Source: Colius striatus (lineage: Eukaryota; Chordata; Aves; Coliiformes; Coliidae). Taken from it: a stretch of 64,000 nt of DNA. Shown piece after piece: positions 1-64,000 of this stretch. The number at the start of each line of letters is the position of its first letter. The stretch's first letter is position 1. The notes beneath the pieces were generated by a model that was given only the letters and a program-made list of their open reading frames with translations, made no database searches and was not told the origin of the DNA. The position numbers and the translations under genes are program-made. The DNA is taken from NCBI RefSeq assembly GCF_028858725.1, contig NC_084759.1:91260889-91324888 (forward strand), read 5' to 3'.

Positions 1-505
1 GCCACAAATATCATCAGTCAGCTGGAAGAGTTGGGGTTGTTCAGTCTGGAGAAGAGAAGGCTCCAGTGACACCTTATTATAGCCTTTCAATATATAAAGA
101 GGGCTTAGAAGAACATATGGAGACCTTTTACCCATGCCTGTAGTGACAGGACGAGGCACAATGATTTCAAGCTGGAAGAGCATTGACTTAGGTTGACAAT
201 AAGGAAGAAATTTTTTATTATGTGAGTGGTGAAACACGGGAACAGGTTTCCTAGAGAAGCTGTAAACACTTGATCATTAGAAGTGTTTAAGGTCAGGTTG
301 AATGGGACTTCGAGCAACTTGAGGTAGTGAAAGATGTTCCTACTCCATGATGACACTCAATTAGATGTCAAGAAATTCCCATGGAACTACCCTTCCCATG
401 GAAGGGTATCATAGAATAATAGACACAATATTGATAGTTGGGTAGCTGGACTAAATAATCTTTAAAGATCCCTTCCAATCCAAACCATTCTGTACTTCTA
501 TGATA
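1..505 (+). mobile_element. CR1 LINE fragment, 3' end
   Basis: Typical avian CR1 3' text in degraded form: GGAAGAGTTGGGGTTGTTCAG, TGGAGAAGAGAAGGCTCCAG, AGTGACAGGACGAGGCACAATG, then GATCCCTTCCAATCC and an ATTCTGTACTTCTATGATA tail. It is diverged, with small indels. The window start cuts it. Confidence 0.85.
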
Positions 506-837
506 CCCCAATTAAACAATCTATTATGTGCCTTAGCATGAAAAGGACATGCAAAGGGACACAGTATTGAGAAAACAGTGACTGCTAGCAACTGAAACAT
601 AGCACAGAAAAAAAATTACAAAATGGATGTCAGCTGTGCAACACTTTTGCACAACAATGATAAAGGAAGGATTTGGAGCAAGTGCTCTTTACACTTGGGT
701 CCAGATAAGTCCACTAATGCCCTCAGTGTAAGCTTCATTGAGCTTTGAATATCCTTCTTTTAGAACTGTTAGAACTGTACAAATTAAATGCCCAGGGAGG
801 ATGGTGTGACACTAGTTTCAGATTGGATCACCACATT

Positions 838-1032
838 GCAGCAATACAATGAGAACACATCTAGAATATTGTGTTCAGTTCTGGGCCCCTCAGTTCAAGA
901 AGGACGGGGAGCTGCTGGAGAGAGTTCAGCGCAGGGCCATCAAGATGATGGAGTGGAGCATCTCCCTTACGATGAAAGGCTGAGGGAGCTGGGAGTCTTC
1001 ACCTTGGAGAAGAGGAGACTAAGATTTGTTGT
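838..1032 (+). mobile_element. CR1 LINE fragment
   Basis: Contains CACATCTAGAATATTGTGTTC, TTCTGGGCCCCTCAGTTCAAG, GAGAGAGTTCAGCGCAGGGCC and CTTGGAGAAGAGGAGACT, the CR1 segment just after the reverse transcriptase core. Both ends are truncated. Confidence 0.8.
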
Positions 1033-3871
1033 GAAGATTAATGTTCAGCTTTTGTAAATGGCATAGCTCCACCAAAATCAATAGGCAAACATCTAGTCCT
1101 GTCATTCAAGCAGTTGAAGATTGTGAGAACTAAAACCTAGATATTTATTTACAGTAAAATAGCTTATACTTTCACTCTATGCAGAAGGCAAACACATTAC
1201 GTAATTGCCAGCAAACTGAGCAAAAGGTAAGAGACTCCTATGTAATATAAAGGTAATGGCTATGTTAATCAGACTCTAAGTTTGCAAAGATAATTTACAA
1301 TTATACTAATGAATTGCTAGCAAATGGATTTTCTTTTTTACATCAGGATTTGGTAACTTGTATTTCATCAAGGAAAAGACAAAGGAAAGATTTTTACTCC
1401 TTATAGATTCACTTGAATTAAAAGCAGAATGCAAATAATTATTCTGAAACTTATTGCTGTATTTTAAAATATAACCTCCAAGTTAATCAGTATGACCTTT
1501 TGCAAAATATAAAAGTCCTTTACCCATTAATCTTATTACCTAACAGAAAATTGGACTGGAGGATAGGAAAGCAGCTTTCCAATGCTAGTCTGTACCAAAA
1601 AAAAAATCCCCAAAAAACCCCAACCAAGAGTATTTGTGAGTTCAAGTTAATGACAAACTTCCACCAAGTGTTATTTATAATAGTAACCATTAAGCTTAAA
1701 GAGGAATTAGCTTGCTCACTGTAAATCATTGAATTACATGTGACCCAGACACAGCAGGCTCTATCACTGCATAGGAGGAGTGCATGCAACAGAGTGATGG
1801 GAACAAGTTACCACACTGCTTTATTCTCTAACACCCTCACTGAAGTGGAGGTTTGGGGCAATAGAGTGCAGAAGAAGAATGCCTCAAGTCCTGCAGGAGA
1901 TGCTTGCTGTGTGGAAAGGATTTTTGTTCCAGTTTATCTAGTTGAACAGTCTGCTGTCACAGCCAATGGGGCGTGTAAACTAAAACTTTGCTGCTGCACT
2001 AATGCTAGACTTTCAGACAGGCAAAATTCAACTCAAATGTATAGCTATTCTGATGCAATTGGAGTGCTGTCACTTAGATGGGCAGCACACTCTCTGGCTT
2101 CACTGCATATTCATTGTGGTCTAATTAAACAGAGTACCTAAGTGCCAACTGAGCTATGTGGAAAAACACCAGGCTGCCAGTAACAAAAAGAGTTTCTTTT
2201 TTGTCTTTTTTTTTTCACTGAGTCCTTGTCAGCTAAAGAACTTATAATTAAATCTCAAAACTCATGCTGAAGAGCACTCTGAGTTAAGTCTCAGATTCAT
2301 GTTGCCTTTTCTTTATTTGGTGGCAAATCCAATACTTGTTCTCCAGCTTCTGTATATTTAAGGCCTAATTAGGCGTTAAAGGTGGCTGTAGCTCAAAGTT
2401 TCAACCTCACCTTAAGTAAATAGTGAATTACAAGCTGAAAAGGAGGCCTCTCTAAATGTTTGCTGATTTACTTCCTGGAATATTTATAGAAACATGCAGC
2501 TTGTCAATAGTAATTGCATGAGTGATGCTAAGATGGGCACATGCAACGTGGCACAGTGGGAGAGACAAATCTTGGAAAGGAGAACCCTGTAGTCTTAATT
2601 TTTTTCCCTTCTATTTTATCCATGGCAAAAGTAGCCAAAATTCTCTTCATCCTGGAGCTGCAGTCCCAAATAGCTCTTGGGACACCAGAGAGCCAGATTG
2701 CTAAAAGAAGAGGGAGGATAGAAGCCTATGTGACATCAATTTGGAAGAGTCAGAGTCGCAACTGGTCATGACCACCACTGTGAAGAGTAATGAAAACCAA
2801 ATGCTGAGTGAAGATGAGCTTCAGTCCTCCACGTGATGAGACAAGGTCCAACTAGAGAAAAAATAAAAATTAAACTAATCATGATTGAAAAATGTAATCA
2901 ACTAATCAACTACTTTCCAAAGAAAATAAACTCATGGGAAAGAAGTGCTGAGTAGTTCCAGCATCTAAAAGATGCTCTTAGCTGAGACTACAATGAGGTA
3001 GCTGGGCCTTTCCTGGCCTTTCTCTGTCATATATATTAAATGTTGTTGTCCTTAGTGAAGCAAACTGTGTTGTCTGCAAATGTCATCATGGTGAGTCTAG
3101 TCAACTCACTGGGGTCAGGGCAGCTGCATTGTCATGTATGACTTACTGACTAACTCTGGTAACAATGTCAAACAAGCCTGTTCCCAGGAACAGAGTTCCA
3201 TTGGAAGTAAACATTCTTGAGCTGTGAAGCAATGTTAGGTCTTCTTTTCCAGCAAGCCAGCTTTCTCGTATATCTCTCCTCCTCTTAAAGGGACAAACAC
3301 ACAAATGGAGGTGATCGGCTAGAACACACTCATTTTACAGAATGCAGGTTGCATTTTACAGAAAACTCTTTATGTCAAAAATCCCACAGGTTTTTTGGGG
3401 TTTTTTTTAATACACAAGCTTTTGCAGAAAGGGATGACTTCTGAAACAAATTATCTTCTGGAGCAGATTTATAGAGTAGTAGTTTCTCACTTTTACTATA
3501 CTAATCCATGATCCAAAACCAAAAGGACAAGTTTTTTGTGAAAATGGTTATTGGTATTCTTCTGAAGTGGTGTGTCATTTACCCTGCCTGAGACCAAAGC
3601 TATAAAGGAATATGAAGAAGGCTTTCTTCTTCCTCTGTAGTCTGCAGCATTCAAAAGCAGGCAAGAATAGTGTGTGCTTCATTCTTACTTCTACGACCTG
3701 CACCCACAGCAAACAGGGCAAGAGGTTCAAATACCCTTAAACAGAGGATATTCATTTGCAAGTATTTAACCATTTCATGAAGGAAAAAACAGCTAAAAAA
3801 AGGTATCTGATCATAATTCAGTACTTATATCTAGAAATCTCTAATCATAGAATACTTGATAGCTGAAGTTA

Positions 3872-4029
3872 TCAGACTTGATTCTTCCAATTGTATCTTC
3901 CCATCTTTCGCTGGTACTGGAAAATGAGAAGGCTTACAACTGCTGGCACAAAAACACACACAGCAAAGGCAGTGAGGATGATGTATCCAACTCCCATTCC
4001 AGCCTCTTTATCTCTCTTCAATTCAGGTG
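3872..4029 (-). pseudogene. UMODL1: UMODL1 last exon (21): transmembrane helix and cytoplasmic tail
   Basis: Open frame ending in TGA at 3872-3874. It reads PELKRDKEAG, then a hydrophobic helix (GYIILTAFAVCVFVPAVV, SLLIF), then YQRKMGRYNWKNQV. Mammalian UMODL1 has the same layout (GLGAGY, helix, RYQRMNGRYNFK), but its tail runs about a dozen residues further. The acceptor is strong: a T-rich tract followed by TTTAG, with AG at 4030-4031. The exon starts with two bases of a split codon. No lesion is seen here. A possible variant poly(A) signal (ATTAAA on the minus strand) lies at 3406-3411, but it is weak evidence and the 3' end of the transcript is not defined. Confidence 0.85.
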
Positions 4030-4245
4030 CTAAAAAAACCACAAGAGGTGAAAGAAAAATAATTTTCTACATCTTTTCCTGGAGTAAGAAACAAACCAAA
4101 CAAACCTTGCCTACAAGTTAGCCATATTGAAGCCGAGAGCTGTGGTACAGAAGCAAATCAGTCTTTTGGGGAGAATGATTCTCATGGAAAGGTCTGAGCC
4201 ACAGTCCAAGTTCTCTTTTTAGAGAAGTGTAGAATCCCTGCAGAC

Positions 4246-4390
4246 ATGAGTTTGATGTATCTTTAGAATCTGAGTCTATAATTTTCTGTTTAACAAATAA
4301 AGGACCAGGACTAACGGCTTTCTGAAATGCTGCCTTGCTTTCAGAATGACCCTCATGGTGAAGCATTCTCCCATCTTCATCCTGCCTCCA
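4246..4390 (-). pseudogene. UMODL1: UMODL1 exon 20: juxtamembrane segment after the ZP domain
   Basis: Frame contains GRMLHHEGHSESKAAFQKAV and SPGPL, which aligns with the mammalian segment RLLQNSETSA...WGPL just before the transmembrane exon. Two acceptor AGs are close together: AG at 4396-4397 gives the wrong phase after exon 19, while AG at 4391-4392 (exon start TGG AGG CAG) gives phase 0, which fits. The donor is uncertain. The only GT in the phase needed by exon 21 is TCAT|GTCTGC, a poor match to consensus, giving an exon of 145 nt. The cysteine found just upstream in the mammalian segment (NCNNF) is not seen. Exon identity is likely, the ends are not firm. Confidence 0.65.
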
Positions 4391-5663
4391 CTCATCTACA
4401 ATGATTAAAAACACTTGATTTGCATTTATCTCATATGTAACCCTTCTTTAAACACACAGCATTTAGGGAAGTATTTTCCATATGTGCTGGCTCTCTAAGC
4501 TTCCCTTCTAGTCAGAAGAGACCTGTCGGGGGCAGCCAGTGGAGGCAGGTGAGTCACACTGAAGTTGGCACAGTGGGCTTGACTCTGTAGCCGAAGCACA
4601 GGCATCTAGTGCCAACTGAGAAGCCCAAGGACATCTACAATGCCTGCATAGGTCTGGTAGACATGGCATGGGACCTGCAGGAGAGCTATAGTCTTTCAGA
4701 ATAGCACCCAGAGAGTAAAGGGGAGGGAAATAATGAGTCACCATAGATCATGAGCAGTAAATGCCTATTTGTGGGCAGGAGACAAGTTCCTTGTTGCCAG
4801 CTGCCTCCTAAGGCTCCACTGGCCATCGACAGAACTTCTTCGCCTGGTTCACATATTGACACTTCCATGTATTTGTCCAAATCTGCAAGCAGAATGCCCT
4901 CTCCCTTTGACACTATGCCTCTATTGATGTTTGTATATGTATGCTTGCAAACTTCTAATTTATTCTTTTAAATGCTTGATGCACTTATGAAAACATTTAT
5001 TTGTTTGGCAACATTTTCAGGACAGGACTTATTTAGCCAAGCACTTGTGTAGCACCTGAGGTGAACAGAAGACAAATACTAATGCATACATGTCTGTAAT
5101 TAGTAACACAATCTTTAGCCAAAGGGCACTATTGGCAGCCACAAAGGTATGCAGTAGTAGTGTCCAAGCTACATAACATCCAGGGCATCATTCCAAGACA
5201 AGCCAAAGCAGTGTTGCATAATATATTTAGGCTTATTTCTGAATTTCAGTATGAAACAAAGGAAGAAAAAAGAAAATATACAGTAGAAATGGCAGCTTGT
5301 AGCCAGACATAGACAGAACGGGTCTTCCTGAGGACACTATCAGCATTCTTTGCTATAGCCTGTGGCCAAGCACTATAGGCAGAGCAGTTAAAGCTTTTTT
5401 CATATTTCACTGCAGAATCTTACCTGACATCATAATTCATGTTGCCTCCTTCAACACAGAGATGCATATCACTGTCTAGGCCTAGCCTCACACTTAAAAT
5501 GCAATGTGCTTATCCATCGCATTTTAGGTGTGAGGAAAGAGGTGGAAAGAGGTGACAACATCTAGTAGTGCCACCCTTGCCTAGGAATCCATTAGTACAA
5601 CTGAAATAACACTTCCATCACCAGCGTTCCTTTTGTGCAATGTTCATTTTTCAATATCAGAAA

Positions 5664-6046
5664 TCATAGAATTATAGGCTGGAAAAGATCTTTAAGATCA
5701 AGTCCAACCAGTAACCTAACACTGGCAAGCCCACCACTAAACCATGTCTCTCAGCACCCCATCTATATATCTTTTAAATATCTCCAGGGATGGTGACTCC
5801 ACGACCTCCCTGGGTAGCCCATTCCAATGTTTAACAACGTTCTTGGTGAAAAAGCTCTTCCTAATCTCCAATTTAAACCTCCTCTGGCACAACTTGAACT
5901 CATTTCCTTGTGTCCTATCATTCATTACTGAAGAGAAGAAATCAATCTCCGTCCCACTTTAAGGTAGTTATAGCGTGATAATGTCTCCCCTCAGCCTCCT
6001 CTTCTCCGGGCTAAATAACCCCAGCTCCCTCAGCTGCTAAATGTAT
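5664..6046 (-). mobile_element. CR1 LINE fragment, 3' end, reverse orientation
   Basis: Reads in reverse as a CR1 3' end: ATCATAGAATTATAGGCTGG, AGATCAAGTCCAACCAGTAAC, GACTCCACGACCTCCCTGGG, CTCAGCCTCCTCTTCTCCGG. The variant with CACTAAACCATGTCTCTCAGC suggests a different CR1 subfamily from most other copies in the window. Confidence 0.85.
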
Positions 6047-8022
6047 TGCAGTCTCCAATGAAAATGGGAGTGAGATCTGATGTAAGAGCTATACAAAGAA
6101 AGCTGTACCAATTGCCAAGTTTTGTAAAAGGATTCATTCAAAAATTAACACTGAAGGTCTACTCTAATAGGCTAATAGTCACATATAATGGAAGAAAAAT
6201 AGAATATGCTAAGTCAGAGATAGTTTCTAGATCCAAAGGGACATTGTGACCATCATAACAGAGGAGAAAAGAAAATCCTGAACCCACTAGCAGTCCAGCA
6301 TTAACTTATCTCCACACTTAAAAGAGCATTAAATGACTGGCAAAATAGAAAACCAGTAGGAGAAAAGAAGGTGACTTTGGTCTATTCCAGGTAGCTGTGT
6401 ATTAAAACTCTAACATTAGTGTGTACAAATATTCTCAATGAGTGTTTTATGCTAACAAGATATGAATGGAACTGGCTGGAGGAAGCCAAATGATTGAAAA
6501 AGTTAGAGACCAGAGGTACTCTTAAAACCATAATTGAAGTAAATGCAGAAGAGGCAGATGCAGAACAAATTGGACCCTGCTTGTACACAGTGCTGGTGTT
6601 CACCCTCAATTAACCTGTACTGTACCACCAGATTAATGAAGGTGCTGTGCATCAGCCATGTTCTGACACTTTCCTTCAGGGTGGTAATAAAGTCAATAAC
6701 AGGAAGTCTAAGGAAACAAAACAATACAATCTCTGATCTGCTCTGATGTTGGCCTTCAGAGCTCAATATAATTGCAGTCTAACTAAACAGTGCAGAGTAA
6801 ACACTTGAAAAACTTATTGGTAATAAACAATTTTGTGGCTGTTGCAGCTACCCTGTGCACAAACTGCTACATTATGCACTTTATCCTCTTCTTTTCTATT
6901 TCCCTTGACAATCTGTCAGTCACGTCAGTCACATCACTAAAGACGGCGCATGTTTTTCCACACTGCCACATGGCTTCAGTAAGGATGCCTGCTCCTCAGA
7001 AAAACATGCAGAGTGGCATGAAAACCTTGTATCGCATGGCTTCACGTTCCTTTGACAGTACAAAAGAATCTTGAAATGATAGTTACTCTGCATCCCCTTT
7101 TTGTCAGCATCCATTCATAACTCACCATCTGCTTTACATAGGGGTCCCCAAGATGTTCTGTGCCTAGTGAGGGTCTCACCAGTCTTCAGGGATTGAATCG
7201 TATAGCATCTCTGCAACAATCAATCAGTTCAAACTCCAACAAGTAATAAGGCTTACTAATTAAAAATACAAAGCCTTCTGTATGTGAAAGCCTGGCGCTG
7301 TTCTCACTCATTGGGGTTTTTGTTTCTTAATGTTACGCTTTGTTAAACTGAAATGAGCACCAAATGGAAGTTCAAAGGAAATGGCATTAGGGAAACATCA
7401 GCATAAAATGTGTAATTAGTCACACTGGAAAACACTGCTGTGAGCAGACGTTTCACACACAGTCTCTTTCTTTTCATTAATTTTCTGTTTATTTTAGAGA
7501 AATCTTGTGAGAGAATGAACTTCTCACTATTTCTATGTGCTGGGGTTCTGCAAACATTTTTGTTTGGATGTTTCTACTGCCCATGGCAGGCATAACAGAT
7601 ACTACAACCAACCCCAGCAACAAGCAACAGCAGCTTTCAGTCCCTGCCAAACTGTGTGTCAATTTGAAGCAACACACAACTCTTGAGTGACAATGTGAAC
7701 AACATATCTAGGAACCACTAGTCTGAAATTGCTACCCTGTGAAATGTTGGGGATTAGCTTTGTGTGAGCAGCACTGGCAGAACACACAGCACACTCATCT
7801 TCCGCACACTTCCTCGGTAGCACTGTTCGGTTTGCTTGCTAACTTTTTAAGTTGCATCCTAAAGGTATCTTCTGGGAACCATAGCTTGTTGAGGTTATTC
7901 CAAAGATACTGCGGCTTTCCTGGAAGTGCACATAAAAAGAGAAACTGCAGCATCATGCTACACTCAGCAAAAGAAACAGGGAAGTGCAAGGGTGCTTTAC
8001 CCTTGTCTACATGAGAATACCT

Positions 8023-8557
8023 CACCAGTACCCTTATGGGACCACATCTAGAATATTGTGTCTAGTTCTGCTCCCCTCAGTTCAAGAAATACAGAGAGCT
8101 GCTGGAGAGAGTTCAGCACAGGGCCACCAAGATGATGAAGGGAGTAGAGCATCTCTCTTATGACGAAAGGCTGAGAGAGCTGGGGCTCTTTAGCTTGGAG
8201 AAGAGGAGTTGAGGGGTGACCTCATTAATGTTTACAAACATGTAAAGGGTGGGTGTCAGGAGCATGGAGTCAGGCTCTTCTCAATGATGTCCAATGATAG
8301 GACAAAAGGCAATGACTATAAACTGGAACACAAGAGGATCCAAAGAAACACAAGGAAGATTTTTTTTCACTATGAGGGTGAGGGAGCACTGGAATGGGCT
8401 GCCCAGATGGGTTGTTGAGTCTCCTTCTCTGGGGACATTTAAAACCTACCTGGATGAGTTCCTGTGTGACCTGCTCTAGCTGATCCTCCTCTGGTAGGGG
8501 TTGGACTAGATGATCTTTCAAGGTCCCTGCCAATCCTTAAGATTTTCTGATTCTGTG
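8023..8557 (+). mobile_element. CR1 LINE fragment, 3' end
   Basis: Runs from CCACATCTAGAATATTGTG through GTTCAGCACAGGGCCACCAAG and GGAATGGGCTGCCCAGATGG to a tail with GATGATCTTTCAAGGTCCCTG and ATTTTCTGATTCTG. It inserts in intron 20 of the UMODL1 locus, antisense to the gene. Confidence 0.88.
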
Positions 8558-10621
8558 TTACCAGCCTGCTTACACTGAAAAACCTCAGCAATCCACTGCC
8601 AGCAACAGTGTCAGCTGGGTCAGCTCCCAGAAAAATACCTATGTAGCTGTGATTTTGGCCTACCCTTGAATAGCTTTCCCAGCTAGATGGATCCATTATA
8701 GAATATGGTTACATAGCTGCTCCCTGACGCCAAAAATTATTTTGTTCCACATGGCCATGGAGCAGCCACATTCCACCAAACATGTGCATGGTAGTGGCAC
8801 ATCACTCCTTCCCATTCAAACCCAGGCCTCTTACTTGTTTCTTCCTATATTTACTCTCCATCCTGTCTATACTTTTCTACTCTAAACTTTGGAACACCAT
8901 ATTCTCTTCTGGTGAGAAAACAAGGAATACAAGCACTGAATAAGAAGAAATAATGCAAGATGTGAGTCCCAATTTTGTAGGCAAAGACCTCAAACAAATC
9001 TGCCCTGAAGCACGCCAGGATTTTCCAGAGTAGCAGTCATATCAGAGGATGAGATCCTAGACCCTGGGCACTTTCCTAGCCATTTGATGTTACTTCCGAA
9101 TACAATCTGTTCTTGCTCCGATTTTCCTTGATCTTTGCACATCCTGCAGCTCCCTCTTCCTCCTTTGTAAAAGCCATTGCCATCCTGAGTAGAATTGCCT
9201 AGCACTTATCTTCTCTGTATAACATTTTAATTTTAATCTACTTAATTCTCTAACTGTTCACAGTGGGTAAATTCTGCATAGGAGAAAGAACAATATATCT
9301 CATATGTATGTATGAATAATTTGGAATATATGACAGGAGAGGCCTTTACTGATTAACTCTGCTGTGCCTTGTTTATTGCACCATCAGTCTCAATCAAACT
9401 TTATCTTAGGCTAGCAGAATTATCCCATCACAGACTCCTTTAACTCAGATCAAAGCCAGTCCTTTAATTAACCATATACCCAAACTCTAGTGCATACAGC
9501 TAAAGCCTGCTCTAACAGCAAAACCATCAGCTTCCAGCAAAACAACTATTTGATTCCATACAGCAGCCATACTGGCCCACACAGTCCCTCTCCTGCCCGT
9601 TCCTCTCATTCCCCAGTCTTGCACCCAACTCCACTTCACAGCCAACTCCAAATTCAGATGTGTACATTGCAGCCATCTTTCCATCTGTTAGTCATGTTTC
9701 CTGTCCCTGTTGTTTTGAGGGTTTTTTTACTGTGATGGAAACTTTATACTTTGAGAAAGGGAACAAGTATCATCTGCTAGCCATCTTTCATCTTTTAGGA
9801 AGAGATTGTTTCCTTTATAATGGGCTTAAATGGAGTTATTTAGAGCTAGAGGAAAGAGTTAAACAATGGAGGAACACCAAACAGCTAATGAAAACATCCT
9901 TGATTGAAAAAGAGCCAGGAAGGCTGGCAGAGGGAAAGGACAATTCCCTGTGTGTCTGTTATAAAGAAAAAGAAAAGCCATCATCAAAACTCTTCTCATT
10001 TTTAGATGAAGCAGTGTGTATTACTCACTCAGAAGTAAAAAGAAACAAAACAATGCTTTGGAACACAATTAGAAACTGAAGTTGTTAAGAGAACATTGCT
10101 TGGTTTATTGTTTTAAAATAGTCACAGCCCTAGAAATTTACTGCCACCAAACTTCCTTTCCCAGTACCTTAACTCTCACTTGGAGAAGCAAAGGGGAAAA
10201 AAAAGACAGGAGAACATCTCAAACCAATTTACTCAGACTTTCCTGCTGATGCTGCAAATACAAGTGCTTGCTTCTTTTGTGACATGTCCATCTGTGCTGA
10301 CATATTTCTGAACAGCCTATCTCATTGTGACTTCTATTTATTGCCTTATAGCCACCCTTATGCAGAACCGAAAGGTTCAGTTCTCAGGTTCCCCGGATTT
10401 GATTTCCCCATTTCCATGCAAGCACTATGCCTTTAACAGGAAGAAAGGCAGACACTTTCATATGGTTATAGGTCTTCTCCACTCTGCTTTCCACAGAGAA
10501 TAACAAAAAAACTTCAAGAGCTATTTTAAACTTTGTTTGGAAACATTATTTCTTCAATCCCAGAGCAGGACTGAATATGTCACGCCAGAGGAAAAAAAGC
10601 ATATTGGAACAAAACCCTTAC

Positions 10622-10781
10622 CATCCTGCAGGTGCTTCCTGGTGTTTCCATACATATACCAATTTTACAGTGTAAGTAAACCACAGAATTGTTGACAAAG
10701 GAAAAGATTTTCATCTTAAACCATGCTTTGCTTGAATTCCCATTCTGTATCAGCGTGGTATATGTGTTTGGGATGGGGCAG
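10622..10781 (-). pseudogene. UMODL1: UMODL1 exon 19: ZP-C domain, final part
   Basis: Open frame reading CPIPNTYTTLIQNGNSS, then KIFSFVNNSVVYLHCKIGIC and METPGSTCRM. It matches mammalian UMODL1 closely (SCPVPNTYTNVIENGNS, SIVYLHCKLRVC). All ZP-C cysteines of this segment are kept. Acceptor CCTTTTCAG and donor ATG|GTAAGG are both good. The length of 160 nt (1 + 53 codons) joins exon 18 exactly, with the split Ser codon AG|C, and ends in phase 0. No lesion. Confidence 0.9.
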
Positions 10782-11521
10782 CTGAAAAGGAAGAGCAGCA
10801 TACATAGAAGGCATGTTGTGGTTATAGCATGTAACTCAGGTTGTAAAGCTGCAGACAGACCCATCATGGAGCCATTCTCTAGCAGTGCAGGAGTGATAAG
10901 GGGATATTTGCTGTTTTTGAGAAGTAGTTTGAGAGTTGGAAAAGAAGGGAAAGAGTGACAGCAAGATGGATTTAAATATGGCTTCACCAAACACAAAGTA
11001 AAAGAACACCATATTAAAAAGAATCACTTTTGTTACTGAGCAAAAGGACTATCTTGTATTTTGTGGTAGGGGGTAAATTCAGGAAATACAACACTGGGGT
11101 AAGATCAGGAATCCAGGCAGGAACAAACCTCCTCTTTTAACCATAAGCTGCATTAATATTGCCTGAGAGTCACGGAACACAGGAATTATCTAACCTTTCA
11201 CCTTCATTGGTGAGAGTCGCATAAGCTCTTAGTAATACCTGAACCACAGAGAAATAGATTAAGCACAGACTTTTCAATGTTCTTTCACTACTGACTGCTA
11301 AAATGATCTATTTCTTCAGGTCAGAAGTACAATTCCTTTACAAAACTATGGGGAAGATAACCAAACTCAAACAACTATCATATTACCCTTCGAAAACATT
11401 TTCTTTTCATACATACTTTCCTTGTTCAAAGACAGTGTGACCAGTCAGAGTGATAAGGGATAGCATATATGAATGATGAAACACATGTAAAAGGCATTTA
11501 CAGGACAACACATGAAGTCAT

Positions 11522-11562
11522 CACCACTGAAGTTTATGGCACCACTGAAGTTTATGGCACCA
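11522..11562. repeat. 18-bp tandem duplication
   Basis: CACCACTGAAGTTTATGG occurs twice in tandem (11522-11539 and 11540-11557), followed by a partial third copy. It lies within intron 18, less than 70 bases past the exon 18 donor. The identity of the copies points to a recent replication slippage. Confidence 0.92.
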
Positions 11563-11589
11563 TGCTATTTGCAAGTGGCACTGCTGTAC

Positions 11590-11826
11590 CTGTTGCTGAT
11601 AAAAGCAAATGAGAAGGGATCCACTGAATTATTAGTTGGAGTTGCCCAGCAGTCAGTGAGGACGACCTTGACCTTGCTATCTGCTCTCTGGATGTCCACT
11701 TCGATTAGTACCTCATTACTGGCAGAGACACTGAAACTTTTTGGTATTGGAGAATTTCCAATAAACAACTGCATTTCAGTTCTGAAGTGTCCAGATCCAT
11801 GCAAATCCTCAAAGATAGTGTAAAGT
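11590..11826 (-). pseudogene. UMODL1: UMODL1 exon 18: ZP-C domain, first part
   Basis: Open frame: LYTIFEDLHGSGHFRTEMQL, FIGNSPIPKSFSVSAS, LTDCWATPTNN, DPFSFAFISN. It is strongly similar to the mammalian segment (YTIIEDLHGAGNF, EMQLFIGDSPIP, ECWATPSSN). The CWATP motif cysteine of ZP domains is present. Acceptor TTATTTCAG and donor AACAG|GTACAG are usable. The 237 nt (1 + 78 codons + 2) keep phase with exons 17 and 19. ZP-C normally helps ZP proteins polymerise into filaments. No lesion in this exon. An 18-bp tandem duplication (11522-11557) lies just beyond the donor, inside the intron. Confidence 0.9.
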
Positions 11827-12941
11827 CTGAAATAACAATTAACCTTATTTTAAAGACCACAAATTTGATTGTGCATTTCTATAAATCGACTCTTGTGCAT
11901 TTAAGTAGTGAAGAGTCCAGGATGTTAGGACATTGTTGAAGAGGAATGGGTGAAAAACAAATCAAGTTTTGAAATGAGAAGGTAGGGAGCATGGAAATGC
12001 AAGAGGAAAAAATCTAAAGAGCTGAATGTCTTGGCAACATGAATAGAACAGAGAGATTTGAGTGGAGCTGAAATGAAACAAGACTATGAGCTGCCTTAAA
12101 GTTCAAAATAAAGTGAGAAAAAGCTTAGTGAAGAAGAGCCAAGAAAATTAAGGAAAGGGGGATAAAGCTGAACAGGAAGTGAGGGACACGAGAAGAGCAC
12201 AAAGAGAAGGAGCATGACAAAGACTTTTTAAGGAGATAGAAAGAAAAATACAATGTCTGAAGGGTTAGGAAACAAAGTGGATTTGGTGATGATATCTTAA
12301 ACATGGTGCTGGGCAAGAGAGAGCGAGTATGAAGGGAGAATATTTACTATCAAAGTAAAGCTTGTGCTGTCACCTTTCTGTGAGTGTGGGTCTGATTCTC
12401 TGTGAACAGCAGATTTGATTCCATCTTACTTGAAAATGTGGCCTTCCACAAAAAAAGTATTTGCATTACATATCTTCTCTTTTTTTCAGAGTTAAACAAA
12501 AAAGGATTTGTGGGGGTTAAAAATTGCCATCCTCAGTACCCACATAGCAGTCTGCATGCCTCCACCATGTTGAAAACGTACATCATTGTCCCAAAAGCAG
12601 GAAAATACTGTCATTGCTACATGCAAGGCAAGGGCAGGAATGCAAAGACAAGTCAGAAATTCTGGCTCTTGAACTTGCACCTCTCAAAGGTGCCTTTTCA
12701 TCTATGGTTTAGACAGGCCATGGCCAAGCTTGTTTAACTGTTGGATGTATTGACACATTAGATGGATAGGAGAGAAGGCCATAGCAGAGATCACCTGAGC
12801 ACAGGGCTCATAGGATGGCAGACTACTTTGCATAGCAAGGAGCACTGTCTCTGGATACAGCTAAGGTCCCTGGGAATTTTTCCAACACAGCAGCACTCAG
12901 CCACAGAGCGGCATTTCAAAGCAGAAAGAGTTCTTACTTAC

Positions 12942-13084
12942 CCTTCTGCAATGTATCCAGAGGAAGTCAAGAGATCATTTTGAAACATATGGTGAATGGG
13001 AGTGGCAACTTTTAAGTGGTGGATTACTCCCTGAGCAGAAACGTCATTCCAAAGGATGGTTTTCACCACAGTATTAGTAATGTT
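12942..13084 (-). pseudogene. UMODL1: UMODL1 exon 17: end of ZP-N, linker to ZP-C
   Basis: Open frame: NITNTVVKTILWNDVSAQGV, IHHLKVATPIHHMFQNDLLT, SSGYIAEG. It aligns without gaps with the mammalian NMTNTVVRTTLRND...FQNDLLTSSG. Acceptor GTGCTGCAG and donor GG|GTAAGT are strong, and the 143 nt keep phase (0 to 2). The fourth conserved ZP-N cysteine (KYCAF in human) is replaced: the bird reads IHHMF. In the ZP-N fold this residue pairs with the first cysteine (VFCEIEK in exon 16), so a core disulfide should be missing even though the frame is open. Confidence 0.88.
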
Positions 13085-13658
13085 CTGCAGCACAGAAAGC
13101 ACAACTTGTGAACATCAGTGTTTCTGGAGATATAGCAGAGCTACAGGCTTACCAGCTTCAAATGCTTAGATATTCTCCGTTCTGCTGGTTGCAAATATCA
13201 AACAGATCAAACCTATAGTGTCTTAGTTGCTGTACAGTGGGACAATGAAAATCCACCAGCCTCCCTCCTCTTCCTTAGTCTGCAATGGCCATTGCTTCAC
13301 AAGGGAATTTCTGTGTTTTGTCACGGCTTGAGCTCAGTCTTTGAGTTAGGATCCAAAAAGACAGACATCACTCTTTATCCCCACAACTGGTAGCAGTTGG
13401 AGTATTTGTCTAAATATGATGATGAAATTGCTTGTAAGAAAAGAGAAGCTTCTGACCACTGCAAAAGGAACTCTGCCCTTGAGTTTTGCTGCCTGACCTC
13501 AAAGATTCCCCTTCTTTTTCTAGCTTGCTCCACATCCCAAACAGAGAGGTAACTTTTCATCTCAGGAAAGGGGTTTCTTTCTCTAAAGAAATGTCTTGGT
13601 CCAACATTTCAGCAACTAACAGACTGTACTCCTAGATAAGGATCTTCCATTGCCCTTC

Positions 13659-13662
<4 letters not shown>

Positions 13663-13692
<30 letters not shown>

Positions 13693-13715
13693 TAAACACA
13701 TACACACATACACAT
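13663..13715. repeat. CA microsatellite
   Basis: Perfect (CA) run from 13663 to 13689, then an imperfect stretch (CATAAACACATACACACATAC) to about 13715. It sits close to the exon 16 donor, inside intron 16. Confidence 0.95.
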
Positions 13716-13773
13716 CCCAAGAGAAAAAAACTGTTCCAGGGCTTCTTCATATTCACTGATTGAGGGGACTTAC

Positions 13774-14223
13774 AGTCTCAACTTCAGTGCCACAGTTGCT
13801 CCATCCTGCCTGCAGCACAACATGAGTGCCATTGCTGATGCTCACATTGCAGTGAAGCTCCCCCAGGTATAAGGAGGTTTCAAGGATAGATTCCTGCTGT
13901 AAAAATCTCTTCTGGATGGCAAGGACAATCTTCTCAATTTCACAAAACACTATCACTGCATCTTTAATGGAAATCTCCTGGGCAGTTTTAAGGAGGGGAA
14001 CAGGAGATGCTTGAGGAGAAACATCAAGAATTGACACGGGATCCATGGTGAGAGGATTCAGCACCTTTGTGGAGAATGTGGAGTCCTCTAGAGCCTTGTG
14101 TTCAGTAATAGAGAAGTACAATGAAGCAGGGGAAGAAACATGAGTTGAAGTTTGCAAAGATGTTGCAGGTAAAACTGCGATGTATACAGGTTTCTTATCC
14201 ATCACTGTTGCCTTCTGGCTCAT
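13774..14223 (-). pseudogene. UMODL1: UMODL1 exon 16: Ser/Thr-rich stem and ZP-N domain
   Basis: Long open frame: a Ser/Thr-rich stem (TSLQTSTHVSSPASL) followed by ZP-N with VFCEIEKIVLAIQKRFLQQE, ELHCNVSISNGTHVVLQAGW and SNCGTEVET. Three of four ZP-N cysteines are here. Donor ACT|GTAAGT is good (phase 0). The 5' edge is uncertain. Exon 15 ends in phase 1, but no upstream AG gives that phase. AG before CCAGAAGG (minus strand) has a good pyrimidine tract, yet its phase meets TGA after a few codons. AG before TACCTATA gives phase 0. A frameshift near the start is likely. The ATG at 14221-14223 is not followed by a signal peptide, so it is an unlikely start for a secreted protein. Confidence 0.85.
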
Positions 14224-15292
14224 AGGAAATGTTGAAGAATGAAAAAAATATAGGTACTGTTATAATCTACAGGTTTAGAATTATTTCACAAGGTAAAAAA
14301 ACTCTTAGGGGGAAATTCACAGTTACTGGCAGGATACTAGTTCATTTAACTGGCTCTACTTACTGACAAAGCCATGGCTTCTTTTAAGAAAAAGCCCAAG
14401 AGACACATAAAGTGCCAGTGAGTAAAGCTGAAGTGCCTTCCTTCCTGAGAGATGCAATAATTAGTATGCTTAAGTCAAACACATATAAGCAGCTTTTGGC
14501 AGATCACTGCTTGCAAGAGATCCCGAACTGTAAGTTGCATTGCAAGTGTCCATGTGTTTTTGCCTAGTAGTATAGGAGACTGCAGACTTCTGAATGTGAA
14601 AAACAGAAGCAGTTTGTGTAAAAACCTAGCACCATTTGTGACCAGTTGGTATCCAAAAGATATGACCCTGAGAGCTTTGGAAAACCCATTTTGAGGGAAG
14701 TAGGGGACAAACCTCATGTACTAGGCCCACACTGCACATGTGTGTCCTGAGATACAGGGTAGGGAGTTGAACAAATGTGTCAGGAGCAATCTTTGATGGT
14801 TTCAGGAGGAAAGCAAGCAGGGGAAAAGGGGCATTACAGGTTGTGATCAATATGTATGTTGAATACTAAACATCCAGCACAGGCTCTGGGGTTATCCCAT
14901 TGCTCTTTGCTGTTAGAAACAACCAAAGTAATCATCTACCATTGACTTAAAGAGCACCAAGATAATAAACTTCATTTGCAGTGAAAAAGAAAGGATGTGT
15001 CTCATAGTACAAAAATTCTCTTAAATAATTTTAATGGGTTGGGCATACAAATAACATCGATTTTCCAAACAACATATAAAATCTGTACACATAAATATCT
15101 TTCTGGAACTCCCCAGCTTTTAGACATGCCCCAAATAAAAGAGTTGCTGACTTGAATGTAAGAGGAAGAAAAATAAAAGTCTGAGCTCTTTCAGAGCTGT
15201 ATTTCCCAAAAGCTCATTATCACAGTGCTAAATATCTTGGTTAAACAAAACCAACAAAAGGTTGGTATCAGTTGACAAATCCTTGTGACTTC

Positions 15293-15345
15293 ATAGAATC
15301 ATAGAATGAAAGACCTTTAAGATCAAGTCCAGCCACTACTACAAC
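15293..15345 (-). mobile_element. CR1 tail fragment
   Basis: Short reverse-oriented CR1 end: TCATAGAATCATAGAATGAA followed by AGACCTTTAAGATCAAGTCC. Only the 3' terminal 50 bases or so remain. Confidence 0.7.
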
Positions 15346-15548
15346 AAGCTCTCATGACAGAGTATTACAGTCAGCAGTACTTAAAATCCACTGTAAGGCT
15401 TTCGCCATTAGGACCAAGCTGAAAACAACTAACCAAATTCATCCCTGGCAAAATTTCAAGACCCATGTTGAGTGTGACTGTGATCTCAGTGAAGATCAGA
15501 CCACTGAGTGTTCTGTTAGCCATTAGATAGTGAATTTTTGGTTTTTTC

Positions 15549-15686
15549 CTTCACAGCTTCTTCCAGGCCTTTCTGGATGCACATCAGCAAATCCTTCATT
15601 GCAGCTACACTGGTAAAACCCAAGTGTATTATGGCACAATGCATCCGGGGAGCAGTCATCCTCTTCGCTTTCGCATTCATCATAAT
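15549..15686 (-). pseudogene. UMODL1: UMODL1 exon 15: calcium-binding EGF domain 3, donor lost
   Basis: Frame: DYDECESEEDDCSPDALC, HNTLGFYQCSCNEGFADV, HPERPGRSCEG. It matches the mammalian third EGF (DYDEC...NTLGSFTCSC...RPCEG), with all six cysteines and the DxDEC calcium-binding start. Acceptor CCAAACAG is present. The predicted length equals exon 10 (138 nt), its internal paralogue. At the expected donor the sequence is GAAG|GAAAAA: the GT is GA (15547-15548). No usable GT follows before an in-frame stop a few codons on. This is an apparent splice-donor loss. Confidence 0.88.
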
Positions 15687-17201
15687 CTGTTTGGTATATT
15701 TAAGCAATAGGCAAAAGAGGAAAGTTTATAAATGAAAGTGTGATGGTTTGGAAACTGGAGCATGGTCCAGTTTCATTATGGGATTATACCTCTAGATGTG
15801 ATACTCTTCTGTACGTCAGGCAGCTGCTGCGCCTACAATAGATGGGATACTGGAAGCACAGCCTAGAGGGCTAATTGCATGGCATTGAAAAAACTCTCCA
15901 GGAGCTGTGCTACCAGCAATGCCCAGCAAATACTTAACTGAAGTGTAGGCAATCTGCTGCACAGCAACTATTCTCCTAAATGGACCTACAGCCCGAGCGG
16001 ATGCTTCTAACCCTGGGAGCTTCCTCAGCTGCCTCCCCCATCTCACACTCCTGAGGAGATGGTTAGTACATGTGAGCACAAGTGAAGCAAGAGGGTTGTG
16101 TGACTCATCCAAGTTGCAGTTTAGGTGCTTTTTCAATTTTTAGCCAGCCAAAATTTTTACTTTTGAAAGGAAAAAATATGCTTTGCTTCCCGTTTTTCTT
16201 CCCAAGACCTAATTGTAACTTTGCAAATAAGGACACACCACCACAGAACATATCACTAACCATCTGCTTCATGGGGACCTGTCCCTGAAAGAAACTGTTT
16301 GTTTAGTACAAGTTTGAGGGGCAGACACCCTACAAAGCACTACCAGCAACAGTCATAACCTTACTAATCAACTGGATATATAACTTCCCAGACTCACACC
16401 TGTTAGGGTAACAGGCAAAATAATGTACAAGGCAGACCTTATGCATATTTCTGAAGTAATTTTGATTGAGATTCTAACAGACAGTTTATAACAATATTCT
16501 TTGGACAAATGTGCTGTTTTAAGGGTACAAAATATGGGGTTTTTTCAGAGAAGACTGACCAATTTGTGAAACAGAATTCAACAGTAGTTAGTCAGGACAC
16601 TAATGTTTCTTGTTACTGACTTAAATTACATATAAAGGAAAAGAAGTTGTACAATCAGCCATCATTTTGGCCTTGGTAAGGTGTCGACTTTCATTTGAGA
16701 TTCCTACCCACAGGTTTGACAGAAAAACACTTACTCCCAGTGCAGAAGAATTCACATGTTCATTTCTTTGTTTCTTAGGGTTTCTAGCTCTTGCAAAACT
16801 ATCAGTGCAAAGCAGAAGGGAATGTATTTCGAAGTTATTTTAAACAGCTAGTTAAGTTTGTGTACAGTTATCTGTTTCCTTTGGTAGCTTATATACCCCT
16901 CAATTTGTGACTGCTGTTTCTGATGTCCCCATGTCTTCTTTTCTATAAAACAAATGCTAGCTGTAGGCAAAAAGACCACTTAGTTTTGTCTTTTTTGATC
17001 AGGAATACCTCACTTGTTATTTCATCTCTTGTGCTCTGGAAAAGCTTATTAGAGGGATAAGCAGGAGCAATGTAAGCAGAGAGAATGGTTTTTCATCCAT
17101 CTGTATTTACAGATACCTTCACCTTAAAAAATACAGATTAATAATAGAGTTTATGGTCTTTCTAGTTCTGATTGACTGTTTGGATACAAGTTGCTCCTTA
17201 C

Positions 17202-17415
17202 CGTTTATGGAGAGACTGCTCTTGTCAACTCTGAAATAGGAAGTGTGTTCAAAGGCACCACGGAAAGTGGTGATGATGTAGTAGATGTCCATGTCTTCTG
17301 CAATCAGTAAATTGAAACTTACCACTGTGCTCCCATTAGTAATACTTGTTATCAACACTTTAATCAGACCAGCATCCATCTTCTGAAGAACCTCAAGGGG
17401 CAGAGATCTATGTAC
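17202..17415 (-). pseudogene. UMODL1: UMODL1 exon 14: SEA domain (module C), second half
   Basis: Open frame of 71 codons plus one base: VHRSLPLEVLQKMDAGLIKV, LITSITNGSTVVSFNLLIAE, DMDIYYIITTFRGAF, and KSSLSING at the end. It aligns with mammalian MDAGGVRMEVVSVTNGSIVVEFHLLI. The conserved SEA hydrophobic core and the NGS strand turn are kept. Acceptor TTATTCCAG and donor AACG|GTAAGG are good. The length of 214 nt is the reference for the paralogous exon 9. No lesion. Confidence 0.88.
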
Positions 17416-17849
17416 CTGGAATAACAACAAAGCGCCTGTGTAAAGGGACAGATGGAAGCAACTGTATTTTAGGCTTTGAAGGCTGCTCAGAAGAGAGTAT
17501 TATGTATTACAATTGTGCTTCATACTCTGGAAGGAAGCAGCAGTAAATTGACCTTTTGCTTTATAACTTGACAGTAGCTGAAGGATGTAGTATATATTTA
17601 AAAATTAACATTAAACATGTTAAGCAATTAAGATATCTCATCTCTCATTTGGCACAGGTCCTTGCATCTGATAACAGCAGAGAGAGGAGGCTTCAGGGAA
17701 GCTTTCATGTTGAGCCTCTCAAAATGCCTCCAGGGAAGGGGAGCAACACAATACCAGGAGGAGTTTCTGACAGAAGTGGAGATGCCTCTTGACACTCCAG
17801 CCTGCATATATGTCTCAGTGTCAGGAGGTTGGGACATTCCTTTTTTCTA

Positions 17850-18118
17850 TAGTAGGTAGTAACAGGACAAAGGGTAATGGGATGAAGGTGGAACACAAAA
17901 AGTTCCACTCAAACATAAGAAAAAACTATTTCACCGTGAGGGTGAGGGAGCCCTGGCACAGGCTGCCCAGAGGGGTTGTAGAGTCTCCTTCCTTGGAGGT
18001 CTTCAAAACCCACCTGGACATGTTCCTATGTGATATGATCTAGGTGAACCTGCTTCTGCAGGTGGGGGTGTGACTAGATGATCTCTAAAGGTCCCTTCCA
18101 ACCCCTACCATCTCACAG
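17850..18118 (+). mobile_element. CR1 LINE fragment, 3' end
   Basis: AGGACAAAGGGTAATGGGAT, GAGGGAGCCCTGGCACAGGC, GGAGGTCTTCAAAACCCACC, GATGATCTCTAAAGGTCCC, CTACCATCTCACAGAATTTG. It lies in intron 13 of UMODL1, antisense to the gene. Confidence 0.88.
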
Positions 18119-18889
18119 AATTTGTGAGAACTTGTGAGGAGCCCAGAGCTTGTGCATTTTGTGTTGGATTCTCCCAGGTGGTCACAGCTTCTGTACACCT
18201 ATGTGTCAAGCCTGACTTACCTGCCTGCTGTGTGTTGTCCAGCCTCGATTTACTTGCCTGCTATGTATTACACAGCCCTGAAGGTGGCCTCAGATTTTGC
18301 AGGCATGCTGCAGCCCCTTTCTGAGTCGCCAGAGCCAATATGTGTTGCATGAGCTTGGTAACACTGCACAGAGGAAACCCCCTGAATGTATTCAGAAAGG
18401 GCTGCCACATGCATTGAAGTCCCTCACAGCAAACCTTGGAGTATGAAGGCAGAGCCAGGAGGATGGAAAGAGCTAATGTCCTTATGAAAGCCTGGTCAGA
18501 CCAGAGGCTGTCCTTGTCAGCCCCAAAATCTCCCATTTCACCAAGCCAGGTGGATCATCAGCCCCTTCTCTCCTGCTGTTTCATAAACATATACTGAAAA
18601 GTTGGAGGTTAGATCTAACTGTTCATCTTTCTCTCTGTTTTGATCTTTTCTGCTTTTTATCTGCACTTCTGGACATTAAATTTACTTCTGACATCCTCTT
18701 ATTCCTTCCCCAAATTCATCTGTATTCCCTTCACATCTATCCTGAAGATCTTATTTTATCAGTGCTTCTCTTTGCCTAAGGCTTGGGAATTGTTTTTTAT
18801 CTTCTGGTGGTGGTGGTGGTGGGTTTTGTTTCTGCCCTTAGTCACATTTTTCCTTGCAAGACAGGACTTGGAGTTCAAAAAGTGTCAAA

Positions 18890-18957
18890 CAAGGAGGGAT
18901 GGGACTGGATGATCTTTCGAGGTCCCTTCCAGCCCTTGAGATTCCGTGATTCTGTGA
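18890..18957 (+). mobile_element. CR1 tail fragment
   Basis: GGGACTGGATGATCTTTCG, AGGTCCCTTCCAGCCC and ATTCCGTGATTCTGTGAC are a CR1 3' terminus. Only the last 70 bases or so are left. Confidence 0.75.
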
Positions 18958-21900
18958 CAACCATGGTATTTGTATTTAGCCACTAGGTGACACTACAAAA
19001 CCCTTTATCGAGAAGGCTACGTAATTTCACAGCAGCTACCACACCTCAGGTTATCAAAATAACCTGATTATTAAGCCGATTATCTGAGACTAGAAAGAAA
19101 AAAGAGAGAGTGAGCTTTTTAAAATGAATTATTCATTATACAATATCCTTGAGTACAAGGTTTTCTTACTAGACAAATAAATTGTCTTGTAATTCACCAT
19201 TTTATCCACAATTTTTGTAGCACACAAGGGAAATGTGAGCAATGCCAGACCAGGAGAAATGAGTATGTCAGAAAAAGAGACACAAGAAAGGGAGAGAACA
19301 TGAGCAAAATTAACATCAGCATCAAAGAATGTCCCTTGCTTGGAAAAAAAAAAAAACCTAGGAGGCAGATAAAGTCCAGGTTCAGGGCCAGATGGAAGCC
19401 ACATGAAAACCAATCTAACAGGATGGAAAAGGCCAATAGTCTTATTGAGCCAAAGGAAAGAGGCAGACCCAGGCAGCCAGGCTCACCCCATGGATGGCAG
19501 TGGCATGTATGGTGAGTTTTCTGGGACCACCTCTCCATAGGTCCCAGGTAAAATGCCAGTAGCTGGTTGAAGCTATTGTGGGTACCTGAGACAGAGTCTG
19601 TGCGCCTGGCAGAGTAGAGGACACACTGTGAGTCCAGAAACTGGTAAATAAGTAAGTACAAACAATATTAAATGGAACAGAACCCTGCATTAAGCCTGCT
19701 TTTTCCACTAAAAGAGAAAAAACCCCTCCCAACTGTCTGTGCTTTGATTGTACCTTCAGAGAGAAGCCCAGTCATCACCACCAGAAGCTTTAAGGATATC
19801 CTAAATGGCACATAAACTCAAATTAACCAAAGGGGTGAAATTACACTGAATAATGAAACTGCCTTAATCCCTGTATCAACATGCATTCTACATTCAAATA
19901 GCTGTAACTGCAATCATTTAAAGTGCATTAAGCTACCTCAAACAAAGGCTATGTCACTTCCAAATGAAGGAGACACCTTGATAAGGCAATATCTTTTGTT
20001 AGTTTCACACTTTTTGTCACTCAGTTAAGTTTTTGATGCCTAAATTCAAAACAACCCTTCCAATCAGGGATTTAAGGCACCTCGGTGAATGCATTTTCCA
20101 CTCAAATATTTTTTTTCCTGATTCATTTTCTTGAGGATATGCCTTAGCTGCCATGATGTTCTTCTTGACTGTTGCAAAAGAAAGGCAGAGCAAAGCACAA
20201 GAGAACTAAAATACTTGCTCACCCTTAACTGTATTGTTTTCAGTTGCACTGCAAGGAGGATGGTGAAACCAGCCTGGATAATGACAGTGCCAGTAGTCAC
20301 ATCAAGTTTTTACCTCATTCTCATCTACACTTTATTTGAACTTGCTTATTTCTGTTTGCTCCGTTGACAATTTAACCACATGGCACCTGAGTGCTGGGGC
20401 AGCTCTACACTAAAGAACATAATACAAATCAGGATTTATAAATCCTCTGAATCGCAGCTAGAGACTCCAAAGTTCATTTAACTCAAACCTGACCTTGCTT
20501 CTAAAGCCCATGAACTTTTTCCTCACTTACTTCAAAGTATCAATTTCTGCCCTTTAAAGCCTGTAAAGGAAATATGCAGATCTTTCTGTTTTTCTAAACT
20601 TCCTTTTCTTTGGCATCTAGAAACACAACATTTGTGATAAAATGCTTGACATATATTTTGCCATATACAGTAGCTATGCAACTACAGCCTCTGCACAGTG
20701 GCTCAGACGTAGATGGAATCAGCATCAACACATTTGGGCAGCTGATCCACAAAACGGGTGTGCTGGAAAAAGGAGTTAGTTCCTTATAATCACAGGTGAT
20801 CTGACTGAGACCTTGAGAACCAGGTAAAACTGACACTAAGCTTACTTTAGTTCCTTTATGTAATCATTTGACAAATTTTCCAGATATATTTGTATCCACG
20901 ATTTTCTGGATTAAGGTGTCTGAATGAAGAAAATGCATTCATCTCAGTGCATTTGAATACTATGCTATTTGAAAATAGCCTCGGGCAAAGAGCTATGATG
21001 AATGAGAGTGAGGTCAGTGGAGAATTTCTCCCTTTTCACTTTGCTAATCATGTCACCCTCATTTTGTGACTATTTTTCTGATGGGACAGCTTGGGGCCAA
21101 AACAGCTCCAAGAAAGCTGTGCTCTGCTAACACATCAATACAAACTGGTAATGACCAGTGGGAAACTTATTTGATTTCCAAGAAAACATCACCCACAGCT
21201 GAACAGATCATACTTTTCCCTCCTTACAGTTGTCTCTAGCCTCGCGCAGGCCTGACCTCTGCCCAAACACACAGTGCTGTCAGTGCACCCACTGCAGACA
21301 GCTGTATTTCAGAGCCAGGTTGTATCTGGGGAGGCCTCTGCAGGATTTGCAAATTCATACAGTTGTCAGTGATGGATTTATAATCACAGTTATCAAGGCC
21401 TCTAAAAACATAGGCAGTTAAGGAGAGATAAGGAAAGCAATAAAGCAGCCAGCATAACCAGAGGTTTTCCAAGCATAGGTGTTTATGTAAACACCAGCAA
21501 TAACAAACTTCTGATATATTCACTGAGAAATCAAAGGCAACGCCTAAGCATTACGAGAGAGTTAAGGGCATAGCTGGTATTGCAGTGTGCTTTGATATCC
21601 TGAGCTGTAATTATAAGTGAGGGCAGAGGGTGACTTATTCAGAAGCCACTCCTTTTCCAGATAGGGGGCTGCAAGACCAAGGATGATTATAAGAAATGTC
21701 AGCCTTAAGGGACTACAACAAAGGGTAATAGCAATCATACAGTTCATTAATATACTGCTGTGCAGGGTGAGGATATCAAAGCACTTTGCAAATGTCCATT
21801 AACTTTTCACCAGGCTCCTGGAGGAAATCGATAAGCCAATATAACGGGCTATGAGAAACAAAGGAAATAGAGGCATCGGAGAATGTCCAAAGTCTGATAT

Positions 21901-22073
21901 CACTGTAAAACACATCTACACACTCATCCTGCTGTCTCAGACAGCCAGGGGAACTCAGACCCTACAGGTGTGTCAAGGGATGTGCAGGTGACATACAGCC
22001 TTCATTGGAACAAAGATCATGCACATGGTTTCATTGAGACCCATAACAGGTCAAATCCTTCTCAGGCACTTAC

Positions 22074-22186
22074 TTTATCAATGAAGAGCTGTGCAAAGGT
22101 TTGGAATTCCTCACTGCTTGTATTGCTGAAGCCTGGAGAGTATTTAATGTTTGTTAGCCATACTTTGCCACTAAGTTTTTGGACAG
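22074..22186 (-). pseudogene. UMODL1: UMODL1 exon 13: SEA domain (module C), first half
   Basis: Open frame: AVQKLSGKVWLTNIKYSPGF, SNTSSEEFQTFAQLFIDK. It aligns with mammalian AARKLIGKVRIKNVRYSESFRNASSQEYRDFLELF. Acceptor TTACTTTGCAG and donor AAA|GTAAGT are close to consensus. Length 113 nt, phase 1 to 0, exactly as exons 4 and 8, which are its duplicated copies. No lesion. Confidence 0.88.
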
Positions 22187-22522
22187 CTGCAAAGTAAGAA
22201 AAAGACAATTTAAATACATGTTTCATGGACTACAGTCCATCAACAAGAGTGTGACTGTCACTGGCATGTCTGGCCACCCCGGGTATGCACCAACTCACAA
22301 CAGCCAAAGGACAGCCTTGTCAAATGTAGTGAAAACCCCAAATACCTAAACACAGGCATCCAGCACCTCAGTGTACCCTCTCTGACCCCTACATGACTCC
22401 CACGAAAGTTACTGACCTCCTGTAAGTCTTATATCTGCCAGCTCCATCTTAGGTGCTTTGAGACATCTGAAAGGTTGCTCCACGTCTATGTCCAGGCACC
22501 TGAACTGCCCTCCTGGACTTAC

Positions 22523-22755
22523 CTATAGCTGTCCCAGCTCTCTCCACACATTTGTCCAGATTTCAACAGTGTATAACGCCCCAAATGCTATCTCTGAGGC
22601 TGTCAGACTCCTATACTGAGTTTCAGTCTGCCATTTTAGCTGCTTTTTCTGAAGCAGCTACAGTTGAAAACTCTGTATAAACTCTGTGGGCCATGTTACA
22701 TCGAAGTTGATTCTTGTCACATTGGCAACAATAATGATTTGAACTGGGATGTGTG
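22523..22755 (-). pseudogene. UMODL1: UMODL1 exon 12: FN3 domain 2 with stop codon and 1-nt deletion
   Basis: Frame reads HIPVQIIIVANVTRINFDVT, WPTEFIQSFQL and then TAG (22658-22660) where mammals have Thr (FQLTLTS). The same frame continues with recognisable FN3 sequence (SLTASEIAFGALYTVEI), so the stop sits inside the exon. The length of 233 nt is one short of a phase-preserving length. A missing base near 22558-22559 (just after the VEI codons) explains this: downstream, the shifted frame has the expected Cys region and ends in the phase exon 13 needs. Acceptor CTTCCTCTAG and donor ATAG|GTAAGT are intact. Two independent lesions in one exon. Confidence 0.82.
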
Positions 22756-24570
22756 CTAGAGGAAGAGAATTGCTCATCAAGTAAAGGCTCCCAGGGGAGA
22801 GGAGAAAGTCATGCCTCCTTAAAGCAAGCCACAGAAGCAGGTTTTCTCTATCCCAGCATATCACTGATCCCAAATGAACCCTCATCACCACCAGTCAGAT
22901 CAACGGATTTGGCTTGCTTTATGCTGTGGCTTGTGCTGTCACGTGGACATAGGCATTTAGGAGATAAACCACATTCAGTTATCTGGTGGTGAGAAGGGGA
23001 AATGTTCTGAACAATTTTTGAATTAAAAAAACCCCACACCTGTATTTAAAAGAGGTAACACACTATGAAGTGTTGGCTAAGGCTGACCCCCCAGGTCAGA
23101 GATAGTGCCACAAGGAGGAGCTTTTGCCTTCTGAGTTTCCTGACCTCTGTTGGTGAGATACCATTATGATGGCTCTTACTCTTGTTTCCAAGGCATAATC
23201 CCTTCATAAGCTTCTTTCTCAGCAAATATTTCATCAGGAAAAGAAAACAAATGTTTGTAAACTGAACTTGTTTGTGCAGAATTATTCGATTTAGTTTCCA
23301 GTTGGAAGAAAATTACCTTTGGTTTTTTGTCAGTTAAAAGTAGGTATTTTCACTCTTTTTTAATTACCATTCTTTCTTTTCATTAAAAAATCCCACTCAC
23401 TCTTTTTCACTCTTCCCTACATTGAAAGAAGGCAGAGGGGACACAAAGTGAAGCAGTAAATTATTTTCAATTCAAGTCAATATATTGTTCAGTTCAAAAT
23501 TTTTTCTCCCACTAGGCCACTGAGGTCACAAACCAGTTGTTTGCCCAGCTCTGTTCCCAGGTCTCTCCTGTGCTAGGCACAGCAAAGGATACAACATAAA
23601 GAAGAGAGGTGATCAGGACTGGGAGTACAGGGAGGCTGGATGAGCAACAGAGTTGTCCTTACATGATATAAAAAAGAGGTTTTCCAGGGAGCAAGGAATG
23701 AGAGAGAAACAAAAGTGCGGCTGGATGAGTGGAGAGATCACTGAGGAGGGGGAGGCGAAAGAGGAGAGGGGAGTGCAGTTTGGGATTGGAAAGATGAGGA
23801 GGGCATAACAGGCAGAATAAAGATAAGCAGAAACAAAACTAAAATAGGTATCAATTACTAACACACTAAAGAAAATTTAAAAAAACTCAAACATTAAATG
23901 ATGGGCAGAAGACAGCAACATTCCCAAAAAAAAAAAATGTAATTTAAAGACCAAATCTGGCTCTAACCTTGAAATATGATTCACCTCCAATCAACACGAA
24001 AATCCCCTAATTAGCTGCAATACAGTTGCCCAAACCAAACAGATTAAGCTCTCTGCTAGCCTAGTTACTCTCAATTACATCTCCTGAAAAAGTTGCTCCT
24101 AGGCTTCCACTCAGCCCAGGCCCCACAGGGGATTTACAGGGCTCTGCCTAACATATCCTCTGCTGAGAGGAATAGGAAGGCAGGTCATTTGCCTTCCCAG
24201 GTCTCTAAGGTAACTCTACAGGCAGCTGCTGCAATACCCTGGTGCCAGAATACACAGGCAAAACCAAGGTGTGTGGCAAAAGGACAAGCAGCTTGTGTTT
24301 TGATGTGCACTGTACATTTTGCTTTCATCTGCTTTGAGATGAAGAAACGGAACATCCCACTGCCAAATTAACAGAAATTATTTTTACGTGCTGATTTGAA
24401 GAAAAAGTGCAGATTCCTTCAAGAAAATAATTTTAACATAGAAAAACTAGTTTCAAATGCCTTCACACACCAATCCAAACTGTCCACATCTTTCCTGAGT
24501 CTGTGTGAGGCTTAGCTTCTTGTGCAGCCTAGTCCCACTGCATGCAGGCCCCTGCCACACACCTACTCAC
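22756..24570 (-). other. UMODL1 intron 11
   Basis: 1.8 kb of AT-rich spacer between the linker exon 11 and FN3 exon 12. No exon or repeat family was recognised. Confidence 0.55.
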
Positions 24571-25335
24571 CGCAGCCCACGGCTGGGCCTGCCGTCGGGC
24601 TGGGAGCTGGAGACACACCTGGTGAAGATGGTGACCCTGTGACTCCACTATTCTCCTCAGACCAGGTGCTATTCTCACTTCCCATCTCAATATGTGCTCT
24701 GAGAGTGGTGTTGAGGGTGGGAACGCTAGCATCCCCTAAGGCCAGCAGAGCTGCACCACCTTGAGAGCTGGCTTGAGGTATGCCAAAAGCTGAATGACTG
24801 CTGGTGGTGGCAGAGACTGTTTGATTTGGAAACACCAGCAATGGTGAACTAAGTTGCTCTTGCCCGGCTGTGCACATAGGCATGCTTGTGAGAGCAGCCA
24901 TTTGCTGTGATGCTCTGCTACAGAGTTTTGTTGCGATGGACTTAAAGCCAACCACCACTCTGCACTCATGGTCAGCACCTTGCTGTCCGTGAATCCTCTG
25001 GCCCTGATGCTGTTGTCACTGCCAAAGCTCATCTGTGAGGCCAGGCTTTCTTTCCAAGAGGCTGGAGAAACGCTGGTGGGCAAATAATTGTGGGGTGTTT
25101 GCTTGTCAGCCAGGGGCAGGCGTACAGTGGGGCTCAGAGCCTACAGCAGCCACCACCTCGGTGGTTACAGGGGAAGCAGGACCTGCACAGCTTACTTCTT
25201 CAGGGGCAAACTCTGTGCTGTTTGTTATTTCAGGAGTCATTGTTTCAGTGGGAGGGTCCACAATCTCACTTGCAACACAGCAAAGGCACATTGAAATAGG
25301 ACTTTAAATTGGATGAAGAGGCACCAGGGTCTGAC
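24571..25335 (-). pseudogene. UMODL1: UMODL1 exon 11: Ser/Thr/Pro-rich linker with three in-frame stops
   Basis: Acceptor TCCCATTTTCAG and donor TGCG|GTGAGT are excellent, and the 765 nt keep phase with exons 10 and 12. The single joining frame is rich in Ser, Thr, Pro and Ala (DPPTETMTPEITNSTEF, SPLLVFPNQTVSATTSSHSA, SENSTWSEENSGVTGSPSSP), as expected for an O-glycosylated stalk. Mammals have a shorter, poorly conserved linker at this point. The frame is broken by TAA (25304-25306), TGA (25106-25108) and TGA (25016-25018). A second open frame in the middle (24736-25083) does not join either neighbour in phase. Identification rests on splice sites, phase, position and composition rather than similarity. 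Confidence 0.72.
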
Positions 25336-25821
25336 CTGAAAATGGGACAGAGACCACTCAGTCATACTAATACCATTACAGAAATAGGTCTTGGATATTT
25401 CATTAACACAGTGCAGCACGTATGATTTTTACAGTGTTGAATCTGGTTAGTGCCTACACAAAGAAGCAGATTTGATTCCTAGGTCTCCTCTTCTGATTGG
25501 TGAACCATGGATCATTACAGTGGGAGAAAACCAGCTGCAGACATCAAAAGAGGAAAAAGTATGCCTCATGTTGCTCAGCAATCAGCTATTAGGCTAATCA
25601 AGGAGGATCTCATAGAAATTTCATCTTTCATACAGGGTTCACCTTCAAGTTCAGACACAGATCATATACATTCTTTCCCTGGAGACTGCAAAGGTGCATC
25701 TAAATACGCATTGTGTTCTGTATAAACAGTTGCAATAAAAACAAAAGTAAAAGCCCAACCATTGGAAAGTTATTCCAACTGTTCATGGCAAAGGGAAACC
25801 ACATGCCAGCCTTTTGCTCAC

Positions 25822-25959
25822 CCTCACAGTTTCTTCCAGGTAGGGATGGATTGGTATCCATAGTTGTCTTGCATCTGCACAGGTATGAGCCCATCAAATT
25901 GAAACACTGTGCAAACACAGAGCAGTCATTCTCAACATCAGAAGTGCATTCATCCCAGT
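25822..25959 (-). pseudogene. UMODL1: UMODL1 exon 10: calcium-binding EGF domain 2
   Basis: Open frame: DWDECTSDVENDCSVFAQC, FNLMGSYLCRCKTTMDTNPS, LPGRNCEG. It matches mammalian DWDEC...CINLEGSYTCQCRTTRDATPSRAGRACEG, with six cysteines and the calcium-binding DWDEC start. Acceptor GTCTTACAG and donor GAGG|GTGAGC are good. Length 138 nt, phase 1 to 1, the same as exon 15. No lesion. Confidence 0.9.
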
Positions 25960-28900
25960 CTGTAAGACCAAAACCAGGATATCAGTCAGACAGTCTCCCT
26001 TCTAACTGCATAAAGCTAGAAACGATCTTAAATAATCAGTTTTTAATTTATGAATGTGGTCTTCCCTTTTCATTGTTTATCTGACAGCCAAGCTCTAAGT
26101 GATGCAAAGCACTATCTGTGTTGTTATTTTCTCCCATAAAAATCAGCTGTATTTCTCCCTGTATCCCTGTACTCTGCAAAAAAAAATCTTCTCCAAGTAA
26201 AGACATTTTTATGTGAAAAAAATTTTGTAGGTTTACACTATAGCTATACCAAAAGCATAAATTCTACCAATTTCTGCATACAGTACCTCCAGATACGTCA
26301 GGTAATGAATAGATCTTTTACCACGAGCTACCAGCAGATAGAATATTAAATAAAGTCTTAATCCAAATACTGTTCTGCTTCAAATAAAAGGCAAATGCAA
26401 GCATAACTCCCATGAGAAGCACTCATCAGTTCTTAACAGATAACGTGCTAAGGGCAGAAATTCTTTATATAAAAGATTTTTTCTCAAAGGTAATACTGTA
26501 AAACTGTGACCTTCTTTCTGGCGGTCAGAGAAAAGAGACCCTGATTCATCAATGCCTGAATATGCTCTAAGGGTGTTCCTTATGCCTCATTTCAGCTGCT
26601 CAGAATCAGTTAGAGATGTTTCCTTCCTGGAATTATAGACCAATTTTATCGCCAAGTCTCTTCGCTCTTGAGGGATTTAGATCTGGAGTCTAATATTACC
26701 CTTCACACCCTGTTCCAGCAAACATGCAAAGCCCGGGTTAATGCTTTGGAGATTAATAATCTCAGTGAAAATCATGTGAGTCCTCCCTGTGTGCACTCCT
26801 CAGGGCTGTAAGAGAGTAATAAACTAGACAGAAATCTGTGTCTTGGGATAAATAATTGTGATCAGAAGCTAGAAAATCATTCTGAACGATGCATTGTCTT
26901 CAATACTTTTTCTGCAAACTTTCAGAGATTAATCACTTCTCCGAAGGAAAAGGAAGTCTCATTTTGGAAAGAGCAAGTTTACAGCAGACGTGTGCATGCA
27001 CATACATGTGGTCATCTTTCTGCTTGCAGGCAGCCTCCCGCTTTTACATCCTCACAGATAATATTGCAATTCTTTTTCCTTTCCTTATCATTAGGTAATT
27101 GTTGTATCCATGACTGTTTCCATTAGACAATTTCATGTGTCTGTCGTCATCATCTGCCTATTATCTTACAGCCTAAGCCATTTAGAAGGAATACAGATGT
27201 AGGCAGGATTCACTAAAGCGCCAGCACTGAAAGTGCTCTCATTAATGCATTACTAAACTATGAAGTAATTCTGACTCTTGTTGGCTTCAAACCTCATCTG
27301 AGAGATGCTCCTGTCCTAACTGCCAAAGAACATACATTCACTGGCTCCATTGTCTCTGGGGGTTTCCTTCCTCATCACTTAGCATGGCTTTTTAAGCAAA
27401 TTCCTTCACCTCCAATGGCCTCATTCAATCACACACATCTGGCCAAAACACTTATGTTCTCAGTGCTCACTGGCACTGGTACATCATTTATGCATGTAGA
27501 TACACACATGCTGCACGTTTTTCCCTCTCTAACTGTTATGTCTCAGCTAAGGTATGTTTTGTGCTCTCTTTCTGCACTTTTGGAATATCTCTGGCCTTTC
27601 ATGCCTGGCAAGAGCCTTTCAGCCACCCACACACCTCAATCAACAGTCCATAAAAAAACCACCTTTTTCTTAGCTCTGATTACCCACTATACCTGTAAGA
27701 GGTGTATACATTAGTTAAAAATCTGTGAAATTGCTTGCCTGATGATGTTGCAGATGCTAAAGGTTTGCATGACTTCATGGGGAACCCATGGAGGAGAAAC
27801 TCAAAGAAATCACTTCCAATTCACTGTGTCCTGGAGCTGAAAACAGCTGGTGGCTAAACGAATAGTAATGAGAGGCATTGTCTACACTTGCTGTACTCTT
27901 AGACTTCTCCAGGAATTGGCTGCTACTGAGGATGTGATAAGGTGCTAGGTGGATCTTGGGCCGGACTTAGCACAAGTCTCTTTCGTCCCTTTCTCTTTTC
28001 TTACCTTGCTTTACAGAATAGACAGATATCTTAGCATCTCTATTCACCATCACATTAAACTTAATTTATGAATCTTCAAAGAGAGATGCAATTGCTCCAC
28101 TCCCTTCATGTTGTGCTATCCCTTCTGACTTGTCATTTCAAAGTTGTATTCCTTGCTCTGCTACTGTCACTAAAACAAGCACATAGTCTTCTGGTAGCGA
28201 AGCTCCACAGAGAATCCAGGTGACATTGCTCCACTGGTGCAAGAGGATCTGTTTGGGCTTACAGTCAAAGGGTACATCCCAAGGGTCTCAAAGGTCAGAA
28301 AGCAAAATAGAACATTATACAAACCTTTCCTTCATGTTCTGCACTCCTTCACCTTATTTTCCACATTTGACCTTAGGTAACTGGTGTCAAACAAAGCTTG
28401 TTTGGTTAGGGCTTAAGAAACAGATACCTTTTCTCTGCCCCTAAGGTATAGTGGAGGAGTTGACTGTGCTCCTGGCTGAGTGGTGTTACTAGAAGCCATC
28501 TGGTCTTAGCAATTGAAGTAACAGTCCTGATCTATTGCCATCTTCCTCCCCACTCTTTTGGTCTCAGGAGAGACCAATAACATATGTAAAATATTTTGGC
28601 AAACAGCAGCATCTTGCAATTCAATATCTGCTACCACTGTGATATTTGTAGGCTTCAGGTGCAATTTGACTCTTTTTTTCCTATCCTATTCTTCTTACCA
28701 CAGTAAATAAGCTTTTAAGGGCTCTGTGCCCTAAGATAAAAGAATACCGCATTCTGTTGGCTTTATCAACTTTCTTAACTCTGGCTCTGCCAGCTGGGAA
28801 ACCTGAAGCTAGAACTTGGTCCTTTGAAGACAAAAAATGTTGATCACTGAAAATCAAACAAAGGCCTAATTTAACATAAATTCCTTGTGTGTTTCTTTAG

Positions 28901-29410
28901 TCCTATTCACTGAGAGGACATTTGGGAACTATTCTGGTTGGGTTTCTATAGTGAAGATGTTAGATTTCTCTCCTTAAATCCTGGCCCAAATACAGCTCCC
29001 CTGCCTTGAAGCACAAAACTGATTAGAGGGCATATGTATTTAAAGGTCACAAATATTCCATGGTAATCTTACTCGCAATTCAGTGAGAGAAAGATTTGGC
29101 AAACTTCCAACTGCTCAAAAAGTGGAAAGGGAGGAAAATTAAGAGGGAAACCAAGAGCTCTACATCTCCTTAAACACAGCGGGAGTGCCTGCAGGTACCT
29201 GGGGACAGCCAATGTTCCTTAATCCTGTCTTTTGGGCTTATGGATAAAAGACCATGGAGCAGTTCTCATGTCATGGTTTTCCCTCCAACAAACCACATGC
29301 TATGTCTCTCTATAAAGTGATCTGTGTGAAGAATGCTGGTGATTCTAAGTGTGACCAAAATACAAACCCCGGGGTTATGTTTGAAAATAATAATTTGAAA
29401 AAAAAAAACC
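25960..29410 (-). other. UMODL1 intron 9
   Basis: 3.5 kb between EGF exon 10 and SEA exon 9. No CR1, RNA gene or coding similarity was recognised. Confidence 0.55.
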
Positions 29411-29623
29411 CTTCTACTGTGGTGTTTTGCTGATCCACCAAAAGCACAGAGCTGTTGTGGAGGAGAGAAAACACTGGGACAAAAGTGGAGGCATCAACTC
29501 GGGATCCTGCACAGTGATCCTGAGCCTCACAATGATGCTTCCAGCTTGAAGAGATTCAGTCTGCACTTTCAGCTTCCCAGATTTGTACAAAGCAGAAATG
29601 TTGGGTGGAAATGAATGTTCAAT
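29411..29623 (-). pseudogene. UMODL1: UMODL1 exon 9: SEA domain (module B), second half, frameshifted, donor lost
   Basis: Starts after CTTTCTTCAG with IEHSFPPNISALYKSGKLKV, SLQAGSIIVRLRITVQDP, close to mammalian SFPPVVSDLYRSGKLRMQIVSLQAGSVVVRLKLTVQDP. After PPLLSQ (near 29471-29473) homology moves to another frame (FSLLHNSSVLLVDQQNTTVE), while the first frame runs into TAG. Adding one missing base gives exactly 71 codons plus one base, the length of paralogous exon 14. At that end point the donor reads GAAG|GGTTTT: GG instead of GT. So there is one deletion and, apparently, one lost donor; a GT one base further would give the wrong phase. Confidence 0.82.
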
Positions 29624-31746
29624 CTGAAGAAAGGGAGAGGAGCAACAATAATTGGGAACCCAACAGGAGTAGCTCCTTTTAAAACTGAGCTATTGTGGTG
29701 GCATTTTAAAGATTTATACATGCAAATTTGTTATATAAAGATTTATATAACCATAGGAAATGTTGTAGGAATACAAGTTTCAAAGTATTTCAGAAACCTT
29801 ACTTTTCATAGATTATTGAGGCACAGAGAAGTATGAGTACCCTTAGTGCACCTGTGAACTCTTGAAAGTGGTACTCATCTGACCACTGGATTCACAAACT
29901 AAATTTCCTTTTGCCTCAGGGGTGCAGAATTCTTCCTGCCCCTGTTTGCCTGCATCAGAGCTGAAATAGCCTGTTAAGTCTGCATCCGTCAGACCCTTGC
30001 TGCATATCACACAAGCGCTTTGTCCTAAGCCTCCCATACGTTCACCTTTACACTACCAGACACTGGAACTTGGTCATATTCACTGTTCCTGGAGCAGACT
30101 CTGGCTTGATTTTGACTAATACCAGCTAGCAGTCCCCCAGGCAGTACCCATGCAGTTTTTTATTTAGCATCAGCCAAGGGCCAGACCCAACAGACAACCT
30201 GAATTTGACCACCATACTTTGGAAGACCCAGCTGCAGCAATGCAGGGCTGGTGTGTGCCAGCTGCTGTTAATAACAGAATAGTTCAGGAAATGTTTCATT
30301 TACCAGTATGAGCATAGCTTTAGCTCCCAGGGAAACTCACTAGTCCAAGTCCAGCCTGCAGCCAAGTACAATGATAAAGAATCAAGAGACAAGAAAAATG
30401 GGAGTGTATAACTTCAAGAAAACGTGTTTGAGACACCCCAACTTCAAGGCAGTATCACAATTACATCATAGTTGATTATCAAACCGGTAAGTAGGCACAT
30501 GAGATGAACAAAGGGTGTTACTCTGAACATGAAAGCTGGCATACTGCTGTCAATATTTGAGCTGTGCAGGAGTTGGCAGTTGTACCTTACATCTCTAGAA
30601 GGCTTCTCCTTTCTTGAGCCTTTTGTTCTACCCATACCTCAAAGCACTCCTTTGAGCATGCCAAAAATTAATGGGAACAGCTTTGTTCCCATTCAGTCTG
30701 AGTTTGCTCCAAAAACTCCTACAACAAGCTGTTTAATCAGTCTAAGCTCACATCAGGGTGAGAAGGCAAGAAAAAGAGGGGAGAGAGGAAGTGAGAGATG
30801 TTGTGCTCCTAAACACTCCAGGAGACAAAAGCAACACAGATGGACAGTGCACCTTTTCCTTCCCAATCTTATGATGGCAATTAGGTCTGCATTAGTATCA
30901 GAGAAGATTCACTCAGAGAACTCCTTCTGCACAACAAAAGCAGCATAGTTTGCAGCTATGGGAAATAAAACCGTGTAAAGAATTTCAACTTGCAATTTCT
31001 CGTGAACAAATCACCTCTTCTGTACTGCCCCTGAAAGTATGGCTCCATTAATGGTTTATTTTCCTCAAATTTATAGTCACATATGTTTATGAGTCACACT
31101 TTGTTTGGGAAAAGTCTTGTTTTGGATGGAGGTACCAGTTCTTCTATATGGGCTCTGTTCTCTATAGCAGAACTGTAAGAGATTGCTGCAACTGAAACAT
31201 CTTCCCTATTCAGGAAGCTGAGAGATGCTAATAGATTCAATGACTCAAGTTTTTTTTGTGACTGATTACACCTAAGCATGGACAGTGGCTGCATGTGTGC
31301 ATGCAATGAATGGGCCTGGAGAAGAAAGCCTGACCCAGTCATCTTTCCTTAAAGAAGAAAGAACTTTGAGAGCAGGCAGACATTGATTCAGAAGATAGCA
31401 CTGAAATGAATGGCAGCAACGTCATTTCAATAATCCATTAAAAAGCCTTAAGTCAATTTAGTCTGAGTTTATTGCCAAACTAAAGATCCAAGGAAAGGAG
31501 CCCCTGTTGCAGACCTGCATTTTTAATTCCTTTACTCTTCTGTAGAGGAAAATTCTCATTGGCTCCATTGCTAATAAGGCCAAGGGCTTGATCTGTCTTG
31601 TCAGTTGAATTTCATTTTAATTATAAAGAAAGGTCACAGGAAACAGTATGATGATTTTCCAGCAATATTTCAGCCAGGCATAAAATCCTCTGTTATATTA
31701 CATAATTTTTTAAATGAAAAACATATATATTACCCACAGATATTAC

Positions 31747-31859
31747 CTCTATAAGCAACAGTCTTGAAAATTCTTCATATGCAGATCTGCTAGAATTGTG
31801 GAAATCATCAGTGAAGTTGTAGTTGAGAACTCTCATAGTAACACCAAATACCTTGGCCT
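31747..31859 (-). pseudogene. UMODL1: UMODL1 exon 8: SEA domain (module B), first half
   Basis: Open frame: EAKVFGVTMRVLNYNFTDDF, HNSSRSAYEEFSRLLLIE. It aligns with mammalian NAQVFEVTIKIVNHNLTEKLLNRSSVEYQDFSRQLLHE. Acceptor ATCCTACAG and donor GAG|GTAATA are usable. Length 113 nt, phase 1 to 0, as exons 4 and 13. No lesion. Confidence 0.87.
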
Positions 31860-32689
31860 CTGTAGGATACAATATTAAAACACACATTGACATAGCAGAA
31901 GAGGAAAAGATTCAGTCAAAACTGATGTGCTCAGGCTAAAATCTCAGATGATGGAAGGAGAAGCAGGGGGGGAAGGATGACAGATAGAAAATAAAGCCAA
32001 TATTTGCTACAAGCTTCATTTGTGTTGAGGAGATGCACTTACATCAAGTTCATAAAGATACTTAGGAGACTAATTACAGTTGCATGAGAACTGGGGATAC
32101 ACATATCCCGGTGCACCTGACCTAGATAACTCCTGCATTTGAGTTACATTCAGGGTTGATTAGTCTGTGAGATCCTTTCTGGTTGACCAGTCCCGAATTT
32201 TTTTTTCCTGATCTTAGTAGTATGGATAGTAAATATATTCTTAAACTAAAAATAATAACAAAAAACTGTGCATGCTACTTGTCTACCTGGTAAAGACCTG
32301 ACACGTAACATACAGAGCACGTAAGCCAAAGCCAAGAGCCAAGTAATTTATAACCACTTTAACCTGCATAAACAATCTGAGGCTGTTACTGTTTGGGTTG
32401 ATTCCATAACTACTAGACCTCCAACTTTCCCTCTACAAAGGGAGTCATTTCCTCCTGACCCAAACTGGAGTCATACCTCATCTAATCAAAGGGAAGGCTC
32501 TTATGGATTAATATGAACAGCAGTATTCTCACTATGGCCAGTGTTAGTTTCTTGCCTCCTTTTGGAAGAAAATTAGGAGAGATTTATTTCTTTATTTGCA
32601 TGAAGGCTTAGGAAATAAATTAAGGATAAAAGAAAAGTAAAATTATGTTTGATCAACACAGTAGGGTCTCAGGGAGCTAGCATCACTAG

Positions 32690-33474
32690 ATAATAAGATC
32701 TAGACTGGCTTGAGAGTAGGGCAGAGAGGAACCTCATGAGGTTCAACAGGGGTAAGTGCAGAGTCTGGGAAGGAATAACCCCATGCACCAATACAGGCTG
32801 GGGATTGACCTGATGGAGAGCAGCTCTGCAGAGAGAGACCTGGGAGTCCTGGTTGATAACAAACTAACCATGAGCCAGCAATGTGCCCTCGTGGCCAAGA
32901 AGGCCAATGGTATCCTGGGATGCATCAAAGAAGAGTGTGGCCAGCAGGTTGAAGGAGATTCTCCTCTCCCTCTACTCTGCCCTGGTAAGACCACATCTGA
33001 AGTCCTGTGTGTCCAGTTCTGGGCTCCCCAGCTCAAGAGGGGATCAGGAGATGAGGATTGGGGTCACCAAGGTGATCAGAGGACTGGAACATTTCTCTTA
33101 AGAGGAAAGGCTACAAGATCTCGGGCTGTTTAGACTGGTAAAGATTGAGGTGGGACCTTATCAACACTTACAAGAGAGGATAGGGCCAGTCTTTTTTCTC
33201 TGGTGGCCAGTGACAGGACAAGGAGTAATGGGCACAAGCTGGAACACAGAAAGTTCTGCTTGAAAATGAAGAGAAACTTCTTTGCTGTGGGGGTGAGGGA
33301 GCCCTGGCACAGGCTGCCCAGGGAGGGTGTGGAGTCTCCTTCTCTGGAGGTTTTCAAAACCCACCAGGACGCATTCCTGTGTGATCTAATCAAGGTAAAA
33401 CTGCTTTAGTAGGGAATTAGAATAGATAATCTCTAGAGGTCCCTTCTAACTCTGACCATTCTGCGATTCTGTGA
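32690..33474 (+). mobile_element. CR1 LINE, 5'-truncated with remnant of the reverse transcriptase C-terminus
   Basis: Carries GAACCTCATGAGGTTCAAC, CCTGGGAGTCCTGGTTGATAA and TGTGCCCTCGTGGCCAAGAAG, which encode the CR1 polyprotein C-terminal region (residues like SAERDLGVLVDNKLTMSQQC), followed by the 3' UTR and tail GATAATCTCTAGAGGTCCC, CATTCTGCGATTCTGTG. The frame is broken repeatedly. It lies in intron 8 of UMODL1. Confidence 0.9.
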
Positions 33475-33911
33475 AAATTACACAGGTTTCCTGCAAGCTT
33501 TCTTACACAGCCCTTGTTATTCCATTTAATCCTGTTCACTCATGAATATTCACCTGAATCTGGTCTTCCTCTGGGCACTCTTCTTAGCTCAGTTGAGTCC
33601 TTGACAAGTTGCATGTAAAATGGGGCTTGGTGGAAGCAGAATGAAGTGCCAGGAACAAATGATAATAATAAAAAAAAAGTACTCTATTTTAGTCTGATAT
33701 CTGTAATACTCTGAGTCAGCTCCAACACTGCCTTATCAGCTAAGGTAAGAGCTCTGCTGTCTGAAAGTCTTAAGTTGCATAAACATGGGGGAGAAGAAAA
33801 GAAATGGAAAGGGAAATGAATTTTGAGGAGGACCAAATGGATCACTGTTGGACTGCAAGTTGGGGGCAGTGTAGGGGGAGAATGTACACGTATTTTAAAG
33901 TGATTATTTAC

Positions 33912-34154
33912 CTGTTTTAACATTTTTACAGGAGATGACAGTTTTTCCACAGGTTTCATAGCTGACCTCTACTGAATACATCACACCTGCTTCCAGTTGA
34001 TACACGTCCATTCTCATTTCCTCTGTCCTCAGGTTTTGCACAATCTCATTGCCCTTGAACACTTTGACTTGGGAAGTATGGGTCAGAGTAGAAGTGACAT
34101 GTCAAGACATCTCAAAGCTGTTGCTGGTAACACTGAAGATTCGGTGGTTTTTAA
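33912..34154 (-). pseudogene. UMODL1: UMODL1 exon 7: FN3 domain 1 with in-frame TGA
   Basis: Frame: VKNHRIFSVTSNSFEMS, TGA, HVTSTLTHTSQVKVFKGNEI, VYQLEAGVMYSVEVSYETCG. It aligns gap-free with mammalian VVLNVTSDSFQVSWRLNSTQNHTFHVRVYRG...LEAGVLYRVKTSYQGCG. The TGA (34102-34104) stands exactly at the conserved FN3 tryptophan (VSW, codon TGG), so a single G-to-A change explains it. Acceptor CTCTGCAG and donor ACAG|GTAAAT are intact, and the 243 nt keep phase (1 to 1). The exon carries no frameshift, which fits a point mutation. Confidence 0.88.
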
Positions 34155-36873
34155 CTGCAGAGGGATATATTGCAGTTGCAGGAAGAGTCATCTCAGAAAA
34201 AGCAACATTTAATCTTTAAAATGTTTTTCTGTTCTAAATCCATTATAGACAAGCACTTTGACAATCAATAGGGGAAGCTCCTCCTTATCATCATGACAGA
34301 GGCTGTTCCTTTCATACTACCAGGTCTCCCTGTCCATGAATCGTCCCACTAGAGTGATTGAGTGCTTACTCTTCTTATCTCCTTTTATTGCACATATTTG
34401 TGTTGACCCTCTAGTAATAATCAGCCATGATCTGCAGGTTCAAGCAACAGGAGTAAGTTTGAAACAGTGAATCTGCAGACTCTACATATATTGACACCTG
34501 CTTTGCCTCTTGTCACTTTAATCATCAAAATGCATCTCTTCAGGCAAAGGCTGCCTGAATTTATCCCTGGAAAAACCCCACAGACTCCATCTTATAGAGG
34601 CTGGGGACAAAGCAGTGAGCAGCACTTCACCTATTTATGCCACTCTGGTCCAGTGCAATCATTGTTATGTCAATGGGAAAGGACAGGACCCTTCAGAGAT
34701 TATTCCTTTCCTCCAAAGAGGAGGTGTCTAAATTGGGTAGAATGAGTTGCCCTCCAGCAGAGACTGTCTACACTACTTCAGAGTCCTGACTAGACACCTC
34801 TCCTGTAAATAGCTGGAGTCAGGTAACATGAATAGCATCCCCCATGCTAAGCTAGAGTCTGGCATACTGCTTCCACAACTTCCATTCTTTCACAATAATG
34901 ATTAGCCTGAGAAAAAAGGAGTTTATTTTCTTAAATTGTTTCAACAGGACACAATTGTTTCTAGGACTCAGAGCCAGGTGATTGCCAAACACTTCCAAAG
35001 CTATATCACCCCTGCGCTAGAGGGACTTCAGTGTAATTCCTCCAGCTTCATCTTGGACCAGAAGTTATGGATGAAGATCAAGAATATGCAGACTGTCTGT
35101 CTGAACTAGCAAAGGACTACTTAATGGGAAGAGCAGGATGTTGTTAAAGGGGTTGTGGTAACTCTTTCCTGAAAGGGCTCAAGTCATCCATATAAAGAGA
35201 AATCTACTGGTATTTGTTCCCATCATAGTCAGCTATAATGTATAGCAGGGAGAATATTCACGAAAGTTGTGTCTGACCTCCCTAACTCATGTCTCCCACC
35301 ATCTTCATAGACTCAAAAGCAAGAGGTCCACGTCCCAATGGCTGTGGCCAGAAGGAACTCCTATGGTCAGTAACAGATCCTCCTATACCTTGTTCCAGGA
35401 CAAGCTGGGTCCAGGGGCAATGAGTGATGCTGGCCTTGCACGGCCATCACTACCATGCTTCTCATGCTTGAGGACTATCCACCACAAGCTCTGTGATGGG
35501 ATCTGCACTTGAATGCTTCACGAGGCACAAGTGGCTCAAAGCCAGCACGGCCACCTCCACTTCCAGGAGGCCAGTTCCCTTCAGTAGCCATGGGAATAAC
35601 AGAGATTCTGTGGTGGTCACTGCAATACAGACTCTGATCCAAATGTCATGTTGGGGAAGATTCTGTCTTTCCACTTCCATAGGCAGAGATTCACTTCAAA
35701 ATTATTACCAGGTTCTGTGAACACTCTCCTATAACCTAAACAGCTCCAGGATAAAGGGATCAAAGAGTATTTGAATTAAAAGCAAGAAAATATTCATAAA
35801 AATTCAAGGTTACTTGCAGCACCCAACATCTATAGATTGGTTAGTCATGGACAGGAGACTTGAATTACTTTTAGATGGGGAGCTATTGCTGCTGTTATTG
35901 AGATTCAATGCTGAGCTTGGAGTAGATGCTGCCATGCCTAGGGGAAATATAGCATTATCAAAGAATTAAAGCATTCCAAGCAAAGCAAATCCAAAATAAT
36001 ACCATTCACGTTTTCTGCAGCTGAAAAGCAGCAACGGAAGTACTACAAATAGAAATCAAAATAAATGTATTAGCATGTCACAAAAGCATAAAATAATACA
36101 TTCTCTTAATTTTGGAGATTAAAGGATTGTAAAATGGTTTTCTGACTAAAGCAATGAATCTGCAAGCACTTACTTATCTCATTATCTTTAAGCCTATTAG
36201 TGGCCCCCCGGATGTCTGTGGGCTGTAAGTAGATGCCTCTATATTTTGCTGAAGTGGTAGCACAAAGCATTATTTCACCCATGGCCAAGCTCCATCTGCC
36301 TCCAGCAGAGGACCCTGTATAATCCAAGGTGGGATTGTACAACACTGAGTCCCGGCTGCAGTCAAAATGGGAAGGAGGGTTCATGTCTGGAACAAGCTGC
36401 CCAGGGGGGTTGTGGAGTGTCCTTCCTTGGAAGTCTTCAAGGCTCACCTGGACATGTTCTGGACCTGCTTCTGCAGAGGGGTTGGACTAGTTGATTTCTA
36501 AAGGTCCCTCCCAACCCCTACCGTTCTATGAATCTATGTACAAATAGCATTACTAATCGATTTTGCCTGGGAGGCTGCAGCGGTGGTGAGTGACTTGCTC
36601 TGAGAAGCAGTAAGGGTCTGAAGCTAGAGGGTTTGGCAGCTGAGTGAGGACAGCTGAGGATGAGACAGGACAAACAGTCAAGTACTGTGAAATATGTACA
36701 CTGCATTTCAATTGGAAATAGCTAACCACTGGTTTACGTGGCATCTTCTCTCAACAGGAGGAGAAGGCGCACTGAGTGCTCCAGAAAGGTGACTCTTGCA
36801 CTAGACCACCAAGTCCTGCAGAAGAATTCTTGGTATTCTTGGTATATCCCAAGATGAAATCTATGTTTCTTAC
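34155..36873 (-). other. UMODL1 intron 6
   Basis: 2.7 kb between FN3 exon 7 and EGF exon 6, with a CR1 3' fragment at 36385-36538. No coding similarity was found otherwise. Confidence 0.6.
36385..36538 (+). mobile_element. CR1 LINE fragment, 3' end
   Basis: GGAACAAGCTGCCCAGGGGG, GGAAGTCTTCAAGGCTCACC, GGACCTGCTTCTGCAGAGGG and the tail CTACCGTTCTATGAATCTATG. It lies in intron 6 of UMODL1, between exons 7 and 6. Confidence 0.82.
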
Positions 36874-37002
36874 CTTCCTTTCTTGGGTTCAGCTGATGAA
36901 GGTTGACATGCTGAGGTTCGCAGCTGTAATAACCCTCCAGATTTACACAGATGTTTTCCTCAGGACAAGCATTGAGTTCAACATAGGCACATTCATTGAC
37001 AT
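36874..37002 (-). pseudogene. UMODL1: UMODL1 exon 6: EGF domain 1, cysteines lost
   Basis: Open frame: DVNECAYVELNACPEENICV, NLEGYYSCEPQHVNLHQ, NPRKE. It matches mammalian DVNECFYEELNACSGRELCANLEGSYWCVC...SPRK. Acceptor TTCTTCTTAG and donor GAAG|GTAAGA are good; 129 nt, phase 1 to 1. The fifth EGF cysteine (WCVC in human) is absent (YSCEPQ), and the sixth, supplied by the start of the next exon in mammals (DCPPV), is also absent (VKNHR). The EGF fold could not form all three disulfides. Confidence 0.87.
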
Positions 37003-37963
37003 CTAAGAAGAAGAACACACCTTGTACAGATATGGATAGCAGCATCAAGATTTATCTGTAATATGAGTAGAGCAAGCTCTGGACATGATAGATTGAGTGT
37101 AAATCTGCAGTAACTCTACTGAAGGAATTCTGGGTGTATGTGGGTACAATGAAATCAGAATGTTGCCCTTCCCCAAAACTAGCCCTCATCCACTTATAAC
37201 TCTCTCACTTTTTACTCCAACTCTTTGGAATAGGAGGAAAGTTAGTGGCAGCTCCTGCTTACAGTTATGAGATGTCACCTAAAACTCAAAGAACATTGAT
37301 GGCAGGGGGAAGGAGATCTACCCAGTGGTTTCACTGAAAATTGGACCAAGTTTTCAAGAATAAACACAGAGTAAGAATTGATGACAACAGCATTTATGGA
37401 TGCACTTCAGAAGTGAGAATGTTCAGATAACTACACAGTAGTAAGTAGATTAAAATGATTTAAAATTAATATGGTTAAACATTTACCTAATATTTAAAAA
37501 TTATGTAGCAATATGCGGTAGTAAGTATAGTACCAGACTATAAATACTCCTTGTTTCATGCAAGCTACTGGAAGTAATACATGTCTATAAAATCAGACTG
37601 CATCTCCTTACCAAGAATAAATACTTTTTAAAAGAGCTTGCTTAATACAACTAACGATTGTGCTACAAATTTTGAACACCTTGGCTTCTTCATATGAAGA
37701 TGGCCTATGCTATGCTATTAGGAGAAAATAAATGAGGAAGCAGGAGTATTCCCCTCCATACTTTTCACTCCAAAATAATTGTTGAGTAACTACAACCCTC
37801 TCCATCCTCTAGTGGATAGATTAGGGCCATATTTGCAAAGTTTACAAGATTCACTATGGTATTTTTGGAAGAAAAGTGATAGACATAAGGATGAAATCCC
37901 AAGTGGAAATGGATGAAGCTCCCTGACAAAGGTTTTCCCCATGATAGGATTGTAATAATTAAC

Positions 37964-38156
37964 CTTGTACTTCCATGTCAATCACTTCATACACATGCTT
38001 CACAATGTCCTTCAAGGAAGAAGTAACCTTTGCCAGCAGAGCTGGCTGTTGCAAGCCAACAAGAACCTGGGAGGCCACTGTCCCAATATATACGTCTGCA
38101 CGTCTACTCTGTATATGGTATGCAGAGACATTCAAGGGCTGTAATGCACCAGTAAC
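37964..38156 (-). pseudogene. UMODL1: UMODL1 exon 5: SEA-like domain (module A), second half
   Basis: Open frame: VTGALQPLNVSAYHIQSRRA, SQVLVGLQQPALLAKVTSS, LKDIVKHVYEVIDMEVQ. It aligns with mammalian VTSALQPM...ISTLLGDIAKRVYEVISVQVQ. Acceptor TTTTCCAG is strong. The donor CAAG|GTTAAT is weak. Length 193 nt, phase 0 to 1, joining exon 6 through the split Asp codon G|AT. No frame lesion. Confidence 0.85.
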
Positions 38157-39779
38157 CTGGAAAACAGGAGAACAAACACTTCTGTATGTCTCTCTTTTAT
38201 CAGCACAGTGGTATGCCAATGAAGCAGAACTCATGAAATGATTATCATCATCTGAGTGTAGAAAGAATCAATTCAGAAACCATAGCAACGTGGCAATATT
38301 TAGGTTTGTGTTTATGCAAGATGAGCTCTTCTTATTATCACATTTCACAACAGGGTTATAGGAAAGTAATGACAAGCTAAGGGAGATATGGAGCTGCATG
38401 TCAGATCTCAAATGCTTAGACAGGAGGATGTAACCCAGGAAGATGAGAAAAAGGATCTTTGTCTTGTAGTGCTTAAAGATCAAAATCTCAATAGACAGAA
38501 TATATATGCTATTACTTCTTAAACTTTTTGAGTCTTTGTCTTTGCCATAGCTTGCCATAGACCAATATATGAAAGTCTTCGTATATCGTTGCGCTCGTCT
38601 CCTCACTATGCGGTGACAGGACCAGGGTTTCTTGCTTTTTTAGGAAATGAGATGAGTGAATTCAGGTTGGAAGAAGAAGTAAATTCATGCAACACCCCCA
38701 TGGTACTGCTATGTTCTGTTCTGCCTATTAGTGCTAGTTGATGAGGGGAGAAGGTTTCCTTTGCTACTAGCCCAGTCTCAGCTGGAAACTGGGGAGGGAA
38801 ATAGGAAATTGCCCTCTTGGATACCTTTCAAAGGCCATATCCAAGTCTGTTTTAGTCCATGGCATAGTGATATGTACTAGGGGAATGCTTTGGGTTTATG
38901 GCCTATGTCCTAGTTCATCAATCCATTTCCTAAATACCACTGAGAGGATGGAGTCAACATCCCTATACATGCATGGCTTTAGTATGAAGCCTGGTTCTTC
39001 CTGCAGAGCCTTCTTCAGGGAAGAGTGCCTCATGCCTATGCTAGAGCTGTGTTTTTGTGTGTTGACTTGGACTCTTCCTGCATGCTGCACTGGGGATAGG
39101 GAGAGGCATGCCATGTCACCACTGCATGGTTGTGCACATGTTGTTGCCAATGCTGCTACTAATCTGTACACGAGATGGAGCCTCGGTCCTACAGCAAAAG
39201 CAACACCCTGCTGTCTCCCTCAACACTCTTCCTGTGGCAGGAATGACAACAAAATACCCTTGATCCAGACTGAGTCCCAAGGTTTTGCAGTGAAATTTCT
39301 GGCCCTGATAAATCCACCTGCTGTGTTGGTCCCAGTGTCATAGATCAGGTTAGTCTCTTAAAAGGTTTAGCTCAAAGCTCCTTATCAGAAAACATCACGT
39401 TTTGCAGGTCTTGATATCTGGACCCTGTCAGTCATAGACTAAATTGAGACAGACCTGGAGCAAGCATCGCTTAAGCAGGAAAAGAACAAAAAAACCTATA
39501 TTTCAGAATGTTTTAAAGTTGCCCTTGGAAGAGACCTGAAAAATTTACTAGAGACTGATAAATCAATGTCACTTGAGCTGCTTGAAGATGTAGCTGACAT
39601 TCGGTAATTAGGAATAAATTAAGACCAAAAAAATCCCAGTCTGGCAGAAAAAAATGTGGGAGTGACTGTCTTGCAAGGTTATGCCCAGCACAGATGACTA
39701 TGAAGCAAGAGGTGGTTACTAAGGAATACAAGCACGGCCTCAATGGGCAACACACAGGAGCATTCATGTTTGTACATAC

Positions 39780-39892
39780 CATGGAGTGCAAAAGGCGTGA
39801 ATGATTCAGAAGGTGGGAATCCACTCTGATTGGTTCATTAAAATCCATTTTCACAAGCATTGTCACATTGTACCAGAATGTTCCCCCGAATT
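39780..39892 (-). pseudogene. UMODL1: UMODL1 exon 4: SEA-like domain (module A), first half, acceptor lost
   Basis: Frame: WYNVTMLVKMDFNEPIRVDS, HLLNHSRLLHSM, matching mammalian WYNVTILVKMDFKELQQVDPRLLNHMRLLHSL. Donor ATG|GTATGT is good. At the length of its paralogues (113 nt, exons 8 and 13) the exon would begin at 39892, which gives the correct phase and residue count, but the preceding dinucleotide reads AC (39893-39894) instead of AG. No AG exists between the coding block and 39918-39919, and that one puts the exon out of frame. This is an apparent splice-acceptor loss by one substitution. Confidence 0.83.
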
Positions 39893-40138
39893 GTACAAAA
39901 TAAAATAGTCAAGTTATCTGAGGTCTGATGCTATAGAAAGCAACAGAGCTATAGGAAGGCTCCAAGAAACCAAAGCAAGCTTTAACTTGGCAAATGTGAA
40001 GGGCCCTCATACAGCTATCAGCTACAGCTTTCTTTGCCATATGCTGCAGGTAGCTGTGCCAGCCAAGGAAGGTCTGCTGGACCCACGGCACCCCAGCACC
40101 ATTCAGCGCTCATGGATGCAGACACCAAAGCTGCATAT

Positions 40139-40174
40139 CCTGGAATTGATCCAAATATCCTGGAACTGATCCAA
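40139..40174. repeat. Short imperfect tandem duplication
   Basis: CCTGGAATTGATCCAAATAT is followed by CCTGGAACTGATCCAAAG, one substitution in the shared core. Local slippage in intron 3 of UMODL1. No function is visible. Confidence 0.75.
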
Positions 40175-40292
40175 AGCAGATTCCCATATTTGTTTTGTGG
40201 AGAGCTATGGTAACAGTTTTCCTTCCCACCCTCAGAAGGAAAAACTAAGCGCATTTCTATTAGAAGCAGTCTTGGATTTATCAGTAACATAC

Positions 40293-40454
40293 CCTCTGGC
40301 ACTGGATCCACACAGCCTGTTCCTTTGGATGAGTTGCAGCGTTTTTCAAGCCCTGGACATTCAGTATCGAACGTGCAAGTGTAATTAGATGTTTGTATAT
40401 TCTCAGATGGACAAATACCAGGTCTTGAGGCAAATATGCTGGATCTATTGAGTG
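40293..40454 (-). pseudogene. UMODL1: UMODL1 exon 3: WAP-like domain, one cysteine lost
   Basis: Open frame: ALNRSSIFASRPGICPSEN, TSNYTCTFDTECPGLEKRC, GTGCVDPVPEG. It matches mammalian PLNQSGQFTSRPGACP...CSLDIDCPGLEKCCPWSGGRYC. Acceptor TCACCTAG and donor GAGG|GTATGT are fine; 162 nt, phase 1 to 1. The paired CC of the WAP motif (EKCC) reads EKRC: codon CGC, one transition from TGC. WAP folds are held by disulfides, so this change should destabilise the domain. No frame lesion. Confidence 0.87.
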
Positions 40455-40705
40455 CTAGGTGACAAAAAACATTTCTGAGAACAAAAATATAGAAAACCGT
40501 TTCCATAAAATTGTGCTGTTTTATTTATAGTAAACACCTCCTCCTCATTTCACAAGTGTGTCTGTTCTGAGGTTTTCACTGGGAGGAAACAGTAGCCTAA
40601 AATACCATTGTTTTCATTTTAAAACTGCAAATGTTGTCAGATATTTCTCTTGTTTGTGACATTTCTGTTGCAGAAATTTTTAATTGATCATTTTCCATTA
40701 ATAAT

Positions 40706-40764
40706 GATAGATGGATGGATGGATGGATGGATGGATGGATGGATGGATGGATGGATGGATGGAT
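40706..40764. repeat. GGAT tetranucleotide microsatellite
   Basis: GATAGATGGATGGATGG... continues as a near-perfect four-base repeat of about 13 units, in intron 2 of UMODL1. Confidence 0.95.
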
Positions 40765-43700
40765 AGTTTATATATATTTCGTTTCTACATGTAGAGACAC
40801 TGAAGCACTGCAAAACAGAAAATGTGCCTGATGTCAGCTATGACTAATCCAAATAATATATAATGATCAAAGAAAATGGGTAATGTTTAAGCTGGAAATC
40901 AGGAGGTTTCATTTAACCTTTGGTAAAGTTAACCTTTAGTTATAGTAATTGAAGATGTTACTTGAAAGGGGAGGCACAGTGCTGTCCTTAGGCACAGTTA
41001 GGTGGGTTATATAGAGGGACAGGAGAGCATAATTGAGCCCATGGTCTGCAGCCTCACAGCACTCACTCTGAATCTGCCAGCCACCACAGGAGGTTGGTAG
41101 CCCCCACCAGTCAGCCCTGCAGATAGAACAGTGAAGGCAGGGGGTTGCTGCTTCCCAAGCTGAGGGAAGCATGTACTCTTTTGCATATGAAAACAGAAAC
41201 TCTTTCTAAGCTCTACAAACATTACTTTCACCCATGCTCTCAAACATAGCTGCAAGTAATGCTCAGATCCAGTCTTGTCCATCAATCTAAAAGGTTTCTC
41301 TTTTCCATTCAAGTTTTTAGTCCTAAAAATTCTTGATCCATTCCTGAGCAACTAAAGCCATCCACTGGATGTGAAGTCATATATGCATAAAGAAATAGCC
41401 TATTAAAACCAGTGGTTTTAAGATTATGATCTGTGTCTCTTGCAGGCACAAAGTATGTTTTTCAAGGGTCTCTGAAAGGTAACTAAGAAAAGCATAAGTA
41501 TAGCTTCATGACGAGGGTCCACATCTCTGCTGGAAAACCTGCCAAAACTCACAAATATAATAGGAAAGAGAACAGGTAATGCATTGAGCTGATACTTCTT
41601 AGCACTGTGCAGGTTATTTGCAGGTGTAATTTCAAAGATTTGCATGCAGATTATGAAACAAGCACTTTCCCACACGACTTTAGATCATATTTTGTACACT
41701 GTGTGTATATACTTTGTGTGCACACAGCCAATGAGTGAGTGCTTTAACAGGGCTGTGGATATCTTTCGAGTAAACTTGGTGTTAGACCCACAAGAGCTCT
41801 GGGGAGTAAATTAGGAAACTCTGTCCCTGCCTGGAAAAGGGAGAGAAAGAAATCCCTTGCTTTCCAACCAGGTGGATCTTTGTAAGCATGACACAAGCAT
41901 CTAAATTGCTCCAGCTCTGCATTTCAGGTTCAGTTCAAGCAGGTTTGAGGTTCAAAGCAGCTTGTTCCAGCAGGGTCTTTTTTTTGGCATGTTTAATTGT
42001 AGTGTAAAAGATTTAACGAGTCAGATGCAATCTCAGAAAACACTACTGAATCCTGGCCGAGTGCCATGCTAGCCATTTATTTCAAATCAAAAGGTCACCA
42101 TTTTCAGATCGGCGGAAACAGAGATAGATTCACATCACATTTATGCCTAATTGTACCAGATGCACTTGGAAAATCTGATTTACGCTCTCCAATCAAGTTG
42201 GGGACAGTCACCTACCAAGCAACACTGACAGCACTGGGGAGCAAGCCAGCCAATCCCCCTGTCGGTTGGATAAAGCGGAGGTTTTTCTCTTCCATTATCT
42301 ACATAAATGCACAGAAGCAAAAATGCAGCACCTAGTGCTTAGCAACCAAAGCTCAGTTACCAACCTGCCCACATGAGAGCCTCTGGGTCTGCCGTGACCA
42401 CAGGATGGGGGTGGATCTCCCAGGAGACAGATGCTGAGGGACTCCATTAACTCAGCCATAAACCCCCCCTTCCTCTGCCTCTATCCACCTGGAGGAAACT
42501 AGTTTCATTCAGAAGGTGCGGCAGAGCCAGGGACCAAAACCCTGCATTCATCGCAGGCGTCAGAAGGTGGAGACAAATCTGTGTGATCATAGAAAGAGCT
42601 CCTGCAAAGCGTGTTGCTAAGACAAACTGTCGGTTTTCATCGTATGACTCCAGTTTCCGGGTCTTTGAGTACAGGTGGAGCTTACCTGCTCAAACGGATG
42701 TTTTCCAGCCGGATTGCCTGCCTGGGGCTTGCTTAATCAGGATGGAGGGCAGCATTGGGATGCGCTGTTTCAGCTGACAAATTTTTAACACCCTTCCTTC
42801 TGAAAAGCTGTGTCACTCACTAGAAGATACTCAGGAGCCACAGGCTGAAATTCGGCAAGGGCATGGCTGTTAGACAATGTGGGGAAATGTCAGAAAGCAC
42901 AAACCCAGTTTGTGTGTGCTCAGAAGAAACTTAATGAAATTTAGTCAGTGCCAGCTCCAATGGGTTCATTGAGCTTGCAGCACTGTGACATGGCCATGCT
43001 CTGCCCTGTCAGCACTCACACCAGCAACTCGTGGAGACCCATCAGGAACACATGGTGAGCACACAGATCAGGTCAAACTCTGGGTAATCCTGTTTACCCC
43101 ATGGTTAATTTTTTCAGGAATGGCATGGGGTGAGTAGCTTAATGGAACAGATAATTTGCAAGGAGAAAAAACTAAAAAAAAAGCTGGGGCTTTTTTTGCT
43201 ATGGAAAAGAGAAGGCTGAGAGGGATGCAATCAAGCTTCACAAAATCTGAAAAGCAAGGGATATTTAGCTGAGTCCACAATAATAAAGCACACACTTCTT
43301 TACCCAAATACGAGTCAACTTCTGCAATTTGTTGGCACAGAAGAGCGTGAAGGCTGACAGCTTCGGTGGGCTCAAAAAATGCACAAGACAATTCCCAGAC
43401 AGGAGACCCATAAGCAGACTCCATGGGGAACAGGCAGTGACATACCCTCTGACACCTGTCATTCCATTTCTGTGGCTGCTGGGAGCACACAAAGCACAAA
43501 CCACAGGGCAGCCAGAGACATCTGCTTCTGGGTGAAGTCCCATAGGGCATTTAGCCCTTTCCCACCCTGGAGAGATGTTACAATGCTGCTCACATGTCCC
43601 TGGTGACACTGCTAAGTGATGGCTTTTCGGTGACAGCCCAAGCAGGGTGGGCAGCTGTGCCAGAGCTCCTCATTGCTTCAGTCAGACCCAGCATGCAAAT

Positions 43701-45803
43701 ATCTGCACACAGGCTCCGAAAGGTCCCAGCCCTGATGAGGAGATACCTGGCCACATAAAATGAGGAGTGTTTTACTTTACAGTTGTTTTTATGAAAACCG
43801 GGAAGTTACACACAAATGGTACTCTCATTAAAATGTAGCCTTAACATTGCAAATGAAGTTAGGTTAAGAACCTCTAGGATAAAGGTTGTCTGGCCCTTCT
43901 TATTTCAAAGTATTTATATATTTTTTTCTTATATGTTTTTGTTCATGTGTGCTTAAAAAGCAGCCTTCATCACACGCTGATGCACCCCGTCTCTCCCTGA
44001 CTGGAAACTAAGCAGAGGTAGAGGGCAGGTAAGGAAGTTCTCTGCTTTCCGCTTACACAGTAAGGTGGAAGGTGGGCAGCAAACCAGTCACCAGGAGAAG
44101 TAACCGTGTCGTTGATTTAAGCAGATGGAAATAAGCCTGGAGAATTGGACCCTGTCTTTGCCTACAAGAAATTCCTGCAAGATGCTGGGAAAGACTCATA
44201 CAACACATTGATAACAGCCTTCGAGAGGCATGGGTTTTGCAACCCCAGGAACCTAACCTGCAGCCCTGAGACCTGCTTAGCAATCAGGGGACTGCTCACA
44301 GTCACCATCAAAGGCACAAGGCTCTGCACTCCAACCATGCAAGTTGTTAATGGCAGCCCTAAGCACTCTGAAAAACAAAATACATTTTAGAAAACCCCAA
44401 AACACATCCTAGATGTCTTAGAGTAGGCATACAAAATGGTTCAAACTCAGCCTTTCTGCAGCTCAGTGGCCCAGCTGTGAGAGACAGAGAACGTCTCTCC
44501 ATTCCTGCAGACTTTGTGAAGACTAATTGCTATCTGTGAATTGCCTCAGGATTCACCTCAAGAAGTGATAAATAATTCTGTGTTCAGAGAGACGCTCAGC
44601 AGAGCGGTGCGTCTCCACTCAACATGGAGTTCAGGATGATGTGCTGCTGGAAAGCTCCCTAGAGGGGCTCCATCATCCCTGAGCACCACACAGAAATGTG
44701 GTCCTTGGGCAAGGCAGCATCTGATCACGTAATTACAGTTTACAAACCTGCATCTATAGGCGTAAAGAAAGGAAACAAAGATTTATTTTATTTAATTCTG
44801 CTTTTAGAATTAATTCTAGCACTTTGTAACTTTTAGATAATTAGCTTTGCAACTTTCATTTTTAAAAAGTTGAAATAGTTTGCATGTGCAATGTCATCCT
44901 TAATAGACTGATGGGTGACTTGTGAGAACTACCACAGCAAGTCAACCGGTTATATAGACATTTTTTCCCCAACAGTAAAGAAATAAGAAAAATAGCATCT
45001 GCCATACTCCAGACAGAGGTAAATGTTTCCTTCTAGGAAGAAAAGGTGGAGAACAGCCAGGAGCAGGTTACTGTGAAAGGTCATGCAGACCTTTTTGCTC
45101 CTAGTAGGATGGAGAGCATGCCAGCATGGATAACATCAGGAAGAAAATAACAGTAGTTCAACAGCATGCTGTGCAGTAACTTCTGCAGTTGCAGTTTCCC
45201 TTTTCATCATTTATTTAAGACTGTGTCTAGACAGTGCATTACCACTCAGAGAATTTATGACTAATGCCCTGAAAAGCAAAGATGCCGGAATAATGTAAAC
45301 ACAGAAATCACCTAGAAACCATACAAAACCTTTCATGGTTTTAAATATTCCCCAATACACTTTGACAGGGAAAAAAAAAGTCAAGATGACCACAGAATTT
45401 CATGGACAAACCTGCCCAGAGTGCCCATCAAAAATGTGGCAAAGGCAGATCAGAAAATCTGCAGCTAAGCTTTACAAGAGATTTCCAGATTGGTTCATGT
45501 TAGGTAAAATAAGCTCAATAGCTCTCAAGCCTAAAATACCCCTAGAGATCATTTTAAATGCACTAGAATTATTCTGGGAAAAAAATATTTGAAGTGTTAC
45601 CAGGATGCCTTTTTTCCCACCCAAGTAGACAGTCTCGATTTTCAGAGGCTCTGAAACACCTTGAAAATACTGATAATTTGTAGTTTCTTGTGCAAATAGA
45701 GACAACCACAACTAGCTAGTGACTCATCAACATTTGACAGAAATATTTCCGTGTTCTACAGAATTAAAAAGCACTTTCCTCTGATTGCTTCTCAGTCTTG
45801 TAA

Positions 45804-45849
45804 TTTGATATACATGCGCTTGCATGTATGCATGTGCATGTATATCAAA
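45804..45849. repeat. 14-bp perfect inverted repeat (hairpin)
   Basis: Left arm TTTGATATACATGC (45804-45817) is the exact reverse complement of right arm GCATGTATATCAAA (45836-45849), with an 18-base loop that is itself rich in GCATG/CATGC. It lies in intron 2. It may be a tiny foldback element or expanded purine-pyrimidine sequence. Confidence 0.85.
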
Positions 45850-47181
45850 AAGGCTTTTCTGAAGTGCACATTCAACACTACTTAGATCTACTGGAGATTT
45901 TCCCCAGCATGGAACTGCTGTTTGGAAAACACATACGATCAACAATGAGTCTGTGCCAGTCTGAGAAGAATGCCTGGTCATGTTGTAACAAGCAGGTCAA
46001 ATTTTGCCCTGGATGATACTTCACAACAGCCACAGAGCCAAATAATTGAAGGAAACAATAAATGAGGGATGATGTATATCTAATTATGCTTTCATTCCTC
46101 TTCTCTAGAACGTAATTTAAAGAACAACTGAAGCACAATGACCACTTTTTGTGTTCTCGTCTTTCTGTTAATGGAATTTTTCTGCTATATACTACTAGTA
46201 ACTGTTGAGGAAATACCTTGCAAAAAATCTTTGGAGGTCCATTTCCAATGCTCTGAAGTAACTTAAAAGCAGGATGAACACATTGTTCTTTACAGATCCC
46301 ATGACGAGACATACGTCTCATATCCTCTCATGTCATGTCATATGATCCAATGCAGGAGCAGGTTCAGGGACATTCCCATAGAACTGAGTCACTCAAGTCT
46401 TATGACCCAAAATGAGGGACAGAGCTGCAATTGGACCTTTATTTTTCAATCTTTTGTTACAGTGTTGAGACTATGCAAAATCATGGGATGATAAGTTGAA
46501 AAGGGGAAACAGAGAAAATGCAATGTCATACTGAAAATAAGAGACAAAATTATGTCTTGCAGAACTCTTTTGGATACTGAAATAGTTCATTGCTGGCCTA
46601 GTTAACCCAAGATGCCCATTCAGTTTAAAAGTATGTGGCTTTATTCATTAAAAAAAAAAAAAAGGTTCCTTTTCCCCAAAGAATCCTTTCAACTTATGAC
46701 TTGAGTTCTGCAAAAAATCAGCAGTTTCTTGTTGACAACTGATAGCCTTGATGTGTGAAGGGGAAAAATCTTTCATTCGAAGCAAAGATGATTAAGTCTT
46801 CCCAAGCAGAGTTCTGTTAAAACTCAGAAGTTAAATCACATCCACCAAAAGGTTCACTACTTTTCAGTTCCTCAACATAGCCATAGATAACCAAGGAAGC
46901 CGTGAGAAAATGGATCCTAATACAATTTTGATTGAAAAGCAGTTGAATTTGTGATTAGGGGTGGCAGAGAGCATGAACCAGGAGCATTAGTCTTTCCTAT
47001 CTACTCCTTACCATGTTGGATCAAGTTTACTATAGATTTTTGCAGACTGATTTCAGAGAACAGAAACCTCTTGCCCATAACTGAACGAAGCCTTTGTATG
47101 TCTCAGTTTAAATGAGACATACATAAATGAGTTATTCTGTCACAACCATTTATTTCAACTATTCATCTCACTAAAACTTAC

Positions 47182-47421
47182 CTAAAGACCAGTAGAGTCC
47201 AAGTTGTTCATATCCGTCACAGCAATCTGCAAGAGTAACTGTTTCAGGGACTTCAACAGTATGATACTGCATTTTATAGTACATCCAGGGACACATCATC
47301 CATGGTATCCATCCTCCACAGGAAGTCTTTTTCTCATAGGACTTTTGGTAGGCAATCATTTTATATACGTTCTTGGTCACATAATTGCACAGATGGTATC
47401 CTAGCAAAGACAAGCCTTTCT
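47182..47421 (-). pseudogene. UMODL1: UMODL1 exon 2: EMI domain, last cysteine changed to Trp
   Basis: Open frame: EKGLSLLGYHLCNYVTKNVY, SYEKKTSCGGWIPWMMCPWM, TLADCCDGYEQLGLYWSL. It matches mammalian EKGLSLLGYQLC...SCGGWIPWRRCPKM...DCCEGYEQLGLYC. Acceptor TTCCTTCGTAG and donor TTAG|GTAAGT are strong; 240 nt, phase 1 to 1. The EMI domain starts right after the signal peptide and mediates protein-protein contacts. The final EMI cysteine (GLYC) is TGG, Trp, here (GLYW). The frame is open. Confidence 0.9.
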
Positions 47422-50400
47422 CTACGAAGGAAAAAGTAAAAAGGGAAAGAAAGGGATCAGCACTAACTTGTCACCTCAGAGCACAAGTTCCTTGCTGTAT
47501 CTAGTTAAAAATACTGTCATGAGAAAGCAGCAACAGAACAACACAGATGATTGATTTCCAGGAATTCTGATGTTAGGAAGAACATCACTTGAGAAAATGG
47601 ACAGAAGGAAGAATCACTAGTGACTGCTTGTCACAGGCATCACTTCAGTCATAAACAGATATAGATTGGCAGAAAATTCAAAGAGCTCTCAGGGCCTTCA
47701 CATGCAAAGCAGAAAAAGGGCAATTCAACTCAAGTTTAGTATAAAGGAAATTAATATACACATTAATAGAAATTATCAGGAGAGTAAAAGAAGCACTCCC
47801 AGGGAAAAGTCATCCAGTAACATTAGATGTCCACTCCAGGCTCATGCTACCAAAAGTGTTCATCTTCCTCCACTGACAACAAAGGAAAGGGACTCATGGG
47901 CAGATGAGTCACAGCAGATGTCTGGAATAAAACATCCTTCAGACATCGCCCGAGGCTAAATCTAGGTACTCATACATCATTGGGAAGGACTTCCAGGTAT
48001 CTGACACAAAAGGTATTCCTGGTGCTCCTACGTTGTCTATCTGTGTTTGTAGCAGACCATATTAAACCAGGCCTTTGGATAGCTGCAGTGGTTCATTGAC
48101 TTCAGTATAGATCAAGTCAGCAATGAGTTCATTAACTACATAATTTCACACAGGTCTGGGAAGGGGTCTCAGCTTCTGGAATTCTGAATCCAGTCATGAT
48201 GAGGAGTGAACTTGTTACATGCTTTACTTAAAACTGAAATACTTGAGCAGGAGCAAGAAACAAAAAATAACAACACAAAGAAACCAAAACAACAACAGCA
48301 ACAAAACCAGATGGAGTTTAAGAATTAGAAGTAAGCAACCAACAATCGTGTCATAGACATCAGGCCGTCTCCTAATGAGATGTTATAAAAGTCAGAGAGG
48401 CTGAGTCACCCTGTATCCCATTTGGGAAACAGATGGGACAGAATGAAAATGCCTGTGTCATCATCTAGACAAAGCAAAAGAAATTTCAATGAGGATAAAC
48501 ATGAATTAGCTGCAGAGAGTCAAGTATGGCAGGATTGTTACAGAGCTCTGAAGGGACCAGAGATGGTCAGCAGGCAGACTGAAGCTAAAAAATACACAAC
48601 AGGCATAGAATTAAAATATTTACAGCTTATCTGCACAACTTATCTCCTGACTGAAAAAATGAAACAGGTATAAACAATTATAGAAAAAAACAACTGTCAG
48701 GTTGTCATAAATCATGTGCTTTTATCATGTCCAGCTTTCCAGCTAAACAGAAGATACACGTGCAATTTGAACAGAACTGGTAAAAAAGCTTTGACTAGGG
48801 CGATCCATTTGTAGTGCAAGGATGGTCCAGAAGAAAGTACAGGATAGATACCATAAGGCACAATGTATCCCTCAAGCCAGCTCAACCAAGTCGCCCAGGT
48901 CTTTCTCCAGCCTTAATCCTAGCCACTGCTCAAATAAGAACAGCTTGAAAGACATCCCTTGCCATAGATGTTCAAAAGGCAATAAAGAAAACTGGGTTTA
49001 CTTGGTGCAGCTCCCAAACAGAGGCATAGACACTTCCCTGCAGACAAAGGCACCTTGGAAGAGCACAAGGAAGGAGAGGTGTTTGGGACTGACCACAGAC
49101 CACCACCAGTATAAATAGCTCGCGTCTGACCAGACCCAAGAAGATGATCAAGCCCCTGGGAGTCTAGCTCTTCTATTCCTAACCCATCTGTGCCTTCCTC
49201 CTGCAGCACAAGGCAGAGTATAATGCCAAGCCATGCTACAGAAAGCACGTGTGAGAGACCTCTCAGCAGGCTCCAAGGACACCTTTGCTGTTGCTTAGAG
49301 CAGGTCAGCAGGAAAAGATCTATAATAAGGCCACAGTGGAAAGCCCACTCCTTGCTTCTTCCTCCTTCCCAGTCTCAAGCAGGACACCTCTGTGTTTGGT
49401 CCCTGGAGCTAGCCCCAGAATCTGCAGCTAAAAGGCCTTCATCTCCCTAAAAGCACAAGGGTTGTGCTTTGTCCATAGAAAAGTGGAAGGAAATGGTTAT
49501 GAGGGGCAGGAAGAAAGACACCCAGCCTGTTTCAAGCTGAGAAGCTGAAATCCCCATGCTGCCTGACCCAGAAAAGGACCCCAATGGTCAGGATGGAGGT
49601 CTGACCAGGACCATGACAGCTTGTACTCAGCTGTGATATGTAGGTGGCTATACAGGAGGCAACTGAAGGTGAAGTAAGCCAGAGGTAGCTTCCCTGCCCT
49701 GGTTAACTTTAGGACATCCTTTTGGGAGAGGGGCAAAGGAAATATATGTAAGTTCTGGAGCAGAAATTAGAGATCAAGGGCTGCTTTTTAACCAATGCAT
49801 TTGATCAATTACCACTTCACATGAGGCACAAGTGCCCTACAAGAAACAGGTAGCTATCATCGTGTTTTGTAAAGCATTTCTTCACCATCTGTTAAGAGTG
49901 CTCCAGGGAAAAAAAGCTTACTCCAGAAAAAAAAGCTTCTAGGCATAGGCATGGGGAAATAAACAAAACAAAAATGAAACAAATCTTGTTTCATCTTTTG
50001 GATTGTCTTTCCTTAGTTTAAGATTTGAATGGCTAAATATCAAAAAGGTCATGGAAAGAATACCTAAATCATTTTAGATCTAGCTTTTATCTGAAGAAAG
50101 TGCACAATCATATATTGGTGATTAGGAAAGGTGTAAGGAGCAGGACAAATTTTCGTCTATGAAAATGATAAAAATAAACTGTACCATTAAGAAATCATAC
50201 TGTTACAGTATAAAATTATGTAAGAGGAGAGTAGGGCAGGTAAAGAAGATGAGTTTAGTTCAGCCTTGTTCGCCCTTACTTTGATCCCCCCATTTCCCCA
50301 AAGTTCATGTATGATCATGGCTAGAACAAAGCAGGGACTGTGAGTGAACAATAAAGTAAGGAGAACATTGAAGATTCATGTCTTCCATGCAGAGCTGAGG

Positions 50401-53400
50401 CTTCAGTGAGGACAGAGCACTGGGAAGCTAAAAATTCCAGAGTCAACTGAGCTGGCTTAGGCTCTACAGCAATGTGCAACATAAATACAGGTATGAAACT
50501 CAGAATAAAATGGTATAGAATTAGACATGGTTTATAATTAGAAGCTACAGCTGTCAGAGCAGATATGAAATCATATTTCATACTTCAACGTTGCTACTAC
50601 AGATAGAATAAGGCTGCCAAAGCCAAAAGAGAAGGTCTGAGCTATGACTATGGTGGTACAAAAAGATACCCTCACTGGAAGAAGTCAGACCAAAGGTGAC
50701 AGCAAAAGGTACAACCACCCTTTCCATCATCCATCACTTCCACACAGTTTTACACAAGCTTTGACACTCACAGAGTTCTATTATTTGCTGACAGCGGTTT
50801 CCTGCTGAGCAATGTGGCTTAGATCAATTTGGGCTCTTTAGCAAATCGGTTTTGCTGTTCTCATTACCCCCATCTATGGGATTATGGCACTATTAAATGG
50901 AATTAAAATGCACTGTCTGTTGTTCCAGCATCACAAAGCTGAAGTCAATTGCAAAGCAGGAGAAGGCAGTCACCTGACACTAGTAGGGCTACCTTATGCC
51001 TATTATGGACTTGAGGTTTTTATCTTAGCAACCACCAGCTTTCAGCACTGTCAAGGAAAGTATAAAATTTATTATGTTAAGCAACAGTAGAAAAAATTAA
51101 AGCATGTACTTTATAAATAGAAACAAATACTGAGAGGAAAGGCTGAAAGGAAAGTCTGCATAGAAGCAGGCTGCTTATAATTCAAGACTGAACTTAGACC
51201 AGAACTGAGAGCATTACCAAAAATTCAGAAATAAAAAATGCTTGATAGCATTTATGCCACAGACACAAGACAGCTAAGAGCTGCCATTCTGGAAACTTCA
51301 CTGCTCAAGTGCCAGAGAAAACACTGTGAGCTGAGAGAACAGCAAGAGCCAAAGACAAGCACCTTTCCTGTCTCGATGTAACCTTAAAAGTAACCTGTTG
51401 GAACAGGTTCACAGAGGGCAGATTCAAACTCAGTTCTAAAAGGCAAAGGCTCTGATACATAAAGAAAAAATGGATTAAGGGCTCGGTTTTTCTGGGTATT
51501 CCAAATTCTTTTTAAAGTCAACACCACTTTCTTTAAATGTCACTTTCTCCTGAACCCCAATCTATAGAAATCTCTTTTTCAGCTGTGACTTTGACAGAAT
51601 AACAGAAAAGCCTTCAGGGCTTTAAGAACTATGGTTTGTATTTCAGCTGCGACTTGCAAAACCACTTAAGAAAAAAATGTAACAAAGAGCAGCCAAAAAA
51701 ATCACAATTTTCTCTCATCAAAATAAACGAAAACAAAAATTAAGAGCAAATTAGGATTTAATTTAGCAGTTACAACTTACAGTGGGGTTAAGTTTTCCCA
51801 AATTACAGCCCATACCATAGATGAAAGCTAAGCATCTTCTACAGCTTTGTCTGATGCATCTCAAGGAATTTGCCAGGTACTTTATGCTACTACATCATTT
51901 CCTTCAAAAGTTTAAAGACTATTTTCATTAAAATTTGCACTCTACTGATTCACAGAAAGGAAATGACAAAGCTTTTGCCCGGGGATGAAGAATTGAGCAC
52001 AAAGATTATATTTTGGCTTGGTTAGATTTTCTTCATTTAATTATCAACAGAGGATTCTACAATGCTCACTGAGTTTTCCAGAGTGGCCACCTTAGCTGGT
52101 TTATTTCAAATAGATACCTCCACATCCAAATTCAGCAGTCCTACATAACAGCTGTGGTCCTCTGACCAGGCTTGCATCACTCACCTGTAATTTAATTTCC
52201 CCTTCCCTATTCTGTGGCTGCCCAGAGGATGAGAGCAGAAATAAGAGTGATCCTGGCCATTGTATCATCCGTCTTGGATAAGCTCTCCTTATTATTTTCT
52301 TTCCAAGGTGGTAGAGCTTGATTGTCCTTATATGTAGGCTTTTGGATTAGGAGAAAAGGTGCTCTGTTCCTTTACCTTTTGCAGGTGGTTGATAACTACT
52401 GGCAACAGAAACAAGGAGGCTCCAGTGGGAATTTTACTGCTTTCTCCTTTGCACTCTCCCCCAGGACTTGCCTCTTGTGCCTGCTGGGCTTTGCTTTCAC
52501 CTCTTTGCCTGACTTCGAGAAAAAAGCATTTCAAAATTGCTTCTTTAGCCCACGTTTATCCTTCTGAGCAACTATTCTCTCTTGCACCTTGAACACTTGA
52601 CAGGTAGGAAAGGAATACATCTCAAGTGTTAGGCATGTGTATCTTGAATTTTGTTTCTGTCCATACATTAGGAGATACTATTATGCAGGTCTTTAATTCT
52701 GTACCTTGAAAATGAACTAAGAGTAAAAGCAAACCTCTATGTCAATGTTTTTTTCCCTGAATTTAAGCTGTTTCACTAGTTGCTCTCATTGTGTTCCTCA
52801 TTTCAATGCAATTTCAGCAGCACATAAACCAGAGCAGCACTAAGCAAGCAAGAACCTTATTAGGCAGAGCATGAATCAGGAAATTTAAGAAACTGACATC
52901 TCTTTCTTTTCCTATCTACTCCTACCCATTCCCCAGGTAGATGTGCCTGCAGCTTTACAACACAGGTCAGTAACTTCAGTGCAGTATCACTTAGCTCATG
53001 CAAAGAGAAGTAAACACAATCTGACATTTTATTAGGAGTTGACACTGAAGTATGGAAAATAACCACTACAGTTCTTGGAGCTGAGGCAGTATGTTCAGAT
53101 GAGCATTTAAATGCATATAACAGTATTGTAGAGATTTCATGTGGGTGAAAGAGTCAGATGTAAGGGAGCCAGAAGCAGAGACTCTCTCAATTGTGTATGT
53201 TCAGAATATCACCAATAACACTTGTGTAAAACTCTGTCAGGCAATCACTGCCTTAGCACTCACAAAGTAGGAGAGCTAGGGGCTTGGAGAACATGCAGGG
53301 CCAAGAGAGGACTTGTAAGATGGTTCAGAACCTCTGGCAGAGGGCAGAGCCAGAGCTCTGTGTCATGTCAAGGCACTTGTGAGCTGTTCTTTTGGCTCAG

Positions 53401-55018
53401 AATATAAAATATTACACTCATGAGAGGAAGAGGGAAAAAAAAACATAAGGCTTGTCCAAAGTTCAATTGAAATATGTTTTAGTAGAAAATGGGAAAATGG
53501 GTAGAAGGGACTATTTCAACAAAAACAAACAAACAAAAATGGGTTGGAAACATTGCTGCTGTGCCTAAGGAGAATCTGTACCTTAGCACCCCTTCTGCAC
53601 ACAACAGGATGTCCAGTCAGGCTGTATTCACCAGGAGCACCATTTACAGCTCCTGCTAGCACAGGAAGGCACCAGGAGACCCTGACTGTAGGCTGCAGAG
53701 AGGATGCAATCTGACTCGAAAACTCCATTAATAAAAAACAAAAGAGGACTCGAGCCAGTGAAGTTCAGTTTGCAAACAGAAATATTTCTCCGTGGTCTTT
53801 TACATTTTTTTTCAACAGACTTCTAATTTTCTGGAAAAAATATATCCTGATTGAAATTTTTCAGCAAGCCCTAACAATAAAGGTCTATAGACCTTGGAAA
53901 TGACTTGGCACCTTCTGCAAGAAGAGAATGTCCTGGCCAAATTCAAATATAGGTAAATTCCAGACTGGCATTTGAATTAGATTGCATCTGGGGTCTCCCA
54001 GTTACAAACCCAAATTGCTGGATAGGGTTGCCATATGTCTTAAACAGCTGCTGCTTTCCAGAGATAAATATAAGACAAATGTCATCATCTTTACTGCTGA
54101 GGACTTCTGTTACTGAAGTAAGATCCTCCAAATTGCAATAAAGGACTAACATCCCTGTTTTAAAAGATTTAAGTAAACATGCTTTTCTTTAGAACTATTA
54201 AATAACAGGGATAAAACTTTACACAGTTACAGCTCAGCCTTGTGGCTGGCAGCTGTTGCAGGCTTAGATTCAGGGTTAGACAACTAATGGTGACCTGCAA
54301 CTTTACTGCAGCAGTGAATGAAATGGTTCCTAAATACGGAATATGCCTTTTCAAACAAAACTGGAAGTCAAATGACTGGGTGTTTAAACAAGAAATGGAT
54401 ACAGAAGCTATGTGTATTTCAGGATACATCTTCCAGATGTATTCTTGCACTGCATTAAAGGCAGTAAGTTTAAGGTGATGTCGGCATTCCAGGCAGTAGC
54501 ATGTATTCCTCACATTACTGCAGCTGCTATAATGAGTTGTACTTTCTCAACACAAGTCAACACAGAGTCTCCTGCAGGGAAAGTAGCTAAATTATATCAT
54601 TGTCGAAAATTGACCATCTGTATATGCATGGCTGATCAAAAAAAATTAAATTTTTAGTCACCATGGGTTTATTTCACAGATAAATTTTTGGTCTTTTTTC
54701 CCTAGTTGCTTTCATTTACATGTTACCTTAGGACTTCAGTAGAAAATTTGCTCACTCTTGCTTTGGTAGTGAGGAAGGTCAGTAAAGAAAGGAAGGTAGA
54801 AGGAGACGTTCAGTGGAATAAAAGCCCTGGCTGTGTTGTGCTGGTACTGCACTCTGGAAGGAACTGATCACAGTCTTTCTGGCCCAGTCATCTGGAGCTG
54901 ATCAGTTCTCCTGGCTCCGTTATACTTTACACAGTTACATTTATAACGCCTGAATTGATCTAAAGTATGCAATTTATACAAAGAAAGGCTGCACCAATAA
55001 AAGGCATGTCAAAATTTC

Positions 55019-55039
55019 TTTTTTTTTTTTTTTTTTTTT
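55019..55039. repeat. 21-base T run at the 3' end of the CR1 copy
   Basis: Uninterrupted T from 55019 to 55039 (A on the CR1 sense strand). It directly abuts the CR1 3' UTR where the octamer repeats normally stand. Confidence 0.9.
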
Positions 55040-56243
55040 GGTAGGGATTGGAAGGGACCTTTTGAGATCATCCAGTTGAACCCCCTGCTAAAGCAGGTTC
55101 ACCTCGGTCAGGTCACACAGGATGTGTCCAAGCAGGTGGGTTTTGAAAACTTCCAGAGAAGGAGACTCCACACCTTCCCTGGGCAGCCTGTGCCAGGGCT
55201 CCCTCACCCTCACAGGAAGAAGTTTTTCCTTGTGATTAAGTGGAACTTTTTGTGTTGCAGCTTTTGTCCATTCCCCTTTGTCCTATCATTGAATACTACA
55301 GAAAAAAGTGCTGCCACACCTTCTTGACATACACCTTTTAAATACTTGTAAGTATTAATGAGGTCCCACCTCAGTCTCATCTTCTCCAGGCTGAACAGTC
55401 TTGGGACCCACAGCCTTTCCTCATAAGGAAGATGCTCCAGTCTCCTGATCATCTTGGTGGCCCTGCGCTGGACTCTCTCTAGAAGTTCCCTGTCCCTCTT
55501 CAGCTGGGGAGCCCAGAACTGGACACAGTGCTCCAGGTGAGGCCTCATCAGGCCAGAGTGGAGGGGGAGGAGAACCTCTCTCAACCTGCTTTGCACACTC
55601 TTCTTGATGCATCCCAGGATGCCATTGGCCTTCTTGGCCTCGAGGGCACATCGCTGGCTCATGGTTAGTTTATTATCAACCAGGAATACCAGATCTCTCT
55701 TTGCAGAGCTGTTCTCCAGCAGGTCAATCCCCAGCCTGTACTGGTGCATGGGGTTGTTGCTCCCTAGGTGCAGGACTCTGTACTTGTCCTTGTTGAACCT
55801 CATGAGGTTCCTCTCTGCCCAACTCTCAAAGCTGGTCAAGATCCTGCTGAATGGCAGCACAGCCTTCTGGGGAATCAGCCAGTCCTCCCAGTTTGGTGTC
55901 ATCAGCGAACTTGTTGAGGGTACACTGTCTGCTCATCCAGGTCATTGATGAAGATGTTGAACAAGACTGGCCCCAGAACCAATCCCTGTGGAACTCCACT
56001 GGCCACAGGCCTCCAACTCGATTCTGTGCCATTGATCACCACCCTCTGGGCTCTGTCATTCAGCCAGCTCTCGATCAACCTCGCTGCCCACTCATGCAAG
56101 CCACACTGCCTGAACTTTCTGATAAGGATGTTAAGGGAGACAGTGTTAAAAGCCTTGCTGAAGTCAAGGTAGAAAACATCCGTTGCTCTTCCCTTATCTA
56201 GCCAGGCAGTCATGCCATCATAGAAGGTTGGTCAAGCACAATT
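55040..56243 (-). mobile_element. CR1 LINE with partial reverse transcriptase, reverse orientation
   Basis: The longest repeat here. On the minus strand it encodes the palm and thumb parts of a LINE reverse transcriptase ([32 protein letters not shown]) and then the polyprotein C-terminus (LLENSSAKRDL, VDNKLTMSQRCALEAKKANG), followed by the 3' UTR. The frame is broken (the RT block and the C-terminal block are in different frames), and the RT catalytic Asp-Asp motif is not within an intact frame. 5' truncated, so not capable of movement. It ends in an A-run (minus strand) instead of the usual ATTCTATG repeats. Confidence 0.92.
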
Positions 56244-59200
56244 ATTCATGGAGAATGTTACTGGATCAAGCATATTTTTAGATATGGGATTTAACACTTC
56301 CAGACTGTACTATCAGTAATTGTAATATTGTGGCTGACAGCAGGCTTTCTCATCATACTTGTTAGGCAATTATTTCTTTAGACAGATTCAGTTTTGATTT
56401 AATTAGTGACTTAGAAGATCCTGATCTTCTTTAGGCTAGGAGTTTGACACAGAAAGGTCAGCTGCTGGAATACTTCTTTTTGCTTTGCACTATTTTGTCT
56501 ATGAAGTTATCACTATTTCAGGTGCCCAGAATGGTCATGGTGTTTCCAGACAGACTGGTGTCCATGTAAGAAACAGGACTATGCATTTGGTCTCCATGGG
56601 AATCTAACAAAAGCAGTTTTGTGCTCTAGAAGCCAGCATGCCTTCTTGCAGATGTATATAATTTAAAACTTGACAACCATTAAATCATTTAACCTGACCT
56701 CTCAAAATCAGCTGTCAGTAAATTTCTCCCAGATACCTCTTCCAGACTCCCACCATTTCAATCTGATTACAGCCTGTCAGTCTGAGAAAGCCCAGACTAC
56801 AGTCAAAGCAGACGGGGAATGGATGGAAGGGCCACTAGACCCAGTGAAAATAAACTGATTCAGGTCAGAAATGCAAAGGCAAAACCGTGCTGCTAATTGC
56901 CAACAAGGATGACAAGATGTTCAGACGAGACCTGATTTCCATCTGACTTCTGCCCCATGACTGCGTTTGTTGGTGCCTGTGACTTGCAGTGAATCTTGTC
57001 TCACTATCAGGGCAGTCTTAAAAACTGACCCTGCTGTGACATTTTCAATGTTCAGTAAGGGTTGAGCTCCATCCAGTCTTTCCCTTAGTGTGGCATTGCT
57101 AAGGTTTCTCTCATCTTCTCCACTCACCATCTTTGCAAAGCCTGCAGAAACTTAATTACTTTTGAGACTGCAGCTGATCTGTCAAAACTGACTTAAATCA
57201 ATCAGCAAGGCCAGGCCAAAAGGTGTTAGAAGAGAGGAACAGGCTGACAGAAGTAATCTTTATGCAGCTAAACTCAAAACAAAACAAATCACTCCTGCCA
57301 TCAGGACACAAAATTATTCCAGCTTCCGAAAATCAATACACATAACAGATACATTGATGTCTACTCCCTACAGAGAACTGAACTTCTCAGAAACTTCAAC
57401 TATTTTGCTCTCAAAGTGCTACTCTGCAATTCCAAGGACCTGAATTCCCTGCCCTTGCCATGGACCTCTTATGCAACCACAAACCAGTCACACAGGTCAA
57501 ATTTGCCACTGCAATGAAGTCATAGCGTGGGGCAGAAAGCCTGGTGTTTCAGACTTCATGAAAGCTGTGGCTACAGTATTATAAATAATGCTTTTTGCTT
57601 ATGTGGTATGCCTATGTTGGGATGGACAACAGCTGAACTGGCAATTTTTAATGGGGTCCTTGTTTCCCTGAGCTTCAGATGCAGATCCAAAGTGGAATAG
57701 TGACACTTGCTTATTTCATCGGTATGTTTCACAGAAGAATGAATTAAAGATGAACAGACACACACAAACATCAGTAAAAAACTATTCACTTAAAGCCTGA
57801 AGATTTAGTTAGCTCAACTGTCCCTGACTGTAATCAGTGATTTGCTGTCTCACCAACGAACTGTTCCTCAGGAAAATTTTTGGGTTTTGTTTTTTCCCTG
57901 ATCACGCACAAACTGTTTTAAAGTGACTCATGAGGAAAAAGTTCCTATTGGTAACAGGAGGAAAAAAATATGAGTCAGGCGGAGGTCATGCTGAACCTCT
58001 GCCTGGCCTTGCTCTGATTGAGCACCAGTTGTGCAATCTCAGCACAGAGAAGCTCTTGTTTGCTCCAGTGCTTTGATGGCATAGTCCCATTCTCAACACT
58101 GAGTCTAGTACCAGATGAGACTGTTGCTCACACCTCATCCGTGATTTAGCACCTCTGGAGCAAAGTAAATCCCATCTAAGACATTTCTTAGCATGGTTTT
58201 TCTTTTTAACTCTAAAACCAGGCATTTTTGAAAGAGAACAGTCTGGTGGTAGGTATGGCCCTTTGCTATGAAAGCTTACTTGGAAGAAAAGTCAGAGAAT
58301 CTCCTGCTCAGTATCCCACCATAGGGTACAAGGGCCAAGTCCACCAGGAGATCCCATTGAGCCAAGTGTGGTGAGTATGCCAGAGTATGGCAGAGTATAC
58401 CATGGAGCTCAAGAATGGCAACACCTTGCAAACAGTGGTGATCAGCCCACGTGTTTGGCTGGGCCTTAATGGTTTGTGCCAGTGCCTGTAACCCATTTTT
58501 GACTGAAGACACGTGTTGCTCCTTTTGGAAGGATGACTTATTCCTCCTAAACACATCTGACATACAGCAAGGGTGGAGACAGAGGACTGCATGCAACTGG
58601 CAATTCCCCTTGTGAATCAATCTCTTGAACACATATGCAAAACCCGCCTCTGTAAAGCAGATTTAAAGCACAGAATAAACCAAACAAAACATACAATGAG
58701 CTTTTTGCTGTTAGTCAACTTTAGATTCGGCCCTGCTTTCAGCTAAGAGACATAGATACACATACAGACCAAAGCACATGTTTTTGATGAGAGATTTTTC
58801 TAAATTGTTGCAGAAGCTAATCTATAGACCAAACCCCAGAAAATGTTTCACAGTTTGGGTAAAAGATCTTTTATTGATGTATTAGATGTAAATGCTTATA
58901 GGAAGCTTCTCACTTTGAAGGACGTAAAGGAAAATTGTTTCTGTGCGCTCCTGAACTAGCTCAATTAAAAGCAGAGAAACTCATGAAGGAAGAGGTGCCT
59001 TTCAAAACAGAAACACTGGACCAAGGGAACTTGCAATACAGAGAAGGCAGGTAATGGCACCCTGATCCTGCTGTGGGAAAAACTGATTAAAGACTTCAGG
59101 AAAGTTTTGTAAAAAAAAAGAACATTTTAATCTGGTTAGAAGGTACAAACACTTGAATAGATTTGTATAGAAGAAGGAATGCAATAAGTTGTTTTGGCAA

Positions 59201-62200
59201 GGTGTATTGTTTCCTTTTTTTCCCTGACTGTTAATACATGTAATTGTGATAAACCCAAACAAACACTGGATTACTAAGTACAAAGGAGGTAGGAAGTTGG
59301 GCAGAAAATCACCAAACAACTAAATCACCAAATGACTGAAAATCAATATGAAGTAGAAGTTCAGGGTAAAGGGAAGCTTGGGCTGCAAAAAAAAAAAAAA
59401 AAGAAAAAAAAGTTTTAATCTTTCTGCAAAATGTAATGAACAAACAAGTTGTGAACCCAAATCTGTGTCTCTGAGGGAATCTGAGAAAACACAAAATTCA
59501 CCAATAGCTTCAGAGATCAGATTATTTTCTTTTTTCTTCATTTTTTAAAGAAAATTCTGGTCTGCTGTCAAGTGTGACTGGTGTTTTGAAATTATTTCTG
59601 TTTTAAGATTCATACTGAATCATCAGTGGGATGAAAATCAAAGGAACTATGGGTTTTCCACATTCTTCCTCACAGCCTTCCCCCAAATAAAGATTTAAAA
59701 TTAGTTGAAAGAGCCCCTGCACCAGGTATCTGTCAGAAACAAGCCAAGTCTGAACAAACATTCAAACTTGCCCAGAAGGCACTACAGGGCTAAATCAACC
59801 TCTGAATTACTCAGTAGGAGGCTATTGGTATCCTGCTTTGACTTGGTATTTTGACACATATACATCCACCATGGTTTCACCTACCAAGTGACTTCTGTCA
59901 TCTGAAGCATCTGTTGAGTTCAAGCTTTTGCTTAAAAAGATGAGTGCAAACTCCAGCTCTCACAGTGCTTTCCAGCATGCTAGCAGGCCTTATTCTATCA
60001 GTACCTGTGAATTCAGTAATGGAAGAGTGGAACTCTAATATTAGCCCACAGCTCTCTCACAAAGCGGGTACTTTGCAGGACTACACAGCCAGAAGAAAGC
60101 CTCCATCCTTGGAGAATGAGTTTTACATTATCGTGGGGAAGAAATGTGCTCCGGCTCAGCAGAGTTTCTCAGCACCAATATTTCCACTTCGGATGCCAGG
60201 AAAACTGCTGCTCTTTCTACACTCTGTCCTACATACAGTCCCTGCCTCAGCTAGACAGCACTGCCTGCTTGTGCAGCTACTCAGGAAAAGAAAATCATTG
60301 CTACCTCCTAACAGCATCAACTGCTGACACAAACATTGGCAGTTTCTCTACGATACCATTGTGCTGAAACAAGAAGCAGAAATCTAAAAGCTTGGTTTGG
60401 AATAAAGATTATAGGGCATCACTGACTTGATAATCCATAAAAGAAACAATCGATCACCACCTTTGCAAACCTAATCGGTTAAAAACAAGAGATGCTTGGC
60501 AAGGAGGTTCGATGTCTGGAGTGCAAAGAGATTTCACACCAGGTTTTGGCATTCTCAGGTGAAGAGAAATATGTGGTCACACACTGCAAAAGAGGAGGAA
60601 AATAATTGTCTTGATTTTCCTCTCCTTCCAGTTTTCAGACCACGAAAACCTCAACTAAAATTATCTCACTCAACAACACAAAAATATCGCATTCTGCCAG
60701 ATATTGAGAGCTGATAATTAAAGCTCAAAAAGAGATGCTTTTCAAAATGTTTATTGGCTTGTGAAAACCGTGGGTTATTTACTGAATCTGTTCTGTACCC
60801 TTAATTAGCACAAATGCCAGTAGGGAAACTTCCTGTATGCCTTCTCCCATGCTGACCTTCCGCATGAGAAAAATTCCCTAGCTAAAATAGATTTTAATTC
60901 CCTCCCTGAAATCAAACATCTGGCTTTGGTTAAGGAGGCATATAACGCTGTCTTTTGTGATATTTGGATCGCAAGTACTCTGGGGCAGGGAGCATTTTGT
61001 TTGTTTTTTGTTGCTGAAAATGATAGGGCCTTTGGTTTATAGATATTGTCATGATTAACATTAATTTATCATTCAAATGCCAAGCATAAATAGCAGCACG
61101 CATTTTCCATCACTCTTCATCTTTGCAATTAATTCTTATCATATTCTAAAACCTACCAAATATTGTCCTACTCAAAACAGGGCTCACACACTGATCTAAT
61201 GCCTCAAATTCTCACAGAAAGGTAGGAGTTGGTGTGTCAATCTCTCCCAAAAGGTAGTACCGCTGATATAATTACATGCATCAGCTACATTAATTTAATG
61301 AGAGATAAGAGAATGTGCGTGCACTTCTTAAAAAGTGTGAGGCAAAATAAATAAGATTGCATCTAGCACACAGAATAACAGAATGGTTGATAGCACATTT
61401 TCATTTAGTTCACTCTTCTTTTCTTCTCTGAGATCAGACGGGATGGATGGACCAGATTTCACTGGCAAAGTCAGAAAAGGCTTTTGGACAGTCTATGAAA
61501 CGTCCACACAACGTAGCTGCAATAGACTTAAGAAGGCAAAAGTTTAGTTGATGACAAGAGTAAATTAATGCTTTGCCTATATGCCTCTGATTCTAAGCAA
61601 TTGTGCATCTAAGAGGAAAAATTTTGAAGGGCAATGTCACTCCCTGTATGCAAAAGATTTGATTTTAATAGACCTTGTATTTTCAGAAGCAAGAGGAACA
61701 AGAATACTTAACACAACTTTAGGCACTGGGAGCATTCATGTGATGAGTCTCAACGGCTTATAATGAGCAGCAGATGGGTAGAGCCCTAATCATCAGTCTG
61801 AGAACATCTCTCTGATGTCAGTGCTGGAATTTGATGCTGCCTCCAAGATGTGGTTAAGTAAGTTTCCCTATCAGCAAGGTGGAAACCTCATGCTGTGCAA
61901 GGACACAAAAAAGTATCCACATGGTAGCAAGTATATCTTTTTGATAACAAGGGTCCCATAAAAAAGCATTTGTCATGTGATCCACAACTGAAGCAACATT
62001 TCCACGTCAAAAATAGCATAGCTGAAGGCATTTTTACACTGAAGAGCTGCAGTCAGTGATAGAAAGCAGACAAAAATTCAGCAAATTACCTGGAGTTTTA
62101 TTTAGTACAAGGGGCACAGAAAAGGAGGAATAGTCAGGACATTTTGCATTTAAGATGCTGCTGAATCACCTCCAAGGAAGATATCAAGAGGAGGCAAATT

Positions 62201-64000
62201 CAACAATACCAGTGTTTGCTTTGCTTTTGCCATGCCAAGTACAAAAATAGGAGGTCTAACTCCTTTTTGTAAAAGCAAACATCTGAATTTTGAAGGGTCA
62301 TGTGCCCACATTATGCAACTACCTAGTCCCTAACAAAATGGGATGATTTTCAATCTAGAGTTGTCTAAAAATAAATCTGGGAGGACTGGTTTCCCAAAAG
62401 GGTAAGGGTTATGCACATAACTCAATGTCCACTTACAAAAATCTTTTCTGCATTCCTACAAACAGTGCTAATAACCATTACACAAGCAGAAAGGTCCTTT
62501 TAACCTAATTTGCTAATTTTTATCCTAACATCTTTCTCCTTTTACATTTCTATCAGGCTGAATAGTAAATGCAGATCAATGTTTTGCTGATTTTTTTCTT
62601 ATTGTCTCTGCCATTACATACATTTATTTTTATATACACTTATATATTCACACATAAGCATATATACATACATATGTGCAAAGGTGCAACCTTTGGAAGA
62701 GGAATTCTATTTGATTCAACACAATATTTAAATTAAAAATTATGTAATTATATTGGCCTGTTGAAACTTGGTCTTACAAAACCCATTTTTCAATCATGAT
62801 TATTACTCTCTTTAAATATCACGATTTATACAGAAAGCAATGGTGACAAGGATCAGTTCTGACACGGGTAGATGAGATAAAAGAGGAAAAAAGTCACAGA
62901 AACAGTAGCTTGCATTACAGTCTTCGGCAACTGCGTGCAATTGGTGAGGAGGGAAATGGCCCTCTGAATGTTGGATGCTGGAGCTGGATGTTGTAAACAC
63001 CCTCTAAAAGCTTTTATCTATCGGTTCAATTTAAGCCTCTGTCTTTAACAAGTCTGTACATGTGCACCATAAAGGCAAGTCCCATAGCACCTTATTAACT
63101 TGTTTATTCTTTCCAGCTCTCTGCATTCACGCAAAATCGCATTATGCAATTAGCTGCTATGAAAACAAATGAAACATATTTTGGTTTTGCACATTTAAGG
63201 ATCACTTCAAAATCTGTTCTCTTCAAAAAGTATTTGATAGACTGACTTAGAATCGGTTTCACATCTGAATTATTTTTCCTGTTCTATGAAAAGATTGCTG
63301 CTGAGGTTATGTTTAAAACTGTTAAGATGGTGTAAAAAAAAAAAATCTGTGACTTGACTAATAAATTTTGATGATTTGAAGAACTTACCATCTTTCCTAG
63401 AGAAACCAAAGAATTCATTATTTTTAGGAAGGAGATGTGACAAGGTGGTCCTGACCTGCTACAAAGTTCATCCTGTAGTATATTAATATTTTTCCCATTG
63501 AAAAATCTTGCATCTATATTTCAGTGTTCAAGTGATTCAATTATTAGCAACTTCTGGCAAATAACAGGCAGCACATCTCAGCTATGCGACATGACACTTA
63601 TTTGTATGGGAAAAAGAAAGAGACAGTTACCATGTAAGCAAACAAGAACATCTCATTTGCTCAGTTGAGCTCATCACCAGCTAAGCTTAATTTTGATTAA
63701 CTCTCCCGTCTACAGTAGGATCCACTCTAAAAGAATTTACCATAAAAGGAGTCTTGGGGGTTTACTGTTATAAGAGGGATTGATCAAATGTTAAAATACC
63801 AACACTGAGAAGAAACTCCAGCTATTTGAAACTGTTGATTTTAGCATCCATTTGTTTACTAAATGTGTAATAGGTCCACCGTGGCTATCACCAGAAGGGC
63901 TCTCTGTGATTTATTTCATGACTTCCATGGAGTCAGTTCCCACAAGCCTACTTCCAGTGTTAATGTATCCCCCAAAGAAGTGCTGATACGTTGGGTGTAT

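Follow-up and report, generated by a model that had tools for sequence, protein, structure and literature searches.

Unitary pseudogenes of vertebrates, like gene deaths in general, are a known kind of event, and as a class they are the closest described counterpart of the locus reported here: in both, a single-locus, intron-bearing gene appears to have decayed in place. There is no difference in kind between the two, and what is new is the gene and the lineage. The gene is UMODL1 (uromodulin-like 1, also called olfactorin), found in a 64-kb stretch of bird DNA that was analysed as a whole and is referred to below as the window. Chicken UMODL1 is reported to be pituitary-enriched, with mean FPKM values of 1.3, 1.52 and 2.55 (PMC5148799). 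UMODL1/olfactorin is reported to control the migration of GN11 neurons in vitro and to affect GnRH projections and olfactory axons in living zebrafish, in which knock-down of UMODL1 disturbs GnRH3 neurites (PMC8874799). Among the papers listed in literature searches on UMODL1 or olfactorin, no title or abstract opening mentions its loss in birds.

The UMODL1 genes of Fregata, Nipponia and Sarcoramphus have the same exons in the same order as the window. The window copy, however, contains stops, frame-breaking changes and non-canonical splice sites, and most of the predicted proteins that are filled at these lesion sites have residues there. Judged from its sequence, the UMODL1 of this bird is very probably dead.

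Organization of the UMODL1 locus

UMODL1 lies on the minus strand of the window from 52260 to 3841, with 22 exons in order and its introns kept. A tblastn comparison of the Fregata protein against the window gives matches exon after exon, and the E values (exon 2, 2.5e-39; exon 18, 2.8e-38; exon 16, 1.0e-46) are so low that the likeness is not due to chance. The proteins most closely related to the window gene are those of UMODL1, and its exons and domains keep their order. In the Pfam comparison WAP, calcium-binding EGF, ZP-N and ZP-C score above the cut-off set for each and SEA scores below, and a search of solved structures returns three weak EGF matches, to the N-terminal part only. The first-pass annotation had described ordered UMODL1 exons with many inactivating changes, and both tblastn and the avian alignment agree. 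It had also reported exon 1 as missing and the gene as extending from 3872 to 47421; exon 1 is in fact present at 52260-52185, with two in-frame stops, and the true span is longer, the orthologous frame ending at 3841. Its exon numbers are assumed to be those of the present model minus exon 6b, and its lesions fit this numbering. The exons are as follows.

52185..52260, minus strand: exon 1, signal peptide; located by tblastn of avian N-termini (84% over 25 residues)
47182..47421, minus strand: exon 2, EMI-like region; canonical splice sites
40293..40454, minus strand: exon 3, WAP domain (PF00095); canonical splice sites
39780..39886, minus strand: exon 4; acceptor at 39888-39887 is CG, not AG
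37964..38156, minus strand: exon 5; canonical splice sites
36874..37002, minus strand: exon 6, calcium-binding EGF; canonical splice sites, four residues deleted in frame
35818..35937, minus strand: exon 6b, Ser/Asn-rich; similar to P0002 and P0168
33912..34166, minus strand: exon 7, fibronectin III; stop TGA at 34104-34102
31747..31859, minus strand: exon 8; canonical splice sites
29411..29623, minus strand: exon 9; deletion of about 7 bp near 29497, frame shifted
25822..25959, minus strand: exon 10, EGF; open frame, canonical splice sites
24571..25269, minus strand: exon 11, Ser/Thr/Pro-rich spacer; acceptor at 25271-25270 is AA
22523..22755, minus strand: exon 12, second fibronectin III; TAG at 22660-22658, 3′ end breaks the frame
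22074..22186, minus strand: exon 13, SEA domain (below Pfam cut-off); canonical splice sites
17202..17415, minus strand: exon 14, SEA domain (below Pfam cut-off); canonical splice sites
15549..15686, minus strand: exon 15, calcium-binding EGF; donor at 15548-15547 is GA, not GT
13774..14231, minus strand: exon 16, linker and ZP-N; acceptor at 14233-14232 is AA, not AG
12942..13084, minus strand: exon 17, ZP region; canonical splice sites, Cys to His
11590..11826, minus strand: exon 18, ZP-C; canonical splice sites
10622..10781, minus strand: exon 19, ZP-C; canonical splice sites
7126..7210, minus strand: exon 20; canonical splice sites
3841..4029, minus strand: exon 21, transmembrane segment and tail; +1 frameshift at 3889-3886

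Exon 1 lies 4.8 kb upstream of exon 2, reads MARITLISALILWAATE*GRGN*IT and ends in the donor GTGAGT. Two segments upstream of it on the minus strand resemble predicted N-termini of other UMODL1 proteins. The one at 60580-60497, which reaches 8.3 kb beyond the start of exon 1, is similar to that of Rissa (75%), and the one at 52681-52628 is similar to that of Falco (72%). Either may be an alternative or untranslated 5′ exon or conserved non-coding sequence. With its introns, its 22 exons and a 5′ flank that matches as far as 60580, the copy is not a processed one and probably sits at the orthologous UMODL1 locus. No neighbouring gene was identified within the window. Self-similar repeats resembling fragments of CR1 LINE elements are located at 55039-55843, 32697-33473, 8032-8557, 17819-18111 and 5737-6034, and self-similar sequence makes up 4.9% of the window in all, a load that does not point to one of the repeat-rich birds.

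Comparison of the read-through translation with the protein collection yielded 403 homologues within the length limits, and the 120 best are all birds by name. Among these best 120 of 403, BLASTP identity is 54–81% over 34–100% of the query, and 65–68% in most of the top-scoring rows. When the two halves of the protein were searched separately, the C-terminal one matched 57 sequences and the N-terminal one 20, with a top identity of 82% in each among the matches listed; none of these half-protein matches is a close relative with a fragmentary prediction. The alignment has 131 rows, comprising the window, the 120 listed homologues, P0121-P0125, P0168 and four non-avian sequences. The 126 avian rows among them include some species twice and many partial predictions. 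Orthologues are known here as predicted proteins only, which are open by construction and so unable to reveal frameshifts or splice losses in the relatives, and the lengths of deletions and insertions are inferred by setting the window DNA against the relatives' proteins.

Inactivating changes compared with avian relatives

There are several kinds of lesion, and they begin in the first exon. Right behind the signal peptide, exon 1 has in-frame stops at 52209-52207 (TAG) and 52194-52192 (TAA), at sites where most of the avian rows that are filled show Q (25 of 27) and E (26 of 29) respectively, so that translation from the exon 1 ATG ends after 17 codons. The stop in exon 7 replaces a tryptophan that is present in all 121 filled avian rows by alignment count, and in 96 of the 126 by a strict pattern search. 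The TAG of exon 12 is not counted as a sure lesion because the exon is carried by so few relatives, with more than 40 of its 71 residues found in only 14 of the 126 avian rows. Its absence from most avian rows could reflect skipping, an omission in annotation, or a wider decay of the exon among birds.

By inference, the reading frame is broken in exon 9 (-7), exon 11 (-5 and -13) and exon 21 (+1). In exon 11 the inferred deletions are of 5 bp near 25134 and 13 bp near 24914, and another frame is read between them; in exon 21 the frameshift leads to an early TGA at 3874-3872 and leaves the last 14 residues of the relatives out of frame. Some of these lesions differ in nature from how they had been annotated at first. 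Exon 11 does carry lesions, but the two TGAs given as its stops are in a frame that the relatives do not use and result from the frameshift. A frame lesion was rightly placed in exon 9, though about 7 bp are lost there and not a single base. Exon 12 contains a TAG and has a 3′ end that breaks the frame; the single-base deletion given for it is not supported, the sequence reading VWRE where relatives have VCRE, in the same frame.

Thirty-five of the 42 splice sites are canonical. Four of 21 acceptors are not AG (exons 4, 7, 11 and 16) and three of 21 donors are not GT (exons 6b, 9 and 15). The corresponding junction pattern is present in 113 of 126 avian rows for exons 3 and 4, and in 35 of 126 for exons 15 and 16. 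The orthologous acceptor of exon 7 is AT, with an in-frame AG 12 nt further on, and the donor position of exon 9 is GG, with a GT one base on. Exon 6b, which is not in every avian model, has a GC donor at 35817-35816; GC-AG introns can work. The donor of exon 12 is intact (GTAAGT at 22522-22517). The loss of the exon 16 acceptor, the exon 9 donor shift, the exon 7 acceptor change and the GC donor of exon 6b come in addition to the lesions that the first-pass annotation had listed.

Three of 37 near-invariant cysteines are replaced: by Trp in exon 2 (C in 116 of 118 filled avian rows), by Arg in exon 3 (C in 119 of 119) and by His in exon 17 (C in 124 of 124). Exon 2 also has an in-frame deletion of one amino acid. 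The window has seven real gap runs, and none of the 126 avian rows, which are predicted proteins, has any of them in common. At each of the seven, residues are present in 95 to 123 of the 126 rows, the rest being partial or differently modelled.

Drift, tree position and age

At alignment columns conserved to at least 97% the window departs in 30 of 440 (6.8%), whereas the avian rows (n = 126) have a median of 1.1% and reach 6.5% at most; P0123 (Acanthisitta) comes near it, at 17 of 261. At the 99% columns the window departs in 15 of 272, and two avian rows are higher, P0099 (Bucco) at 17 of 275 and P0062 at 18 of 258, the latter when the local filter is not applied. Since one or two other birds exceed the window at this stricter threshold, drift in amino-acid sequence alone would not prove loss, and it is the lesions that are decisive. 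The rate of departure from conserved residues varies little along the gene (7–8%): at columns conserved to at least 95% they number 21 of 283 in exons 2–10, 5 of 70 in exons 13–15, 12 of 168 in exons 16–19 and 3 of 36 in exons 20–21 (exons 1, 6b and 12 have too few filled rows for this count, and exon 11 has three such columns). No part of the gene thus looks guarded, and an even spread of this sort is the pattern expected of neutral decay.

A quick tree built from 71 protein rows places the window inside Neoaves (fork 99, starred), on an end branch of 0.31 compared with a median of 0.1. Other UMODL1 branches are long as well: that of Turnix (0.35) exceeds the window's, and those of Calyptomena and Bucco measure 0.29 and 0.28. 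The window stands beside the trogons in this tree with a support of 82, which does not amount to a firm placement within Neoaves, and the rare shared residues and gaps of the avian rows indicate no clear sister. A tree of 41 rows puts it beside the pigeons instead (support 84). In a test of these two groupings, constraining the window with the trogons raised the log-likelihood by 61 (p-AU 0.96), so that the free 41-row tree is a poor one.

Raised departures or long branches are seen elsewhere in P0099, P0123, P0070 and P0071 (Bucco, Acanthisitta, Turnix and Calyptomena), and the UMODL1 models of Ara ararauna and Empidonax traillii are labelled LOW QUALITY. UMODL1 may have been lost or relaxed more than once among birds.

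The age of the loss can be approached in three ways. The in-frame stops, four when that of exon 12 is counted, correspond to about 0.02, since 179 would be expected for each substitution per site. Plain changes of the splice dinucleotide, four among 84 bases (exons 4, 11, 15 and 16), lead to a value of about 0.05, and the surplus of departures at conserved columns to about 0.025. With an avian neutral rate near 0.002 per site per million years, we infer as a crude estimate that the loss is roughly 10–25 million years old. The description of the loss as fairly recent in the first-pass annotation is fair, as identity to the avian consensus is 81–100% in 18 of the 23 exon segments with enough columns.

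Alternative histories and significance

We have little doubt that the window holds the neoavian UMODL1 locus, in which the gene was lost in its own lineage and has been decaying since. One or more early inactivating changes would have ended selection on UMODL1, after which neutral drift would have let lesions of several kinds (stops, small deletions, altered splice sites, lost cysteines) build up along the whole gene, leaving no working protein. On the evidence of the DNA itself, the copy is a lineage-specific pseudogene and probably a unitary one. The unitary pseudogene, already proposed on first annotation, is supported as the best reading by the introns, the 22 exons and the 5′ flank together with the stops, the deletions and the losses of splice sites and cysteines. 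Speaking against a loss are the good preservation of the sequence, in which most splice sites are still canonical, and the longer branch of Turnix.

An intact gene seen through sequencing or assembly errors is very improbable. Any one single-base lesion, taken alone, could be an error; the lesions, however, are of many kinds, with stops and altered splice sites next to replaced cysteines and deletions inferred to be of 5, 7 and 13 bp, and the raised rate of departure at conserved columns extends along the gene. Nor is it at all likely that the gene is partly retained, with an internal promoter yielding a short ZP and transmembrane product from exons 16–21. Exons 17–20 do have open frames and canonical splice sites, and exon 16 has further AGs downstream of its lost acceptor, but exons 16–19 have drifted like the rest (12 of 168 conserved columns, compared with 21 of 283 in exons 2–10), an invariant cysteine is gone from exon 17, the tail is frameshifted, and the signal peptide of exon 1 would be missing from such a product.

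That the copy is a dead duplicate, and that this genome has an intact UMODL1 at another place, has a small chance of being the explanation, slightly above that of each of the preceding two; 22 exons, introns and a 5′ flank matching the predicted N-terminus of Rissa UMODL1 instead fit the original locus. A UMODL1 that is dead in birds generally would account for the long branches of Turnix, Calyptomena and Bucco and for the two LOW QUALITY models, but it is hard to reconcile with 403 homologues, the best 120 of which are all birds by name, or with the place of chicken UMODL1 among pituitary-enriched genes (PMC5148799), and we consider it the least probable of all.

Ordinary in kind, this pseudogene owes its interest to the proposed olfactory and reproductive role of UMODL1. 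The protein is extracellular and still held by many other birds, and its loss could help to show what it is needed for. A bird living without UMODL1 would serve as a natural knockout and would test whether the olfactory or GnRH role is dispensable. A wider loss, dating back to the common ancestor of an entire neoavian clade and accompanied by a change in olfactory or GnRH-neuron development, is a speculative extension that we regard as rather unlikely. If it were true, all members of the clade would lack, as natural knockouts, a protein that is linked to olfactory axons and to the migration of GnRH neurons.
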